Origin: Hyphomonadaceae bacterium
GTDB lineage: Bacteria > Pseudomonadota > Alphaproteobacteria > Caulobacterales > Aquidulcibacteraceae
Length of the DNA stretch: 60,497 bases
Assembly (NCBI GenBank): GCA_016791365.1
Contig: JAEUMT010000020.1
Span: 1 to 60,497, forward strand
Direction: 5' to 3'
The notes beneath the pieces were generated by a model. It ran no database searches. It had not been told where the DNA came from and saw only the letters and a list, made by a program, of their open reading frames with translations. Below are positions 1 to 60,497 of the stretch, piece after piece (positions within the stretch are counted from its first letter, which is position 1; every line of letters starts with the position of its first letter). The position numbers and the translations under genes are program-made.

Positions 1-31
1 CAGGCCGGCGAGACGCCGACGGTCCATATTA
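1..31. repeat. REP-A element, one arm
   Basis: Right arm of the GGACCGCCGGC palindromic family, ending in GGTCCATATTA. The last three bases are the reverse complement of the TAA stop codon of the helicase gene at 29-2683. Any inverted partner lies outside the window. Further copies are at 9886-9953, 24088-24155 and 37446-37463. Confidence 0.75.
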
Positions 32-2683
32 ACTCATTGCCTCCGCGATCAACGAAGCCGCATCCTCCAGCACCGCTTCGTCGGCGCCGCCGCGGACGCC
101 GACTTTGCCCATCTCCAGCATCACCGGGGCGGCGAAGGGTGAGACGTGCGGGAGATCGCGGTGAACGATCTTACCTTTGATGCGGGCGAGCAGCGCGCCG
201 AGACGCTTGATATCGAGATAGCCCTCGCCTGCGTCGGCGAAGGCGGCTTGCAGGAGGATGTGGTCGGGTTCGTATTGTTTCAGGACGTCGTAGATCAGGT
301 CGGCGGAGAAGGTAACCTGGCGGCCGGTTTTGCGTTCGGCGCCGGGGAGGTTGCGATTGATCATGCCGGCGATGACGGCGCACTTGGAAAACGTTGACTT
401 CATCAACGTGCTTTCGCTCAGCCAGGATTCGAGATCATCGCCCAACATGTCTTCATCGAAGAGCGCGGCGAGATCGACATCGCCCATCGGTTCGAGGCCC
501 CAGACAGCCATGGCGTATTCGCTGGCGAGAAAACCGGTGGGATTTTTGCCGAGACGTTCGAGGCGGCGGGTGATCAGAACGCCGAGCGTCTGTTGCGCAA
601 GACGGCCTTCGAACGGGTAGCAGACGAGATAGTGTTTGGCGCCGCGCGGGAATGTTTCGACCAGCATTTCGTCCGGCGCGGGCACGACGGAGCGGCGCTT
701 CTGCATCCTGATCCAATCGCGCACTTGCGGCGGCAGCTTTCTCTGCTTCTTCGGGTCGTGCAGCATGTGGCGCACGCGATCGGCGAGGAACGTTGAGAGC
801 GGAAACTTGCCGCCTGCATAGGATGGGACTTTTGGCGTCTCGTCGCCGTGGGCGCGGACGACGAGCGCGTCGGTCTCGCGTACGCCGATCAGACGCAGGA
901 TTTCGCCGGCGAACAGGAAGGTGTCGCCGGGCGCGAGGCCTTCGATAAAGTATTCTTCGATTTGACCGAGGCGGCGGCCCGCGACGAGCGGCGCACCGCC
1001 CCCTTCGTCACGCGCTGTGCGCGCGTTTCTTCCCCCGCGCGCGGGGGAAGAAACGCGGCGGTCCGACGGGCGATGCGCTAAGCGTACGTCGAGCATTTCA
1101 GATTCGACGATGGCGCCGACATTCATGCGGTGTTGCTGCGCAACGGCGGGATTGCGCGCTTTCCAAAGATTGGTGTGCGGGTCCTGGACGATGCGGCGAT
1201 AGCGATCGTAGCTGCGCAGCGCGTAGCCGCCGGTGGCGACGAGATCGATAGTGCGATCGAACGTGGAGCGCGGGAGATTGGCGTAAGGCGCTGTGCTTTT
1301 CACTTCGGCGTAGAGTGCGTCCTCGTCAAACGGCTCGCCGCAGGCGCAGCCCATGATGTGTTGGGCCAGGCAATCGAGACCGCCGACGCGGCGCGATTCG
1401 CCATCGAGCGCGCCTTCTTTCACGGCTTCCTGGGCGGAGCGGCATTCCAGAACTTCGAAGCGATTGCTGGGCGCCAGCAAAGCGCGCGAGGGCTCGTTGT
1501 AACGATGGTTGGCGCGGCCGATGCGTTGAACGAGACGCGCGCAGCCCTTTGGGGCGCCGATCTGGATGACGAGGTCAACGTCGCCCCAGTCAATGCCGAG
1601 ATCGAGGGTGGAGGTGCAGACGACGGCGCGGAGTTTGCCGGCCGCCATGGCAGCTTCGACTTTGCGGCGTTGAGCGACATCGAGCGAGCCGTGGTGGAGC
1701 GCGATGGGGAGAACATCGTCGTTGACGCGCCACAGTTCCTGGAAGGTCATCTCCGCTTGGGCGCGCGTGTTGACGAAGACCAGCGCGAGCTTCGTTTTCT
1801 TGATCGCTTCGTAGATTTCGGGAATGGCGTGGCGCGCGGTGTGGCCGGACCATGGGATGCGCGCGTTGGTATCGAGCACGTCGATGATCGGGGCTGCACC
1901 TGGCGGGGCTTTGACAATGATGTTGCGCAAATCTCCTCCTCCCCCTTGCGGGGAGGAGGTCGGGAGGTGGGGGGCGTTCAATTGAGCAGGCGCCTGCGTG
2001 GTTGAACGCCCCCCCTCACCCTGCCCTCTCCCCCGCGAGGGGGGAGAGGGTTCTGAACCGAGCAACCAATGTACGAGTCCCGCTTCATCCGCGACGGTGG
2101 CGCTGAGGCCGATGCGGCGATGCGCGGGGGCCCAGCGTTGCAGACGCGCGAGGGCGAGCGCCAAAAGATCGCCGCGTTTGGTGGGGGCGAGAGCGTGGAT
2201 TTCGTCGATGACGATGGCTTGCAAATCTTCGAAGAAGACGCGCGCATGTTCGGAGGCGATGAGCAGCGATAATTGCTCAGGCGTGGTGAGTAGAATGTCG
2301 GGCGGGTGGCTGCGCTGACGTTGGCGCTTCGAGGATGGCGTGTCGCCGGTACGGGTTTCGATGCGCAGGCCGAGCTGCATCTCGCTTGCCGGAATGCCGA
2401 GGTTGCGCGCGACATCGGTGGTCAGCGCTTTCAGCGGCGAAACATAGAGCGTGTGCAAACGATGCGGGCGGCGTGAGCCTTCGGCTTTCAGCGGCGCAAG
2501 TTCGATCAGGCTTGGCAGGAAGCCAGCGAGGGTTTTTCCGGCGCCGGTTGGGGCGATCAGCAATGTGGAGAGACCGGCCTGAGCGCGGGAGATGAGTTCG
2601 AGCTGATGCGGCCGCGGCGCCCAGCCGCGCGCGGCGAACCATTCCTCGAATGGCGACGGCAGAAGTGGAACGCGCGCGTCCAT
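29..2683 (-). CDS. Lhr-like DEXH-box helicase (ligase-associated type)
   Basis: ATP-dependent superfamily 2 helicase of the Lhr group, of the type often found with DNA-repair ligase and a metallo-exonuclease. Walker A APTGAGKT lies near residues 44-51 and the DEIH box near 160; a helicase C domain follows, then the Lhr winged-helix and C-terminal region. The ATG at 2683 is chosen; a TTG six codons upstream (2701) is the only longer start. Two stretches do not belong to the family and coincide with palindromic DNA repeats: a Pro/Gly/Arg/Ser-rich segment around residues 210-251 (DNA 1931-2055), between the two RecA-like lobes, and one around residues 540-565 (DNA 1023-1056 and flanks). The frame stays open through both, so the gene is probably functional. 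The stop codon lies inside a REP arm. No ligase gene is visible; it may lie beyond the left edge. Confidence 0.9.
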   Translation of the reverse strand: MDARVPLLPSPFEEWFAARGWAPRPHQLELISRAQAGLSTLLIAPTGAGKTLAGFLPSLIELAPLKAEGSRRPHRLHTLYVSPLKALTTDVARNLGIPASEMQLGLRIETRTGDTPSSKRQRQRSHPPDILLTTPEQLSLLIASEHARVFFEDLQAIVIDEIHALAPTKRGDLLALALARLQRWAPAHRRIGLSATVADEAGLVHWLLGSEPSPPSRGRGQGEGGRSTTQAPAQLNAPHLPTSSPQGGGGDLRNIIVKAPPGAAPIIDVLDTNARIPWSGHTARHAIPEIYEAIKKTKLALVFVNTRAQAEMTFQELWRVNDDVLPIALHHGSLDVAQRRKVEAAMAAGKLRAVVCTSTLDLGIDWGDVDLVIQIGAPKGCARLVQRIGRANHRYNEPSRALLAPSNRFEVLECRSAQEAVKEGALDGESRRVGGLDCLAQHIMGCACGEPFDEDALYAEVKSTAPYANLPRSTFDRTIDLVATGGYALRSYDRYRRIVQDPHTNLWKARNPAVAQQHRMNVGAIVESEMLDVRLAHRPSDRRVSSPARGGRNARTARDEGGGAPLVAGRRLGQIEEYFIEGLAPGDTFLFAGEILRLIGVRETDALVVRAHGDETPKVPSYAGGKFPLSTFLADRVRHMLHDPKKQRKLPPQVRDWIRMQKRRSVVPAPDEMLVETFPRGAKHYLVCYPFEGRLAQQTLGVLITRRLERLGKNPTGFLASEYAMAVWGLEPMGDVDLAALFDEDMLGDDLESWLSESTLMKSTFSKCAVIAGMINRNLPGAERKTGRQVTFSADLIYDVLKQYEPDHILLQAAFADAGEGYLDIKRLGALLARIKGKIVHRDLPHVSPFAAPVMLEMGKVGVRGGADEAVLEDAASLIAEAMS
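1023..1056. repeat. Perfect 34-nt palindrome inside the helicase gene
   Basis: Two 17-nt arms with no spacer (1023-1039 and 1040-1056), reading GCGTTTCTTCCCCC outward from each end. It is translated within the helicase as part of an SSPARGG-containing segment that interrupts the conserved region before the EEYF motif. Confidence 0.85.
1931..2055. repeat. Composite palindromic element inside the helicase gene
   Basis: Two GC-rich hairpins at the ends (CTCC-rich around 1935-1958 and CCCTCTCCCC-rich around 2024-2050) flank a longer inverted repeat. In that repeat, ggcgttcaa at about 1973-1981 pairs with ttgaacgcc at about 2002-2010, and both arms continue into G/C runs. The element adds about 42 residues to the helicase without breaking its frame. 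The same family occurs at 9324-9452, 28212-28254 and 50194-50287. Confidence 0.8.
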
Positions 2684-2766
2684 GACGCCAATGTAGTGCA
2701 AAGCGGCCCGGGCCGAAGCCCTCCCCGCCGTTGAGCGGCCGCAATTGGCATGGCATGGTCCGCCCC

Positions 2767-3444
2767 ATGTTCAGGACATTCCGATTTCTGATTATCGCCG
2801 GCGTGGCGGCGTTTGCCGTATCCGCCGCGGCTCAGAGCGTGGGACCGGCGCTTCTCATTGAAGCGGTCGCGGCGACGCAGGCCGCCAAGGCCGATTACGC
2901 GTTCGATTTTGAATTGGATACGTCGAAGGCCAATTGGCGGGCGCGATTTGATCCGGAGGCGACGCCGAATCTGCGGCTCGTCGCGCCGGCCCGCGAGCAG
3001 CTCGACAACACTCAACGCCAAGCGTTTGACCGGATGGCCGCCGATTTCGAGGGCGTATCCTGGTGCGCCAGCGAGAGCATGGGGCGGGTCAGCAGTATGC
3101 GGCTGGTGCGCGAAGACGAGACCAGCGCGACGTATTCGTTTCAGCCGACGCGAGAGAGCATACGCAGTGAGCGCGCGCGTCAGTTTGCGGACCGGTTGCG
3201 CGGCGAGGTGACGATCCTGAAGGCGGCGCCGGATATTGCGCGCGTGCGCTTGTTCGCGGCTGAGAGTTTCAGCCCCGTGCCGTTGGTTCGAGTCGATGCA
3301 TTCAACACGGTGATCACGTGCCAGGCGGCGCCGAACGGACGGCGCTTCGCGGCGGAGACGAATACGCACTTGCGCGGCAGCGCATTCGGGCAGGCGTTTG
3401 ACGAGCGCTCGGTGCAGCGCGCGCGGAATCTGAGCGCGTCATGA
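2767..3444 (+). CDS. Secreted protein of unknown function
   Basis: A 225-residue protein with an N-terminal signal peptide: a short basic start, a hydrophobic stretch, then AAAQ as the probable signal peptidase I site near residue 23. No enzyme motif is recognised. Two cysteines, one in a WCAS context mid-protein and one in TCQA near the end, could form a disulfide. The ATG at 2767 is preferred over two upstream starts because the signal peptide begins there. It overlaps the next gene by four bases (ATGA), so the two are probably co-translated and may act together at the envelope. Confidence 0.7.
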   Translation: MFRTFRFLIIAGVAAFAVSAAAQSVGPALLIEAVAATQAAKADYAFDFELDTSKANWRARFDPEATPNLRLVAPAREQLDNTQRQAFDRMAADFEGVSWCASESMGRVSSMRLVREDETSATYSFQPTRESIRSERARQFADRLRGEVTILKAAPDIARVRLFAAESFSPVPLVRVDAFNTVITCQAAPNGRRFAAETNTHLRGSAFGQAFDERSVQRARNLSAS

Positions 3445-4139
3445 AGGCGCCTCACCTTCGCGCGGATCGCGTTCTGGCGACGCTGGAGCAATTGCAGACG
3501 CGGATCAATGCGCGCTTCCCCGATGCCGGGCTTTCGAAGGTTTGCGCCGACGTCATCGATACGGCGCGGTTTTGCTCGCGCGACGCCGCCAATTTGGCGC
3601 GTCCGCGCCCGCTCTGGAGGCTCGGCGCGCTGACCTTGGTGGGCCTTGGGATCGCCGCGCAGATCAGCGCCTTCCGGTTCTTGAATATTCGGGTGAGCAC
3701 GCTCACAGCGCCGGAATTGCTGCAGGGCCTGGAAGCGGCGGTGAACCTGCTGATCCTGTTCGGCGGCGCGACCTGGTTTTTGCTGACGCTTGAGGAGCGG
3801 ATGAAGCGGGAACGGGCGCTCGATGCGTTGCACCGGCTGCGTCAGCTCGCGCACGTCATCGACATGCACCAGCTGACCAAGGATCCGACGGTGGTGCTGG
3901 ACGCCCGGAAGACGGCCGCCTCGCCCGACCGGACGATGACGCAGTTCGAACTGACGCGATATTTGGACTATTGCGCCGAGATGCTGTCGTTGATCGGCAA
4001 GCTGGCGGCGCTCTATGCGGACCGGGTGCGCGACAGCGTCGTGATCGCGGCGGTGAACGACGTTGAGAACCTGACGGCAGGGTTGGGCCGCAAGATCTGG
4101 CAAAAGATCACGATCATCGGGGCGCTCGAGGAGCACTGA
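3441..4139 (+). CDS. Membrane-anchored protein of unknown function
   Basis: 232 residues. A soluble N-terminal part of about 55 residues is followed by two transmembrane helices (roughly residues 57-80 and 95-115) that end in a charged EERMKRE segment. A helical cytoplasmic C-terminal half follows. It is translationally coupled to the secreted protein upstream. I do not recognise the family. The two-helix hairpin with long cytoplasmic ends suggests a small envelope scaffold rather than a transporter, but that is inference. Confidence 0.65.
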   Translation: MKAPHLRADRVLATLEQLQTRINARFPDAGLSKVCADVIDTARFCSRDAANLARPRPLWRLGALTLVGLGIAAQISAFRFLNIRVSTLTAPELLQGLEAAVNLLILFGGATWFLLTLEERMKRERALDALHRLRQLAHVIDMHQLTKDPTVVLDARKTAASPDRTMTQFELTRYLDYCAEMLSLIGKLAALYADRVRDSVVIAAVNDVENLTAGLGRKIWQKITIIGALEEH

Positions 4140-4249
4140 GACCCAAAACGCTAACCAAGATTAACCTCGGCTTGAGCAGTCTCCTTCAGCGAAAATCAAA
4201 TAATCGGCGTTAGTATCTCGGGTTCGGTTTGGGGTCTTAGGGTCGATGC

Positions 4250-5152
4250 ATGCAGGGGGTTGATCAGTTCGATCTGTCCGGCCTGACCGCGCTTGTCCTG
4301 GACGACAATCATTATGAGCGCGGCATTTCGCTCGATCAGCTCCGCGCCATGGGGTTTGGCCGCGCTATCGGCGTCGCCAACATCGTGGAAGCCTGGGAAG
4401 GCGTGCGACTTTCAAATCCCGACGTCATCCTGATGGATTGGGTCGGCGGACCTGGCGCTGCCGGTCTCGAATTCGCGCGCCGGATTCGCAAGAACGAGGA
4501 AACGCCAAATCGCGCCGTGCCGATGTTCATGCTGACCTCGCGCGGCGCCGCGGCGGACGTGGAGCTGGCGCGCCGCTCGGGGGTGGACGGTTATTTACGC
4601 AAGCCGATCTCGTCGTTCGCGCTGCTGCAGCGCGTGAAGACGGTGCTGGTCAATCCGCAGCCGTTTGTGGTGACCGCAAGCTATGTTGGCCCCTGCCGGC
4701 GCCGGCGGCGTCCGGACTTGAACTATCTTGGCCCGCTGCGCCGGCTTGATGACGCCGCGCCTGAACAGCTGGTTCGAGGCGACAATGAAGAGCTTGATCT
4801 TAAGGCCGATCTGGCGCGTGCGCGCGTTGCGGCGCTTGAAGCCACGGCGCGGGCGCTGATGCCGGGCGACGCAAAACAGGCGCGCGTCGTTTATCGCGCG
4901 GTGCAGGATCTCGTCGAAGTTGGCGAACAGATCGGCGACCCCAGCCTCGCCATGGGCGCACGGGAAATGGCGCGCTATCTCCAGGCGCAAGGCGCGACCG
5001 ATCGGCTCGATCCAGAAGTCGTCCGCACGCACGTCGCGGCGCTCTACCAGCTTGTTCACCTGCCGCACGCGCTGTGCGAGGAGCGTCAGCGCGTGGCGAG
5101 CAGCTTGAAGCGCATGGTCGATAAAAAGCTGAAACAGGCCGACGCAGCGTAA
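4250..5152 (+). CDS. CheY-like receiver protein with a helical C-terminal domain
   Basis: Residues 12-132 form a receiver domain: the acidic pair D18-D19, the phospho-acceptor D63 in ILMDW, T96/S97 and K118 in LRKP are all present, so phosphorylation is expected. Residues 150-300 are alpha-helical, rich in Arg and Ala, and match no output domain I know; there is no DNA-binding helix-turn-helix, GGDEF or HD motif. It stands alone with no kinase beside it, so its partner is encoded elsewhere. The ATG at 4250 follows an AT-richer 110-base leader containing a TAACC/TTAACC pair at 4151-4166. Single-domain or odd-output regulators of this kind are common in stalked and flagellated alphaproteobacteria. 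Confidence 0.8.
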   Translation: MQGVDQFDLSGLTALVLDDNHYERGISLDQLRAMGFGRAIGVANIVEAWEGVRLSNPDVILMDWVGGPGAAGLEFARRIRKNEETPNRAVPMFMLTSRGAAADVELARRSGVDGYLRKPISSFALLQRVKTVLVNPQPFVVTASYVGPCRRRRRPDLNYLGPLRRLDDAAPEQLVRGDNEELDLKADLARARVAALEATARALMPGDAKQARVVYRAVQDLVEVGEQIGDPSLAMGAREMARYLQAQGATDRLDPEVVRTHVAALYQLVHLPHALCEERQRVASSLKRMVDKKLKQADAA

Positions 5153-5229
5153 ATTGATCCGCACGCCGCCGGCGCGCGTACGAACCCTCGAACCATTTGT
5201 GCGTTGTCTGACGCAATAGGGAACGAGGC

Positions 5230-5631
5230 ATGCTGACTTACATCTGCGCTTGGGTCGCGGCAGGCCTCGCCTTTCTGGCGCTCGACGCAGTGTGGCTAAG
5301 CCAGATGACGCCGCGGCTCTATAAGCCGATGATGGGCGAGATGATGCGCGCCAATACCGACTTTGCCGCCGCCGGAATTTTCTACGTCATCTATGTCAGC
5401 GCGATTGTGTTCTTCGCGGTGGCGCCGGCGTTGGAACAACAAAGCTTATCCAAGGCGATCACGACGGGGGCGATCCTGGGCTTTGTGGCGTACGCGACGT
5501 ATGATCTTTCCAACCAGGCGACGTTGAAGATGTGGGATTGGAAGCTCACGCTCGCGGATATGGCGTGGGGCACGTTCGCGACGGCGGTTGCGGCGGGTGT
5601 GGCTTACGCGGTTTCGTCGCGGCTGACGTGA
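5230..5631 (+). CDS. DUF2177 family membrane protein
   Basis: 133 residues with four predicted transmembrane helices and the family signature near the start (LALDAVWL) and in the third helix (ATYDLSNQAT). The function of the family is unknown; members are small inner-membrane proteins. Its 3' end overlaps the convergent MFS gene by 28 bases (5604-5631), so the two transcripts are antisense to each other at their ends. Confidence 0.85.
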   Translation: MLTYICAWVAAGLAFLALDAVWLSQMTPRLYKPMMGEMMRANTDFAAAGIFYVIYVSAIVFFAVAPALEQQSLSKAITTGAILGFVAYATYDLSNQATLKMWDWKLTLADMAWGTFATAVAAGVAYAVSSRLT

Positions 5632-7031
5632 GGCGGTGGCTTCACGAACAGAAGCAAGATCAGACCGGCGAGCAGCAAAATCGCGATCGAGGCAAAGCCG
5701 GCGCGCAGGCTGTGATAGGCGGTGGTGAAATACGCCACCAGAGCTGGCGCCAGAAACGCGGTTGCGGAGCCTGAAAGCGCGTAGAGGCCAAACACCTCCC
5801 CTTCCATGCCGGCAGGTGCAAGATGGGCCATCAACGCGCGGCTTGAACCGTAAGCGGCGGTGATCGAAATCGCGATGATGATGGCGAAGCCGAGATAGGC
5901 GAGTTCAGGGCCGGTGGCGAAGAATGGGCTATTCCAGACAGGAACATCAGGCGTCACCGGCATGAAGAACATGGTCGTCGGCGACATCGAGACCATGAAC
6001 ACCAAACACGCCGTTGTCGCCGCGATCTCGATGACGACGGCGCGTTTGAGGCCGACGGCGTGGTCGAGCCAGCCGCTCAACACGCCGCCGAAGACGGCGA
6101 AGATGCTGAGCGTGATGCCGTAGCAGAGCATTTCAAGCAGGCCCCAGCCCATCACGCCGGACGCATAGACGCCGCTGAACAAGAGGATCGCCGTCTTGCC
6201 GTCGGCGTAGAGCATGCGGGCGATAAGGTACAAAGCGACGTTGCCGTAGTCGCGGAGCTTGCGGATGGTGCGGATGACGTTGCCAACGCCGTGGCGCATC
6301 GCATCGCCGAAGCGTTCGCCGGTTGTGGTGAGATCGCGGGTGTAGAGGAAAAGCGGGATTGAGAAGAGAACCAGCCACGCGGCGCACAGAAGCGTCACGG
6401 CGCGGTTCGGCTCGTGCGCGGCGGGGTCCAGGCCGAAGAGCGGCGCCTCGGGGATGAAGGGCAACGCGACCTGGCCCGGCAGCGCCATCGTGATGAGCAC
6501 GAACAAGAGCAGCAGCACGGACGCGGCGTTGCCGAGCGCGAGGCCCATGCCGGAGACGCGCGAGAGCATTGACGGCGGCGCGGCGCGCGTGAGCAGAGAA
6601 TTATGCAGCACTTCGGTGTAAACGAAGGCGATGCCGGACATGACGGTGCACAAACCGATCGCCCACAGGGTCAATCCGGCTTCATTGGGAAGCGCGAACC
6701 AGCGAAGCCCGATGCCGAGCGCCAGCGTGCCGATGCACAACGCCAGTAGCGGCTTGCGCCGTCCCATGCGATCGCTCGCGGCGCCGATGAACGGCGCGGA
6801 GAGCGCGATGATCATGCCGGAGATCGTGTGCCAGCCGGCGATGATGGCCTGGCCGCGCACGGGATCGCCGATCACGACGCTCGCGACGTAGGGCGCGAAA
6901 ACGTAGATGTCGCCGAGCAGCACCCACGGATTGCGCGCCCACTCAAAGAGCGCCCAACTCCAGGAACCGCGATTGATTTTTTGCCCCGCCCCGCCCTGTC
7001 TGGACGTCGCATCAGCGGGCGCCACACTCAT
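5604..7031 (-). CDS. MFS transporter, UMF1/Atg22-like
   Basis: 475 residues with about 11-12 hydrophobic helices. The SWALFEWARNPW start and the DRMGRRKP loop between helices 2 and 3 are typical of the UMF1 (vacuole effluxer Atg22-like) branch of the major facilitator superfamily. The substrate is unknown. It is the last gene of a TetR-esterase-transporter operon: its ATG abuts the stop codon of the esterase gene with no spacer. The operon suggests export or uptake of a compound that the esterase processes and the TetR senses. The last 28 bases overlap the convergent DUF2177 gene. Confidence 0.85.
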   Translation of the reverse strand: MSVAPADATSRQGGAGQKINRGSWSWALFEWARNPWVLLGDIYVFAPYVASVVIGDPVRGQAIIAGWHTISGMIIALSAPFIGAASDRMGRRKPLLALCIGTLALGIGLRWFALPNEAGLTLWAIGLCTVMSGIAFVYTEVLHNSLLTRAAPPSMLSRVSGMGLALGNAASVLLLLFVLITMALPGQVALPFIPEAPLFGLDPAAHEPNRAVTLLCAAWLVLFSIPLFLYTRDLTTTGERFGDAMRHGVGNVIRTIRKLRDYGNVALYLIARMLYADGKTAILLFSGVYASGVMGWGLLEMLCYGITLSIFAVFGGVLSGWLDHAVGLKRAVVIEIAATTACLVFMVSMSPTTMFFMPVTPDVPVWNSPFFATGPELAYLGFAIIIAISITAAYGSSRALMAHLAPAGMEGEVFGLYALSGSATAFLAPALVAYFTTAYHSLRAGFASIAILLLAGLILLLFVKPPPHVSRDETA

Positions 7032-8066
7032 CTAGCGATTGCCCTTGAGCGAGGCGGCGGTCTCGCGCGCGATCTGACGGATCGCAGCTTCGGCGGCCGG
7101 CGCCGCCGACGGGAAGGCGACAAAACCGTGCGGCAGTGAATCGAAGCGCGTGTACGCCACCTTTACGCCGGCCTCCCGCAAACGCTCGCCGTAGGCCGCG
7201 CCTTGGTCGAGCAGCATGTCGAAGCCAGCGCCATAGATCAATGCGGGCGCGAGGCCGCGCAGATCCTGCGCGCGGCCGGGCGATATGCGCGGGTCGCTGG
7301 GGTCGGCGTTCTCCGGGAGATATTGCTTCACGAAGAAATCGAGCGTCTCGGCGGTGAGCGGCCATGCATCGGCGAATTCGTGCATCGATGGGGTGTCGGA
7401 GACGAAGTCGATGCCGGGATAGATGAGCAATTGCAGGACAGGCGGTTTGGCCTTGCGCATCTCCTGCGCGATGATCGCCGAGAACAGCCCGCCCATGCTG
7501 TCGCCGCCGATGGCGGCTTTGCCAACCGGCGCGCCGTAGCGCGCGGCGTTGTCGACGACCCAGTTGTAAACGGCGATGCAGTCATCGAGGCCGATCGGGT
7601 ATTTGAACTCGGGCGCGAGGCGATAATCAACCGAGATCACCGGCGCGCCGGCTTCCTTGGCGATCAAACCACACAAGCGATTGCAGCTTTCGAGCGAACC
7701 GATAACGCCGCCGCCGAAGTGCAGATAGACCATCATCGCCGCGGAATTGTCGCGCACGGTGGGCAGGTAGAGCCGGCACGGCACGGAATGACTGCGGCCA
7801 GTGACGTAGAGCTTTTCGATGCGAACGCCGGATACGTTGCCGCCGCCGAAGAGTTCGGCGCCGGCTTCGGTTTGAGCGCGCAGCGTGGCGACGTTCATCT
7901 TGTCCCACGGGATCGCGCGCTGGCGCGCCTGCGCTTCCAGGAACTGCATGCGCGGATCGAGCGTCATGCCGCGCACCGTGCGCGGTTCGCCGCCTGAGGC
8001 TTTGATCAAAGCTTCGTCGGAACGCGACAGAGCAAGATGCACAAGCGCTTTGCGCAACCAGGACAA
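7032..8066 (-). CDS. Alpha/beta hydrolase, hormone-sensitive-lipase family
   Basis: 344 residues. The oxyanion-hole motif is HFGGG near residues 116-120. The nucleophile is S190 in GGDSMGG, a variant of the usual GDSAGG. Asp 283 or 287 in the GFDMLLDQG segment and His 313 in LPHGF complete the triad. It is expected to hydrolyse short-chain esters. A TTG at 8066 is taken as start because GGGAG precedes it by seven bases; the first ATG would remove 33 residues. It is the middle gene of the TetR operon. Confidence 0.85.
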   Translation of the reverse strand: MSWLRKALVHLALSRSDEALIKASGGEPRTVRGMTLDPRMQFLEAQARQRAIPWDKMNVATLRAQTEAGAELFGGGNVSGVRIEKLYVTGRSHSVPCRLYLPTVRDNSAAMMVYLHFGGGVIGSLESCNRLCGLIAKEAGAPVISVDYRLAPEFKYPIGLDDCIAVYNWVVDNAARYGAPVGKAAIGGDSMGGLFSAIIAQEMRKAKPPVLQLLIYPGIDFVSDTPSMHEFADAWPLTAETLDFFVKQYLPENADPSDPRISPGRAQDLRGLAPALIYGAGFDMLLDQGAAYGERLREAGVKVAYTRFDSLPHGFVAFPSAAPAAEAAIRQIARETAASLKGNR

Positions 8067-8082
8067 ACGGTAGCTCCCAGAT

Positions 8083-8706
8083 TCAGTCTTTGCGGGCCGC
8101 GCCGGTGAGGCCCTTCAACAGAAGGCCGGTTACGAAGTCTGCCGCAGCGTCAATATCGTGCAGCGAACGGCGCAACATGGCCGACCCCACCTCTTGCGCG
8201 ATGCCGATGCAGGCGCAAGCCAGATAATCAGCATCGACATGCGGTGCGTCGCCATGGGCGATCGCATCTTCGAGGCTTTGACGTACTTCCTGGTAAACGG
8301 CCGTCATCTCCGGCGTGTCCATGCGCAGGATATGCGGGCGGCGTTCTTCGATCGGGCGGCCTTCGAGCTGATTGTCCTGCACGATGAAATGAAAGTACGC
8401 GACGAAGGCGGAGTGGAGATAATCCTCGAAGCTCTTGGCGTTCTCACGCGCCATGCGCAGGATTGGGCGAAAGCGCCGGGCGCCGTCGTCCGCCAGCGCA
8501 TCGAACACTTCTTCTTTCGACTTGAAGTAATTGTAGAAGGTGCCGCTCGCGAGATCAGTGCCGCGGATGATGTCGCGCACGGTCGCGGCTTCGTAGCCAA
8601 GCTCCGCGAACACGGCGCGCGCGGCGATGAGGATCGCCTGACGGTTGGCGACCTTGGTCTTCTCGCGCTTGCCTATCGGCTCGACGTTGGCCGCCGTTTC
8701 GCTCAT
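8083..8706 (-). CDS. TetR/AcrR family transcriptional regulator
   Basis: 207 residues. The helix-turn-helix lies at about residues 20-65, with the typical AAR-VFAELGY start and GTFYNYFKSKEE recognition region. The C-terminal ligand-binding domain is family-unspecific. It leads an operon with an esterase and an MFS transporter, and a perfect inverted repeat stands 35 bases upstream of its start, so it probably represses its own operon. It may also control the divergent thioesterase at 8811. Confidence 0.88.
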   Translation of the reverse strand: MSETAANVEPIGKREKTKVANRQAILIAARAVFAELGYEAATVRDIIRGTDLASGTFYNYFKSKEEVFDALADDGARRFRPILRMARENAKSFEDYLHSAFVAYFHFIVQDNQLEGRPIEERRPHILRMDTPEMTAVYQEVRQSLEDAIAHGDAPHVDADYLACACIGIAQEVGSAMLRRSLHDIDAAADFVTGLLLKGLTGAARKD

Positions 8707-8740
8707 CTTTTTCCTCGGATGACTGTTCTGTCAGCTACAA

Positions 8741-8756
8741 CGTCACAAAAGTGACG
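8741..8756. promoter_or_regulatory. Candidate TetR operator
   Basis: Perfect inverted repeat CGTCAC-AAAA-GTGACG in the 104-base divergent region between the TetR gene (start 8706) and the thioesterase gene (start 8811). Position and symmetry fit an autoregulatory TetR operator. No footprint evidence is available. Confidence 0.5.
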
Positions 8757-8810
8757 AAACGTCAATTTGCGACAATGGCGGGGCGGGTCCCGCCCTGCTA
8801 GCACCGCTTC

Positions 8811-9302
8811 ATGAGCGACGAGCCGAAGACTTACGCCTCCCCGGGCGATGATCCGCTGCAGCGTGTTCGCGCCATGATCCAGTTTACGCCGCAGGCGCAG
8901 GCGCTGAGGATGGAGGTGACCAAGATCGAGCCGGCGCGGGTGTGGGGGCTGGTGCCCTATCGCGAAGAGCTGATCGGCGATCCCGAGACGGGCGTCATTG
9001 CGGGCGGAGTTATCACGACCTTCCTCGACACGCTTTGCGGCACGGCGGCGGTCGCGGCGATGGAGCACCCGACGACGGTGGCGACGATCGATTTGCGGAT
9101 CGACTACATGCGGCCGGCAACGCCGAAGCGCGACGTGCTGGCCGAAGCGCATTGCTACAAACTTGGCCGCAGCGTCGCGTTCGTGCGTGCGGTTGCGTAC
9201 GACGAAACGCCGGACAATCCGATCGCGCACGTGGCGGCGGCGTTCATGGTCAATTCGAGTAGTGGCCGCAAGTTCGGCGCGAATTTGCGGGGGAAGAAGT
9301 GA
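8811..9302 (+). CDS. PaaI-family hotdog thioesterase
   Basis: 163 residues with a 4HBT hotdog fold. The GGVITTFLDTLCGTAA helix segment and the following VATIDLRIDYMRPA strand are characteristic; the Asp in TFLD is the likely catalytic residue. It should hydrolyse acyl-CoA thioesters. The start lies nine bases after a GCTAGCAC sequence. A second hotdog gene follows after a palindromic repeat, and together they may form a heteromeric or paired enzyme. Confidence 0.85.
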   Translation: MSDEPKTYASPGDDPLQRVRAMIQFTPQAQALRMEVTKIEPARVWGLVPYREELIGDPETGVIAGGVITTFLDTLCGTAAVAAMEHPTTVATIDLRIDYMRPATPKRDVLAEAHCYKLGRSVAFVRAVAYDETPDNPIAHVAAAFMVNSSSGRKFGANLRGKK

Positions 9303-9323
9303 TGATCCGTGTGGTGATCTTTG

Positions 9324-9452
9324 CTCCCCCGTTCACGGGGGAGCTGTCAGCGAAGCTGACTGAGGGGGCGGATCAGGCGCAATCACCTGACGTCCGCGCG
9401 CGTGTCGCCCCCTCCGATCGCTGCGCGACCACCTCCCCCGTGAACGGGGGAG
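9324..9452. repeat. Composite palindromic element between two thioesterase genes
   Basis: Two 20-nt hairpins that are exact reverse complements of each other sit at the ends (9324-9343 and 9433-9452). Inside are gagggggcg at 9363-9371 paired with cgccccctc at 9407-9415, and a short GTCAGC/GCTGAC hairpin at 9346-9360. The right end runs into the start of the next gene and supplies its Shine-Dalgarno sequence. Confidence 0.85.
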
Positions 9453-9456
9453 GAAA

Positions 9457-9882
9457 ATGAACCCGCAACAGCGTGTCGCCGCCGCGATAGAGCGGATTCC
9501 TTATGCGCGGTTTCTGGGCATTCGCGCCGAGCTCAAGGGCGATGAGCTGACATTGGTGATGCCGTTTAGCCAGCACCTCGTCGGCAATCCGCTTTTGCCG
9601 GCCTTACATGGCGGCGTGGTGGGCGCGCTGCTTGAGGTGACGGCGCTGACGCAGCTGGCGATTGCGTCGAAGAGCGAGCGGTTTCCGAAGACCGTCGATA
9701 TCGGGATCGACTACCTGCGTTCAGGAAAGCCGGTTGATACGTTTGCACGCGCGAAGGTCGTGAAGATCGGGCGGCGGATTGCGAATGTGCAGGCAGAGGC
9801 GTGGCAGGGCGAAAGAACACAGCCAATCGCGACGCTGCACGGGCATTTCATGACGCCTGAGACGGAAGAACAAGCCGGCTAA
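9457..9882 (+). CDS. PaaI-family hotdog thioesterase
   Basis: 141 residues with the hotdog signature LHGGVVGALLE and the strand KTVDIGIDYLRSG; the Glu in ALLE takes the usual catalytic position. It is a second acyl-CoA thioesterase, divergent from the one at 8811. Its Shine-Dalgarno (GGGGGAGG, 9446-9453) lies almost wholly within the right arm of the preceding palindrome. The stop codon is followed within a few bases by a REP-A pair. Confidence 0.85.
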   Translation: MNPQQRVAAAIERIPYARFLGIRAELKGDELTLVMPFSQHLVGNPLLPALHGGVVGALLEVTALTQLAIASKSERFPKTVDIGIDYLRSGKPVDTFARAKVVKIGRRIANVQAEAWQGERTQPIATLHGHFMTPETEEQAG

Positions 9883-9885
9883 GCA

Positions 9886-9953
9886 ATATGGACCGTTGGC
9901 GTCCCGCCGGCTGGCTCCCGTGCATGCCGGCGAGACGCCGGCGGTCCATATTA
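9886..9953. repeat. REP-A inverted pair between convergent genes
   Basis: Left arm 9886-9911 and right arm 9926-9951 are imperfect inverted copies of ATATGGACCG..GCCGGC, with a 14-base spacer. It lies between the thioesterase stop codon and the stop codon of the 30-residue peptide gene. The right end (GGTCCATATTA) contains that gene's TAA. Confidence 0.85.
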
Positions 9954-10043
9954 GTTCAGCACTCCGAACAGGAAGAGCAGAATGATGATCGGCAGGGGAA
10001 TGCCGATGACCCAGAGAATGCAGCCTTTGCCGAGTTCACCCAT
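9951..10043 (-). CDS. Small hydrophobic membrane peptide
   Basis: A 30-residue gene: ATG at 10043, TAA at 9951-9953. MGELGKGCI is followed by a single strongly hydrophobic helix containing PLPIII. A purine-rich GGAGAA stretch lies just upstream of the ATG. Similar very short hydrophobic proteins are annotated as hypothetical in many alphaproteobacteria. It sits 12 bases downstream of another membrane-protein gene on the same strand and is probably co-transcribed with it. The stop codon is part of a REP arm. Confidence 0.6.
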   Translation of the reverse strand: MGELGKGCILWVIGIPLPIIILLFLFGVLN

Positions 10044-10055
10044 GATGCATTCTCC

Positions 10056-10706
10056 TCAAACTTTTGGTGCGTGCTGGTAGGCGGTCGCGTCGTCGAGACG
10101 CGGGCGCGTTTCCCACTTCGGGTGATGTGAACCCAGCCAACCGCCAGCGATGGCGCCGGCAAGGCCGAGCGAAAGCGACCCAACCGTCCACCAGGCGATC
10201 CCGGCAAGCGCGTCGGCGGTGTCTTCGGCGGTGGCGAGGTCGGACGCGTTCGCGCCCTGCCCGTCGGTCGCATCGCTTAGTTCGCCAATGGTTTCCGCGA
10301 CGCCAGAGGTCAGCGCGTCGCCGCTTGAGAGCGCGCCGGCGGCGAACGTCGCCAACGACACGGCGAACGCGACGGCGAGCGCCCAGACCAGGAAGCCTGT
10401 CAACAAGCCGCCGAAATGGTCGGGATAGCGTGAGCCGCGCGAGGCGATGTAGGCGCCGACTTGAAAGGCCACGAGCTGCGCGAACATGACGTACAGCCCG
10501 CCGCCAATGGATATGGTCTCGTCCTGGCTATTCAGTTCGTAGGGATTGAACGCTGCGGCGCCGATGGCGAGGCCGAGCACATTCAGCAGAAAGCCAATTG
10601 CGATCGCGGCGACGGCGCCGGCGAAAATCGTGGACCATTGGATCAGCGGATGCGCGTAATGGCGCCCTGCGATCGTGTAATCGGGATCAAATCTGTAAGC
10701 GACCAT
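10056..10706 (-). CDS. Multi-pass membrane protein of unknown function
   Basis: 216 residues with four hydrophobic helices (roughly residues 24-48, 72-95, 100-130 and 175-200). The start at 10706 has GGAGAGG seven bases upstream; a longer frame to 10733 lacks one. Helix 1 (FAGAVAAIAIGFLLNVLG) resembles the N-terminus of uncharacterised alphaproteobacterial membrane proteins sometimes labelled PhnA-like. No function can be assigned. It is followed by a 30-residue hydrophobic peptide gene. Confidence 0.7.
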   Translation of the reverse strand: MVAYRFDPDYTIAGRHYAHPLIQWSTIFAGAVAAIAIGFLLNVLGLAIGAAAFNPYELNSQDETISIGGGLYVMFAQLVAFQVGAYIASRGSRYPDHFGGLLTGFLVWALAVAFAVSLATFAAGALSSGDALTSGVAETIGELSDATDGQGANASDLATAEDTADALAGIAWWTVGSLSLGLAGAIAGGWLGSHHPKWETRPRLDDATAYQHAPKV

Positions 10707-10776
10707 GACGCCTCTCCAGCCGAGAAATCTCAAGCCGGTAACGAGGCGCCACGTTGTTGGTTCCGTGGAACTCGAT

Positions 10777-11655
10777 TTAAGCCGCGTTTTTGCGACGCGT
10801 TAGAGCCGCGAAGTCGTTGAGGAGCATCTCAGTCATGCTGCCGGGCTTGAACGCGAGCCCCGCGATTTCGCGCACCGGGGTAATTTCGGCGGCCGATCCG
10901 GTGAGGAAGCACTCGCTGAAGGTCGCCAATTCGTTGGGCCAGATCGCGCGCTCGATCACTTCTATGCCGCGCTGGCGGGCCATCGCGATCACGGTTTGAC
11001 GGGTGATGCCGTTCAAGAAGCAATCCGGCGTCGGCGTGTGCAGGACGCCGTCGCGCACGAAAAAGATGTTCGCGCCGGTGCCTTCGGCAATCTGGCCTCG
11101 CCAATCCAGCATCATCGCGTCATCGAATCCGGCATCGGTCGCGGCATGGCGCGAGAGCGTGCAGATCATGTAGAGGCCGGCGGCTTTGGAGTTGCACGGC
11201 GCGGTGTCGGGCGCGGGACGGCGCCACGGCGCGATCATCAGGCGTACGCCCTTCATCTTGTCCGCGAAGTAATCGCCCCACACCCAAGAGGAGATGGCGA
11301 CGTGAACGTCGTCGCGTTTGGCCGAGACGCCCATCTGCTCGGAGCCGCGCCAGGCGATGGCGCGGAGATAGCAATTCGGCATTTGCTGGCGAGTGATGAG
11401 TTCGACCTTGGCGCGATCGATCTCCTCGGCGCTGAACCCCAGCTTGAATCCGAGCACCTTCGCCGAGGCGTGGAGGCGTTCGCTGTGCTCGCGGCTCTTG
11501 AAGACGACGCCGTCATAAGCGCGCTCGCCCTCGAAGACGGCGGACGCATAGTGCATGGCATGGGTGAGGACGTGGACGCGCGCGTCGCGATGGGGGATGA
11601 ATTTGCCATCCATCCAAATCCAGCCATCGCGATCGTCAAAAGGCTGCGCCGCCAT
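10777..11655 (-). CDS. ilvE: Branched-chain amino acid aminotransferase
   Basis: PLP-dependent fold-type IV transaminase catalysing the last step of Leu, Ile and Val synthesis with 2-oxoglutarate/glutamate. The Schiff-base lysine is K157 in CNSKAAGLYM, and E191 in AEGTGANIF matches the PLP-ring glutamate. The 292-residue length is normal. The ATG at 11655 is chosen because GGAGGA lies six bases upstream; a GTG nine codons further out has none. It is divergent from an OmpR-type regulator pair across about 210 bases. Confidence 0.93.
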   Translation of the reverse strand: MAAQPFDDRDGWIWMDGKFIPHRDARVHVLTHAMHYASAVFEGERAYDGVVFKSREHSERLHASAKVLGFKLGFSAEEIDRAKVELITRQQMPNCYLRAIAWRGSEQMGVSAKRDDVHVAISSWVWGDYFADKMKGVRLMIAPWRRPAPDTAPCNSKAAGLYMICTLSRHAATDAGFDDAMMLDWRGQIAEGTGANIFFVRDGVLHTPTPDCFLNGITRQTVIAMARQRGIEVIERAIWPNELATFSECFLTGSAAEITPVREIAGLAFKPGSMTEMLLNDFAALTRRKNAA

Positions 11656-11783
11656 GCCGTTTCCTCCATTATGATCGGACACTTGCCGATCCGCGGCGCC
11701 GGTGTGATGGTGCGGTGCAGCGGGGTTGGTTTTGCAGGATATAGTGTGTCGCGCGGCATGAGTGTCAACGAACCTGCTTTGAG

Positions 11784-11799
11784 GGTAGAATTTTCTACC
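11784..11799. promoter_or_regulatory. Perfect 16-bp inverted repeat in the ilvE / response-regulator divergent region
   Basis: GGTAGAA-TT-TTCTACC, arms 11784-11790 and 11793-11799, about 65 bases before the response regulator start and 130 before ilvE. It has the size and symmetry of an operator for a dimeric regulator. Neither neighbour is a MarR or TetR protein, so the binder is unknown. Confidence 0.5.
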
Positions 11800-11864
11800 G
11801 GTAACTTGGCCTTTGCGGGGTCAAAAGCACCTCCTAGTGGGCGCGTTTGCCGGGGACGTTGCAT

Positions 11865-12572
11865 ATGAATGCCGCGCCCGCCTTCGACGCACTCGACCGG
11901 CCGCCTCACCTGCTGCTGGTGGATGATGACGACCGCATCCGCGAATTGCTCAAGAAATACCTGTCGCAGGCCGGCGCGCGGGTCTCGGCGGCGGCGGACG
12001 CGGCAGGCGCGCGCAAGCTTCTCGACGGCATGGATTTCGACCTCCTCATTCTCGATGTGATGATGCCGGTCGAAGACGGCTTCTCGCTGGCGGAGAGCGT
12101 CCGCAAATCGTCCAAGGTGCCGATCGTGCTGCTGACCGCGCGCGGGCTGGCGGAAGACCGGATCAAGGGGCTTTCGATCGGCGCTGACGATTATGTCGCC
12201 AAGCCGTTTGAACCGGCCGAACTCACGCTGCGCATCAACGCGATCCTGCGCCGGACGTTGGCGGCGCGCGGCGAGGCGCCGGAGACGGTGACGTTCGGTC
12301 CGTTCGCGTTCAACGGCGCGCGCGGTGAGCTGGCGCGCGAGGGCGTCACGGTGCGGCTGACGGAAGCCGAGGTCGCGCTGCTCCGGATTCTCGCCATGCG
12401 GCCAGGCGAAGTGATCAGCCGCGAGGAGCTCGCCAAGCGCACCGGCGCGGGGCTTGAACGCTCGGTTGACGTGCAGGTGACGCGCCTGCGGCGGAAGATG
12501 GAAGTCGACCCGCGCGCACCGGTGTTTCTGCAAACGGTGCGCGGCGTCGGCTATCGTCTGGCGGCCGATTGA
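11865..12572 (+). CDS. OmpR-family response regulator
   Basis: 235 residues. The receiver domain has acidic residues D20-D22, phospho-acceptor D64 in LILDVMMP, T91 and K113. The C-terminal winged helix (about 135-232) contains the recognition helix in RSVDVQVTRLRRKME and a final GVGYRL. It is paired with the downstream histidine kinase by a TGATG overlap. The ATG at 11865 is preferred over the TTG at 11847. The sequence resembles the PetR/OmpR-type regulators that sit near ilvE in other alphaproteobacteria; the controlled genes are unknown. Confidence 0.9.
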   Translation: MNAAPAFDALDRPPHLLLVDDDDRIRELLKKYLSQAGARVSAAADAAGARKLLDGMDFDLLILDVMMPVEDGFSLAESVRKSSKVPIVLLTARGLAEDRIKGLSIGADDYVAKPFEPAELTLRINAILRRTLAARGEAPETVTFGPFAFNGARGELAREGVTVRLTEAEVALLRILAMRPGEVISREELAKRTGAGLERSVDVQVTRLRRKMEVDPRAPVFLQTVRGVGYRLAAD

Positions 12573-13915
12573 TGGACGCGGCGCCCAAACCACGCATGCG
12601 CTTTCGCGATATTCTGCCGAAGGGCCTCTATTGGCGCACGCTGCTGATCATCGTGGCGCCGGCGGCGTTACTGCAGCTGATCATCACGCTCGTATTTCTG
12701 GACGACCACTGGCAGGCGACGTCCAAGCGCATGAGCCAGGGCGTGGCGGCGGATGTGGCGCTGATCATCCAGCTTTATGAGCGCGATCCGACGCAGGAGA
12801 ATTTCGAGGCGCTGCGCGAATACGCGATGCGGCCGCTGCGCTTGGAAATCGAGCTGCAGCCTGGCGCGGACCTCACCATCCCGCGCTGCCGCGCATGGGG
12901 CTCGACGCTCGATCGCTATCTGCTGCGCTCACTACAGACCGACATCAATCGCGAAGTCTTTTACGATTCCACCTGCCCCGGGCCGCAGGTTGTAATCCGC
13001 GTGCCGGTTGAACGCGGCGTGTTGCAGCTCAAGGCGTATCGCGACCGCGTGCAGGCGCGTTCGGGGCCGCTGTTCGTGGCGTGGATTTCGGGCGCGACGA
13101 TTTTTCTGATCGTGGTCTCGGTGATCTTCATTCGCAACCAGGTGCGGCCGATCGAAAACCTCGCTGATGCGATGGAGAGGTTTGGGCGCGGCGAGGATAC
13201 CGGCTACATCCGTGCGCGCGGAGCGCGCGAAGTGCGCGGCGCGACGTTGGCGTTTCAGGACATGCGCCAGCGGATACGCAAACAGATTGAACAGCGCTCG
13301 CAACTTCTTGCCGGTGTCAGCCACGATTTGCGCACGCCGCTGACGCGGTTGAAGCTGCAGCTGGCGATGATGGAGCAATCGCCGGAAATCGACGACATCA
13401 AGCGCGACCTGGCGGAGATGGAACAAACGCTCGACGAGTATTTGGCGTTCGCAAAAGGTCAGGCGGATGAAGCGCCGGAACTGGTCGATGTCCCGGCGCT
13501 GGTGCGGGAGGTTGTCGCCGATACCGTGCGCGGCGGCGGCGATGTGGCTGTCGAAGGGCAGATGGATGCCGCGCCGACCCCGGGCCGCGCGCGCGCGCTC
13601 AAGCGTTGCCTCGCCAATTTGATCGACAACGCCGCCGCGCATGGCGACAAAATCCGCATCGCGATCTCCAGCAACGATCAGGCGATTACGGTGTGTGTCG
13701 ATGACAACGGTCCGGGCATTCCGGAAGAACTCTACGAAGAAGCTTTCCGCCCCTTCTCGCGCCTGGATGAGACGCGGTCGCGCAACCAGAAAGGCGTAGG
13801 CCTTGGGCTCGCGATCGCGCGTGACGTCGCGCGCAGCCACGGCGGCGATATTCTGTTGAGTCGCAGTCCTTTAGGCGGATTGCGCGCGGCGTTGCGGGTG
13901 CCGCGGCCGGCTTAG
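12572..13915 (+). CDS. EnvZ/RstB-type sensor histidine kinase
   Basis: 447 residues. Two transmembrane helices (about 22-44 and 168-187) bracket a periplasmic sensor of about 120 residues. HAMP is at 188-240, and the phospho-accepting H251 lies in GVSHDLRTPLTR. The N box (NLIDNAAAHG), G1 (DDNGPGIP) and G2 (GVGLGLAI) are all present, so it should be active. It forms a one-base-overlap operon with its response regulator. The periplasmic domain contains two cysteines (PRCRAW and STCPGP), which could form a redox-sensitive disulfide. Confidence 0.9.
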   Translation: MDAAPKPRMRFRDILPKGLYWRTLLIIVAPAALLQLIITLVFLDDHWQATSKRMSQGVAADVALIIQLYERDPTQENFEALREYAMRPLRLEIELQPGADLTIPRCRAWGSTLDRYLLRSLQTDINREVFYDSTCPGPQVVIRVPVERGVLQLKAYRDRVQARSGPLFVAWISGATIFLIVVSVIFIRNQVRPIENLADAMERFGRGEDTGYIRARGAREVRGATLAFQDMRQRIRKQIEQRSQLLAGVSHDLRTPLTRLKLQLAMMEQSPEIDDIKRDLAEMEQTLDEYLAFAKGQADEAPELVDVPALVREVVADTVRGGGDVAVEGQMDAAPTPGRARALKRCLANLIDNAAAHGDKIRIAISSNDQAITVCVDDNGPGIPEELYEEAFRPFSRLDETRSRNQKGVGLGLAIARDVARSHGGDILLSRSPLGGLRAALRVPRPA

Positions 13916-13918
13916 GGC

Positions 13919-13940
13919 TGTGGATAAAATCTTGTCCACG
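13919..13940. promoter_or_regulatory. DnaA-box-like inverted pair after the kinase gene
   Basis: TGTGGATAA at 13919-13927 is an exact reverse complement of the strong DnaA box TTATCCACA. TTGTCCACG at 13932-13940 is a weaker box, and the two form a 5-bp stem (GTGGA/TCCAC). It could bind DnaA, act as a weak terminator, or be chance. Confidence 0.25.
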
Positions 13941-14006
13941 TGCGGCGCGTTCTGGCGCGGCGCGCCGGGTTGGCGATAAGCGCCCTGGCGTCGTATAGGG
14001 CTGGGC

Positions 14007-15374
14007 ATGGACGACACGGGCGAACGCGACTGGACTTCCCGAGCGAGGATTTGCATCGACTTCGGCACCGCATTGTCGAAGGCGGCGATCTGCCTCGACC
14101 CGATGCTGCCGCTGGAAGTTGGCGTGAAGCCGCTGCCGATTGGCGCGATTTCGGGCGCGGAACATCCGTTGCTCACGCCCTCCGTGCTCTATGTCGATGA
14201 CGGCCGCATGTATTTCGGCCCGCAGGCGCTGGAGCACGCGCATCGCGGCGTCGATACCGCACGCGATCCGCTGATCTCGTTCAAGACAGTGCTCGGCGCC
14301 ACCAATGTTGGGGAAGCGCTGCAGACGCGGCTGCGCCCGTCAATGGATCCGACCGGCACGTTCAAGCAGCGCGACGCGCTGGTGCTGTATATCGCGTACC
14401 TCGATCAGTTGATCCGCGAAGCGTTGGATCTCGCGCCAAACATGCCGCGCGGGGTGATCAACGCAAAGCGCCGCTATACGAGCCCAGTCTGGCGCCCGGG
14501 CAGCGGCGTCGATTTGGCGTTTGAAGCTGTGTTCAACGAAGCGGCGGCGGTGTCGCAAAAACTTGGCCGGCAATTTTTGCTGCAGGGCGAAGGCATCTCG
14601 ATCGCGCAGTGCAAAGATGCGCTCGATCGGGCGGCGGCGGCGCCGGGAAACGGCATGCTCGAGACGGGCATTTTCGAACCGCACGCGGCGGCGGCGGCGG
14701 CGCTGGCCTTCACCTCGCAACCCACGCGCTTTGTGCTGGTGCTCGATATCGGCGCGGGCACCAACGACATGGCGGCGTTTGACTTCGACGAAAGCGTTGA
14801 GCCGCCGTCGCTGAGCGAAATCAAGGAAGCGCGCCAGTGCAGCGCGCTCGCGGGCGATGAAGTCGATCGCATCCTGATCGAGCTGATGCTGCGCAAAGCC
14901 GGCTTTGACCGGAACAACCCGGATGACATGCGCACCCTGCGCGCCGCGCGGCTTAGCGCGCGTGAGTTGAAGAAGGACATCTTCCGCCACGGCAAATGCA
15001 CCATGCGCATCGGCCGCAAGACGATCACCGTGCTCGCCAAGGAATTGGCCGAAGATCCGAATTTCCGGACGTATCAGCAGGCGCTGGCGCAGACCATTGC
15101 GGCAAGCCTGCGTGTGGTTGCAATGCGCGCGCGCGAAGTGGGCGCGCCGACGATTGATGTCGTGCTCGCGGGTGGCGGCTCGCATCTGCCCTTCCTGACG
15201 GCGCTGGTTCAACACGCCGGCAATAGCGTGGCGCAGGGCATTCAATTGCGCGTTGGTCCGCTTTCGCCGGCCAACCCGCTTTACACCAGCATCGACGCGT
15301 CGCTGCGCGACGTCTTCCCGCAAATCGCCATGGCGGTCGGCGGCGCGCTGGTGGAGATGATGCCGGCGCGATGA
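14007..15374 (+). CDS. Hsp70/actin-like ATPase lacking a substrate-binding domain
   Basis: 455 residues. Phosphate-1 (CIDFGTALSKAA, from about residue 16), phosphate-2 (VLDIGAGTND, about 247) and the adenosine motif (VLAGGGSHLPF, about 388) show an actin/Hsp70 ATPase fold. There is no beta-sandwich substrate domain and no DnaK linker after the ATPase core, so it is not a standard chaperone. It overlaps queE by four bases and is probably co-translated with it. A link to 7-deazaguanine metabolism is suggested only by this coupling. It could be a DnaK-derived regulator or a scaffold. Confidence 0.75.
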   Translation: MDDTGERDWTSRARICIDFGTALSKAAICLDPMLPLEVGVKPLPIGAISGAEHPLLTPSVLYVDDGRMYFGPQALEHAHRGVDTARDPLISFKTVLGATNVGEALQTRLRPSMDPTGTFKQRDALVLYIAYLDQLIREALDLAPNMPRGVINAKRRYTSPVWRPGSGVDLAFEAVFNEAAAVSQKLGRQFLLQGEGISIAQCKDALDRAAAAPGNGMLETGIFEPHAAAAAALAFTSQPTRFVLVLDIGAGTNDMAAFDFDESVEPPSLSEIKEARQCSALAGDEVDRILIELMLRKAGFDRNNPDDMRTLRAARLSARELKKDIFRHGKCTMRIGRKTITVLAKELAEDPNFRTYQQALAQTIAASLRVVAMRAREVGAPTIDVVLAGGGSHLPFLTALVQHAGNSVAQGIQLRVGPLSPANPLYTSIDASLRDVFPQIAMAVGGALVEMMPAR

Positions 15375-16123
15375 GCGCAATCTTGAAGCTCGCGCGCAAC
15401 GATCAGGGCGAGCCGGAAATCTTCCGTTCCATTCAAGGCGAAGGCCCCGCGATCGGACGGCCGCGCACGTTCGTGCGGCTATCGGGCTGCAACTTACACT
15501 GCGTGTGGTGTGACACGGCGTACACGTGGAATTGGGTCGGCACGCCCTTTGCGCATCGGGACAACGCGAAGTTCAATCTCAGCGCCGAGATGGTGAGCTT
15601 GAGCGTAAAGGAAACGGCCGCCCGCATTCGCGCGCTGCCGAGCGAGGGGGTTGTCATCACCGGCGGCGAGCCGTTGCTGCAAACCGGAGCGGTTGTGGAA
15701 TTGATCGACACGCTACGCCTGGATGATCATCGCGCCTGGGTCGATATCGAAACCAATGGCTCCATCGTTCCGAGCCAAGAGCTCGTGGATCGCATCGACT
15801 TCTTCGTGGTGTCGCCGAAGCTGGCGCACTCGGGCAACGAGGCGGCGCTGGCTTTGAAAGACGAGGCGCTGCGGCGGTTCGCGCAGATGACGTCCGCGTC
15901 GTTCAAGTTTGTGGTCAAGGACGCCGCCGATGTCGAAGCAGTTGCGGCGCTGGCCGAGACATACGCGTTCGCGAAACAGCGCATCTACATCATGCCGGAG
16001 GGCACGACGTCAGAGGCCCTCCTCGCGCGCGGGCCGACATTGATCGACGCGGTCATCGCCCACGGGTTCAACTATTCGGACCGCCTGCACATTCACCTCT
16101 TCGGGCAGAAGCGCGGCGTGTGA
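15371..16123 (+). CDS. queE: 7-carboxy-7-deazaguanine synthase
   Basis: Radical-SAM enzyme converting 6-carboxytetrahydropterin to 7-carboxy-7-deazaguanine in the preQ0/queuosine pathway. The EIFRSIQGEG start is diagnostic. The cluster-binding cysteines are C40, C44 and C47 (CNLHCVWC, the usual CX3CX2C), followed by GGEPLLQ. The 250-residue length is typical. Other que genes are not in the window. It is translationally coupled to the Hsp70-like ATPase upstream and followed by an inverted repeat that may end the transcript. Confidence 0.92.
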   Translation: MSAILKLARNDQGEPEIFRSIQGEGPAIGRPRTFVRLSGCNLHCVWCDTAYTWNWVGTPFAHRDNAKFNLSAEMVSLSVKETAARIRALPSEGVVITGGEPLLQTGAVVELIDTLRLDDHRAWVDIETNGSIVPSQELVDRIDFFVVSPKLAHSGNEAALALKDEALRRFAQMTSASFKFVVKDAADVEAVAALAETYAFAKQRIYIMPEGTTSEALLARGPTLIDAVIAHGFNYSDRLHIHLFGQKRGV

Positions 16124-16144
16124 TCCTGTCGACGGCCCGCGTCT

Positions 16145-16222
16145 GCTTCGACGAACTCAGCATGACGCTACTGTAGGCCGCAGCGCGCGTCGGAATTGGC
16201 GTCATGCTGAGCTTGTCGAAGC
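16145..16222. repeat. Inverted repeat of the CTTCGACAAGCTCAG family
   Basis: Arms 16145-16167 and 16200-16222, 23 bases each with 21 paired, separated by 32 bases. It lies between the convergent queE and dioxygenase genes. A single degenerate copy is at 37402-37425. Confidence 0.85.
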
Positions 16223-16245
16223 GCGACGCCACGCACTATGTGCGC

Positions 16246-17226
16246 TCACCCTACTTCGCGCGCCAAATCAGGAAACACCTTCGAGACTTTGCTCATCAAA
16301 TACTCGCCATACGTGCCGGAGAACGCGTGCACGTTGGCGTGATCCCAGCGTTCGGTGCTGTCGTCGCGGGCGCGCGCGTGATCCGGCAGCGGGACGATTT
16401 GCGCATCCCAGCCGGGATCGAAGAAAAACGGAAACGAGAGGCGGCTTTTGCCACTGACGTTGCGGACGCGATGAGGCGTTGAGCGATAGGCGCCGCCGGT
16501 CAAGCGATCGAGCATGTCGCCGATATTGCACACGAGAGCGCCTTCGATTGGCGGCGCTTCGATCCAGCCATCCGGCGTCTTCACTTGCAGGCCGCCGTGT
16601 TCGTCCTGCGCGAGCAAGGTCAGCAAGCCATAATCGGTGTGTTCACCGACGCCCCAGCTTTCATCGTCGCCCGCGGGATACTCGAAGATACGAAACAGCA
16701 ACGTCGGATCGGCGGTGTAGGTGCGGCGGAAGTATTGCGCATCGAGGCCAAGGCTGAGCGCGACGCCTTCCATTATCGCATACGCGGCGCGTGTCGCTTC
16801 ATACATAAAGCGCAACACAGATAGCTTCAGGTCGGGAATGGCATCGGGGAAGAGATTTGCCCCGTGCAGCGGCACGCCCGCGCGGACGCGCGCGTCATCG
16901 GGCCCAAGCTCCGCTCCGAAGTATATCCCCTGCTTGCGATCGGGTTTGCCGCTGGTGAGTTCGCCGCCGACGGGAAAGTAGCCGCGCCAAGCTTTGCCAC
17001 CGCGGGCCATCGCGATCTTCAATTTCTCGGCTTCGGGAAGAGCGAAGAACGCTCTGCTGCTGGACTCCAAGTCAGCCAGTGTCTCGGCGCGGACGCCGTG
17101 ACCGACGGCGTAGAAAAAGCCGAGCGTCGTGCACGCTTGTTCGATTTCGCGCGCAACTTCGCGCGCGTCTCCACCGTCGAGCAGCGCGGCGACATTGATG
17201 ATCGGCAATCTCCCGAGGATCGTCAT
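16246..17226 (-). CDS. Isopenicillin N synthase-like 2-oxoglutarate/Fe(II) dioxygenase
   Basis: 326 residues. The iron ligands are H196 and D198 (GEHTDYG) and H252 (STPHRV), and R262 in SRLSFP binds the 2-oxoglutarate carboxylate. The N-terminal DIOX_N region has the [11 protein letters not shown] motif. The substrate cannot be told from sequence; bacterial members modify amino acids, hormones or xenobiotics. It stands alone, convergent with queE. Confidence 0.88.
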
Positions 17227-17370
17227 ATCGTCCGTATCATCTCTCAGGCGCCCGTTGGCCGCGCGAAGCTATCCGTATGTGGGCAGCCTCGCGCCTTGGC
17301 GTCACGATTTTCATCCTACATGTTTTCCGGAGCTAACGAGAACAGGCTCGCGCGCTAAGCGCGGGCTTCG

Positions 17371-17428
17371 CGGGCCGGACCAACGCGACGGTGCTACCCC
17401 CCGTCACACAAGCGTTGCGTCCGGCCCG
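17371..17428. other. Long three-segment stem-loop upstream of the ATP-grasp gene
   Basis: CGGGCCGGAC (17371-17380) pairs perfectly with GTCCGGCCCG (17419-17428). AACGC (17382-17386) pairs with GCGTT (17412-17416), and GACGG (17387-17391) with CCGTC (17401-17405). Together these give about 20 bp with a 9-base loop and a 6-base bulge. It lies in the 296-base gap between the divergent dioxygenase and ATP-grasp genes, about 95 bases before the latter. It could be a structured leader, a small RNA or another repeat type. The rest of that gap shows no clear promoter. Confidence 0.6.
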
Positions 17429-17522
17429 TACTCTGACGGCGATGCACCGTCCGCAGAACCGCCTGGGAACAAAACCACTCTCTACCGCGTAGTTATTCGA
17501 CGCGCTTTTTGTGGGGACCGCC

Positions 17523-18584
17523 GTGCGCTGCTGGCTCTTTTTCAACCGGGAGATCGCTCCCGAGGTTCCCGAAGCGCACGAAGTGATGCGCTTCCAGGAG
17601 GCCGCCCGCGCGCTGGACATCGAACTGCTGGTTCTCAAGCCAAGCGAATTCGATCTGGTGGTTGACTCTAAACACTCGTGGTCGGCGATCTATCAAGGCC
17701 GCGAACTCTACAAGCCTGACCTCATTATTCCGCGCTGCGGCAGCGAGACGAGCTATTTCACACTTGCTGTATTGCGTCACTTCGAGCGCCAGGGCGTGGC
17801 GATCGCAAATAGCCCGGCCGCCGTGGAGTCGGTCGCGGACAAGCTGCATACGTTGCAGGTTCTGGCTGGCGCGAAGCTGCCGATCCCGAAGACCATTCTC
17901 GGCAAATTCCCCGCGGACGTTGACCTAGTTGAACGCGAGCTTGGCTTTCCTGTCGTTGTTAAGAAGCTGCGCGGCACGCGCGGCGCCGGCGTCGTGCTTT
18001 GCAACAGCCGCGGCGACTTTGACGATCTGGCCGCGCTGCTCGATGGCGCGACGGCGGCGTCTGACTTCTTGTTCCAGCAATATATCAAGGCGAGCCACGG
18101 ACGTGACGTACGCGTACTGGTGATCGACGGGCGCGCCGTGGCGGCGATGGAGCGCAAGGCGACGGACGGCGGCTTCAAGTCGAACATCTCGCTTGGTGGA
18201 AGCGCGCTGCCGTTTACGCCGCCGCCGGAAATGGCGGAACTTGCTGTGCAGGTGGCGCGTGAATTGAAGCTCGATATCGCCGGCATTGATATTCTGTTCG
18301 ACCAGAACGGCTACAAGATTTGTGAGGCCAACTCGGCGCCGGGTTTCCAGGGGCTGGAGCGCGCTTGCGCGATTGATGTGCCGGAGCTGGTGTTTCTGGC
18401 GATGGGGCGCAAGTTTGGTCTGCCGGTGCGCCACTCGGAACGGTGGGAACAAGCAATCGACAATGCGGCGCGCGCGATGTTCGGCGCGATGAAGAAGCCG
18501 GATGTCAGCGAATTGTTGGACGAGTTGCCCGAGCCGTTGCCGCTCGCGCCGGTGCCCGCACGCAAGCGCCGCAAACCGATCTAG
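17523..18584 (+). CDS. RimK-like ATP-grasp ligase
   Basis: 353 residues. The ATP-grasp fold carries VVVKKLRGTRGAGV as the phosphate loop and the Mg-binding residues IAGIDILF and CEANSAPGFQG. It closely resembles RimK-type enzymes that add amino acids (glutamate in RimK) to a peptide or small-molecule carboxylate. The GTG at 17523 is chosen because GGGG lies about six bases upstream; a GTG at 17511 has no ribosome-binding site. The Pro/Arg/Lys-rich C-terminal tail is probably disordered. Its substrate is unknown. The last four bases overlap the convergent sthA gene. Confidence 0.85.
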   Translation: MRCWLFFNREIAPEVPEAHEVMRFQEAARALDIELLVLKPSEFDLVVDSKHSWSAIYQGRELYKPDLIIPRCGSETSYFTLAVLRHFERQGVAIANSPAAVESVADKLHTLQVLAGAKLPIPKTILGKFPADVDLVERELGFPVVVKKLRGTRGAGVVLCNSRGDFDDLAALLDGATAASDFLFQQYIKASHGRDVRVLVIDGRAVAAMERKATDGGFKSNISLGGSALPFTPPPEMAELAVQVARELKLDIAGIDILFDQNGYKICEANSAPGFQGLERACAIDVPELVFLAMGRKFGLPVRHSERWEQAIDNAARAMFGAMKKPDVSELLDELPEPLPLAPVPARKRRKPI

Positions 18585-20050
18585 CCGCTGGCGGCACGGT
18601 TGATTCTGGCGACGGCGGCCGCCGCCAATTCCTGAAGATCATGCACGGCCGGCTTTTCACGCGCCGGCATGCGGTTGAATGCGTCGAGCGCGGCGATCTT
18701 GTAGGCTTCGGCAAGCGTGGGATAGTTGAAGGTGTTTTCGACGAAATAGTCCAGGCCGCCATCGAGGTTGAGCACGGCCTGGCCGATGTGAATGAGCTCC
18801 GTCGCGCCTTCGCCGACAATGTGCACGCCGAGCAGACGGCGCGTGTTGAGATCGAAGATCATTTTCATGAAGCCGGAATTGAGGCCCATGATGTGGCCGC
18901 GCGAGGTTTCGCGGAAACGCGCAATGCCGGTCTCGTACGGAATGTGTTTCTCGCGGACTTGCTCTTCGGTCATGCCGATCGTGGAAATCTCCGGCACCGA
19001 ATAGATGCCGTACGGAAAAAATTCCGGCGGTGCGTGCGCTTCGGCGCCGAAGGCGTGACAGGCGGCGATGCGCCCCTGCTCCATCGAAGTGGAGGCAAGG
19101 CTTGGGAAGCCAATGACGTCGCCGACAGCGTAGATATGCGGGACGATGGTTCGGAATGTGGCTTTGTCGGCGAGGACGCGGCCGCGGTCGTCGGCCGCCA
19201 GGCCCGCGGCTTCCAAATTCAGCGAGGCGGTTGAGCCGACGCGGCCGGCGGCGAAGAGCACCATGTCAGCGAAGATCTGGCGCTGGTCTTCAAGTTGCAC
19301 GAGGCAGCTTTCCGGGGCGGGCTTTTCGACGCTGACGGCTTTGCTGTTGAAGCGGAGGCTGACGCCGCGATCGCGGAGATCGTGGATGAATTCGTCGACC
19401 AGCTCGCGATCGACGAAGCCGAGCAGGCTTGGCCCCGGCTCGATCACCGTCACTTTGACGTCGAGCGCGGAGAAGATGGTCGCGTACTCGATGCCAATGA
19501 CGCTGGCGCCGATCACGGCGAGCGAGCGCGGCAGGCGCTTGAGGTCGAGGATTTCGTCGGCATCGACGATGGTCTCGCCATCGAACGGGATGTGTGGCGG
19601 GCGATACGGCGTTGTGCCGACAGCGAGGATGACGCGATCGCCGTGGAAGTGGCGGACTTCGCCGGTCTCACCGGCGACTTCGACCGCGTTGGGGCCGAGG
19701 AAGCGTGCGGCGCCGGAGACCCAGGTGACGTTGTTGCGGGCGAACTGGTGTTCGAGCACCTCGACTTCATGGTCGAGCGTGATGTGGAGGCGGCGGCGCA
19801 GGTCCTCCGCCGTGATGTCGGCCTTGTTGCGATGCGCGCGGCCGTAAAAGCCGCGCTCGCGCCAGCCGGAGAGGTTGAGCACGGTTTCGCGCAGCGTCTT
19901 CGACGGGATCGTTCCGGTGTGAACACAAACACCGCCGACGCGGCGCCCCCGTTCGATCACGAGCACGGTTTTCTTGAGCTTGGCGGCCTGCACCGCCGCC
20001 CGCCTGCCCGCGGGGCCCGATCCAATGACGATGAGGTCATAGTGCTGCAT
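18581..20050 (-). CDS. sthA: Soluble pyridine nucleotide transhydrogenase
   Basis: FAD flavoprotein interconverting NADPH and NADH to balance redox pools. The N-terminal FAD motif is IGSGPAG (about residues 9-15). The redox region reads VCVHTGTIPSKT: one Cys is kept and the second is Thr, as in SthA and unlike lipoamide dehydrogenase. The central NAD domain (ASVIGIEYA) and the dimerisation domain are present. The ATG at 20050 gives 489 residues with a short C-terminal extension; longer frames to 20254 lack homology. It is divergent from the reductase at 20163. Confidence 0.9.
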   Translation of the reverse strand: MQHYDLIVIGSGPAGRRAAVQAAKLKKTVLVIERGRRVGGVCVHTGTIPSKTLRETVLNLSGWRERGFYGRAHRNKADITAEDLRRRLHITLDHEVEVLEHQFARNNVTWVSGAARFLGPNAVEVAGETGEVRHFHGDRVILAVGTTPYRPPHIPFDGETIVDADEILDLKRLPRSLAVIGASVIGIEYATIFSALDVKVTVIEPGPSLLGFVDRELVDEFIHDLRDRGVSLRFNSKAVSVEKPAPESCLVQLEDQRQIFADMVLFAAGRVGSTASLNLEAAGLAADDRGRVLADKATFRTIVPHIYAVGDVIGFPSLASTSMEQGRIAACHAFGAEAHAPPEFFPYGIYSVPEISTIGMTEEQVREKHIPYETGIARFRETSRGHIMGLNSGFMKMIFDLNTRRLLGVHIVGEGATELIHIGQAVLNLDGGLDYFVENTFNYPTLAEAYKIAALDAFNRMPAREKPAVHDLQELAAAAVARINRAASG

Positions 20051-20162
20051 TGGCGACAATGCTTGAACCGCACCGCTCGCCAACACGTTAATGTCCCGCT
20101 TCCGCGCGATGTCGGGACAGGCGCCGCCCGTTCGTCTTAGGGTCAGAGCCAAGGAGACCCCC

Positions 20163-20834
20163 ATGCGGAAGATCATCGTCGGCGCCTTTGTTTCGATGGA
20201 TGGCGTGATGCAGGCCCCGGGCGGGCCGACCGAGGACCCGACCAAAGGCTTCAAATACGGCGGCTGGTTCGTGCCCTATTTCGACGCCGAGTTTGGCGAA
20301 GAGGTCGACGCCATATTCAAGTCGAAGCCGGACCTGCTGCTCGGGCGCAAGACCTACGAGATCTTCGCCGCCTACTGGCCCTATTACGACGAGAACGCCG
20401 AGGATGGCGGCATCGCGACGCTATTCAAGGAGATCAAGAAGTATCCGGTGTCGCGCTCTGGCGATGTCGAGACGAGTTGGGCGGGCACCACGTTGCTGCG
20501 CAGCGTTGATGACGTGAAGAAACTGAAGCAGACGGATGGGCCGGACCTCATCACCCAAGGCAGCACCGAGTTGGTGCACGCGCTGCTGGCGGAAGACCTT
20601 GTGGACCGCATGACGATTTTCACCGCGCCGCTCGTGCTTGGAGGCGGCAAGAAGCTGTTCGCCGATGGCTCGGCCCCGCGTGGCTATAAGCTCACGAACT
20701 CGCGCGTCTCCTCCTCCGGCATCATGATCGGCCATTATGAGCGCGGCGGCGAAATTGGCATCGGCGATACGGCCATGGCGTCGGCCAGCCAGGCGGAAGT
20801 CACGCGCCAGGAGCGGATGAAGCGCGAAGACTAA
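20163..20834 (+). CDS. Dihydrofolate-reductase-family protein (RibD C-terminal-like)
   Basis: 223 residues. VGAFVSMDGVMQAPGG and LLGRKTYEIFA are typical of the YwjB/YyaP/RibD-C group, with GSTELVHALL and LVLGGGKKLF further on. It is probably an NADPH-dependent reductase of unknown substrate and not a true folate DHFR. The ATG at 20163 has AAGGAG seven bases upstream. A short tail after residue 195 is family-unspecific. Confidence 0.85.
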   Translation: MRKIIVGAFVSMDGVMQAPGGPTEDPTKGFKYGGWFVPYFDAEFGEEVDAIFKSKPDLLLGRKTYEIFAAYWPYYDENAEDGGIATLFKEIKKYPVSRSGDVETSWAGTTLLRSVDDVKKLKQTDGPDLITQGSTELVHALLAEDLVDRMTIFTAPLVLGGGKKLFADGSAPRGYKLTNSRVSSSGIMIGHYERGGEIGIGDTAMASASQAEVTRQERMKRED

Positions 20835-20855
20835 GGGGTCGCGCTTGGATGCGCC

Positions 20856-21068
20856 TTAGAGCGTGAAGCTGGCGAGTTTGTTGGAGAAGTTGGTGGCGAC
20901 GTGGGTGATGCCGTCGTTGAGGCGGTTCAGCTCGGGCGCCAGGCGCTCGTCATACTGGATAGACACCATCGCCAGAACCATGAAAGCGAGGCCCGCGAGC
21001 CCGCGCCAGCGGCTGTCAAACGCAGAGCGAAAGTTCTGCTTCAGTTCAATAATCGCGATCTTGAACAT
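20856..21068 (-). CDS. Small single-pass membrane protein
   Basis: 70 residues with a charged N-terminus (RSAFDSRWR), one hydrophobic helix (about 24-40) and an amphipathic C-terminus. No family is recognised; it lacks the DESGATAIEYG processing site of Flp pilins. The 115-base upstream region contains TAACC-GAGG-GGTTA (21129-21142), an inverted repeat that may be regulatory. Confidence 0.5.
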   Translation of the reverse strand: MFKIAIIELKQNFRSAFDSRWRGLAGLAFMVLAMVSIQYDERLAPELNRLNDGITHVATNFSNKLASFTL

Positions 21069-21128
21069 GAGCGACGCCTTCTTGGCTAATGCGCGTCAAT
21101 CTTTGCGCGCTAAGCGTAAACAAGTGCT

Positions 21129-21142
21129 AACCGAGGGGTTAA
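21129..21142. promoter_or_regulatory. Inverted repeat TAACC-N4-GGTTA
   Basis: It lies in the upstream region of the small membrane-protein gene at 20856-21068 and contains TTAAC on its right side. The half-sites resemble CtrA half-sites, but the spacing does not fit TTAA-N7-TTAA. The evidence is weak. Confidence 0.25.
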
Positions 21143-21183
21143 CACAAGCGCTGCATGCATATGTTTTACAGTGAAACCGCAGT

Positions 21184-21528
21184 TCAGTCGTAGCGCACGA
21201 CGTAGCGCTTCTTCATCGGCTCGATGACGCGCCACACGCCGGTGAAGCCAGGCTCGATGATGAAGCTATCACCTTCGCCATAGCGCACGGCTTCGCCGCC
21301 ATCCGGAACAAGTTCGCACACGCCTTCGAGCACGTGGCAAAACTCCCATTCTTCGTAGTTGACGCGCCACGCGCCGACGCCCGCGCTCCACTCGCCAGCG
21401 AAGATTTTGTCGTCGCGTGCATAATCGAGCGTCGAGATGGTGCGCGGCGAACCTTCAATGAGGCGATCGGCGGCGACCGCCTTCTCCTCGCATTCTCCCT
21501 GGCCTGTGATCGCAACAAGCCTGGTCAC
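21184..21528 (-). CDS. Cupin-domain protein (Cupin_3 type)
   Basis: 114 residues with one small cupin barrel: the first motif is around GEWSAGVGAWRVNY...FCHVLEG, the second around GDSFIIEPGFTGVWRV, as in the ureidoglycine-aminohydrolase-like Cupin_3 family. Metal-binding His residues are reduced (one His in CHVLEG), as is common in this family. A GTG start overlaps the TetR stop by four bases, so it is the second gene of a TetR-cupin operon. The ligand is unknown. Confidence 0.8.
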   Translation of the reverse strand: MTRLVAITGQGECEEKAVAADRLIEGSPRTISTLDYARDDKIFAGEWSAGVGAWRVNYEEWEFCHVLEGVCELVPDGGEAVRYGEGDSFIIEPGFTGVWRVIEPMKKRYVVRYD

Positions 21529-22136
21529 GGCGACGCCGGGTCCTCTGATTTCGGCTTGGCTTCGAAGCCGGCCCAGCGGCCAAACATCTCTTCGGCGCGG
21601 CGCAGGTTGCGATCGAGCGAGGCCATTGTCTTGGCGAAGTCGCCGGCGCTGTCGCCGCGCCAGGCGGCGCGGGCCTGGCCGATGATGACGCCGAGACCTT
21701 GAGCGCGCGCCTGGCCGGTCATGCCGTCAGCTTCGAGGCCGGCGATAGCCAGCACCCAGCGGGCGCAGCGCACGTGACGCTGGTGCGCCGCAGCGAGCAA
21801 TGTCGGGTCGCGGTCGGCGCCCTGCTCCATGGCGGTCACGGCGGCACGATGCGGCTCCATCGCTTCGAAGCGGCGCATGATGAGTTCGAACAAGCGGTCG
21901 CGCACGCTTTGGGCAGAGTCGAGCTTGTCAAGATTGTCACCGATGGCGCGGTCAAACGCTTCTTCGACACAATCGAGCGCCTCGCCGACGCTCGCGCCAT
22001 AATATTCCGAGACCGGCCGATTGGCGGCGTCGGCAAGCTTGGTCAGCGTCACGTCCCGCCAGGGCGTGGATACCGCCAGCGACAATGCTGCGCGGGCTAA
22101 ATCGCGGCGAAGAGCGGGGTCGAGCGGAACGGACAT
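21525..22136 (-). CDS. TetR-like transcriptional regulator
   Basis: 203 residues. A helix-turn-helix at about residues 10-55 (WRDVTLTKLADAANRPVSEYY) is followed by an all-helical ligand domain. The ATG at 22136 is chosen; the frame extends to 22256 without homology and would collide with the divergent gene. It is coupled to the cupin gene and divergent from the diiron-oxidase-like gene, which it could regulate. Some features, such as the helical C-terminal region, also recall COQ9-type proteins, but the N-terminal HTH favours TetR. Confidence 0.75.
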   Translation of the reverse strand: MSVPLDPALRRDLARAALSLAVSTPWRDVTLTKLADAANRPVSEYYGASVGEALDCVEEAFDRAIGDNLDKLDSAQSVRDRLFELIMRRFEAMEPHRAAVTAMEQGADRDPTLLAAAHQRHVRCARWVLAIAGLEADGMTGQARAQGLGVIIGQARAAWRGDSAGDFAKTMASLDRNLRRAEEMFGRWAGFEAKPKSEDPASP

Positions 22137-22240
22137 GAAACCTTCGAACTGGAATTGAGTTGCGTTTTCATCAAGGCTTGGGCGCCCTTGTCCGTCAAGC
22201 GGGCGCGCCCGACATAAAACGCGAACGTCAGGAGTGAAGC

Positions 22241-23158
22241 ATGCCGGATGGGACATTAATGGGGCGCCTGCGCCCTCATCCCCATCACGACCACGCGTTG
22301 CAAGCCAAGTTCGCGCACTGGAATCGTGCGCGCCTGGCGCCGCAAACGCCGCGGACCGATTGGCGCGGCGCCTTCGAGGAAGAGCGCGCGATGCTCGCGA
22401 TCGAACGCGCGTTCATCGAAGAGACGCGTGCGGCGCAGATTGAGCGCGCCGCGACAGCGCCGCGCGCGCCGCGGGCGTTCGTGGCCTGGTTCGAGGCGCT
22501 AAAGGAAAGCGGCCAGGGTCAAGGCGATCCGCTGTTTCCATGGCTGGCCGAGAAGGCCACGCTTGAGGAGATGCGCTGGTTCGTTGAACAGGAAGCCGCC
22601 GGCGAAGCCGGTTTCGACGATCTTGTGGCTATGTCGCAGGTGAAGATGCCGACGCAGGCGAAGCTCGAACTGGCGCGAAACTACTGGGATGAGATGGGAC
22701 GCGGCAACGCCAAGGGCATGCACGGGCCGATGCTGGAGGCGCTTGTGCAGGCGCTCAAGGTCACGCCGAAGGTTGAGACAACGCTCGCACCGTCGCTTGC
22801 TCTCGGCAACACGATGGCGGCGCTCGCAACCAACCGCGCCTATGCGTATCACGCCATCGGCGCCCTAGGAGTGATCGAACTGACCGCGCCGGGGCGTGCG
22901 GCGCAAGTCAGCGAGGCGCTGCGGCGGCTCAAGGTATCGGCGAAGGCGCGTCACTATTTCGACCTGCACGCGGTGCTCGACGTCAAACATTCCGAAGCCT
23001 GGAACCGCGAAGTGTTCGCTTCGATTGTGGCGGAAACGCCCGAGGCCGCAATTTACATTGCAGAAGGCGCGCTGATGCGGCTGCAATGCGGGGCCGATTG
23101 CTTTGATGCGTACCGCCGGCATTTGTGGGGCGGCGACGGCATGCGAGAACCGACTTGA
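22241..23158 (+). CDS. Heme-oxygenase-like diiron protein (iron-containing redox enzyme family)
   Basis: 305 residues, all helical. Candidate metal ligands are the Glu in FVEQEAAGE, Glu and His in NYWDEMGRGNAKGMH, and the C-terminal DLHAVLDVKHSEAW helix, matching the pattern of the heme-oxygenase-like oxidase/oxygenase (HDO) superfamily. These enzymes carry out N-oxygenation, desaturation or C-C cleavage on amino or fatty acids. AGGAG stands seven bases before the ATG. It overlaps the methyltransferase gene downstream, so the two probably act in one pathway. The substrate is unknown. Confidence 0.75.
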   Translation: MPDGTLMGRLRPHPHHDHALQAKFAHWNRARLAPQTPRTDWRGAFEEERAMLAIERAFIEETRAAQIERAATAPRAPRAFVAWFEALKESGQGQGDPLFPWLAEKATLEEMRWFVEQEAAGEAGFDDLVAMSQVKMPTQAKLELARNYWDEMGRGNAKGMHGPMLEALVQALKVTPKVETTLAPSLALGNTMAALATNRAYAYHAIGALGVIELTAPGRAAQVSEALRRLKVSAKARHYFDLHAVLDVKHSEAWNREVFASIVAETPEAAIYIAEGALMRLQCGADCFDAYRRHLWGGDGMREPT

Positions 23159-24084
23159 ACGAATCCGCCCGCGCCGCGCTCATCGAACTATTGGGCGTGT
23201 TGCGTGGCGCCGGCTACCAGTTCGTGACGCCAACCCCTGCCACGCATGCGCGCGTCATTGCGCGCGCCGACAAGAAATCCGGGCGCAACCTGCGGGATGT
23301 GTTCGGATGGAACGTACCGTTCACGCACAGTGCGCTGGAAAGCCATTCAGCGATCCTCGACCTATTGGCTAAAGCCGATGCGCTGGAGGAGCGCGACGGG
23401 TTGCTTCGAAGCCGGCTGCGGGTCTCAAGCGGCGGCGACAATTTGTTTCTGCACTCCGCCTTCCCCACGACACAACATGACGCTGTCTTCTTCGGGCCGG
23501 ACTCGTATCGCTTCGTGGATTTTGTGGCGGCAGAGCTGCCAAATGTCGGGCCGATCGGGCGGTTGGCGGACATTGGCTGCGGCACCGGCGTCGGCGCGAT
23601 CATGGCGGCGCAGGCGACGAACCTGCACGCGCTTGTACTGAGCGACATAAATCAGCGCGCCGTGGATTTGGCGGAGGTCAACAGCGCGGGAGCGGCGGCG
23701 GCCGTGGAAATCCGCAGGACCAATGCGCTGGATGGCGTTGATGGAATGATCGACTGCATCATCGCCAATCCTCCCTACATCGCCGATCCCGCGCACCGCG
23801 CCTACCGCGACGGCGGCGACATGCACGGCGGCGAACTCTCGGTGCGCTGGGCAAAACTCGCGGCGGAACGCTTGGAACGCGGTGGCGCTTTCCTGCTCTA
23901 CACGGGTAGCGCCATCATCGGCGGAGAAGACCTGCTAAAGGCGGCGCTCTTCGAAGCGCTGGCCGGCTTCGATCTCCGCTATCGTGAGATCGACCCTGAC
24001 GTGTTCGGCGAAGAGCTTGAGCGCGAGGACTATGCTGACGTCGATCGCATCGCTGCCGTGGGATTGGTTGCAGTCAAGCTGTGA
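23155..24084 (+). CDS. PrmC/HemK-like methyltransferase
   Basis: SAM-dependent methyltransferase: the SAM motif LADIGCGTGVGA is at about residues 140-150 and the catalytic NPPY at about 204-207, as in N5-glutamine and N6-adenine methyltransferases. An N-terminal helical region of about 120 residues precedes it. A TTG at 23155 overlaps the stop of the diiron gene by four bases (TTGA); a GTG at 23125 would overlap it by 34. It is unlikely to be prmC itself, since the flanking prfA is absent, so the substrate is open. Confidence 0.8.
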   Translation: MNESARAALIELLGVLRGAGYQFVTPTPATHARVIARADKKSGRNLRDVFGWNVPFTHSALESHSAILDLLAKADALEERDGLLRSRLRVSSGGDNLFLHSAFPTTQHDAVFFGPDSYRFVDFVAAELPNVGPIGRLADIGCGTGVGAIMAAQATNLHALVLSDINQRAVDLAEVNSAGAAAAVEIRRTNALDGVDGMIDCIIANPPYIADPAHRAYRDGGDMHGGELSVRWAKLAAERLERGGAFLLYTGSAIIGGEDLLKAALFEALAGFDLRYREIDPDVFGEELEREDYADVDRIAAVGLVAVKL

Positions 24085-24087
24085 TCG

Positions 24088-24155
24088 ATATGGACCGCCG
24101 GCGCCTCGCCGGCATGCGCTGGAGTCGGCCGGCGAGACGCCGGCGGTCCATATTA
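24088..24155. repeat. REP-A inverted pair between convergent genes
   Basis: Arms 24088-24113 and 24128-24153, 26 bases with one mismatch and a 14-base spacer. The left arm starts four bases after the methyltransferase stop. The right end (GGTCCATATTA) carries the TAA of the gene at 24153-25103. Confidence 0.88.
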
Positions 24156-25103
24156 GAGGCGCACCATCTTTGCGAGGGCGTCCGATAAGAGCGTCGTCGC
24201 TTTGGCGCGATCGCGCCAGTTCAGCACGACGGCCGGGCCGGTGTCGGTCTTGTTGACGTCAACGACGTAGAGCCGGCCGCTTGAATGCTCGCGCAGCACG
24301 TCAAGGCCGCCCCAATCCAACTTCATCGTTGCACAAAAACGTTCGAGCTGCGCGATCTCGGACGCGGAAAAAACTTGCTCAGGTGTTTTCACGACGACGC
24401 TGGTGTTTTGGATCGAAAACCGCTCGGTGGCTGGCTTTTGCTTCACGAACACGACGACCGGCTCGCCGCCGACGCAGGCGGTGCGGAGATCGTAAGCCCA
24501 GCCGTCGGCGCCTTCGGTTTTGATCACGCGCTGATAGGCTTTGCCTGGAACGGGCGCGAGCGGGCATGTCACCAGGCGCCCATCATGGAGGCCGTTGCCT
24601 TCGCTCTTCTCGACGGCCTCGCCGACAAACGTCGTTGGATCGATGGCGAGCGGATAACCGAACGCCTCTTCCATGACGCGGGCGACGTTGCTCTTCGAGA
24701 CATCGCCAACGCCGAAGTTAAACGCTTTCGCGTGCTGAGGCGGAGGCGGCGTCGCGACGGTCTGATCTTCGAAGTAGAACGCGGCGTCCGCGCGCGCCGG
24801 AGTCGCCGCGAACTCAAAGCCGCCCCACACCATCGCGGCCCAAATGATGTACCAAGGGCGCGGGCGATGCGGCGCGAACCAGATGCGCGGGCCGCGCGGT
24901 TTGGTCAGGCGCGCGACAAATCCCTGCGCGCGCACGAAGGCGTAATATGTGAACCAGCGCCAGATATCGGCCCACAATTGCCAATCGTTCTTGAAACGAA
25001 CACCGGTTGATTTGACGTGGACGTAGCCGTCTTCGAGCTGGAAATCCGTTCCCCAAAAACCGCGCTGTGTGTTGCGGCCGGGCGCGAGATCGAATGTAGG
25101 CAT
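24153..25103 (-). CDS. ATP-grasp-like protein of unknown function
   Basis: 316 residues. The C-terminal 130 residues show an ATP-grasp pattern: a VVVFVKQK-type strand, LDWGGLDVLR and the metal-binding VVDVNKTDTGP. The N-terminal half contains Trp-rich helices (WADIWRWFTYYAF) and a possible hydrophobic segment near residue 85. No clear glycine-rich phosphate loop is visible, so activity is uncertain. The start is the ATG at 25103. Homologues are unnamed as far as I can tell. Its stop is inside a REP arm. Confidence 0.65.
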   Translation of the reverse strand: MPTFDLAPGRNTQRGFWGTDFQLEDGYVHVKSTGVRFKNDWQLWADIWRWFTYYAFVRAQGFVARLTKPRGPRIWFAPHRPRPWYIIWAAMVWGGFEFAATPARADAAFYFEDQTVATPPPPQHAKAFNFGVGDVSKSNVARVMEEAFGYPLAIDPTTFVGEAVEKSEGNGLHDGRLVTCPLAPVPGKAYQRVIKTEGADGWAYDLRTACVGGEPVVVFVKQKPATERFSIQNTSVVVKTPEQVFSASEIAQLERFCATMKLDWGGLDVLREHSSGRLYVVDVNKTDTGPAVVLNWRDRAKATTLLSDALAKMVRL

Positions 25104-25167
25104 TGGGCGGCAGGCAATCGGCAGTTGGGATCAACCACTGCCTACCGCCAACCGCCTATTCCCTCAA

Positions 25168-25986
25168 TCAGCCTTTGCCGAGCTGGCGCGACCGGGCGGC
25201 GGCGGCGCTGACGGCGCGGCGCAGCAAGGGGCCGAGGCCGTCGCCCGCGCCCAGGACGTCGAGCGCGGCTTCGGTGGTGCCGCCTGGCGATGTGACTTGC
25301 TTGCGCAAGGCGCCGGGAGGCTCGCCGGTTTCGAGCATAAGCGCGCCCGCGCCCGCCACGGTTTGGCTGGCGATGCGCATCGCGGTTTCGCGATCGAGGC
25401 CCTCTTGCTCGGCGGCGGCGGCCAGAACTTCCGCCAGCAGAAAAACATAGGCCGGACCGGAACCGGAGACAGCAGTCACGACATCCATCAACCGCTCAGC
25501 GGCGATCGGCTCAACCGTGCCGAGCGGCAGTAATAATTGCTCAACGAGCTGACGATCCTCGTCCGTGCAGGCAGGCGATGTCACATAGGCGGTGACGCCG
25601 CGCCCGATGCGGGCGGGCGTGTTTGGCACGCAACGCACGACACGCTGCGCGCCCAGTTCGCGCGACAACGTTTCCATGGGAATGCCGGCCATCACCGAGA
25701 GCACGCGCGTATCTTCGCCCACGAAGAGTTTCACGCTTTCAACGACAGATGGAAAAATTTGCGGCTTCACCGCGAGCACGACGATATCGACTGGCCCGGG
25801 ATTGGGCGGATTGATCACCGCGCCGACTGAATCCAGCTCGCGCTCAAGCCCCGGATCAAAGTTGGGATCGACAATACTCAGCGTCAGCGCGCCACCCTTG
25901 CGCACGGCCTCGATCCAGCCGCGCACGAGCGCGCCGCCCATAGCGCCCGCGCCGACGAGTGCGATCGAAGGCGCTTCCAGGCTCAC
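25168..25986 (-). CDS. proC: Pyrroline-5-carboxylate reductase
   Basis: Last step of proline synthesis, reducing P5C with NADPH. The Rossmann motif VGAGAMGGALV is at about residues 11-21, AVKPQ follows, and the C-terminal signature VSGSGPAYVFLLAEVL and TSPGGTT are intact. The 272-residue length is normal. A GTG start overlaps the upstream ybjN-like stop by four bases (GTGA). Confidence 0.93.
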   Translation of the reverse strand: MSLEAPSIALVGAGAMGGALVRGWIEAVRKGGALTLSIVDPNFDPGLERELDSVGAVINPPNPGPVDIVVLAVKPQIFPSVVESVKLFVGEDTRVLSVMAGIPMETLSRELGAQRVVRCVPNTPARIGRGVTAYVTSPACTDEDRQLVEQLLLPLGTVEPIAAERLMDVVTAVSGSGPAYVFLLAEVLAAAAEQEGLDRETAMRIASQTVAGAGALMLETGEPPGALRKQVTSPGGTTEAALDVLGAGDGLGPLLRRAVSAAAARSRQLGKG

Positions 25987-26489
25987 GCTTCTCCGAGGGT
26001 TTCAAACAAAGCGGCGGCCGATGAATCTTCCGCCGACATGCCGCCGAGGATCACGTACTGGAACGCGGGGCTGAAACGCTCCGCGGCATCCATTGCGGCG
26101 GCAAGCATAGCCTGCACTTCGCCGATCGATATTTCGTCGCGGCCGATCATCGGCATCGCATGACGGAAGATGATCGTGCCGTCGTCGGACCAGACGTCGA
26201 AATGGCCCAGCCAGAGGTTTTCGTTGATCAGCGACGCGAGCTTCAAAGTTTCGGTGCGGCGCGACACCGGCGCCTGGATTTCGAAGCCCAGCGTGAACAG
26301 CAGCGCCGGGAGTTCGTGGCGATATGAGAAGTAGCCGACGCTCTCGCCCCAGCTGGTCTTGAACGAGAAGTGCACGTCGCCGTCCTCGGCGCGTTCACAT
26401 TGGAAGCGGTCGTCAGAACCGATCACGGACTCCACGGTGTCCATTGGATCGGAAACAGTTTCGGCTTCATCGTCGAGCCAGAGATCCAT
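25983..26489 (-). CDS. YbjN-domain protein
   Basis: 168 residues with the YbjN/type III chaperone-like fold: YFSYRHELPALLFTLGF, ETLKLASLINENLWLGHFDVW and FRHAMPM. Members are thought to act as chaperone-like or stress factors; the exact role is unknown. The ATG at 26489 follows GAGGGGA; the frame extends to 26702 without homology. The ybjN-proC pairing is common in alphaproteobacteria. The 172 bases between this start and ubiK hold no other gene. Confidence 0.8.
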   Translation of the reverse strand: MDLWLDDEAETVSDPMDTVESVIGSDDRFQCERAEDGDVHFSFKTSWGESVGYFSYRHELPALLFTLGFEIQAPVSRRTETLKLASLINENLWLGHFDVWSDDGTIIFRHAMPMIGRDEISIGEVQAMLAAAMDAAERFSPAFQYVILGGMSAEDSSAAALFETLGEA

Positions 26490-26661
26490 CAGCGTCCCCT
26501 CTTCGCGAGCGCTAGGCCGCCCCTCAGCAGCCAGAATTTCGATCTCTTCCACTTGGATGCGCGCCTTAAGCGGACGCGTCGAATCGATCCCCAGTATGAC
26601 TAGGAAGCGCCACGAGGGTTTCGCAGGTCTTAACGTCGCTAACTCTTCACCTCGGGTAATT

Positions 26662-26916
26662 TTATTCCCGATCCCTGAGCAGAGCCTCGAGCGCCGCCAC
26701 ACGTTCCTTCAGCGCATCGGCTTCAGCGCGCGCATCGGCGGCTTGTTGCTTCACAACCTCGAACTCGTCGCGGCTGATCAGGTCCATTTCCGCGACGAAA
26801 CGGTCGGCGTGGGCGCGCATGAAGCTTTTCGCCTCCAGTTGAGCGCCTTGAGCCATGCCCATTGCCCCGGTCATCAAACGGGCCAGATCATCGAACACCG
26901 AGCTTGTCGTTTGCAT
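26662..26916 (-). CDS. ubiK: UbiK/BMFP accessory factor of ubiquinone biosynthesis
   Basis: 84 residues. The N-terminal amphipathic helix (FDDLARLMTGAMGMAQG) and a C-terminal coiled coil of Ala/Glu/Arg heptads match the BMFP (YqiC) family. UbiK binds UbiJ and membranes and supports aerobic ubiquinone synthesis in E. coli. It is divergent from lgt. Confidence 0.8.
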   Translation of the reverse strand: MQTTSSVFDDLARLMTGAMGMAQGAQLEAKSFMRAHADRFVAEMDLISRDEFEVVKQQAADARAEADALKERVAALEALLRDRE

Positions 26917-26994
26917 GTGGACCGATCCTTTCGGCCTACTTATTAAGCGCCGCGGGGCCGGACAATGCGGCTTATCGGCTAAAGGTGGAAGCGG

Positions 26995-28059
26995 ATGATT
27001 TTAGAAGCGATCCAATTCCCCAATATCGACCCGGTCGCCCTTCATCTGGGCACGCTGCCAATTGGCGACGGCATCCGGTTGGACCTGCGCTGGTACGCGC
27101 TCGCCTACATCGTCGGGCTCGTGCTGGGCTGGCGCTGGATGGTGTGGCTGATCCGGCGCGACCGGCTTTGGTCGCCAGGCAAGCCGGCGCTGAGCGTGCC
27201 GCAGGCCGACGACTTTCTGTTCTGGGCGACGCTGGGCGTTATCCTCGGCGGACGGCTTGGATATGTTCTCTTTTACATGCTGCCGACCGCGGTCGAGCGC
27301 GCGAAGATCGCCGCCGATCCGCTGACCATGCTGCGCATCTGGGAAGGCGGCATGAGCTTTCACGGGGGCCTCATCGGCGTTGCGCTCGCGGCGTGGTGGT
27401 TCACGCGCCAGACGCATGTCAACGAAGAGCAATATGCGAAGCTTGCCGCCAAGCACGCGGTCGCGAAGGCGCCGGATGGCCAGGGCGGCAAGTACACGCG
27501 CTTTGGCGATGACAAATGGATTTTGAAGACCGAAGCGGAAGACGCGCGCGTCAAAGCCAAGACCGACAAGGTCGATCTGCTGCGCCTCGGCGATCTCGCC
27601 GCGGCCGCCGCGCCGATCGGGCTGTTCTTTGGACGCATCGCCAACTTCATCAATGGCGAACTCTGGGGCCGCGTGACTGACGTGTCGTGGGGCATGATCT
27701 TCTGTAACGACCGCCTGCTGATGCAGGGCGGCGGCCGTTGCGTCGCGGGCGAAGAACCGCGCCATCCGAGCCAGCTTTACGAGGCGGCGCTTGAGGGCGT
27801 GGCGCTGTTTGCGATCATCAACATCGCAACGCTGAAATTTGACTCGCTGCGCCGCCCAGGCATGAACACCGGCCTGTTCCTGGTGTTCTACGGGCTTTCG
27901 CGCGCCGTGCTTGAAACCGTACGGGAGCCGGACGCGCACATGCCCGAGGCGCTGCGCGGCGTGATCACCATGGGCATGATCCTGTCGATCCCGATGATCC
28001 TTGGCGGCGCATGGCTCATTCAGCGCGCCATGAAGCAACCCAAACTGGCGGCGGCGTGA
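26995..28059 (+). CDS. lgt: Prolipoprotein diacylglyceryl transferase
   Basis: Inner-membrane enzyme that transfers diacylglyceryl from phosphatidylglycerol to the lipobox Cys. The catalytic region SFHGGLIG has H123 (equivalent to E. coli H103). The Lgt signature GRIANFINGELWGR contains R214 (R143 in E. coli), and RHPSQLYEA follows. At 354 residues it is about 60 longer than E. coli Lgt. The excess is a charged segment at about 140-196 between two helices. AGGTGGA precedes the ATG. A GTGA overlap couples it to the next small gene. Confidence 0.93.
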   Translation: MILEAIQFPNIDPVALHLGTLPIGDGIRLDLRWYALAYIVGLVLGWRWMVWLIRRDRLWSPGKPALSVPQADDFLFWATLGVILGGRLGYVLFYMLPTAVERAKIAADPLTMLRIWEGGMSFHGGLIGVALAAWWFTRQTHVNEEQYAKLAAKHAVAKAPDGQGGKYTRFGDDKWILKTEAEDARVKAKTDKVDLLRLGDLAAAAAPIGLFFGRIANFINGELWGRVTDVSWGMIFCNDRLLMQGGGRCVAGEEPRHPSQLYEAALEGVALFAIINIATLKFDSLRRPGMNTGLFLVFYGLSRAVLETVREPDAHMPEALRGVITMGMILSIPMILGGAWLIQRAMKQPKLAAA

Positions 28060-28319
28060 GTTCTGGCGAAGACCGAGCGTGGCAAGCGCTACGCCGCTTG
28101 CGCGATGAAGGCATTCATGTCGTGCGCCAACATGGCTGGGGACGGGGTGAAGCTCCGTCTTCACAGAACACGCACGACAAGGACGCCGAACACACTTCAA
28201 GCGCCGTCGCCTCACCCCACCCCCTAACCCCCTCCTCTCAAGAGGAGGGGGAAATCCCCGCGCATCTTCGCCGCCGCACACGCGCGAACCGCAAGCTCCC
28301 GTCACGGCGTAAATCATGA
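28056..28319 (+). pseudogene. Small gene between lgt and midA-like, probably a truncated DUF559-type protein
   Basis: 87 codons. A GTG overlaps the lgt stop (GTGA) and the TGA overlaps the next start (ATGA), the geometry of a real operon gene. Residues 1-30 (EDRAWQALRRLR, HVVRQH) resemble the N-terminus of DUF559/Vsr-like endonuclease-domain proteins. The rest, including the catalytic part, is missing and replaced by Ser/Pro/Arg-rich sequence containing a palindromic repeat (28212-28254). I infer a degraded gene whose open frame is kept for coupling. It could instead be a functional small protein. Confidence 0.45.
28212..28254. repeat. Palindromic element inside the small post-lgt gene
   Basis: Arms CCCCCTCCTCT (28228-28238) and AGAGGAGGGGG (28241-28251) with a two-base loop, preceded by a CTCACCCCACCCCCTAA tract. 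It belongs to the CTCACCC/CTCTCC family also seen at 1931-2055, 9324-9452 and 50194-50287. It is translated in frame. Confidence 0.8.
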
Positions 28320-29359
28320 GCCTGCGAGAAAAATTGGTAGAACATATACGCGACAACGGCCCACTCACCGTCGCGGAGTTTATGGGCGCGTGCCTTTATG
28401 ATCCGGACGATGGGTATTATGCGACCCGCCCTTCCATCGGCGGCGCGAACGCGGACTTTCTGACCGCGCCGGAAGCCAGCCAGATGTTCGGCGAACTCAT
28501 TGGGCTGTGGTGCGCGCACGAATGGGAGGTGTTGGGCAAGCCGGCGTTCAACTGGATCGAGCTTGGCCCCGGCCGCGGCGTGCTCATGGAAGACGCCATC
28601 CGCGCGACGAAGCGCATCGAAGGCATGCATGAGGCGGCGACGGTCGTGCTTGTCGAAACGAGCGCGCCGCTGCGGGACGAACAAGCCCAACGCGTGCCGG
28701 ACGCCGAATGGGAAGCGCGGATTGAAGAAGTCTCACCAGGACCGTGCATCATCGTCGCGAACGAGTTTTTTGATTGCCTGCCGATCCGGCAATTCTTGTT
28801 GGGCGAAGACGGCTGGCACGAAAAGCTGGTTGGCCTGGACGACAGCGACAACCTGACGTTTGGTTTGAGCGCGGCGATCCCCGCCCCCGATAGCGAGGAT
28901 GAACCGGGAACCGTGCGCGAAATCGCACCGGGACTTGAGAGCATCATCTACGACATCGAGCGCCGCCTGCATGATGCGCCGGGGCGGGTGCTGATCATCG
29001 ACTATGGCTACGCCAAGCCCGAGGGCGCCGACACGCTGCAGGCGTTGAAGCAGCACAGAAAGGTCGATCCGATCGATACGCCAGGCGAAGCTGATTTGAC
29101 GGCGCACGTTGATTTCGCGCGCATCGCGACGCTCGCGGAGGCGGCGAACATCCAAGTGCACGGCCCGATCACGCAAGGCGCGTTCTTGCGATCGCTCGGT
29201 ATCGAGTTCCGCGCCGAGACGCTGACGCGCGCCAACCCAACACACACAGAGCGGCTCAAGCGCGAAGTGAAACGTCTGACGCATCCGGATGAAATGGGGG
29301 CGCTGTTCAAGGTGATCTGCCTGTCGAGCCCGGGCCTGCCGCCGCCGGCCGGATTTTGA
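28316..29359 (+). CDS. SAM-dependent methyltransferase, MidA/NDUFAF7 family
   Basis: 347 residues. The start motif GPLTVAEFMGACLYDPDDGYY and the SAM motif ELGPGRGVLMED are diagnostic. Mitochondrial NDUFAF7 methylates an arginine of the complex I subunit NDUFS2; the bacterial substrate is probably the NuoD equivalent, by inference. The lgt - methyltransferase - pgeF order is widely conserved in alphaproteobacteria. Its stop is followed directly by a REP-B pair. Confidence 0.88.
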   Translation: MSLREKLVEHIRDNGPLTVAEFMGACLYDPDDGYYATRPSIGGANADFLTAPEASQMFGELIGLWCAHEWEVLGKPAFNWIELGPGRGVLMEDAIRATKRIEGMHEAATVVLVETSAPLRDEQAQRVPDAEWEARIEEVSPGPCIIVANEFFDCLPIRQFLLGEDGWHEKLVGLDDSDNLTFGLSAAIPAPDSEDEPGTVREIAPGLESIIYDIERRLHDAPGRVLIIDYGYAKPEGADTLQALKQHRKVDPIDTPGEADLTAHVDFARIATLAEAANIQVHGPITQGAFLRSLGIEFRAETLTRANPTHTERLKREVKRLTHPDEMGALFKVICLSSPGLPPPAGF

Positions 29360-29360
29360 G

Positions 29361-29458
29361 TCTGGACCGCCGGCGCCCTCGCCGGCATTCAGCGCCAAAC
29401 TTGCGCGCGGTGTAGAAGCTTACACAGTGCATGCCGGCGAGGGCGCCGGCGGTCCAGA
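29361..29458. repeat. REP-B inverted pair (BIME-like)
   Basis: Perfect 28-base arms 29361-29388 and 29431-29458 (TCTGGACCGCC..GCCGGCAT) around a 42-base spacer. It starts immediately after the methyltransferase stop codon and ends six bases before pgeF. It has the same arm sequence as the copies flanking the RAYT gene. Confidence 0.92.
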
Positions 29459-29464
29459 ATTGTT

Positions 29465-30247
29465 ATGAACATGCAGCGCGACACCCCCATTCTTCCGCAC
29501 GCCAAAGCGCACGTGCTCGCTGGCGTTAAACACGGCTTCTTCGGTCGCGAAGGCGGCATTTCCACCGGCATCTACGCGACGCTCAACGCCGGCACCGGTT
29601 CGGGCGATGATCCCGCCAATGTCCTGGAGAACCGCGCGCGCATCGCGGCGGCGTTCGAGGTGGACCGCGATCATCTTTGCGGCGTGCACCAGGTGCACTC
29701 GCCGACTGCAGTGTTCATCGACGGACCGTGGCAAGGGGAACGTCCGCGCGCGGACGCGCTGGTCACGAAGACGCAGAAGCTGGCGATCTCGATACTCACG
29801 GCGGACTGCGCGCCCATCTTGTTTGCGGATGTTGAAGCGGGCGTGATCGGCGCGGCGCACGCCGGCTGGCGCGGCGCGCTTGGCGGCGTCATCGAAGCCA
29901 CCGTCGCGCTGATGGTTGAGCATGGCGCGGCGCGTTCACGCATCGCGGCGGCGATTGGGCCATGCATCCATCAGCCGTCATATGAAGTGGGGCCCGAGTT
30001 CGAAGCCGAGTTCCGCGCGGGAGATTCAGAGTTTGGGTCGTTTTTCACGGCGGGCGCGGGTGATCGGTTTCATTTTGATCTGCCCGGCTTTTGTGCGTCG
30101 CGCTTGAAGGCCGCGGGCATCGGCCGCGTTGAGACAATGCCGCTCGATACTTACGCGGAATCCACGCGCCTGCATTCGCATCGCCGCTCAGTGCACGAGA
30201 AAGCGGGCGATTATGGCCGCAATTGCAGCGTCATCATGCTCGCATGA
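29465..30247 (+). CDS. pgeF: Multicopper-oxidase-like laccase domain protein (YfiH/PgeF)
   Basis: 260 residues. The zinc ligands are H78 (HQVHS), C115 (TADCAP) and H132 (HAGWRG), with IGPCI following. In E. coli this family removes the L-Ser misincorporated in peptidoglycan precursors (PgeF), and homologues have adenosine/purine nucleoside phosphorylase activity. The next gene, a VanX-like D-Ala-D-Ala dipeptidase, overlaps by four bases, which supports a peptidoglycan-related role. Confidence 0.9.
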   Translation: MNMQRDTPILPHAKAHVLAGVKHGFFGREGGISTGIYATLNAGTGSGDDPANVLENRARIAAAFEVDRDHLCGVHQVHSPTAVFIDGPWQGERPRADALVTKTQKLAISILTADCAPILFADVEAGVIGAAHAGWRGALGGVIEATVALMVEHGAARSRIAAAIGPCIHQPSYEVGPEFEAEFRAGDSEFGSFFTAGAGDRFHFDLPGFCASRLKAAGIGRVETMPLDTYAESTRLHSHRRSVHEKAGDYGRNCSVIMLA

Positions 30248-31020
30248 GCGTGTTCGGAGCACTTGCAGCGCTGCGCGACAAACCGATTCCGCCGCCACCG
30301 ACGGGCGGCGCGCGGGGATATCGGGAATTGCCGATCGCATTTGGTGGCGCGGCGAACAAAGAACCGCTTGTCGCGCTCAACGAGTACGGCGTACGCGGCG
30401 AGAACTTCTACGCGCAACCGCGCAATCCGCCTTACTATCAAACCATCCCTGGCTCGATCACGACGCTCTGTGCGCGCGAAGGCGCCGCATCGCGCTTGCG
30501 CGATGTGAACACGCGTCTCGCGGAAGCGCAGCTTGAGCTTTTCATCTTCGACGCGTGGCGTCCGCAAGCGGTGCAAGCTTTCTTCCACGATCGCTGGCTT
30601 CCCGCGGAACTTCGCAAACGCAAGCCGCATTTGAGTGACGCCGAACTCGCGGCGGAAGTTACGAACTATTGGGCCGCGCCAAGCAGCGGCGCCGACGCGC
30701 CCTCACCGCATTCCACCGGCGGCGCGGTTGATCTCACCGTGCGCTGGCGTGACGGCGATCCGTTGTGGATGGGTTCATTGTTCGACGACGCCTCCCCGCT
30801 CGCGCACACCGATCGCTTTGAAACGGAGACGGACGAAGAGGCATTTTCGTTCTCCAACGAAGAGGCCCGCGCCAACCGGCGGTTGCTGTATTGGCTGATG
30901 GTGGAGGCTGGTTTCGCTTCCAATCCGTCCGAGTGGTGGCATTTTTCCTTTGGCGACCAGATGTGGGCCAAGCTCAGGGACGAACCTGCAGCTCTCTATG
31001 CCGGTGCGGAAGCGCCCTGA
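30244..31020 (+). CDS. VanX-like D-alanyl-D-alanine dipeptidase (M15D)
   Basis: 258 residues. The zinc-site residues H156 and D163 in SPHSTGGAVD and H233 in EWWHF, with E230 as base, match the M15D family; R106 in DAWRP is the transition-state arginine. There is no signal peptide, so it is cytoplasmic and probably recycles D-Ala-D-Ala; vancomycin resistance is not implied, as vanHA are absent. The start at 30244 overlaps the pgeF stop (ATGA). Confidence 0.88.
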   Translation: MSVFGALAALRDKPIPPPPTGGARGYRELPIAFGGAANKEPLVALNEYGVRGENFYAQPRNPPYYQTIPGSITTLCAREGAASRLRDVNTRLAEAQLELFIFDAWRPQAVQAFFHDRWLPAELRKRKPHLSDAELAAEVTNYWAAPSSGADAPSPHSTGGAVDLTVRWRDGDPLWMGSLFDDASPLAHTDRFETETDEEAFSFSNEEARANRRLLYWLMVEAGFASNPSEWWHFSFGDQMWAKLRDEPAALYAGAEAP

Positions 31021-31151
31021 ATCCGTGTCGCCCCGGCCACGGCGCACGCGTCTGTCATTAAAGTGCAGCAAAAGCTTTCGACTCCCCCGACTCGGCGCGT
31101 AAAGGGAGCCGCATCCAGGAAGCGCCAACTTGGGACGCGGGGGCCGCTGCA

Positions 31152-32087
31152 ATGAAACTTTTGTCCGGCAACTCAAACAACCCGCTCGCGAAGGCGATCG
31201 CCGAGCACCTCGATACGCCGCTGGCGCAGGCGGAATTCAAGCGCTTCAAGGACAACGAGATCTTCGTCGAGATCCAGGAGAACGTGCGCGGCGAGGACGT
31301 TTTCATTCTGCAATCGACCTCGTACCCGGCGAACGACCATTTGATGGAATTGCTGATCGGCATCGATGCGCTGCGCCGCGCCTCGGCGCGCCGCATCACG
31401 GCGGTGATCCCCTATTACGGCTATGGCCGCCAGGACCGCAAAGTCGGTGGCCGCACGCCGATCTCGGCAAAGCTGGTCGCGAACCTCATCACCACGGCCG
31501 GCGCCAATCGCGTGCTGACGCTTGAGCTGCACGCGGGGCAGATCCAGGGCTTCTTCGATATTCCGACGGACAATCTTTTTTCAACGCCGGTGCTCGAGCG
31601 CGACATCCAGGAAAACTGCAAGGACACCACCAAGCTGATGATCGTCTCGCCGGACGTCGGCGGGGTCGTCCGCGCGCGCGCGCTGGCGAACCGTCTGGGC
31701 GCCGACCTCGCGATCGTCGACAAGCGCCGCGAGAAGGCAGGCGTCAGCGAAGTGATGCACATTATCGGCGATGTCTCAGGCCGCGAGTGCATTCTGGTTG
31801 ACGATATCGTCGATAGCGGCGGCACGCTCTGCAATGCGGCGGAAGCGCTGCTGAAAGAAAAGGCGAAGTCGGTTTCGGCCTACATCACGCACGGCGTGCT
31901 TTCGAATGGCGCGGTGAAGCGCGTCGATGACAGCATGCTGAAAGAGCTGGTGGTGACCAACTCGATCGACCCGAACGGGCGCAAGCACAAGAGTTCGAAA
32001 ATCCGCGAAATCTCGGTCGCGCCGCTGATTGGCGACGCGATCTGGCGTATCGCCAACGAACAGAGCGTCTCCAGCCTGTTCGAATAA
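31152..32087 (+). CDS. prs: Ribose-phosphate pyrophosphokinase
   Basis: Makes PRPP from ribose 5-phosphate and ATP. 311 residues with [16 protein letters not shown], the flexible-loop [10 protein letters not shown] and the PRPP-binding signature [13 protein letters not shown] all intact. The 131-base gap upstream holds no gene and probably its promoter; pentapyrimidine or hairpin features are not evident. Confidence 0.95.
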
Positions 32088-32106
32088 CAGGCCGGAGAGC
32101 GCGCGC

Positions 32107-34359
32107 TCAGTTCGTTGTGGGCGATGCGAAATGCTCGGCGCTGACCCGATATTGCACCGCCGGCATCGCAGCGGCCGCTGGCGTCACATTGATTGAGTAG
32201 CTGACATCCGTGCACGCGCCAGGCGTCGCCGGCACGGCGCGGTTGAAGACCATCAGCGCTGAATACTCATAACCATTGGTGTCGAACACGCCGCCGCGAC
32301 CAAGTGGCGTGACCTCGATCTGACCATTGCGACGGCCAAGGCCGACCAGTTCGAGATTTGGGTCGCCCTGCAGAGTGAAGGTCCGCGCGCCTTGCATCCG
32401 CACTTGGACATAGTTTGCGCCGAGTTGTTGGATGTGTCCGCGCGTGCGCCAGACGCCGTTGCGCGTGATTGTCCCGGCAAGCCGAACGTTGCGCGTGAAT
32501 TGCGGCGCGAGATCGTAAGCGCGGGCGAAGTTCTGAACACGCCAGCGTTGGAGCGCGTCGGGGATCGTCGTGCCGACCGCCGACAGCGTTTGCGACATCG
32601 TCTCAATGCCGTCGTAGCGGACGGTATTTTCCCAGAGCCGCACAACAATACTCTGACCATAGCTATCGGCCAGTGATTGCAGGAGCGTCCACTGGGCGTA
32701 GTCGAAGCCGCGTTCGGTTGTGGTCCAGCAGCGTTCGGGCGCCGCGAAATCATCGGCGACGTAGTCTGTCGCGTCCTGATCGCGTCCCACCGTTGCCGTC
32801 TCCATCCATGAGGCGGTTGATTCATAGAGCCAGCGCAGGCCCTCCTGCTGGTCGTAACCGAACTGCACCATGTGATTGAACTCGTGCGTGACGGTGGCGC
32901 GCATGAGACTTTCGGCCGGCGCTTTCTTGCCCATGCCGCGGAAATCGTTCTCGATCACAAGCAGCGCCCGCGCCGCCGCGGTTTCGCGCGCATTCGCGGT
33001 GCTCGGATTGTCGAACATGATCTGAACCGGCTTGGTGTAGCCCATGAAGCCGTTGGCTTCGCCGACATAGGCGCGGTAGCGGCCGTCCGGGTCGCGTACT
33101 GGCGGGGCCCAGCCCATTTGCGTTTGCGCCTGGAGCATGTTCTGCAATGTGTCCGCGACCGCGCGAGCATAGTCCGGCGTCGAGGCGTCACGCCCTTCCA
33201 GCGTGTAAAGCACACGGAAATCCGGCGTTTCGATCACGATTTCCGGGCCGCTGAGTTCAACTTGCGTGTCGGCCAGAGCTTGCAGCCGATCGACGACGGA
33301 GGCGTCGACTGAAAGAAGCGCAAGATGGTAGCTGCCGCTGCTGCTCGATTGCGCGAAGCGGTAGATTTGGAGTGTGTAGGCGCCCGCGGCGGCGGCGGTG
33401 TAAGCGAATGCGGAGTTCAGCGACCCATCACCGCGATCGTCATTGAGCGCGACTGGATAACCGTCCGGCGCGTTGAGACGCAGCACTGTGTCGAGATCGC
33501 CGTTGGTTACATCTGTGACGGCGTAGAGGGTCTGGCCCGCGCGCAGATTGACCTGGATTTCGCGCTGCGGCGTCGCATCACTGAGTTCGCCGTCGTACTC
33601 GGCGATCGGCGCACCTTCGACGGCGGCGAAATTGAATGGCGCCTGCGCGTTTGGATCGACCGCGAGCGAAAGGATGAAATCGCCTGCGCCATTGCCGCCG
33701 TATGTGCTGGCGATGATTGTGTAGCTGCCAGCGCCGGGGGCTTCGAAAATGATCTGCGAATTGAGCGTGCCATCACCGCGATCATCGCTTTGAGCCAAGA
33801 CGGCGTTGTCGGGACCGCGAAGTTCGAGCGTGGTGTCGAGGTTTGCCGCGAGAGCGAATGTCGAGGCGACGAAGATGTCGCCGTCAGCGAGATCGACCGG
33901 GTAGCGATGCTCGGTGCGGCGGGCGTCGAACGTCAGCGTTTCTTCGCGCAACGTGCGCGCCTGATCGGACAGGCCGACATCGAGGCCGTAGGAAATGTTG
34001 AGATCGAACGCGCCGCGCGCATTGTTGTACCCGGAAACGACTGCCGTGTGACGCCCAGCTTCGCGGGCGACGAACACGATGCGCGATTGCAGCATGCCCT
34101 GCGCGATATCGTCGTTCTGCGCGACTTGACGCCCGTTCGGACCATTGAGCGTCAGAACGGTGTCGAGGTTATCGCGCGAAGAAGTCTCGAGCGTTACGAT
34201 CTGCCCTGCTTGCAACTGCAATTGGAAAGAGGCGCGCGGGGCGCGCGAGGTGAGATTGCCGTTCAGGCGCTGATCGGCGGGTGTTTGCGCCGTCGCGCTG
34301 GCTGCAAGAAGAAAAAGGGCGATGAAACTGATTGCCGCGCGCACTGACGATCCCCCCAT
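32107..34359 (-). CDS. Secreted zinc metalloprotease-like protein with pre-peptidase C-terminal repeats
   Basis: 750 residues. The signal peptide is residues 1-24 (ending ATAQ). Three or four PPC-type beta domains follow (repeats of the D-T-V/T-L-x-L-x-G/A-P-[DN]-G pattern and of SDDRGDGTLNS / NDDRGDGSLNS), to about residue 345. The catalytic-type part has HEFNH at about 491-495 (an HExxH zinc motif) and downstream Glu in LYESTASWMET. It is probably exported to the periplasm or medium. The ATG at 34359 is preferred to a TTG three codons upstream. Substrate and processing are unknown. Confidence 0.8.
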   Translation of the reverse strand: MGGSSVRAAISFIALFLLAASATAQTPADQRLNGNLTSRAPRASFQLQLQAGQIVTLETSSRDNLDTVLTLNGPNGRQVAQNDDIAQGMLQSRIVFVAREAGRHTAVVSGYNNARGAFDLNISYGLDVGLSDQARTLREETLTFDARRTEHRYPVDLADGDIFVASTFALAANLDTTLELRGPDNAVLAQSDDRGDGTLNSQIIFEAPGAGSYTIIASTYGGNGAGDFILSLAVDPNAQAPFNFAAVEGAPIAEYDGELSDATPQREIQVNLRAGQTLYAVTDVTNGDLDTVLRLNAPDGYPVALNDDRGDGSLNSAFAYTAAAAGAYTLQIYRFAQSSSSGSYHLALLSVDASVVDRLQALADTQVELSGPEIVIETPDFRVLYTLEGRDASTPDYARAVADTLQNMLQAQTQMGWAPPVRDPDGRYRAYVGEANGFMGYTKPVQIMFDNPSTANARETAAARALLVIENDFRGMGKKAPAESLMRATVTHEFNHMVQFGYDQQEGLRWLYESTASWMETATVGRDQDATDYVADDFAAPERCWTTTERGFDYAQWTLLQSLADSYGQSIVVRLWENTVRYDGIETMSQTLSAVGTTIPDALQRWRVQNFARAYDLAPQFTRNVRLAGTITRNGVWRTRGHIQQLGANYVQVRMQGARTFTLQGDPNLELVGLGRRNGQIEVTPLGRGGVFDTNGYEYSALMVFNRAVPATPGACTDVSYSINVTPAAAAMPAVQYRVSAEHFASPTTN

Positions 34360-34488
34360 GACCGGCAAAGCGCCGGCGTTTGTCCCGCTATCGCTATAGA
34401 CATACTTCGCCGGCGCGAGAAACGGCTAGCCGGTCGCGCAGCGATTTCGCAGGATGACGCCCCGGCGGCGAGCGGCTAAAGGGCGATA

Positions 34489-35403
34489 ATGCGAGGCTTG
34501 AAGATTTCCGCCGCTGTGTTGGCGCTGGCGCTCTCCGCGTGCGCGATCGGCACGTCCGAGGACGATAACGAGCGCTTCCCGACATCTGGCTCTTATCCGC
34601 CAGGCACGATGGAGCGGATCGACTTTACGGCGGGCGTTCCGGAAGGTTGGCGCATTTCGGCGCTGCGTACGCCCGCGCGCGAGGCGGCGACATGGAAAGT
34701 CGTCATCATCACCGGCACGCCATCGTGGAGCGAGTATTGGGCGCCGACGATTGCGGACCTGCCGCGGACACGGGAGATGATTGTCGCGGACCGGCCGGGA
34801 TTTCGGACCTCCGAACCGCGCGATGCGGTGCGCGATCTCGCCAAGCAAGCGGACGCGCTGGCGCCAATGCTGGAGGCGCGCGCGGGCGAACGCGTGTTGT
34901 TGGTGGGGCAAAGCTTCGGCGCGCCGGTCGCGACGTTGATGGCGCAGCGTTATCCTGAGCGGGTCGACGCCATGGTGCTGGTCTCGGCGTATTTCGGCGA
35001 CCGGGGCGCGACGGCGCGGCGGCTGATGGGCGCGGGGCGGCTCTTTCACCCGATGCTGCCGCGTGACTTTCGAAACTCCATCACCGAGATGCGTGCGCAG
35101 ACCGATCAGCTCCCGGCTGTGTGGGCGGCGCTCCGGCGCCTCCGGCAACCGATCGTCTTCATCCACGGCGACGCCGACACGTTCGTCCCCCTGGCGGCCG
35201 ATCAACGGATCGCGGCGGAGTACGGCCACACCCTTATAAGCGTCCCGGGCGGGGACCATTTCTTGAACGCCTGCTGCGTCCCAGCCCTACTGGACGCGTT
35301 CGAGCACGCCATCTCGGAGGCGGAAGGCCGGGAATCGGCTCAACCGCCGGAGACCCAGCCGGACGACCCTGACCCGGAAGGCGGCCCAATTCTGCGCCGA
35401 TAA
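34489..35403 (+). CDS. Lipoprotein alpha/beta hydrolase
   Basis: 304 residues. The lipobox LSAC puts lipidated Cys at residue 18, followed by Ala, so outer-membrane sorting is plausible. The nucleophile is Ser in GQSFGA, the acid Asp in HGDADTF, and the base His in GGDHFL. The Pro/Asp/Glu-rich C-terminal tail is disordered. It could be an esterase or a lipase-like enzyme acting at the envelope; the substrate is unknown. Confidence 0.82.
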   Translation: MRGLKISAAVLALALSACAIGTSEDDNERFPTSGSYPPGTMERIDFTAGVPEGWRISALRTPAREAATWKVVIITGTPSWSEYWAPTIADLPRTREMIVADRPGFRTSEPRDAVRDLAKQADALAPMLEARAGERVLLVGQSFGAPVATLMAQRYPERVDAMVLVSAYFGDRGATARRLMGAGRLFHPMLPRDFRNSITEMRAQTDQLPAVWAALRRLRQPIVFIHGDADTFVPLAADQRIAAEYGHTLISVPGGDHFLNACCVPALLDAFEHAISEAEGRESAQPPETQPDDPDPEGGPILRR

Positions 35404-35463
35404 CCCTGGTTTGGAGGCGCCAAGCCCCCCGCGTCAGCACGCCAGCAGCCCGCCGGCGCCGCC

Positions 35464-35492
35464 TTGCCCTTCCGGGCCTTCTCCGCTAGAAG
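35464..35492 (+). promoter_or_regulatory. Probable sigma-70 promoter of rplY
   Basis: TTGCCC (35464-35469), a 17-base spacer, then TAGAAG (35487-35492) inside GCTAGAAGC, matching the alphaproteobacterial -10 form GCTAnAnC. The downstream CCCCGCTTCC block is shared with the rpmJ promoter (see 56068-56096). Confidence 0.55.
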
Positions 35493-35539
35493 CCCCGCTT
35501 CCATTTTTCCCGGCGCCCCGGAATTTAAGGCTATCAGCC

Positions 35540-36187
35540 ATGGCTGGCATTGTTCTCAACGTTGAAAAGCGCGAAAAAATTGGCAGCGGCGGCGCCCGCG
35601 CGACCCGTAATTCAGGCCTGATCCCGGGCGTCCTCTACGGCGGCAAGCGCGGCTCGATCCCGATTGAGATCAACGCCAAGGACGTCGAAATGGCGATCCG
35701 TTCGGGCAAGTTCCTCTCGCACATGGTTGAGCTCAACCACCAAGGCGAGAAGCAGCCGGTCATTCCGCGCGCTATCCAGTTTCATCCGGTCACCGACAAG
35801 CCGATCCACGTCGACTTGTACCGCGTTGAAGAAAACGCCGAGATCGCGATCGACGTCGTCGTGCACTTCAAGAACCACGAAGCTTCGCCGGGCCTCAAGC
35901 GCGGCGGCGCGCTCAACATCGTGCGCCACACAATTCGTCTGAAGGTGAAAGCCAACAAGATTCCGGAAGAGATCGTCATCGACCTCACCGGCCGCGATAT
36001 TGGCGACTCGATCCACATCTCGTCGATCCAGCTGCCGGAAGGCGCGCGCCCCGTGATCCGCGATCGCGACTTCACGGTCGCGACGATCGTCGGCCGCAAG
36101 GCTGAAGCCGAAGAGACGACGACCCCGACCGAAGGCGCGGCGCCGGCCGAAGGCGCGGCGGCTGCCCCGGAGAAGAAGGAAGGCTGA
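35540..36187 (+). CDS. rplY: Ribosomal protein L25, long (Ctc/TL5) form
   Basis: 215 residues. The N-terminal 5S-rRNA-binding domain (REKIGSGGARATRNSGLIPGVLYG) and the C-terminal beta domain (L25_TL5_C) are both present, then an Ala/Glu/Pro-rich acidic tail of about 25 residues ending in EKKEG. The ATG at 35540 follows a TAAGG. rplY next to pth is a conserved pair; here a toxin-antitoxin pair separates them. Confidence 0.93.
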   Translation: MAGIVLNVEKREKIGSGGARATRNSGLIPGVLYGGKRGSIPIEINAKDVEMAIRSGKFLSHMVELNHQGEKQPVIPRAIQFHPVTDKPIHVDLYRVEENAEIAIDVVVHFKNHEASPGLKRGGALNIVRHTIRLKVKANKIPEEIVIDLTGRDIGDSIHISSIQLPEGARPVIRDRDFTVATIVGRKAEAEETTTPTEGAAPAEGAAAAPEKKEG

Positions 36188-36197
36188 TCCGCCTTCC
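36178..36197 (+). terminator. Hairpin at the rplY stop
   Basis: GGAAGGC (36178-36184) pairs with GCCTTCC (36191-36197); the TGA lies in the six-base loop. There is no T tract after it, so termination would be weak or factor-assisted. Confidence 0.35.
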
Positions 36198-36244
36198 TGG
36201 CGTCCAGAATTGAGTAAAAGACCATCGTGCCTTATATTCGAGGC

Positions 36245-36457
36245 ATGATCAGTCACGACGAAATCGCGAAACTGACCGCCTCGGAGCGCATGTCGCTCAT
36301 TGCGGAGCTGTGGGACAGCATCGACGACGTCGATATCCCGCTGCCCAAAGCCCAGCACGAAGAATTGTTACACCGCCTCGAGTCCTTCGAGGAAGATCAA
36401 GAGCAGGCGGTGAGTTGGGAGGCGCTTAAGGCGGAACTGAACGCGCGCGAGCGGTGA
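36245..36457 (+). CDS. Antitoxin of the addiction-module family (PF09720-like)
   Basis: 70 residues. LTASERMSLIAELWDSI and a short hydrophilic C-terminus are typical of the putative addiction module component family that pairs with RelE/ParE toxins. The ATG at 36245 is chosen over the GTG at 36227 because the homology begins there. A GTGA overlap couples it to the toxin. Confidence 0.8.
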   Translation: MISHDEIAKLTASERMSLIAELWDSIDDVDIPLPKAQHEELLHRLESFEEDQEQAVSWEALKAELNARER

Positions 36458-36750
36458 CCCGCTCCATCGCTTTCACACCCGCTGCGCGGCAGGAGGCGAT
36501 TGAAGCATTTGATTGGTACGCTTTGCGCGCGTCGAACATGGGCGTCGCATTTCAGGACGAGATTGACCGACAGGTCGCACGCGTCCTCGAGAGCCCACAC
36601 CAATTTCCGGCCGTCGCCAAAGATATCTTTCGAGCCCGACTGCGGCGGTTTCCATATAGTCTTTTCTTCAAAATCGCCGGCGAAAAAATCGTGGTCATTG
36701 CCTGTTTCCACGCCAGCCGAAACCCGCGTCATTGGAAACGCAGAACTTAG
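36454..36750 (+). CDS. ParE/RelE-family toxin
   Basis: 98 residues with the RelE/ParE fold: FTPAARQEAIEAFDWY, then RRFPYSLFFKIAGEKIVVIACFHASRNPRHW, the ParE-like C-terminal core. ParE toxins act on gyrase and RelE toxins on ribosome-bound mRNA; this C-terminus is nearer ParE. Its 3' end lies 17 bases before pth. Confidence 0.82.
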   Translation: MTRSIAFTPAARQEAIEAFDWYALRASNMGVAFQDEIDRQVARVLESPHQFPAVAKDIFRARLRRFPYSLFFKIAGEKIVVIACFHASRNPRHWKRRT

Positions 36751-36767
36751 GGAGTCAGAGAGCGTAC

Positions 36768-37382
36768 ATGCTGCTCCTCGTCGGCCTCGGCAATCCGGGC
36801 GCGAAATACGCGGGCAACCGGCACAATATCGGCTTCATGGCCGTGGATGCGATTGCGCACGCATATTCGTTTGGTCCGTGGAAGAAGAAGTTTCGCAGCG
36901 AAGTCTGCGAAGGTTCGATCGATGGCGTGCGTACGCTCTTGATGAAGCCGCAGACGTTTTACAACGATAGCGGCCACGCCGTTGCCGAAGCCTCGCGCTT
37001 CTACAAGATCCCTCAGAACGAGATCGTGGTCTTTTACGATGAGATCGATCTTGCGCCCGGGCGCTTTCGCATGAAAACGGGCGGCGGCGCGGCGGGCAAT
37101 AACGGCATCCGCTCGATTTCAGCTTGGCTTGATACAGATGCGTATCGCCGCGCGCGATTGGGCACCGGGCATCCCGGCCACGCAGATATGGTGCACGGGC
37201 ACGTGCTCAGCGATTTCGCGAAAAGTGAACGCGAGGGCGTCGATAAATTGCTGGACGCGCTGGCGAAGTCAGCGCCGCTGCTCGCGCGCGGCGACGATGA
37301 GAAATTTCAGGGCGAAGTGATGCGCCTGGCGCCGGCGGAAAAAGCTGGCGGACGAAAGAGGCCCGGCGAAGAGAACGCCTGA
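36768..37382 (+). CDS. pth: Peptidyl-tRNA hydrolase
   Basis: 204 residues. It releases tRNA from peptidyl-tRNA that drops off the ribosome. LLVGLGNPGAKYAGNRHNIG carries the catalytic H19; MKPQTFYNDSG and YDEIDLAPGRFRMKTGGGAAGNNG match Pth. The C-terminal basic tail (about 15 residues) is family-variable. The start at 36768 is the first ATG after the toxin. Confidence 0.94.
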   Translation: MLLLVGLGNPGAKYAGNRHNIGFMAVDAIAHAYSFGPWKKKFRSEVCEGSIDGVRTLLMKPQTFYNDSGHAVAEASRFYKIPQNEIVVFYDEIDLAPGRFRMKTGGGAAGNNGIRSISAWLDTDAYRRARLGTGHPGHADMVHGHVLSDFAKSEREGVDKLLDALAKSAPLLARGDDEKFQGEVMRLAPAEKAGGRKRPGEENA

Positions 37383-37401
37383 CGACGGGGTCCGCGTCGC
37401 C

Positions 37402-37425
37402 CTTCGACAAGCTCAGGTGACGCTA
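37402..37425. repeat. Single degenerate copy of the CTTCGACAAGCTCAG repeat
   Basis: CTTCGACAAGCTCAGGTGACGCTAC-like sequence in the pth / hypothetical-gene intergenic region. It matches one arm of 16145-16222 with a short deletion. Confidence 0.7.
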
Positions 37426-37445
37426 CTTTGGTGACGGCGCCACGC

Positions 37446-37463
37446 GCCGGCGGTCCATGATTA
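37446..37463. repeat. REP-A element, one short arm
   Basis: GCCGGCGGTCCATGATTA: the family end with one extra base. It supplies the TAA stop of the gene at 37461-37799. Confidence 0.65.
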
Positions 37464-37799
37464 GCGGCGTCCGCTCGTCACCAGCTTGCGGCGCGTGCCG
37501 CAGAGATTGCTGACGGCGCCGGTGACGCCGGCCTTGCGCATCGCCAGCTCGGCTTTCGCCATGTCCCATTGCGGCACGTAGAGTACGCGGTCGACCGCGT
37601 TGACGTGCTTTAGCCGCTTGGCGGCGCGCTCCAAGTGACGGGCAGAACCGGAACGATCGATCTCTTCGGCCCGCGCCTGCTCACGCTTGCGTTCGGCGCA
37701 GCGGCGGCGGCGCACCAGATCGGGCTCGAAATAAACCAGGTTGTCCGGAGGCGCGTCAGCGTCCTGCATGAAGCGACGATTCCAGCGGTGTTGCGCCAT
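37461..37799 (-). CDS. Basic protein of unknown function
   Basis: 112 residues, rich in Arg and Lys. A short N-terminus (QHRWNRRFMQDADAP) is followed by an Arg/Glu-rich helical stretch (RRRRCAERKREQARAEE) and a C-terminal GAVSNLCGTRRK. No family is recognised. The start at 37799 is chosen; the longer frame to 37886 overlaps the probable promoter of the TPR gene. Its stop codon lies in a REP arm. Confidence 0.5.
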   Translation of the reverse strand: MAQHRWNRRFMQDADAPPDNLVYFEPDLVRRRRCAERKREQARAEEIDRSGSARHLERAAKRLKHVNAVDRVLYVPQWDMAKAELAMRKAGVTGAVSNLCGTRRKLVTSGRR

Positions 37800-37929
37800 T
37801 GTGGCCCCCGTCTTGTGGATATGTCTCCGATTCGCGGTACTAGTGTTCGCGAAACAAGCCAAGCAAACTGCTGCTTTGCTTCGCAATCGGAACGAACTTC
37901 ACTATGAGACGGCGCGTGGAACGCTTCCC

Positions 37930-38670
37930 ATGATCGGCATCATCCTCACCTACCTGCCCTCGCTGGTGTGCGGCATTCACGTGGTTCGTACGGGCCGCGA
38001 AATGTTTTGGCTTTGGCTCTTCATCATCGGCCCGCTGATCGCGCCGGCATTCTATTTCTTCGCGGTGCTCGTACCGGAATGGACCGGCGGAAGCGGCGCA
38101 CGGAAAGTCGGCAGGGCGGCGCGCCAGGCGCTCGATCCCGAGCGCGACTATCGCAGCGCGATGCGTGCGCTCGAGGACACGCCAACGGTTGGCGCGCGCA
38201 TGAAGGTCGCGCAAGCGGCGGCGGCGCTGGGCCGCTGGAGCGATGCGGAAGCGCAATGGGCGCTCGCCGCCGACGGCGGTTGGGCGGACGATCCGCCGAT
38301 CCTTATGGGCCACGCACTCTCACTGCTGGAGCTTGGCCGTCATGAAGAAGCGCTCGCGCGGCTGGAAAAGCTGAAAGCGCTCGGCAGCGAAGGCAGGACG
38401 CCGGCAGCGGCCCTCGCGTTCGCGCGCGCCTATGAGGGCCTCGGCCGCAATGAGGAAGCGGACGACGCTTACCGATTTGCCGCGGACCGCGTGCCTGGAC
38501 TGGAGTCAGGCGGCCGCTATGTGGCGTTCATGGCCAAGACCGGCCGTCGCGAAGACGCCGAGATTGGCTTTGCCGAAATCGAGCGCCGCCTCGCCAAGAT
38601 CGCACCGCCTTTGCGTCCCGAAGCGCGCGTCTGGCGCGATCTCGCGGCCAAAGCGCTTGGCAAAGCTTGA
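37930..38670 (+). CDS. Tetratricopeptide-repeat protein with N-terminal membrane helices
   Basis: 246 residues. One or two hydrophobic helices (about 1-50: MIGIILTYLPSLVCGI and WLWLFIIGPLIAPAFYFFAV) anchor it. About four TPR-like units follow (e.g. LSLLELGRHEEALARLEKL, FARAYEGLGRNEEADDAYRFA). It resembles uncharacterised membrane TPR proteins with an N-terminal PLDc-like helix pair. The ATG at 37930 is used. It is coupled by TGATG to the epimerase-like gene. Confidence 0.75.
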   Translation: MIGIILTYLPSLVCGIHVVRTGREMFWLWLFIIGPLIAPAFYFFAVLVPEWTGGSGARKVGRAARQALDPERDYRSAMRALEDTPTVGARMKVAQAAAALGRWSDAEAQWALAADGGWADDPPILMGHALSLLELGRHEEALARLEKLKALGSEGRTPAAALAFARAYEGLGRNEEADDAYRFAADRVPGLESGGRYVAFMAKTGRREDAEIGFAEIERRLAKIAPPLRPEARVWRDLAAKALGKA

Positions 38671-39536
38671 TGGCGACAATCGCAATTCTCGGCGCCAGTG
38701 GCGTTTACGGCCGCTGGCTCACGCCGCGGCTGATTCAGGATGGGCATGCGGTGCGCGCGCTCGTGCGCCGACCGGAGGCTGCGGGGGTTGCCGCCGCGTG
38801 CGGTGCGGATATGCGCATTGCCGACATCTTTGATGAAGCATCGTTGGTTGCGGCACTCGACGGTTGCGAGATCGGCATCAATCTCGCGACTTCGCTTCCC
38901 GGCCCGAGCGGTCGCGGCAACTACGAAGAGAACGACCGCGTGCGCCGCGAGGGTGCGCCGATCTGGGTCAGCGCATGCCACAAAGCCGGCGTGAAGCGCG
39001 TCATACAACAAAGCATCGCCATGCTAAGCGCGTCTGGCAGCGATGCGTGGTCCGACGAGGACACAACATTCACGGGCGGCGATGGCGTAGCGGGCCGCGC
39101 TTACAGTGCGACGATCGCCATGGAAGACGCCATCCGCGCCTCGGACCTCGACTGGATCATTCTGCGGGGCGGGTTGTTCTACGGTCCAGGCACCGGTTTT
39201 GACGACGACTGGTTCGCGCGGGCGCGCGACGGCAAGCTGCGCCTGCCAGGCGACGGATCGGACTTTGTCTCACTCCTGCACGTGTCGGACATGGCGGCGG
39301 CGACCGCGGCAGCTGTGAAGCGCTGGCCGTCACGCCAAACGCTCATCATTGCTGACGACGAACCGGCGCCCTGGTGCGAGGTTTTCGGCTTCATCGCTCA
39401 ATCCATAGGCGCACAGGCGCCAGAATCGGGTGGGCGCGCCGGCTTTCCCTCCTTCCGCGTCCGCAACACGCGCGCCAAGGCCGCATTGAATTGGACGCCA
39501 TTCTACACGAGTTATCGCGTTGGTCTGATCCGCTGA
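38670..39536 (+). CDS. NAD(P)-dependent epimerase/dehydratase-like protein
   Basis: 288 residues of the extended SDR/NmrA-like fold. The NAD-binding motif is [13 protein letters not shown] at the N-terminus, and the [11 protein letters not shown] region is a Tyr-x3-x type active-site position without the usual Lys, so it may be atypical. Other features are [15 protein letters not shown] and a C-terminal [12 protein letters not shown]. The substrate is unknown. Confidence 0.8.
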
Positions 39537-39558
39537 TCGGCCACATCGAGAGGACATT

Positions 39559-40656
39559 ATGGGTTTCAAATGCGGCATTGTCGGCTTACCGAACGTTGGC
39601 AAGTCGACGCTCTTCAACGCGCTGACGAAGACGGCGGCCGCGCAAGCGGCGAACTATCCGTTCTGCACGATTGAGCCCAATGTCGGCGAGGTGGCGATGC
39701 CTGAGCCGCGCCTCACCAAACTGGCGGAAATCGCGAAGTCGAAGGAAATCATTCCGACGCGGATGAACTTCGTCGATATCGCCGGCCTCGTGCGCGGCGC
39801 CTCGAAGGGCGAAGGCCTCGGCAACCAATTTCTCGCCAACATCCGCGAGTGCGACGCCGTCGCCTACGTGCTGCGCTGCTTTGAGAACGACGACATCACG
39901 CACGTCGAAGGCAAGATCGATCCGATCGCGGATTTGGAAACGGTCGAAACCGAATTGATGCTCGCCGATCTCGAAAGCCTCGATAAGCGCGTCGGCAATC
40001 TGGAGAAGAAAGCCAAGGGCGGCGATAAGGAGTCAAAGCTCACGCTTGAGCTGGTGCTTCGCGCCAAGGCGCTGCTGGAGGACGGCAAGCCTGCGCGTCA
40101 CACCAGGCGTGCGGCGGAAGAGGAAAAGGCGTTCAGCATGCTGCAGCTGTTGACGGCGCTGCCCGTGCTTTATGTTTGCAACGTCAATGAGGCCGACGCC
40201 GCGGGCGGCAACGGGCACACCGCGCGCGTGCAGGAACGGGCCAAGCAGGAAAGCGCCGCGTGCGTTGTCATCTGCGCGCAGATCGAAGCTGAAATCGCCG
40301 CGCTTTCCGACGAGGAGCAGACGGAGTTTCTGGAGACTGTCGGCCTGCAGGAGCCTGGCCTGACCAAGCTCATCCACGCCGGTTACGACCTCCTCGGCTT
40401 GCAGACGTACTTCACCGTCGGCCCCAAGGAAGCGCGCGCCTGGACCATCCAGAAAGGCTGGACGGCGCCGCAGGCCGCCGGCGTCATTCACGGGGACTTT
40501 GAAAAAGGCTTCATCCGCGCCGAGACGATTTCCTACGACGATTACGTCACCTTCAAAGGCGAGAGCGGCGCCAAGGAAGCCGGCAAGATGCGTCTGGAAG
40601 GCAAGGACTACATCGTCAAGGAAGGCGACGTGATGCACTTCAGATTCAATGCCTAG
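39559..40656 (+). CDS. ychF: Redox-regulated ATPase YchF
   Basis: 365 residues of the Obg-related family that prefers ATP. G1 is [10 protein letters not shown]3 [14 protein letters not shown], and the usual NKxD is replaced by NVNEAD, the YchF hallmark. The TGS-like C-terminal domain ends [11 protein letters not shown]. coli YchF interacts with the ribosome and catalase. It overlaps the next gene by eight bases. Confidence 0.94.
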
Positions 40657-41455
40657 GATCGCGCTGATCGCCGCGGCGCTCGTGCTTCTTGTCGCAGGCG
40701 TCGTGGCGTATCGCTTAATCGCGCCACGCAGCAACATTCTGACGATGCCTGCCGCTTCGAACGGCATCGACTACGTGCTCATCGTTCAGGTACCGCCTGC
40801 GTGCCGGGATGGCGGCTGCGAAGCGCTCTATGTCCTTGATGGATTCGCCTGGCTGCCAACCTTCACGCGCCTCACCGATGAACTCAGCGCCCAGCAACGC
40901 ATGGCGCCGGTCATCCTGGTGGGGATTGCCTACCGCGACGCCTTCGACACGGGCGATCTGCGCAAGCACGATTTCACGCCCGCGTTTGGCCGTACGCCAA
41001 ACGCAACCGGCGGGGCCGAGGCGTTCTTGCGCGTGCTGCGAGACGAGATCATCCCCTTCGCCGAACAGCGCCTTCCAATCGACAATCGGCGCAGAGGTCT
41101 AGCGGGTCATTCCTACGCAGGCTTGTTTGCGACCTATTCGTTTGCGGAAGCGCCCGATCTCTTCGATCGCTACATGATTCTAAGCCCGGCGCTCTGGTTT
41201 GACGGCGGGAAGATCTACGACATCACCTTCAAGCAGAGCGAGCGGCGGCGCGCGGTGTTTCTTGCAGCGGACACGCCGCGCAACGAAGCTCGCAGCCAGA
41301 TGGCGAGCGACACGATGCGGCTGGCGGACGTGCTGACCAGCTTGCCCAATGTGGATGTGTCACGCGCGACTATGGTGGGCGAAACGCACAACAGCATGGT
41401 CGAGCCCGCAGCGATGCGCGGGCTCCGCGCGCTGTATGCCGAGGGCGGACGATGA
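40649..41455 (+). CDS. Secreted or membrane-anchored alpha/beta esterase (Fes/esterase D-like)
   Basis: 268 residues. An N-terminal hydrophobic helix (about 4-24) without a clear cleavage site suggests a membrane anchor. The nucleophile is S155 in GHSYAG, and His about 248 in GETHNS is the base. [11 protein letters not shown] and [17 protein letters not shown] match the enterochelin-esterase-like hydrolases. The start overlaps ychF by eight bases. Confidence 0.8.
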
Positions 41456-42681
41456 GCGCCCCACGCGCGCTCGCGACTTGGGAACTGGTCGCCATGGTAG
41501 CGGCGCTTTCGGCCCTGAACGCGCTCGCCATCGACATCATGCTGCCGGCGCTGCCGATGATTGGCGCCGATTTCCAGCTCGCCAACGACAATGACCGCCA
41601 GCTCGTCGTGGTTGCTTACGTCGCGCTCTTCGGTGTGAGTCAGCTTGTGTACGGCCCGCTCGCGGACGCGTTCGGGCGCCGTAGCGTGCTGATTTATGCG
41701 CTTGGCATCTACATCGCCGGCTCGATCCTGTGCGTGTTTGCGCCGAACTTCGAACTCTTCCTCGCGGCGCGCGCGCTGCAAGGCGTCGGCGCCGCCGCGA
41801 CGCGCGTGATCGCCACGGCCGTGGTGCGCGATCTCACCGAAGGCCGGCGCATGGCGCAGGTCATGTCGATGGCGATGACGGTGTTCATGATCGTGCCGAT
41901 CATCGCGCCTGGAATTGGACAGCTGATTTTGTTCGTGGCGCCATGGCGATGGATTTTCGGCGCGTTGCTTCTTTATGCGCTGATGGTGCTGGCGTGGGCG
42001 TTCTTCCGGCTGCCGGAGACGTTGAAACCGAAGAACCGGCAGCAATTCAACGGTCCGGCGATCGCAGCGGCGTATCTATCGGTGCTGCGTCAGCGGCAGA
42101 CCGTGGGCTATATGATTGCTTCAACATTCGTGACGGCGTGCCTCTTTGGTTACATCACATCGTCGGAGCAATTGTTCGTCGATGTGTATGGGCTTGGGCC
42201 CGCCTTTCCGATCGCCTTCGGCTCGATCGCGATCGCGATTTCGGCGGGGACGTTCCTGAACTCGCGCTTGGTGATTCAGCACGGCATGCGGCGGCTATCG
42301 CACACGATGATCATCGGTTTCACGGTATCGGCGCTCATTTTGGCGGCGCTCGCGCAAGCCGGGCTCGCGAGCTTTTGGGTGTTCACTGGCATGGCGGCGC
42401 TGACGTTCGCGATGTTTGGGCTGATTGCATCGAACTTCAATGCGCTGGCGATGGAGCCGGTTGGGCGCGTGGCCGGTTCGGCCTCGGCGATCTTTGGCGC
42501 GGTGACAGCGACAGGCGGCGCGATGCTTGGCGCGGTTATCGCCCGATCGTTCAATGGGACGGCGACGCCGTTCGCAATTGGACTGGCGGCGGCTGGCGCC
42601 GCGACATTGCTCGCGGTGTTATGGACCGAGCGCGGGAAACTCTTCGGCGTCGGACCGAACGTCGTGCAAAAGCCGGTTTAG
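41452..42681 (+). CDS. Bcr/CflA-family multidrug efflux MFS transporter
   Basis: 409 residues with 12 helices. ALAIDIMLPALPMIGADF and YGPLADAFGRRSVLIYALGIY (motif A) are typical of the DHA1 Bcr/CflA group. It is a proton-coupled drug exporter by family. An ATGA overlap couples it to the esterase; its 3' end overlaps the convergent protease gene by four bases. Confidence 0.88.
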   Translation: MSAPRALATWELVAMVAALSALNALAIDIMLPALPMIGADFQLANDNDRQLVVVAYVALFGVSQLVYGPLADAFGRRSVLIYALGIYIAGSILCVFAPNFELFLAARALQGVGAAATRVIATAVVRDLTEGRRMAQVMSMAMTVFMIVPIIAPGIGQLILFVAPWRWIFGALLLYALMVLAWAFFRLPETLKPKNRQQFNGPAIAAAYLSVLRQRQTVGYMIASTFVTACLFGYITSSEQLFVDVYGLGPAFPIAFGSIAIAISAGTFLNSRLVIQHGMRRLSHTMIIGFTVSALILAALAQAGLASFWVFTGMAALTFAMFGLIASNFNALAMEPVGRVAGSASAIFGAVTATGGAMLGAVIARSFNGTATPFAIGLAAAGAATLLAVLWTERGKLFGVGPNVVQKPV

Positions 42682-43652
42682 TGAATGAAGCGGATGGAGG
42701 GATATTCCTCTCGCGTCCGGAAGAACACCACGGCGGTCGCGTAATCAATGGCGATGCCGCGCGATTGCGAGAGCAAATCCATGCCGACAAGCAAAGTCGG
42801 CTCGTCGTTCAGACCCCATAGCTCAAAGATGTGAAAATCGCCGACGTAGGCGCGGATATTGCGCACTTCCAAGCCGCCGAAATACATGCGGGGCATGAAG
42901 ATGGAGTCGTTGAGGAAAATCGGATCGCCGGCGGTATAGGCGATGGAGCCGAGCGGGCCGACGGTGCGATTGCGGATTCGCGCGCCAATCGCTTCGCGCA
43001 GCGCATTGTTTGCAAGCGAGGTGTCCGAGCCTGTGTCGATCAGCAAGTTTGTATCGATGCCGTTGATCGTGCCGCGCACGACAACGAGGTGCCCAAACCG
43101 CAGCCGCCCTTCAATACGAACCCAGCCGCGTAGCCGCGAGGCGCCGCGCGATGGAATGATCTCGATGCAATTTCGAACGAAGTCGAGTTTCAGGCGTCTC
43201 CCGCGCATGCCATCGACGCCGAGCAGACCGCCTTCACCCGCAAACATGGGCCCATGCAAAACCGGCAGGCTTTGGGCGTTGAGCGAGAGGTTGCCGTATT
43301 GAAGCGAGTTCACGCGCGTCATCGGCGCGGTGACGACGCCATGTACGCTGTGCACCTCGCCGGTTCCTTCCGGCAACAGGCCAAGACTGTCCGCCAAGGC
43401 TTGCGACAACACGGACCGATTGGCGCCGGTGTCCACGATGAAGCGAAACGGGCCCTGGCCGTTCACCATCACTGGCGCAACGACGCGGCCGAGGCGATCA
43501 GACCGCGTCGGGCCCATTGCGAAATCTTCAGGTGATGCGGTCTGGTAGGCGGCGAGTTCGGGGGAAGGCAAACACTCAGCCATGGCGCTGAGCGGAAACA
43601 ACAATGCGGCAATGAGCGTGGCGAGCGCGAATTTGTGCCGAGGCAAAACCAT
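42678..43652 (-). CDS. Secreted retropepsin-like aspartyl protease
   Basis: 324 residues. The signal peptide ends near residue 25 (AMAE). Two DTG motifs are present, D74 in FIVDTGANRS and D206 in LLIDTGSDTS, giving a pepsin-like two-lobe pair within one chain. It is probably periplasmic. Homologous alphaproteobacterial proteins are uncharacterised. Confidence 0.82.
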   Translation of the reverse strand: MVLPRHKFALATLIAALLFPLSAMAECLPSPELAAYQTASPEDFAMGPTRSDRLGRVVAPVMVNGQGPFRFIVDTGANRSVLSQALADSLGLLPEGTGEVHSVHGVVTAPMTRVNSLQYGNLSLNAQSLPVLHGPMFAGEGGLLGVDGMRGRRLKLDFVRNCIEIIPSRGASRLRGWVRIEGRLRFGHLVVVRGTINGIDTNLLIDTGSDTSLANNALREAIGARIRNRTVGPLGSIAYTAGDPIFLNDSIFMPRMYFGGLEVRNIRAYVGDFHIFELWGLNDEPTLLVGMDLLSQSRGIAIDYATAVVFFRTREEYPSIRFIH

Positions 43653-43760
43653 GCGCGACGATGGCCCTGCCCTGGTGTTCGCGCCAGCCGTGCGCTGCTC
43701 AACTTTACGAGAGCCGGCGGCGTCATAGACGAAACGCCGCCGTCATGCGACGGAAGGCGC

Positions 43761-44417
43761 ATGAGTGTTACGCTGACGAGCAAGATCGACCAATTCGCGC
43801 TTACAGCCGCTTCCGTGGCGCCAAAAACAACGCCGATCGGCGGCGTTGTGGTGATCCAGGAGATATTCGGCATCACCGAACACATCGCCGACATCTGCAA
43901 CGTCTTCGCAGATGCGGGATACCACGCGATCGCGCCAAGCTTATTCGACCGGATCGAGCCCGGTTTTCACGCTGGTCACGATCAGGATGGAATTCAAAAA
44001 GGCATTGGCGCCGTGATGAAGTCGCCGTGGCCGCAGGTCATCTCTGACATCCAAGCCGCAATCGACGCGCTACCGAAGCCGGTTTACGTGACCGGCTTTT
44101 GCTATGGCGGCGCGGCGGCCTGGATGGCGGCCGCGGCGTGCAAGGATGTCAAGGCGGCGGCGTGCTTCTATGGCCGGCTGATCGCCAACCTTCTCGACCA
44201 CAAGCCAAAAGCGCCAACTATGCTGCACTATGGCGTGCACGATGCTTCGATCCCGGCGGAGAATGTCGAGAGCGTACGGCTAGCGGCGCCGGACTCGCCT
44301 CTCTATCTTTACGACGCCGGCCATGGGTTTTGCCGCGGCGGCAGTTCGGACTACAACGCCGCCGCGCGTGAGCTTGCGCTGGAGCGCACGCTGAACTGGT
44401 TCGCGCGCTGGCGCTGA
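43761..44417 (+). CDS. Dienelactone hydrolase family protein
   Basis: 218 residues. The Cys nucleophile C114 in GFCYGG, E34 in VIQEIFG, the Asp in GVHDASIP and the His in DAGHGF match the DLH triad. It hydrolyses lactone or ester bonds, with the substrate undetermined. The ATG at 43761 is chosen with GGAAGG upstream; the frame runs to 43635 without homology. Confidence 0.86.
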   Translation: MSVTLTSKIDQFALTAASVAPKTTPIGGVVVIQEIFGITEHIADICNVFADAGYHAIAPSLFDRIEPGFHAGHDQDGIQKGIGAVMKSPWPQVISDIQAAIDALPKPVYVTGFCYGGAAAWMAAAACKDVKAAACFYGRLIANLLDHKPKAPTMLHYGVHDASIPAENVESVRLAAPDSPLYLYDAGHGFCRGGSSDYNAAARELALERTLNWFARWR

Positions 44418-44428
44418 GGAGCACACAC

Positions 44429-44827
44429 ATGGGCATCGATCACGTTTCCGTCGGCGTCACCAACATGAAGCGCTCGAAGGCGTTCTATGACGCCGCGCTG
44501 GCGCCATTGGGAATGGCGCCGGTCTATCCGGTGGAGATAAACGGCCAATTGGTGGGTGTCGGCTACGGCGCGCCGAACAAGCCGAGCTTTTGGATTCAAC
44601 TGCCGATCAATGGTCAAGCGGCAAGCATGGGTAATGGCGTGCACATCGCCTTCCAGGCGGAAAGCCGCGCGGCGGTGGATGCGTTCTTCCTCGCGGCGCT
44701 GGAGCAAGGCGGCGTCGAGGACGGCCGGCCGGGACTGCGCACGGAATATCACCCGGACTATTACGGCGCCTTCGTTCGCGATCCGGACGGAAACAAGATC
44801 GAAGCCTGCAACCACAAGCATGAGTGA
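44429..44827 (+). CDS. VOC-family (glyoxalase-fold) protein
   Basis: 132 residues with two beta-alpha-beta-beta-beta modules. GIDHVSVGVTNMKRSKAFYDAALAPLG is the typical start; NGVHIAFQAESRAAVDAF and a C-terminal YYGAFVRDPDGNKIEAC follow. Metal ligands include H4 and the C-terminal Glu. The substrate is unknown. It overlaps the following flavoprotein gene by eight bases. Confidence 0.85.
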   Translation: MGIDHVSVGVTNMKRSKAFYDAALAPLGMAPVYPVEINGQLVGVGYGAPNKPSFWIQLPINGQAASMGNGVHIAFQAESRAAVDAFFLAALEQGGVEDGRPGLRTEYHPDYYGAFVRDPDGNKIEACNHKHE

Positions 44828-46004
44828 GACGCCGATCGCGATTGTCGGCGCCGGTCCCGCAGGATTGATGGCGGCGGAAGTACTGAGCGCCGCGGGCAAG
44901 CGCGTGGTCGTATATGAACGCCTGCCAAGCGTGGCGCGCAAATTTCTGATGGCCGGCCGCGGCGGACTGAATCTCACACACACGGAGCCGTTCGAAGATT
45001 TTCTCACCCGATATGGGCAAGCGGCAAATAACCTGCGGCCGATACTTGAGGCTTTCACGCCAAGCGATCTCACCAGGTGGGCAAATGAGCTTGGGGCCGA
45101 GACGTTCACCGGCTCAAGCGGGCGCGTGTTTCCCAAGGCGATGAAAGCCTCACCGCTGTTGCGCGCGTGGCTTGCGCGCCTCGCTAGTCAAGGCGTCGAA
45201 ATCAAGACGCGCGCGACATGGCTTGGCTGGACGCAAGATGGTGCGCTGCGGCTCGACGAAGGCGGCGAGGCGACAACGCTAAAGCCAAGCGCAACACTTC
45301 TGGCGCTCGGTGGCGCGAGCTGGCCGCGGCTTGGCTCCGATGGTTCGTGGAGCAGGTTGCTTGCCGATCGCGGCGTCGAACTCACGCCGTTCCGCCCGAG
45401 CAATGTCGGCTTCAACGTGAGCTGGAGCGAGCAGCTGCGCACGCGCTTCGCTGGTCATCCTTTGAAGACCATCGCCATACATCACGGCGATCAGGTGGCG
45501 CACGGCGAAGTGATGATCACCGCGTACGGTCTTGAAGGCGGCGCGATCTACGCCCTCTCACAACGCTTGCGCGATGCCGCGCCGGCAACGATCACCGTCG
45601 ATCTGCGCCCCAGGTTGAGCGAGGCCGATATCGCGACCAAGCTGGCGCACGCGAAGGCTGGCGACACGCTCTCGTCAACGCTCCGCAAGACGCTCGGCCT
45701 CACGCCCCCGGCGATCAGTCTTCTTCATGAGAACGGCCCCCCGCCGCGCGAAGCGCGAGCGCTCGCCGCGCACATCAAAGCCATCCCGATCAGGCTGACC
45801 AGCGCGCGCGGCCTTGATCGCGCGATCTCCAGCGCCGGTGGCGTGGCTTGGCGCGCGGTCGATGAGAAACTGCAGCTCCGCGCCATCCCCGATACCTACG
45901 TCGCGGGTGAAATGCTCGACTGGGAGGCGCCGACGGGCGGCTATCTCCTGCAAGCCTGCTTTGCCACCGGCGTTCACGCCGCGCGCGCGATTTTGCGCGG
46001 TTAA
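44820..46004 (+). CDS. BaiN/RdsA-like flavoprotein oxidoreductase
   Basis: 394 residues. FAD motif VGAGPAGLMAAE, then KFLMAGRGGLNLTHTE, the hallmark of the YhiN/BaiN group (TIGR03862-like). The C-terminal second FAD motif EMLDWEAPTGGYLLQACFATG is intact. The reaction is unknown in most bacteria. The ATG at 44820 starts inside the VOC gene end. Confidence 0.88.
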   Translation: MSETPIAIVGAGPAGLMAAEVLSAAGKRVVVYERLPSVARKFLMAGRGGLNLTHTEPFEDFLTRYGQAANNLRPILEAFTPSDLTRWANELGAETFTGSSGRVFPKAMKASPLLRAWLARLASQGVEIKTRATWLGWTQDGALRLDEGGEATTLKPSATLLALGGASWPRLGSDGSWSRLLADRGVELTPFRPSNVGFNVSWSEQLRTRFAGHPLKTIAIHHGDQVAHGEVMITAYGLEGGAIYALSQRLRDAAPATITVDLRPRLSEADIATKLAHAKAGDTLSSTLRKTLGLTPPAISLLHENGPPPREARALAAHIKAIPIRLTSARGLDRAISSAGGVAWRAVDEKLQLRAIPDTYVAGEMLDWEAPTGGYLLQACFATGVHAARAILRG

Positions 46005-46030
46005 GACGTTCCCCGGAACAGCGCCCGCCC

Positions 46031-46059
46031 TTGCCGCCCCTGGGCGCCCCTGCTAGCTA
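46031..46059 (+). promoter_or_regulatory. Probable suhB promoter
   Basis: TTGCCG (46031-46036), 17 bases, then TAGCTA (46054-46059) within GCTAGCTAGC. The predicted transcription start would fall within about five bases of the suhB ATG (46071), so the mRNA may be leaderless. Confidence 0.4.
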
Positions 46060-46070
46060 GCGCCGCTCCA

Positions 46071-46859
46071 ATGCCTCAAGCCTCAGCCCTTATGAACGTG
46101 ATGATCGGCGCCGCGCGCAAAGCGGCGCGGGCGTTGTCGCGCGACTTCGGCGAAATCGAGAACCTGCAGGTATCGCGCAAAGGGCCGAGCGACTTCGTCT
46201 CGTCCGCGGACATCAAGGCCGAGAACACTCTGTTCGAGGAATTGAGCAAGGGCCGTCCGGGCTACGGCTTCGTGATGGAAGAGCGCGGCGTTGTTGAGGG
46301 CACGGACAAGACCAATCGCTGGATCGTCGATCCGCTCGATGGCACGACCAACTTCCTGCATAGCATCCCGCACTTTGCGATCTCGATCGCGCTGGAGCGC
46401 GAAGGCGTGCTGGTTGCCGGCGTCATCTACAACGTTGTGCGCGATGAGCTGTTCTGGGCTGAAAAAGGCGTAGGCGCCTATTTGAATGATCGCCGCCTGC
46501 GTGTGGCCGGCCGCAAGGACATGCGCGACGGATTGTTCGCGTGCGGCACGCCGTGGCACGGCAAGCCCGGTCACGACAAGGCGCTGTCGGAAATCGAGCG
46601 CGTGATCGACAAGTCCGCCGGCATTCGCCGCATGGGCGCGGCTTCGCTTGATCTGGCTTATGTCGCCGCCGGACGCTTCGACGGGTTCTGGGAACGGAAC
46701 CTCGGCGTCTGGGATATCGCCGCGGGCGCCGTGCTGGTGCGCGAAGCCGGCGGCACGGTGAACGAAATCGATGGCGACGACTTCATGAAGACGGGCGCTG
46801 TCGTTGCGGCAAACCCTCAGCTCATCGGGCCGCTCACGCAAACCGTTCGCGGCAGTTGA
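46071..46859 (+). CDS. suhB: Inositol monophosphatase family protein
   Basis: 262 residues. The metal site has E70 (VMEE), D87 and D90 (DPLDGTTNF), and WDIAAGAVLVREAGG near the C-terminus. SuhB in E. coli also modulates rRNA antitermination. No Shine-Dalgarno is visible before the ATG, in line with a leaderless message. Confidence 0.9.
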   Translation: MPQASALMNVMIGAARKAARALSRDFGEIENLQVSRKGPSDFVSSADIKAENTLFEELSKGRPGYGFVMEERGVVEGTDKTNRWIVDPLDGTTNFLHSIPHFAISIALEREGVLVAGVIYNVVRDELFWAEKGVGAYLNDRRLRVAGRKDMRDGLFACGTPWHGKPGHDKALSEIERVIDKSAGIRRMGAASLDLAYVAAGRFDGFWERNLGVWDIAAGAVLVREAGGTVNEIDGDDFMKTGAVVAANPQLIGPLTQTVRGS

Positions 46860-46939
46860 TCGCGCTGACACATTTCTAGAGAGTGCGCCGTAACCAGAGC
46901 TCAGCTCCATCCGGAGGACAAGGGCCGGAGGAGCGCGCG

Positions 46940-48334
46940 TTGACGCAAACACCAAGTCGTGGACGCAACGTTTCTGGCTGGGAGATTGCGGCGTTCGCCG
47001 CGCCTGCCGCGCCTTTGCTGGCGCTCTCGCTGCCGACGATCATTTTCATTCCGCCCTATTTCGCATCGCACCTCGGCATTCCGCTATTTTGGGTGTCGGC
47101 GATTTTTCTCGGCGTTCGCATCCTCGACATCATCATTGATCCGACCATCGGCAATATCCAGGACCGCACCATGCATCCGTGGGGTCGTCGGCGCTTCTGG
47201 CTGACGGCTGCATGCGCGCCGCTGATGATGTTGATCTGGATCCTGTTCATCGGGCTTTGGCCGGGCGTGCCGATCGCGGTCGCGGCGCTCACGGTATTCC
47301 TGCTCTACGCCGTCTATGCCGCGATGATGATCGCGCACCTGGGATGGGCCGGCGAATTGATGCCGACCTATCACGGGCGCACACACGTGCTTGGCGCCGT
47401 GCAATTCGCCAGCGCCATCGGCCAAGTGCTGATGCTGGTGATCGCGGGCATCGCCGCCTTCGCATTCGGCGATGATCGCGACGGCGCGAACGGCGCGGCT
47501 GTGATGGCGATGGGTTGGACCATGGTGTTTCTGTTGCCGGTGACAACGGCGATCGCGGTCGTGTTCGTGCCGGAAGAAAAGCGTCCGCCCCAACAGCATT
47601 TGACACTGCTGCAAACGATCAAGACCCTGATCGCAAGCCGGTCGGCGCAGCGTGTGTTGCTGCCTGACTTCTTGCTTGGCATTTCGCAAGGCGTCTCGGG
47701 CGGACTCTTTCTTTGGTACTTCCAGTTCGTGCTGGGCTTCACCAACACGGCGCAGGCGCTGCTGGCGATCTATTTTGTCGCCGCGCTTGCCGGGGTTCCG
47801 ATCTGGTGGTTCGCGGCGCGGCGATGGGGCAAGCATCGTGCGCTCGCCGGCGCGTTCATCTACACCGCCGTGACGACCGCTATCCTTTTCGTGCTGCCCG
47901 CGGGCGACATCACATTGGCCGCGCCCTTCATGTTCGTTGCGGGATTGAGCAATGGCGGCGGCGTTCTGTTGACACGCACGATGATGGCTGATGTCGTCGA
48001 TGAAGATGAGTTGAACACCGGCGCGCGCCGCTCCGGCCTCTTCTTTGGCTTGCTGCTCACAACATCAAAGGCTGGCGCCGCACTCGGGCCCATCACCTAC
48101 GCGATCCTCGGCTTTGCCGGCTTCCAGGCAGCGAGCGGCGCCGCCAACTCACCCGAAGCGCTGATGACGCTCTCGGCCCTGTTTATCTTTGTGCCGATTG
48201 TTCTGTGCGTGCTCGCCGCTCTGACGTTGCGCAATTATCCGATCGACGAGAAGCGTCAGGCTGAGCTTCAGGCGGCGATCGAGGCGCGCCACGCGGCGAA
48301 TAACGAGAATACCCTGGGACCGGTCACCAAGTAA
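46940..48334 (+). CDS. MFS transporter, glycoside-pentoside-hexuronide type
   Basis: 464 residues with about 12 helices. FGVRILDIIIDPTIGNIQDRT-type loop (LDIIIDPTIGN...GRRRFW) and NTGARRSGLFFG are typical of the GPH/MelB-like family, which imports sugars by cation symport. A TTG at 46940 is taken as start since GGAGGA lies seven bases upstream; a GTG at 46883 has none. The last 67 bases overlap the convergent glycosyltransferase gene. Confidence 0.85.
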   Translation: MTQTPSRGRNVSGWEIAAFAAPAAPLLALSLPTIIFIPPYFASHLGIPLFWVSAIFLGVRILDIIIDPTIGNIQDRTMHPWGRRRFWLTAACAPLMMLIWILFIGLWPGVPIAVAALTVFLLYAVYAAMMIAHLGWAGELMPTYHGRTHVLGAVQFASAIGQVLMLVIAGIAAFAFGDDRDGANGAAVMAMGWTMVFLLPVTTAIAVVFVPEEKRPPQQHLTLLQTIKTLIASRSAQRVLLPDFLLGISQGVSGGLFLWYFQFVLGFTNTAQALLAIYFVAALAGVPIWWFAARRWGKHRALAGAFIYTAVTTAILFVLPAGDITLAAPFMFVAGLSNGGGVLLTRTMMADVVDEDELNTGARRSGLFFGLLLTTSKAGAALGPITYAILGFAGFQAASGAANSPEALMTLSALFIFVPIVLCVLAALTLRNYPIDEKRQAELQAAIEARHAANNENTLGPVTK

Positions 48335-49035
48335 CGTTTCCACATCCGGCCTGGCTCGCTGACCAAGCGATGCAGCCATTCCAGACCGAGCCCTTGCATC
48401 CATTGCGGTGCGCGGGTTGAGACGCCGGTGAGAAAGTCGATCGCCGCGCCGACGCAGAGGCCGACGCCGCGCGCATCGCCGTGCCGGGCGATCGCATATG
48501 CGATCATTTCCTGTTGGGGGGCGCCGACGCAGATGAAAGTGAACCGCGACGGTTGCGCGGCGGCGAACGCGGCAGCGCGCACAACAGCGCCTGGCTTGTG
48601 CTTCAAGCCCCTTGGCGGCTCGTGCCAGCGTACGTCGCGTAAACCGTAAATGCGCTTCAGCTCTTCAATGCTCTCGCGATCGCCGCCGATGATGGTGACG
48701 GGTTCGTATTTGTCGATGACCGTTTCAAAAAGATGCGCCGCGATGTCCGATCCTGGCGCCAGCGGCAGATCGATCTTCGCCTTGCGTGCGAGACCTTTCA
48801 AGACGCGACTGTCGTTCAGCAGCAACCACGCATGGTCATAGAGCGCGCGGCGCCCCGGCTCGTTGGCGAGACCAACAATGTGATCGACATTCGGCGTCGC
48901 AACATAGGCAAACGGCAGATCAAGACTCGCACGCGCGCTGATCGCATCAAGCGCGCCATCGAGATCCAAACCGCTGAATTCCAGATCGAGAAAATTAACC
49001 GTGTCCGCTTTGCGGACGCCTGCATCGAACGCCAT
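48268..49035 (-). CDS. WecG/TagA/CpsF-family glycosyltransferase
   Basis: 255 residues. VATPNVDHIVGL, LNDSRVLKGLARK, IIGGDRESIEEL and ICVGAPQQEMIAY are the family motifs (GT26). Family members add ManNAc-type sugars to lipid-linked intermediates in polysaccharide or teichoic acid synthesis. GVSTRAPQWMQGLGLEWLHRL is the C-terminal signature. No other polysaccharide gene is nearby. It overlaps the MFS gene by 67 bases. Confidence 0.9.
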   Translation of the reverse strand: MAFDAGVRKADTVNFLDLEFSGLDLDGALDAISARASLDLPFAYVATPNVDHIVGLANEPGRRALYDHAWLLLNDSRVLKGLARKAKIDLPLAPGSDIAAHLFETVIDKYEPVTIIGGDRESIEELKRIYGLRDVRWHEPPRGLKHKPGAVVRAAAFAAAQPSRFTFICVGAPQQEMIAYAIARHGDARGVGLCVGAAIDFLTGVSTRAPQWMQGLGLEWLHRLVSEPGRMWKRYLVTGPRVFSLFAAWRASIAA

Positions 49036-49057
49036 TGCGATTAACCCAAATGCGGCC

Positions 49058-50992
49058 TTAACGCCGTTTGAGCGCTCTATGCAGAAAACGGGCCGGATGA
49101 ATCGCGTCGCGCGCGAGTTGGCTTAACAGCCCAGGTTCATTGCACATTTCGCCGGCGAGAATTTCGCCGAGCAAGGGTGCGAGGGTGAGGCCGCGCGCCC
49201 CTAAACCACCGATAACGTAAATGCCGGTATGCGCCGGCGGCGGTGTTTGTGTCTGAACCATGCGGCCATGCGCGAGATCAGCGTACTGCGCTAACCATGC
49301 TTGCGCATCAGGCAGGAGACCCGCAATCGGCGCGCGATCCGGCGTCGTCGCGCGCTGCGAGGCGCGTGAGTGCAGCGATGTTTCGTCGATGCTTGATGCG
49401 ATGTCGGGCGCCAGGTCGCGGAGCGCTGCGAGGTTGCGGGCGCGGGCGTCTTCGGGAGGCGCTGGCGTCTTGTCGAACGTGGCGCCGAAGAGAACGCCGC
49501 CATCGTACGGCGCGACGTAGCTGCCGCACGTGAGTGCGCGCCGCGGAGACGCTCCCTGCCCCCATTCGATCTGGCCGTGCGAGATCGCGATCGGAAGAAA
49601 AGACGCAGGCCCAAATGCGGTGAGCGCGGCGCCGCAGGCCAGCACGACTGCATCGGCCTTGAGAAGCGCACGGCCGTCGGGCGCGATGAGTATCCAGCCG
49701 TCGCCGTCGCGATCTATGCGTTGGACGGGCGACTCGAAGATCACCGACGCGCCTTCAAGCATGCGTCTGATCGCAGCTTGCGGTCTGACCACGCCGGCAT
49801 GGGCGTGAAGAGCGGCGCCGTTTGACAGAGGCGAGAACCAATCGGCGGGCAGTGGCGGATCATTGAGCAGATCGGCGAGGGCTTCGGCGCTGTCTGATTG
49901 CGGGCGTTGTTCGACGCCGCATTCATCAATGACGCCCAACGCTTTGTACGTGGCGACGGCGTTGAGATAGGACGCGAGGTGAACCTCGCTGAGCACGCCG
50001 CCGCGATCGAGACGCGGCATCACCAGGCCAACGGGATTGCCGCTGGCGCCGGCGCCAAGTTCGCGCGCGGCTTCGAGGACAACAACTTCGACGCCACGTC
50101 GGATCAGCGCTTGCGCCACGCTGGCGCCGGCGATGCCGGCGCCGAGTATCGCGACGCGCTTTGGGGCGCCGCCGCCGTAGGGGTAGATGCCAACTCCCCC
50201 TCTCCCTTGCGGAGGGGGGGTTGGGGGGTGAGGGGCGTTCCCCTCACCCGTCCGCTGCGCGGACACCCTCTCCGCCAGGGAGAGGGTTTGTTGCAGCACC
50301 GCCTCCAGACGCTCGCGCTTCTTGCCGAAGCCTGACTTCTTTTCGACTGCAAAACCCGCCGATTCCAATCCGCGGCGGACATCGCCGGCGACGGTGAAGG
50401 TTGCGGCCCGCGCGCCGGGCGCGCTGAGGCGGGCAATCTGCTGCAGCAGCGCCGGCGACCACATGCCGGGGTTACGAGCCGGGGCGAAGCCGTCCAGAAA
50501 CCAGGCGTCAAAGGTGCCGGTCATGCCCGCGAGCACGGGTTCGGCGGCGCCGGTATGCAGCGTGAGCGACAGGCCGTCTTCGGGGAACCAGATACGTTGC
50601 GGGGGGTACGCGCGTACCGGCCAGCGGCCGAGAAGCTTCTCCGAGAGCTCGGAAACCTCTGAAAAGTTTGCTAAAACCCTGGCGGCGTCGGCCCTTGCTA
50701 GAGGGAATGACTCGATGGTTGAGATATGCAATTGCGCATGTGGTAACCGCGTCTTTTTCCAGGCCCGCCATACCGCTAAAACGTTCAAACCCGTGCCGAA
50801 ACCAAGCTCGCACAGGGCGAAACGATCCCTGTTTCGCCACCGATCCGGCAATCCGGTTCCCGCAAGAAACACGGCGTCAGCCTCGGCGAGGCCTCCGTCC
50901 TTGGAGAAGTAAATGTCATCGAAGGCTGTGGCGCGGAGCGAGGCGCCGTCTGCGCTCCACTCAATATCCGGCCTAGGCGGCAAACGCGTCAT
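49058..50992 (-). CDS. mnmC: Bifunctional tRNA (mnm5s2U34) methyltransferase / FAD-dependent cmnm5s2U oxidoreductase
   Basis: 644 residues, modifying the wobble uridine of certain tRNAs. The N-terminal MnmC2 methyltransferase (about 1-225) carries ELGFGTGLNVL and the DAWFLDGFAPARNP motif. The C-terminal MnmC1 FAD domain (about 270-640) begins VAILGAGIAGASVA and has SGNPVGLVMPRL. The linker at about 235-266 is Pro/Gly-rich and is encoded by a palindromic repeat (50194-50287), so the two domains are joined through repeat-derived sequence. The start is the ATG at 50992. Confidence 0.92.
   Translation of the reverse strand: MTRLPPRPDIEWSADGASLRATAFDDIYFSKDGGLAEADAVFLAGTGLPDRWRNRDRFALCELGFGTGLNVLAVWRAWKKTRLPHAQLHISTIESFPLARADAARVLANFSEVSELSEKLLGRWPVRAYPPQRIWFPEDGLSLTLHTGAAEPVLAGMTGTFDAWFLDGFAPARNPGMWSPALLQQIARLSAPGARAATFTVAGDVRRGLESAGFAVEKKSGFGKKRERLEAVLQQTLSLAERVSAQRTGEGNAPHPPTPPPQGRGGVGIYPYGGGAPKRVAILGAGIAGASVAQALIRRGVEVVVLEAARELGAGASGNPVGLVMPRLDRGGVLSEVHLASYLNAVATYKALGVIDECGVEQRPQSDSAEALADLLNDPPLPADWFSPLSNGAALHAHAGVVRPQAAIRRMLEGASVIFESPVQRIDRDGDGWILIAPDGRALLKADAVVLACGAALTAFGPASFLPIAISHGQIEWGQGASPRRALTCGSYVAPYDGGVLFGATFDKTPAPPEDARARNLAALRDLAPDIASSIDETSLHSRASQRATTPDRAPIAGLLPDAQAWLAQYADLAHGRMVQTQTPPPAHTGIYVIGGLGARGLTLAPLLGEILAGEMCNEPGLLSQLARDAIHPARFLHRALKRR
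50194..50287. repeat. Composite palindromic element inside mnmC
   Basis: Hairpins at 50196-50220 (CCCCTCTCCC..GGAGGGG), 50228-50247 (GTGAGGGG..CCCCTCAC), 50249-50263 (GTCCGCTGCGCGGAC) and 50266-50286 (CCCTCTCCGCC..GGAGAGGG). It lies in the interdomain linker, in frame, and belongs to the same family as 1931-2055. Confidence 0.85.
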
Positions 50993-51011
50993 TGAGAGAG
51001 CCTAACGCAAA

Positions 51012-51035
51012 CGAGCCGCCCTTTCGGGCGGCTCG
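51012..51035 (-). terminator. Intrinsic terminator of the small lipoprotein gene
   Basis: 10-bp stem CGAGCCGCCC (51012-51021) / GGGCGGCTCG (51026-51035), with GAAA loop on the minus strand, followed by TTTGCGTT. It lies 26 bases after the stop of the gene at 51062-51280. A second small hairpin (CTACGT-TGAA-ACGTAG, 51045-51060) lies just before it. Confidence 0.75.
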
Positions 51036-51061
51036 CAGCGAAAACTACGTTGAAACGTAGA

Positions 51062-51280
51062 TTACGGGGTCGTCGTGGCCGGAGCGGCTTCGGTCGTGGC
51101 CGGAGCTTCGGTCGTGGCGGCGGCGTCAGCCGGAGCTTCAGCCGGAGCTTCCGTCGCCGTGGTGTCTTCCACAGCAGCAGGAGCTTCTTCCGTCGTCGCC
51201 GTCGTTTGGCCGCAGGCCGCGACGCCGAAGGCGAGAACAGCAGCCGCAGCAGCGGCAACGCCCATTTGGATCTTCGTCAT
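51062..51280 (-). CDS. Small Ala/Thr/Glu-rich lipoprotein
   Basis: 72 residues. A lipoprotein signal (MTKIQMGVAA, hydrophobic core, VAAC) gives a lipidated Cys at residue 22. The mature part is built of Ala, Thr, Glu and Pro in loose repeats (EAPA, TTEA), resembling flexible envelope lipoproteins or mucin-like spacers. The gene is internally repetitive at the DNA level (GGAGCTTC and CGGTCGTGGC units). Expression ends at the strong terminator downstream. Confidence 0.75.
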   Translation of the reverse strand: MTKIQMGVAAAAAAVLAFGVAACGQTTATTEEAPAAVEDTTATEAPAEAPADAAATTEAPATTEAAPATTTP

Positions 51281-51428
51281 AGGTTACTACCCCTCGTCTC
51301 AGCGTCAGGGTCTACCCCCAACGCAAGGAGGCGACTCCATGCCAAGGATTAACTAGAATGGCAAGCGACAGAGCGTCTCACGTCCATGCATATCTGCATA
51401 GCTTTGCGCAGCTAAGTTATGCCTGGCA

Positions 51429-52295
51429 CTAGGCTTCGGCTGCTGCCGCCAACGCTTCTTCAAGCTGCGCGAAGCTCGGCTGCATCGAACTCGGCACCGA
51501 GCCGCGTCCGATTTCCACTGAAACCTGCGCGGCATTGCCGTGCAAGTGCGCAACGAGCACATCACGAATGATTTTGTAGAATTGCGCGTCGTGTTCGATG
51601 ACCGAGTTCAAACGCGACGCCATCGGACCCACGATACCGTAAGCGAGGAACACGCCGAGGAAGGTGCCGACGAGCGCCTTGCCGATCATGAGGCCCAGGA
51701 CTTCCGGCGGCTCGTTGATGGCGCCCATGGTTTTCACGATGCCCAACACAGCCGCGACGATGCCGAGCGCCGGCAGGCCGTCAGCCATACCTTGCAGCGC
51801 GTGCGCGGGATGCAGCGCTTCGTGGTGATGCTTTTCGATCTGCTTTTCCATCGCGTCCTCGACCTGGTGCGGATCGTCGAGGTTCATGGTCATCATGCGT
51901 AGCGTGTCGCAGATGAAATCGACCACGAAGTGGTCTTTGCAGAGCTTCGGATATTTCTGAAAGATCGGGCTCTCGTTCGGCTTTTCGATGTGCGCTTCAA
52001 GCGCCACGACGCCTTTGGTCTTCATCAGCTTGGTCAGCTGGAAGAGCAAGGCGAGCAGATCGCCGTAATCCTTCTTCCCCCATTTGGGGCCCGACATCAC
52101 CATGCCGAAGCCGCCCATCACGCCTTTGAGGCCGTGCATGTCGTTGGAGATGATCATGGCGCCGACAGCGGCGCCGAAGATCATCATGAACTCCATCGGC
52201 GCAGCTTCGATAATGACTTCGAAGTGGCCGCCCGCGAGCATAAAGCCCCCGAACACCATGCCGAACACAACAACGAGGCCGATAATTGGAAACAT
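51429..52295 (-). CDS. motA: Flagellar motor stator protein MotA
   Basis: 288 residues, forming the proton channel with MotB. The four helices and the conserved Pro in DGLPALGIVAAVLGIVKTMG (helix 3) are intact; the large cytoplasmic loop between helices 2 and 3 (about 60-165) carries the charged residues that contact FliG. motB is not adjacent, so the stator genes are split, as in Caulobacter. The region upstream (52296-52435) has TTAACG and GCTAACGC/TTAATC elements resembling CtrA half-sites, but without correct spacing. Confidence 0.93.
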   Translation of the reverse strand: MFPIIGLVVVFGMVFGGFMLAGGHFEVIIEAAPMEFMMIFGAAVGAMIISNDMHGLKGVMGGFGMVMSGPKWGKKDYGDLLALLFQLTKLMKTKGVVALEAHIEKPNESPIFQKYPKLCKDHFVVDFICDTLRMMTMNLDDPHQVEDAMEKQIEKHHHEALHPAHALQGMADGLPALGIVAAVLGIVKTMGAINEPPEVLGLMIGKALVGTFLGVFLAYGIVGPMASRLNSVIEHDAQFYKIIRDVLVAHLHGNAAQVSVEIGRGSVPSSMQPSFAQLEEALAAAAEA

Positions 52296-52435
52296 GTTAG
52301 CGCGCGTTTACCTAAAGGCGTTCTGCCAGTAGCGCCTTATGCCCGAAGCCGCTTAACGCGCCGTTTCGGTGAATGAATAGAAACGCTAACGCGCATTAAT
52401 CGGCGGGCCTGGAAGCGGCGTAAGCGCCACACTAA

Positions 52436-53152
52436 ATGCGCCGGATGACCAATCTCGACGCCTTCGCGATCACGAAACGCTGGCCCGCGAAACATCCGGA
52501 TCGCATTCAACTCTATTCACTAACAACACCTAACGGCGTGAAGGCTTCGATCGCGCTTGAGGAACTCGAACTGCCGTACGAGGCGCACTATGCCGATTTC
52601 GGCAAGGACGATCAGAAGACGCCGGAGTTTCGATCGCTCAATCCCTACGGAAAAATTCCGGCGATCATCGATCCAAACGGGCCTGGCGGAAAACCGCTGC
52701 CGCTCTTTGAGTCCGGCGCGATCCTGCTTTATCTGGCCGAGGAGACAGGCCGCTTGTTGCCGCGGGATCCGCCGCGACGAGCCGAGACCATTCAGTGGCT
52801 GTTCTTTCAGATGGCCGGCATTGGGCCGATGTTCGGACAGCTCGGCTACTTCCATAAGTTCGCGGGCCGCGAGATCGAAGACAAGCGCCCGCTTGAACGC
52901 TATCGCGACGAGACGAAGCGCCTGCTTGCGGTGATGGACGAACGCCTCAACGGGCGTGAGTGGATCATGGACGACGAATTCACGATCGCGGACATCGGCA
53001 TGCTTGGGCCTGTCCGCAATTTGATCGGGTTTTACGACGCAGGCGAAATCGTGGAGTTCGACAAACTGAAAAACGTGCCGCGTTGGCTTGAGCAAGGCCT
53101 TGCGCGACCGGCGGTGCAACGCGGCGTGAAGATTCCGGCGCGACCCGCGTAA
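52436..53152 (+). CDS. Glutathione S-transferase, nu-class/YfcG-YghU type
   Basis: 238 residues. The N-terminal thioredoxin fold has LYSLTTPNGVKASIALEELELPYE, with Thr/Asn in TTPN as in nu-class enzymes; the conserved cis-Pro is in GKIPAI. The C-terminal helical domain ends with a typical ADIGMLG. It is likely to have disulfide-bond reductase activity. ATGs at 52436 and 52445 are both possible. Confidence 0.88.
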   Translation: MRRMTNLDAFAITKRWPAKHPDRIQLYSLTTPNGVKASIALEELELPYEAHYADFGKDDQKTPEFRSLNPYGKIPAIIDPNGPGGKPLPLFESGAILLYLAEETGRLLPRDPPRRAETIQWLFFQMAGIGPMFGQLGYFHKFAGREIEDKRPLERYRDETKRLLAVMDERLNGREWIMDDEFTIADIGMLGPVRNLIGFYDAGEIVEFDKLKNVPRWLEQGLARPAVQRGVKIPARPA

Positions 53153-53230
53153 ATCGCACGCGTTGCGAATAGTGGGGATAGCGCCCTTTCCCGGCGTGTC
53201 GGATTCAGCGTAGCAAGGCGGCGCTCGCTC

Positions 53231-54532
53231 ATGCCAGACACCCAGCCGCCCCTGCCCGAGAACGTGCACGCCGATAGCCGCGCGCCGATCGGACGCAACC
53301 GCCAATTCCGGCTGCTGTTCTTGTGTTTGCTGGTGATCGGCGCCGGCAATTCGATGCTGCTTGCCGTCGCGCCGCCGTTGGTGCGCGAACTTGGGCTCGC
53401 GGACTCGAGCGTCGGCTGGATATTTTCACTCTCGGCGCTGCTTTGGGTGCTGATGAGCCCCGGCTGGGGACGTTTGTCGGATCGGATCGGACGCAAGCCT
53501 GTCGCGGCGCTGGGTCTTGGCGCCTACGCGGTTTCGATGATGTCGTTTGGCATTGTCGTGATGCTTGGACAGTCGGGCTGGCTGACGGGACTTTGGCTGT
53601 TCACGTGGCTGATGCTGGCGCGCGCGATCTTCGGCGCCTTCGGCTCGGCGTCATCGCCGGCCGCACAAGCCTACATTGCGGATCGAACAACGCGTCTTGA
53701 ACGCACCGAGCAGCTTGCCGGGCTCACGGCCGCATTCGCGCTTGGGCAGGCGTTTGGTCCCGCGATCTGCGCGGCGCTGGCCGCGAAGTTCGGACTGGTG
53801 TTTCCGATCTGGCTGGTTGCGGTTCTGGCGGCGATTGCTTCGTTCACAATCTGGCGCTTCCTGCCGGAGAACACGCCGCCAAAAGCGGAACGGCCCAAAG
53901 GCGAGTGGCATGAATCGCTGAAACTCATTCGCGACAAGCGGCTCTCTGCATATCTCATCTATGGGTTTGCGCTCTCGGTGGTCGCCGGCGTGACGGTGCA
54001 GGTCTTTGGCTTGTTCACGATGGACCGCCTCGGAGCCTCGGGTGAACAAGGCGCTGAACTCACAGCGGCCGGCTTCATGGTCAACGCGCTCGCGTTGCTG
54101 GCGACGCAGATGGCGATCCTGCCGCGGCTGAGGCTCGGACCGCGGGGACTGATGGCGTGGGGCGCGGGCTTGTTGGCGCTTGGTGTTGGCGTGCAGATCA
54201 TCTCCGACACGCTGGCGGCTCTGCTTGTTGCGCAGGCTGTGCAGGGCTTGGGCTCAGGGCTGGCGCGACCAGGCTTTAGCGGCGGCGCATCGGTAGCGGT
54301 ACACCCGCATGAACAAGGCAGCGCGGCGGGACTTGTCGTCGCCGCCAATGGCGCGGGCTTTGTGTTCTCGCCTTTGATTGGTGGTGTGGTTTACGAGACC
54401 GTGGGCATGAACGCGCCGCTCATTATCATGCTCGTTGTGCTGATCGGCATGATGATCTTTGCGCTTCGCAGCCGGCGCCTGCGCAATTCCACGCCGACTG
54501 ATCCGCCGCCGCCGGATCCCGCTCAGCCCTAA
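53231..54532 (+). CDS. MFS transporter, drug-efflux type
   Basis: 433 residues with 12 helices, motif A SDRIGRKPVAALG and an additional RSGD-like loop. It resembles TetA/multidrug DHA1 exporters. The C-terminal Pro/Asp tail is disordered. Its end overlaps the convergent transglycosylase gene by four bases. Confidence 0.86.
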   Translation: MPDTQPPLPENVHADSRAPIGRNRQFRLLFLCLLVIGAGNSMLLAVAPPLVRELGLADSSVGWIFSLSALLWVLMSPGWGRLSDRIGRKPVAALGLGAYAVSMMSFGIVVMLGQSGWLTGLWLFTWLMLARAIFGAFGSASSPAAQAYIADRTTRLERTEQLAGLTAAFALGQAFGPAICAALAAKFGLVFPIWLVAVLAAIASFTIWRFLPENTPPKAERPKGEWHESLKLIRDKRLSAYLIYGFALSVVAGVTVQVFGLFTMDRLGASGEQGAELTAAGFMVNALALLATQMAILPRLRLGPRGLMAWGAGLLALGVGVQIISDTLAALLVAQAVQGLGSGLARPGFSGGASVAVHPHEQGSAAGLVVAANGAGFVFSPLIGGVVYETVGMNAPLIIMLVVLIGMMIFALRSRRLRNSTPTDPPPPDPAQP

Positions 54533-55998
54533 CGGCGCCCGGCGGCGCGGGCGCGCTCCAGCACGACGTCGGTCGCGCGGCCACGCACTTCCATGCCTTC
54601 GGCGCGCTCAAACGCGCGGATGGCGTCGCGGGTGCGCGAACCGATGACGCCATCGGCTGTGCCGGCGCGGTAGCCCTGGCGATTGAGCAGACGCTGCAAT
54701 TCACGGATGCCGCTGCGCTGCAAGCCCCGCGGAACGCGCGCGGGTTCGGGCGCTGTAATGCCGGCGCTGGCGCGTACGCGCGTGAGAAGCGCCGCGGTCG
54801 GGAAACCATCGGCAGGCAGGCTTTGCGCGGATTGGTAATTGCGCACGGCGCGGCGCGTGCCGGAGCCGAAGAGACCGTCAGGGTTGCCGGAATCGTAGCC
54901 GAGGCCATTGAGCAAGGTCTGCAGTTCGAGGATTTGTTCGCGATTGAGCGAGCCCGCGGCGCGCGGCCAATCGGAGACCAAGCCGCCGCGGCCATCGAAC
55001 GCGCGCGCGAGCAACGACACGACGAGCGCGTAGCGATCCGAGTTGTTGTAGCGCCGGATCACTCCGAAATTATGATAGAGCATCAATGCCGGGCCATTGG
55101 CGCCGGCCGGCAAGAAGAGCTGCGCTTGCAGCCCCCATTCCGGACCCGGCCACGAGACGCCGTCGATGCGGCGCACGCCGCGCTCGTTCCAGTCAGCGAT
55201 CGTGCGCTGCGTGCCGTCGGCGAGCGCGTAATCAAAATTGTCCGGCAGGCGCACTTCTTCGAACACGGGTTCGCCGCGGCGCCAGCCGCGATCCTGCAGA
55301 TAATTGCCGATCGATGCGGCGACGTCAGAGCGATTGTTCCAGATATCGCGATGACCATCGCCGTCCCAATCGACAGCGGTGGTGAGATAGACGTCGGGCA
55401 TGAATTGCGGTTGGCCGAGCGCGCCGGCCCATGACGAGCGCAGCTGGCCTTGGCTCGCGAGATCGCGCTCGACCATTTCAACGAGCGCGAGCAGATAGCC
55501 TTCGAACTGGTCGCGGCGGCGGCCTTCGTAAGCGAGCGTCGCGAGCGCGGTTTGCGCATCCCAATTGAGCGCGGCCTCGCCGTAATTGCTCTCAAGGCCC
55601 CAGATGCCAAGGATGATGCCTTGCGGCACGCCGTACCGCGCCTCGACGGCGTCGAGCGTGCTCTGGATTTCGGTTTTCAGCGCGCGCCCGGAGCTGATGC
55701 GGTTTTCGGTGACGCGGTTGGTGACATAGTCCCAGACTGGACTCACGAATTCGGGCTGGCGCTGGTCGAGTTCGATGACCCGCTCATCAGGGGTAATCCC
55801 GGCCATGAGCCGCGCCAGAACGGCGGGGTCCCGCCCCCGCTGGACCGCGCGGCGGGCGAAATCGTCGCGCCATTCGTCGAAGGCGCGGTTCCCGGAAGGC
55901 TGGAAGGTCGGCGGCTGCGGCGTCTGGGCGAGCCCCGTGGACGGCCCGCAGGCGATCGCCAGCGAAACCGCTACGGCAAGTATAAAGGCTCGCGCCAT
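54529..55998 (-). CDS. MltB-like lytic transglycosylase with two peptidoglycan-binding domains
   Basis: 489 residues. The signal peptide is MARAFILAVAVSLAIACG (a lipobox-like LAIAC, so possibly lipidated). The SLT_2 catalytic domain has GLESNYG (catalytic Glu) and ALGQPQFMPD. Two PG_binding_1 repeats at the C-terminus (ILELQTLLNGLGYDSGNPDG and IRELQRLLNRQGYRAGTADG) hold the enzyme to the wall. It cuts glycan strands to 1,6-anhydro-MurNAc. The ATG at 55998 has AAGGGG upstream; an ATG at 56016 is possible. Confidence 0.9.
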   Translation of the reverse strand: MARAFILAVAVSLAIACGPSTGLAQTPQPPTFQPSGNRAFDEWRDDFARRAVQRGRDPAVLARLMAGITPDERVIELDQRQPEFVSPVWDYVTNRVTENRISSGRALKTEIQSTLDAVEARYGVPQGIILGIWGLESNYGEAALNWDAQTALATLAYEGRRRDQFEGYLLALVEMVERDLASQGQLRSSWAGALGQPQFMPDVYLTTAVDWDGDGHRDIWNNRSDVAASIGNYLQDRGWRRGEPVFEEVRLPDNFDYALADGTQRTIADWNERGVRRIDGVSWPGPEWGLQAQLFLPAGANGPALMLYHNFGVIRRYNNSDRYALVVSLLARAFDGRGGLVSDWPRAAGSLNREQILELQTLLNGLGYDSGNPDGLFGSGTRRAVRNYQSAQSLPADGFPTAALLTRVRASAGITAPEPARVPRGLQRSGIRELQRLLNRQGYRAGTADGVIGSRTRDAIRAFERAEGMEVRGRATDVVLERARAAGRR

Positions 55999-56067
55999 CT
56001 GGTACCCCTTCGTCATCAGCCCTCAACGCCCTTATTGTGCGTCGGGGGCCGTATCAACGTCCCCACA

Positions 56068-56096
56068 TTGACTTACCCATGGGGGCCCCTTAGAAG
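56068..56096 (+). promoter_or_regulatory. Probable sigma-70 promoter of rpmJ
   Basis: TTGACT (56068-56073), 17-base spacer, TAGAAG (56091-56096). The 16-base TAGAAGCCCCGCTTCC (56091-56106) is identical to the block at 35487-35502 upstream of rplY, and both continue into a T-rich stretch and CGCCCCGGAA. Confidence 0.6.
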
Positions 56097-56128
56097 CCCC
56101 GCTTCCTTTTCGCCCCGGAAATTCGGCC

Positions 56129-56254
56129 ATGAAAGTCAAGTCGTCGCTCAAGTCGCTCAAAGCCCGTCACCGGGCTTGCCGAGTCGTGCGCCGCAAGGGC
56201 CGAGTTTACGTGATCAACAAGGTTGATCCCCGGTATAAGGCCAAGCAGGGCTGA
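56129..56254 (+). CDS. rpmJ: Ribosomal protein L36, zinc-free type
   Basis: 41 residues. [14 protein letters not shown] and the [12 protein letters not shown] core match L36. It has a single Cys (RACR) and so lacks the four zinc ligands; this is the C-minus form used under zinc limitation or constitutively in alphaproteobacteria. A promoter and a terminator frame it as a single-gene unit. Confidence 0.93.
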
Positions 56255-56280
56255 ATTAGGCCCCAATTGAAGCTCACAGG

Positions 56281-56303
56281 CGCCCGCGAAGCCCTCGCGG
56301 GCG
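56281..56303 (+). terminator. Terminator hairpin after rpmJ
   Basis: 9-bp stem CGCCCGCGA (56281-56289) / TCGCGGGCG (56295-56303) with a 5-base loop, followed by TTGTGAATTT. It lies 27 bases after the rpmJ stop. Confidence 0.7.
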
Positions 56304-56321
56304 TTGTGAATTTCAGGTAAG

Positions 56322-56903
56322 ATGAATTCGATTCATCTCGTCATGCGCAATTTCGTTTTCGCTCTCGTAGCCGCCTTCACGCTGGCCGCTTGCAACGCCG
56401 GCCCGAGCGCGCCCACGCGCGTCGATCCGGAACTCGACGCTCTCTTCGCGCAACTCGAACAAGCCGAAGATCAACAACAGGCCGCGCCGATCGAACAGGC
56501 AATCTGGGCGCGCTGGGCCGACAGCGGCTCGCCGACGGTGAACATTCTGCTCGAGCGCGCGACGGCCGCCGAAGATGCGGGCGATGCCGAGCTGGCTGAG
56601 CGGTTCCTCGATCAGGCGTCCGATCTCGCGCCGGATTACGCCGAGACCTGGAATCGCCGCGCCAATCTCTATTACGCGATCGACGATTATCCGGGCGCGA
56701 TCTCCGCGATCCAGGAAACGTTGAAGCGCGAGCCGCGCCATTTCGCGGCGCTCGCGGCGCTCGGCATGATCTACGAGGAGCTGGGCCAGCAGCGGCCGGC
56801 GCTGGAAGCGTTCCGCGCGGCGCTCGTCATTCATCCGCACTACGAAGTCGCGATCCAGGGCGTGCGCCGGCTTGAACCGCGCGTTGACGGCCGCGACGCG
56901 TGA
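56322..56903 (+). CDS. TPR-repeat lipoprotein
   Basis: 193 residues. The lipobox LAAC puts Cys at residue 24, and three TPR units lie at about 85-185 (AEDAGDAELAERFLDQA, YAETWNRRANLYYAIDDY, FAALAALGMIYEELGQ). It may tether partners to a membrane. An internal ATG at 56343 would give a shorter signal. It is coupled to the next gene by TGATG. Confidence 0.8.
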   Translation: MNSIHLVMRNFVFALVAAFTLAACNAGPSAPTRVDPELDALFAQLEQAEDQQQAAPIEQAIWARWADSGSPTVNILLERATAAEDAGDAELAERFLDQASDLAPDYAETWNRRANLYYAIDDYPGAISAIQETLKREPRHFAALAALGMIYEELGQQRPALEAFRAALVIHPHYEVAIQGVRRLEPRVDGRDA

Positions 56904-57949
56904 TGATGTGGCTGGCGGCAATCGCCGCCGCGCTTGCGCTGGCAATCTACGCACTGGCCGCAAACGCACGCGCGTATGTGCGACGCACCGAGGCGCGGTT
57001 TCCGCCGACCGGCAGGTTTGTCGATGCCGACGGTGTGAATCTGCACATTCGCGAGGCTGGACCTCTTGGAGCGCCGGCGCCCTCGCCGGCATTCGGTGCA
57101 TCAACTGCCGCCACTGCCGAAAGATCAACCACCGTTGCCGGCGAGGGCGCCGGCGCTCCAAGGATTCTTCTCATCCACGGCGCGAGTTCGAACTTGCTGG
57201 AGTTGTGGGGGCCGCTTGCCGAGGAGTTCTCGCCGCTTCACCGCGTCATCGCCTTTGACCGTCCAGGCATGGGCTATTCCGAACGCCCCAAACGCAACGG
57301 CCACACGATGGCGTACCAGGCGCGATGCGCGGCGCGCGTGCTTGAGGAAACAGGCAATGGCCCTGCCCTAGTTGTTGCGCACTCACTTGGGTCAGCGGTG
57401 GCGCTTCGTCTTGCGCTCGACTTTCCGCACCTGGTCAGCGGCCTCGTCCTGGTGGCGCCGGCGTGCAATCCCTATCCGTGGAAACCGGCATGGTGGGCGC
57501 GGCTCTCGGCGACGCCGGTCATCGGCAATCTCTTCTGCACGCTGATCATTCCGTGGCTTGGGCCGCCGCTTAGTCCAAGCAGCGTCGCCAACAATTTTTG
57601 GCCGGCGCCAGTGCCGGTGAATTATCTCACCGAGGCGGGTGTGCCGATGATCTTCCGGCCACGCGCGTTTCGCGCCAGCGCTTACGACGTGTGCGCGTCG
57701 AATGCGGAGTTCGGCGCGCAGCAGCCGCGCTACGGCGACTTACTCACACCCACCGTCATCATCACGGCGGATAAGGACAGGATCGCCTCCCCCAAGCGCC
57801 ACGCGCGCGCTCTGGCCGTGGATTTGCCGGCGGCGGAACTCGTCATTGCGCCAGATACTGGACACATGCCGCATCGCCTGAGGACAGATCTGGTCATCGC
57901 CGCGATTCGGCGTGTCAACGAGATGACGTCAGCGCCCGCCGGAGACTAA
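56903..57949 (+). CDS. Alpha/beta hydrolase with an in-frame repeat insertion
   Basis: 348 residues. An N-terminal transmembrane helix (about 2-23) anchors it. The family core begins [14 protein letters not shown] and continues [10 protein letters not shown]; the nucleophile Ser is in VAHSLGS, the Asp in TADKDRI and the His in DTGHMPH. Between those two segments are about 33 residues, rich in Ala, Gly, Pro and Thr, encoded by a REP-B pair (57065-57162). The insertion lies just before the oxyanion-hole strand, so its effect on activity is uncertain. Confidence 0.85.
57065..57162. repeat. REP-B-related inverted pair inside the alpha/beta hydrolase gene
   Basis: Perfect 27-base arms 57065-57091 and 57136-57162 (CTTGGAGCGCCGGCGCC..GCCGGCA) around a 44-base spacer. 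The arm core GCCGGCGCCCTCGCCGGC is identical to that of the copies at 29361-29458 and 58741-58838; only the outer bases differ. Confidence 0.92.
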
Positions 57950-57990
57950 CCTCACTTAACGATTCGATTCTCGAAACGAACAGGTGGGCT

Positions 57991-58272
57991 ATGGCGGACT
58001 TTGGTGGGACCGATACGGTCGTCGCAACGCAATCTCTGACGCAGACGGCGCAAGAAAAACTGCGCCAATTGGTGGCGCGTATCGAGCGGCTTGAGGAAGA
58101 GAAGAAGTCGATCGGCGACGACATCAAGGAAAGCTACGCCGAAGCGAAGGCGACGGGCTTTGACAGCAAGGTGCTGCGCCAAGTCATCCGCTTCCGCAAA
58201 CAGGACCGCCAAGAGCGCGAAGAGCAAGAGCAGATCAAAGAGCTTTACCTGCACGCGCTGGGCGAGATTTAG
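57991..58272 (+). CDS. gapR: GapR-like DUF2312 nucleoid-associated protein
   Basis: 93 residues. [56 protein letters not shown] is the DUF2312/GapR pattern (long coiled coil, then a helical C-terminus). Caulobacter GapR binds overtwisted DNA ahead of forks and RNA polymerase and stimulates gyrase. The stop codon TAG is the first three bases of a palindromic repeat. Confidence 0.88.
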
Positions 58273-58344
58273 GGACTGGGGACTGGGTGTTCGGGACTAG
58301 GCGAATTGCGCCCCTAGTCCCCAGTCCCTAGAACCTAGTCCCTA
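58270..58344. repeat. Palindromic GGGACTAG/TAGTCCC element after gapR
   Basis: Arms TAGGGACTGGGGACT (58270-58284) and AGTCCCCAGTCCCTA (58316-58330), perfect over 15 bases, with a further TAGTCCC copy to 58344. It runs from the gapR stop codon to two bases before the next ATG. Confidence 0.85.
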
Positions 58345-58346
58345 CA

Positions 58347-58718
58347 ATGCCCCGCGAAGTTGATCGCAAACAGACGCGCAAGGCGCTGCGGATCATCCGC
58401 AAGCTCGCCGCCAAAGGCAGCGCGCCGGAGACGATCGATCCTGAAACAGGCGAAGTGACACCGGGCGAAGGCGCGGTGGACTATTCGCAGTGGGAGAATG
58501 AGTTTCTGACTGAGGTCGACAAGCGGCTCGAGAAGTACGGCAGCGCGTTCAACGATTTGAGCAAGGGGCGCAAGGATGATGCGCTGTCGTCGCTGCAGAC
58601 GGTGAAGCTGAAAGAGATCGCAGCCAAGGCGCGCGGGAAAAGGCGCAAAGGCATGACGACGAAGAAGCCGCTGGGGTGGAAGAATAGACCCGCGGCTCGG
58701 GTGCGGGATGATGAGTAA
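58347..58718 (+). CDS. Small basic protein of unknown function
   Basis: 123 residues. The N-terminal basic helix (KQTRKALRIIRKLAAKG), a middle segment with WENEFLTEVDKRLEKYGSAF and a Lys/Arg-rich C-terminal tail (KARGKRRKGMTTKK) suggest nucleic-acid association. No family is recognised. The start is two bases after a palindromic repeat. Confidence 0.6.
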   Translation: MPREVDRKQTRKALRIIRKLAAKGSAPETIDPETGEVTPGEGAVDYSQWENEFLTEVDKRLEKYGSAFNDLSKGRKDDALSSLQTVKLKEIAAKARGKRRKGMTTKKPLGWKNRPAARVRDDE

Positions 58719-58740
58719 CTAGAACTCGCTGTCTGCCACG

Positions 58741-58838
58741 AGTCTGGACCGCCGGCGCCCTCGCCGGCTGGGTTGAAATCGCAAATAGCGTGGATGCTTA
58801 AACACCGGATGCCGGCGAGGGCGCCGGCGGTCCAGACT
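58741..58838. repeat. REP-B inverted pair next to the RAYT gene
   Basis: Perfect 28-base arms 58741-58768 and 58811-58838 (AGTCTGGACCGCC..GCCGGC), spacer 42 bases. It ends two bases before the RAYT stop codon. Confidence 0.92.
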
Positions 58839-58840
58839 TG

Positions 58841-59383
58841 CTAGCGCCAACGCGCCGAAGAGAAATTCCAATCCGCTGGCGCATTGCAAAGCCTTGCCGC
58901 CACAGGATTGTTTTCGATGTACGCCACCGTGTTTGAGAATTGATCCTCGGTTCGCATGAAGCGATCGAAATATTCACGTCTCCATAGGCGACCTGTGCGG
59001 CCTTCGCTTTTGTTGATCGCATGCGCTGAGGCCGACTTCCACGTTTGAACGATGTCCGCGAGCTTCGCCTCGAAGCGCAGCTCAACGAGCGCGTGGACGT
59101 GCGTTGGCATGATGCACCAAGCCGCGAGCGCGTACTTCGCGCCATCATCGTGCAGCAAAGAGGATTGAACGATCTCCGCGTTTGCGTGTTTCGCAAGAAG
59201 CTTGCAGCCGACGCCCCGGTCCAGTTGGTCATCGGCCCAATCGGCGCGGAGATCTGGGCGCGTGAGGCTTGCTGGCGCTTCGGCCGGTATGGCGTCGAAC
59301 AGGCCGAAGATGATGTGTTGAACGAGGCCGCGGTCGTCGCAGTGAGGGATGTAGCCTCTTGATCGCCAGCCGGTGGGTTGCAT
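58841..59383 (-). mobile_element. REP-associated tyrosine transposase (RAYT, Y1 family)
   Basis: 180 residues. HUH-type: H95 and H97 in MPTHVHALVE, the likely catalytic Y138 in RREYFDRF, then the RAYT signature AYIENNPVAARL and DWNFSSARWR. The N-terminal WRSRGYIPHCDDRG is typical of this branch. RAYTs are single-copy, non-transposing relatives of IS200 transposases that bind and process REP hairpins. REP-B copies of the same orientation lie at 58811-58838 and 59395-59423, flanking the gene. The ATG is at 59383. Confidence 0.88.
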
Positions 59384-59394
59384 TGGGCGGAGTT

Positions 59395-59423
59395 TGCCGG
59401 CGAGGGCGCCGGCGGTCCAGACT
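59395..59423. repeat. REP-B single arm upstream of the RAYT gene
   Basis: Same orientation as the arm at 58811-58838; a 29-base match starting TGCCGGCGAGG. It flanks the RAYT on its 5' side. Confidence 0.9.
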
Positions 59424-59495
59424 TGAGGCGACTACGGCGCTTTGAATTGAAGGCGATGACGTTGATGCCCTGCACCAACGCCATCGCTTAAGTCC

Positions 59496-60497
59496 TTAGC
59501 CTTCCGCGACGGCTTTTTCTTCGAGGCCGTATTCGCGGAGTTTGCGGTAAAGGGTCGAGCGGCCGATGCCGAGGCGGCGGGCGACTTCGGACATGTGACC
59601 GGCGTAGTGGTCGATGGCGAGTTCGATCAAGTCGCGCTCGATTTGTTCGAGCTGGCGCAGATGGCCTTCGCCGTCGAACACCGCGACGGGCTGCGGCGAG
59701 ACTTCGCCGGCGGCGGTCATCACGTCCTGGAATGCGACGTGCGCGGCGGTGACGTGATGATCGTTCGCCGGGACCGGCACTTCGAGCGGCAGCGCGTCGT
59801 TTGCGGCGACGAGCGGCTTCAAACCCGAGATCTGTGGGAAGTCTTCCGGCTCAAGTATATCGCCTTCGCAGAGGATGACCGCGCGGAAGACGCTGTTCTC
59901 GAGCTGGCGAACGTTGCCCGGCCAATCGAAATTCATCAGCATGTTCATGGTCGCGGCTGAAGCGCCGCGGACGTTGCGGCCCTCTTCGGCGTTGAAGCGG
60001 GCGATGAAGCGTTGGACCAGGGTCGCCAAGTCTTCCTTACGCTCGCGCAGCGGCGGCGCTTCGATGGGGAAAACGTTCAAGCGATAATAGAGGTCTTCGC
60101 GGAAGGCGTTGTCGGCAACGAGCTTCGCCAAGTCTTTGTTCGTCGCGCTGATGATGCGGACGTCGACCTTGGTCGGGCGCTTGCCGCCGACGGGATCGAC
60201 TTCGCCTTCTTGCAGAACGCGCAGCAGTTTCACCTGCATGTCGAGCGGCAGTTCGCCGACTTCGTCGAGGAACAGCGTGCCGCCGTGGGCTTCAACAAAC
60301 TTACCGGCGTGATTGTCGGTCGCGCCGGTGAAGCTGCCCTTCACGTGGCCGAACAGAATGGACTCAACCAGGTTCTCCGGGATCGCGCCGCAGTTCACGG
60401 TGACGAACGGACGGCCGGCGCGCTCGGAAGCGCCCTGGATGGCGCGCGCCAGCAATTCCTTGCCGACGCCGCTTTCGCCGGTGATGAGCACCGGAAT
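59496..60497 (-). CDS. Sigma-54-dependent regulator, cut at the window end
   Basis: Visible part about 331 residues. AAA+ domain: Walker A GESGVGKE, then GSFTGA (in place of the usual GAFTGA loop that contacts sigma-54), Walker [13 protein letters not shown], and the sensor and arginine finger regions ([23 protein letters not shown]). The Fis-type C-terminal HTH has [18 protein letters not shown]. The N-terminal sensory or receiver domain lies beyond the edge. The stop is at 59496. Confidence 0.9.

Follow-up and report, generated by a model that had tools for sequence, protein, structure and literature searches.

The window analysed here, a stretch of 60,497 nucleotides from a Hyphomonadaceae bacterium, contains palindromic elements within several reading frames. 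A gene for an Lhr-type DEAD/H helicase (29–2701, reverse strand; Pfam DEAD, Helicase_C, WH_Lhr and DEAD_assoc) carries two of them in frame: a two-hairpin element at 1931–2055, which adds a net 37–40 residues compared with six relatives, and a hairpin at 1022–1057, which adds a net 10 residues compared with four relatives. The mnmC gene (49058–50992, reverse strand; Pfam Methyltransf_30 and DAO), encoding a methyltransferase and an FAD oxidoreductase, has a two-hairpin element at 50191–50293 in the interdomain linker (net 22–26 residues compared with five relatives), and an alpha/beta hydrolase gene (56900–57949, forward strand; Pfam Abhydrolase_1) has a REP pair at 57065–57162 (net 28 residues compared with five relatives). 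A further hairpin lies in a short ORF after lgt. These inserts belong to two unrelated families: A, comprising the hydrolase insert, and B, comprising the two helicase inserts and those in mnmC and the ORF after lgt.

The palindromes described at these places were all found. An inverted-repeat search of the window recovered arms of 18 nt (100%) at 1022–1057 and 27 nt (100%) at 57065–57162, an inverted repeat of 81% at 50191–50293, and arms at 1950–2033 within the element at 1931–2055; the palindrome at 28212–28254, after lgt, was read directly from the sequence. The ORFs run open across all the elements, again as described. We note that the hairpin at 1022–1057, originally described as a palindromic element at 1023–1056, is indeed present but represents only half of what was a two-hairpin element; one relative (L145) keeps the whole.

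Inserts compared with relatives

Insert lengths were compared by counting residues between fixed motifs in each protein. In the hydrolase, the window has 49 residues at this site, compared with 20–23 in 27 of the 28 readable relatives (L199 was unreadable); L186 has a different stretch of 53 residues there. At the second helicase site (1022–1057) the window has 51 residues and 26 of 28 readable relatives have 27–48, with 72 in L145 and 79 in L147. The mnmC linker is 62 residues long in the window, 29–46 in 25 of 29 relatives and 53–71 in the other 4; L170 is counted in the shorter group, although its frame begins only within this stretch and the element itself is present in its DNA. At the first helicase site (1931–2055) the window has 59 residues, 11 of 29 relatives have 19–23, and 17 of 29 have 32–71 residues, representing inserts of their own at the same linker (L131 was unreadable there). 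Comparison with relatives thus shows the inserts as additional segments. In related species, the same protein linkers have been struck repeatedly. The comparison supports the location of the segments in linkers between or beside domains.

The ORF after lgt (28011–28319, forward strand) is a different case. It is a decayed gene for a DUF559 nuclease, with a relic of the N-terminal part at approximately 28067–28135 and one remaining family-B hairpin of the decayed unit at 28205–28260, located from the sequence and from an alignment of five loci. In two of these, from sister species (L217 and L219), an intact DUF559 frame occupies the site; the other three (L216, L218 and L220) have nothing there. 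The window therefore shows three intact genes that carry inserts, rather than at least four.

If the host genes were decaying or mispredicted, the frames might not be translated at all. The ORF after lgt is such a relic, one relative (G001) has an mnmC gene with the same element split over two frames, and an M16 peptidase-like frame has an insert so near its N-terminus that it may precede the true start. The split mnmC implies that an insertion can sometimes do harm, unless that draft contains an error. We nevertheless regard untranslated frames as a very improbable explanation: in the helicase and mnmC, matches to their Pfam families lie to either side of the insert, the frames are open in most of the relatives that carry inserts, and inserts also occur in the reading frames of ArgS, UvrC, DNA polymerase I (PolA) and RsmB. 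Further similar inserts in the same genome are in a 2-oxoacid dehydrogenase E2, MnmA, MetH and an impB/mucB/samB-family polymerase.

Family A and family B in this genome

A gene for a RAYT-type Y1 transposase, the likely driver of family A, lies at 58841–59383 on the reverse strand (Pfam Y1_Tnp, 41.1 bits), with an inverted family-A REP pair on one side (58741–58838) and a family-A arm on the other (59396–59418, forward strand). Three more inverted REP pairs of this family are intergenic, at 9885–9952, 24088–24153 and 29361–29458. Across the whole genome there are 143 matches to the family-A arms (72 + 71), compared with none for a reversed control pattern. Three RAYT-like matches were found in the genome, namely the gene in the window, C15:3330–3500 and C3:249–488; the second has family-A arms on both sides, at 3178 and 3576. 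Family A thus shows two features of RAYT-associated REPs, a palindromic unit in inverted pairs at high copy number and a Y1/HUH transposase gene with the same repeats on both flanks. No constant GTAG tag was seen beside the arms when these were inspected by eye, and family A is nearer to the TIR-type REPs described in PMC3733652. The hydrolase insert matches the RAYT flanks with a score of 32.5 (random 99th percentile 21.5) and gave no match to DUF559 flanks (12 at most); it belongs to the RAYT-type tyrosine-transposase system whose transposase lies in the window.

The family-B elements in the helicase, mnmC and the ORF after lgt are C/T-armed hairpins, of which there are 22 in 371 kb of this genome, compared with 0, 1 and 2 in three shuffles. 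They resemble the flanks of DUF559 genes elsewhere in the genome. The mnmC element is identical at 44 of 45 nt to the flank of one such gene (L040; score 42.5, 99th percentile of random windows 33), and the hairpin after lgt is also closest to L040 (20, 99th percentile 11). The helicase element at 1931–2055 matches L039 best (29.5, compared with 16.5), and an intergenic family-B inverted repeat at 9320–9456 matches the flanks of the gene at L035 (28, compared with 14.9). The match of 1022–1057 to L032 is weak and barely above background (16.5, compared with 15.5). Intergenic copies of both families agree with the original observation that the inserts are of kinds also found between genes, and support the view that the palindromes in the helicase, mnmC and hydrolase genes are insertions of such elements. 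The original description missed the two unrelated probable drivers and the nuclease relic.

All 10 substantial DUF559 matches in this genome have a repeat common to both flanks (an 11th match is a fragment). Flanks from a single gene are more alike than flanks from different genes (permutation p 1e-5). In the unit between glyQ and glyS, a full copy of an element of about 155 nt with constant ends stands on either side of the DUF559 gene. The same element occurs alone at 10 other places, with constant ends and differing flanks. Among the 18 relatives' loci read (of 30), the two genes are joined in 10 and a DUF559 frame is present in 5; when all 30 were scanned for DUF559, frames were present in 8 (L301, which is the own locus, and L302, L303, L304, L310, L312, L321 and L323). 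No target-site duplication was identified among the loci read. One element has two solo copies that reach only 90% and 83% likeness to those flanking its DUF559 gene, and the description of the repeats as an active source of peptide segments is not supported.

Alternatively, hairpins of this kind might not be mobile but serve DUF559 and other genes as terminators or regulatory sites. GC-rich stem-loops can terminate transcription, and 15 of 21 family-B clusters are intergenic according to our gene calls, which for the window and contig C4 used a home-made codon score. Some hairpins nevertheless lie inside reading frames and are missing from relatives, the solo copies keep constant ends in differing flanks, and the empty sites already speak against such signals, so that we give this explanation almost no weight. 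The openness of the elements of both families is unremarkable: of six frames, a mean of 4.6 are open in two-arm family-A clusters (n = 11), compared with 3.7 in random windows, and 2.2 in two-arm family-B clusters (n = 9), compared with 2.9. Since family B lies below random, there is no sign of design for read-through.

DUF559 genes and hairpins across loci and genomes

DUF559 genes and hairpins are associated at three levels: in this genome, among loci from several phyla, and in comparisons between genomes. We assembled 119 DUF559 loci from several phyla; those from outside this genome were the best-scoring 80 (of at least 550) plus 29 top matches, and so are not a random draw. In 104 of 113 testable loci, copies of a hairpin repeat adjoin or enclose the DUF559 gene, as judged by a flank-repeat or a hairpin-pair test; 9 loci fail both. 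The same combined test was passed by 10 of 124 control windows, drawn from the loci themselves or from the same genome, and by 9 of 300 random windows of the own genome. The flank-repeat test alone was passed by 62 of 85 loci, and by 22 of 29 further loci compared with 4 of 58 controls. The hairpin-pair test, which was added after inspection of the negatives from the first and then applied identically to the controls, was passed by 85 of 113 loci, 8 of 124 controls and 0 of 113 shuffles. Units differ in layout: in some a single arm stands to either side of the gene, in some a full pair does, and in others there is one pair, next to one end of the gene. Because the architecture can be direct, inverted or one-sided, the flank-repeat test alone undercounts. 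No near-identical empty DUF559 site was found in the Azospirillum and Sinorhizobium records searched, and Shinella has a diverged empty site without an exact junction.

Among 150 genomes, at least 10 CCTCTCCC/GGGAGAGG hairpins were present in 22 of the 31 whose DUF559 match is strong (E up to 1e-10, with split matches merged) and in 4 of the 119 others, DUF559 and pattern counts per genome being copied by hand. Weak DUF559 matches only were present in 15 of the 119, none of which reach 10 hairpins. The relation between DUF559 and hairpin richness persists in a within-family permutation (p 1e-4, 8 informative families), and the per-genome DUF559 counts give a Spearman coefficient of 0.656. There are exceptions in both directions: four of the 31 strong genomes have no such hairpin (G125, G141, G164 and G051), and four hairpin-rich genomes have no DUF559 match (G058, G088, G093 and G177), of which G093 also scores on the control pattern and G177 is 87% complete. 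The more alike two DUF559 proteins are, the more alike are their repeats (Mantel r 0.36, p 2e-4, n = 52), a correlation confounded by host relatedness.

These counts bear on two other readings. In the first, DUF559 is a homing-type nuclease for which the palindromes are landing sites, the gene being copied in by repair and the repeats spread by something else. DUF559 has a homologue in I-Bth0305I, a homing endonuclease; in 44 of the 62 flank-repeat loci the flanks align best as inverted copies, as if the gene had entered a hairpin pair; and in G005 and G020 the DUF559 frame between glyQ and glyS is beside hairpins of another sequence. Mere targets would not, however, be expected to be mostly missing from genomes that lack strong DUF559, the glyQ–glyS gene here is flanked by two complete elements, and at other loci a hairpin pair is wholly on one side of the gene. 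We consider homing unlikely.

In the second, some other enzyme spreads family B, perhaps a RAYT that acts in trans, and DUF559 is only a passenger in composite units with the palindromes. The genome does contain its three RAYT-like matches, and RAYT/REP elements are similar in architecture (PMC3733652). RAYT presence nevertheless fails to predict family-B hairpins: at least 10 were found in 14 of 88 genomes with RAYT and 12 of 62 without, in 12 of 18 with DUF559 and no RAYT, and in 4 of 75 with RAYT and no DUF559. The flanks of the RAYT gene in the window match family A only. RAYT is therefore not supported as the family-B driver, and we consider this second reading quite unlikely.

DUF559 was also considered as the missing enzyme of CGTC REPs, using a CGTC-type consensus. 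This pattern had no matches in the own genome and only one, doubtful, hairpin of its type (L081) near the 119 DUF559 loci. At least 10 matches to it were found, by hand count on both strands, in 6 of 31 DUF559-positive and 12 of 119 other genomes; the pattern does not follow DUF559, and this role for DUF559 is not supported.

A proposed mechanism and known systems

We think it reasonably probable that the inserts are explained as a whole by two kinds of REP-like, non-autonomous palindromic elements whose copies landed in protein linkers, A spread by RAYT and B by DUF559. Family A would be a RAYT-type tyrosine-transposase system, and family B a DUF559 system in which the gene usually lies next to or between its own hairpins; copies would be retained in linkers because the frame stayed open. 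DUF559 is likely to be the agent that spreads the family-B palindromes. It may recognise the hairpins and nick or cut DNA, after which repair or replication would place a copy elsewhere, along the lines put forward for RAYTs and REPs. Such a nuclease-linked palindrome model would account for the additional peptide segments that keep appearing in conserved proteins.

DUF559 is predicted to be a small Vsr/EDxHD-like nuclease, by fold and by sequence relation. Its best structure match is 3hrl (E 4.8e-32), followed by 3r3p (4.4e-5), with Vsr (1cw0) at only 0.049; Foldseek with the DUF559 model gave 3hrl (6e-8), 3r3p (9e-5) and 1vsr (5e-3). The model thus has a fold in common with Vsr and with the EDxHD homing endonuclease I-Bth0305I (3r3p), but the DUF559 genes here differ from both in being tied to palindromic repeats.

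In E. coli the DUF559 protein is YcjD. The ycjD gene occurs in one copy, and 2064 of 5426 genomes lack it at 80% coverage, even though 5375 of the 5426 contain matches to the stretch after it (median 19 places per genome). One strain without ycjD was examined, and has other genes beside sapF. The E. coli ycjD locus and one from Azospirillum fail the flank test. In Sinorhizobium, a DUF559 unit has 1157 matching places in 248 plasmid records. The repeats after ycjD may be akin to the ‘box C’ repeats of E. coli, and those beside Sinorhizobium DUF559 to RIMEs. Like RIME and box C, short intergenic repeats without known function, these recur in Sinorhizobium and E. coli; the likeness is one of recurrence in the same genomes. 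RIMEs are annotated as intergenic repeats of unknown function in PMC2573895.

We lean, by a little, towards a wider proposal, that DUF559 proteins (YcjD) are dedicated nucleases of palindromic mobile elements unrelated to RAYT across many phyla, including RIME-like repeats of Sinorhizobium and box-C-like repeats of E. coli, and repeatedly add new linkers rich in Pro, Gly and Arg to proteins of housekeeping, DNA repair and RNA modification. This would give a role to a widespread nuclease family, and a common class of palindromic repeats in bacteria, with no named driver in the literature searched, would gain one. The proposal is testable in E. coli K-12, since one MG1655 record carries ycjD and ycjD-type repeats are present in nearly all genomes. 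No link between DUF559 and palindromes was found in the literature searched; VsrA of Caulobacter, a DUF559 protein, is treated as a mismatch-repair nuclease in PMC12907096, and the word ‘palindrom’ is absent from its main text.

In-frame insertion of REPs as such has already been published, and the supposed rarity of such inserts outside Rickettsia is not supported. According to PMC3733652, intragenic REPs are known in several species, with more than half being dimers or groups that encode 20–30 residues, and many lie in repair and tRNA-modification genes; enterobacterial RU elements also occur inside genes (PMC2759123). The intragenic GTAG/CGTC REPs, including Rickettsia RPE-4/6, resemble the inserts here in being in frame, often of 20–30 residues, with many in repair and RNA-modification genes (PMC3733652). 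RAYT/REP systems (REPtron, REPIN) are likewise close, with paired inverted palindromes, solo copies genome-wide and a dedicated enzyme gene that has the repeats on its flanks. Family A has the corresponding transposase; family B differs in having what is predicted to be a Vsr-like nuclease, DUF559, in place of the tyrosine (HUH) transposase.

Two families of palindromic elements

The five palindromes of the original prediction were all found in the window, which makes up 60 kb of a genome of 3.46 Mb in 65 contigs, and they fall into two families. Family A, which includes the insert in the α/β hydrolase gene (57065–57162), has arms resembling GGACCGCCGGCG...CGCCGGCGGTCC. This arm pattern has 143 matches in the whole genome, and a reversed control pattern has none. 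A Y1 transposase (58841–59383) lies between family A arms, as does a further Y1 transposase match on contig C15 (3330–3500, between arms at 3178 and 3576). The hydrolase insert matched the flanks of the window transposase with a score of 32.5, and matched no flank of a gene for DUF559, a small Vsr/EDxHD-like nuclease family. Family A amounts to a RAYT-type system of the ordinary kind.

In family B the 5′ arms are C/T-rich (CTCTCCCC, CTCCTCC, CTTCCCCC), and two-hairpin units are the usual arrangement; 371 kb of contig C4 contains 22 such hairpins, compared to 0, 1 and 2 in three shuffles. Other kinds of palindrome are also present: an inverted repeat TAGGGACTGGGGACTGGG ... CCTAGTCCCCAGTCCCTA between two genes (58270–58344), and a third type beside a gene end (16145–16222), with the inverted pair GCTTCGACGAACTCAGCATGACGC ... 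GCGTCATGCTGAGCTTGTCGAAGC.

Genes in the window and C4 were called by codon score. On this basis, family A elements lie deep inside one of 60 predicted window genes and two of 315 C4 genes (2-oxoacid dehydrogenase E2 and MnmA), while family B elements lie inside two window genes (three elements) and three C4 genes (UvrC, DNA polymerase I and RsmB); of 21 family B clusters, 15 are intergenic and six are in genes. The four further matches to the helicase insert peptide examined in this genome were in ArgS, MetH, an impB/mucB/samB-family polymerase, and an M16 peptidase-like frame, close to its start.

Inserts compared with relatives

Homologues of the host genes were sought in 40 relatives, giving alignments of up to 29 loci per gene. 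These bear out the suggestion that the inserts are extra segments: the 28-residue hydrolase segment is absent from 27 of 28 readable loci, and L186, the sole exception, has another stretch instead. In the Lhr-type helicase gene (29–2701, reverse strand), which carries a two-hairpin element (1931–2055) and a single hairpin (1022–1057) in frame, the linker is short in 11 of 29 relatives; 17 carry inserts of their own at this position, among them genomes from other families (L140, L146), and the remaining locus could not be read. The single hairpin is the remaining half of an element that is complete in L145.

The mnmC gene (49058–50992, reverse strand) has its element at 50191–50293. Judged by eye, several relatives have different palindromic inserts in this linker: another hairpin in L160 (genome G010), a family A-like element in L163 (G002), and family B-like elements in L159 and L169. 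L170 has the same element as the window, but its gene is split over two frames. The linker is a hot spot hit by several systems across species.

The small gene after lgt (ORF 28011–28319, forward strand; hairpin 28205–28260), thought to be a further insert-bearing gene, is instead a relic: a full DUF559 frame occupies the site in L217 and L219, and there is nothing there in L216, L218 and L220. This relic pointed to DUF559 (PF04480) as the candidate driver of family B.

DUF559 genes and family B hairpins

The genome contains eleven DUF559 matches, comprising ten substantial ones (the shortest covering 4–89 of 109 positions) and one fragment. Direct reading of the flanks shows palindromes surrounding these genes. 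In all ten substantial genes the two flanks share a repeat that exceeds the 99th percentile for control pairs, and flank-versus-flank scores average 37.6 within the same gene and 13.9 between genes (permutation p 1e-5). Three of the four family B elements in the window match these flanks well above random windows: the mnmC element (44/45 nt) and the post-lgt hairpin at locus L040, and the two-hairpin helicase element at L039. The match of the single helicase hairpin to L032 is barely above random.

We assembled 119 DUF559 loci (the best 80 from named genomes, the ten described here, and 29 from a phylum-wide draw), of which 113 had a flank long enough for testing. Either the flank-repeat or the hairpin-pair test was passed by 104 of the 113, compared to 10/124 control windows and 9/300 random windows from the same genome. 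A C/T-armed hairpin lies within 500 nt of the domain in 109 of the 113, and on both sides in 83; any such hairpin occurs in 26/124 control windows. Passing loci span Alpha-, Beta- and Gammaproteobacteria, Bacteroidota, Planctomycetota, Myxococcota, Binatota and others. Among seven plasmid-collection loci, the flank test was passed by Deinococcus, a cyanobacterium, Neisseria, Sinorhizobium and Sphingomonas, and failed by Azospirillum (14.0) and E. coli ycjD (12.5). At locus L348, on a plasmid of Sphingomonas parapaucimobilis, sufB and sufC are separated by a DUF559 gene that has matching hairpins.

The association also holds between genomes. In a survey of 150 genomes using the hairpin CCTCTCCC-N(0-12)-GGGAGAGG, 31 genomes matched DUF559 strongly, and 22 of these had ten or more hairpins, versus 4 of the other 119 (0 of the 15 among the latter with weak matches only); the Spearman correlation is 0.66 (within-family permutation p 1e-4). 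In the same survey RAYT presence was unpredictive of family B hairpins. CGTC-type REPs do not track DUF559. Two genomes (G177, G088) are exceptions, being rich in family B hairpins and CGTC repeats yet having no DUF559 match.

The E. coli DUF559 gene, ycjD, adjoins sapF and is found, as a rule in single copy, in 3362/5426 genomes (coverage ≥80%). The stretch after it contains CCCTCACCCCAACCCTCTCCC-type repeats, which we take to resemble E. coli box C repeats. Matches to this stretch occur in 5375/5426 genomes (median 19 places per genome), and are therefore present in genomes without ycjD too. A long palindrome just upstream of ycjD (L297, 2971–3015; near copy in L298) differs from the downstream repeats, and could be an operator.

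A Sinorhizobium DUF559 unit, searched with the gene included, has at least 1157 matching places in 248 plasmid records; among ten matches listed, six are not whole units, and there the match consists of the two ends. On two replicons (L294, L295) CCCTCTCCCCGC...GCGGGGAGAGGG hairpins lie on either side of the gene, and matches to them recur across Sinorhizobium replicons. The S. meliloti annotation includes RIMEs, which are intergenic repeats with no known function (PMC2573895).

The predicted structure of one DUF559 protein (pLDDT 88.7) matches both 3hrl and the homing endonuclease I-Bth0305I, as well as Vsr; sequence profiles support the first two relations, and Vsr weakly. Across 27 DUF559 sequences, residues R9, E16, W20, F33, R35, D45, F46, E56, D58, G59, H62, D71, R74 and R87 do not vary.

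Mobility and comparison with known systems

Between glyQ and glyS, this genome has a full element of approximately 155 nt, then a DUF559 gene, then a second full copy. We read 18 of the 30 relatives' loci returned. The two genes are directly joined in ten; three (G189, G008 and G024, the last without the left element) carry the DUF559 unit; G005 (L310) and G020 (L312), with gaps of 598 and 550 nt, have a DUF559 frame with hairpins of another sequence; G022 shows hairpins but no DUF559, G004 contains a different sequence, and one locus is uninformative. These varied contents indicate more than one entry into this junction. The element also occurs alone, at two places in this genome and at eight in relatives; these solo copies have identical exact ends (CCTCCTCCTCGATGGAGGAGG...CTCCTCCATCGAGGAGGAGC) and differing flanks.

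We suggest that DUF559 may nick or cut DNA at hairpins or at targets, and that the element would then be copied by repair or replication. Insertions within genes would mostly be lost, surviving where they fall in a flexible linker and add a net length that is a multiple of three. Among the papers listed in searches of the PMC open literature, no title or abstract opening connects DUF559 with palindromic repeats.

RAYT-type REPs and family A have the same layout, with the transposase between the arms, although no GTAG tag is visible in family A. Many published intragenic REPs, according to one account, are in repair and tRNA-modification genes (PMC3733652), and the host genes found here agree with this.
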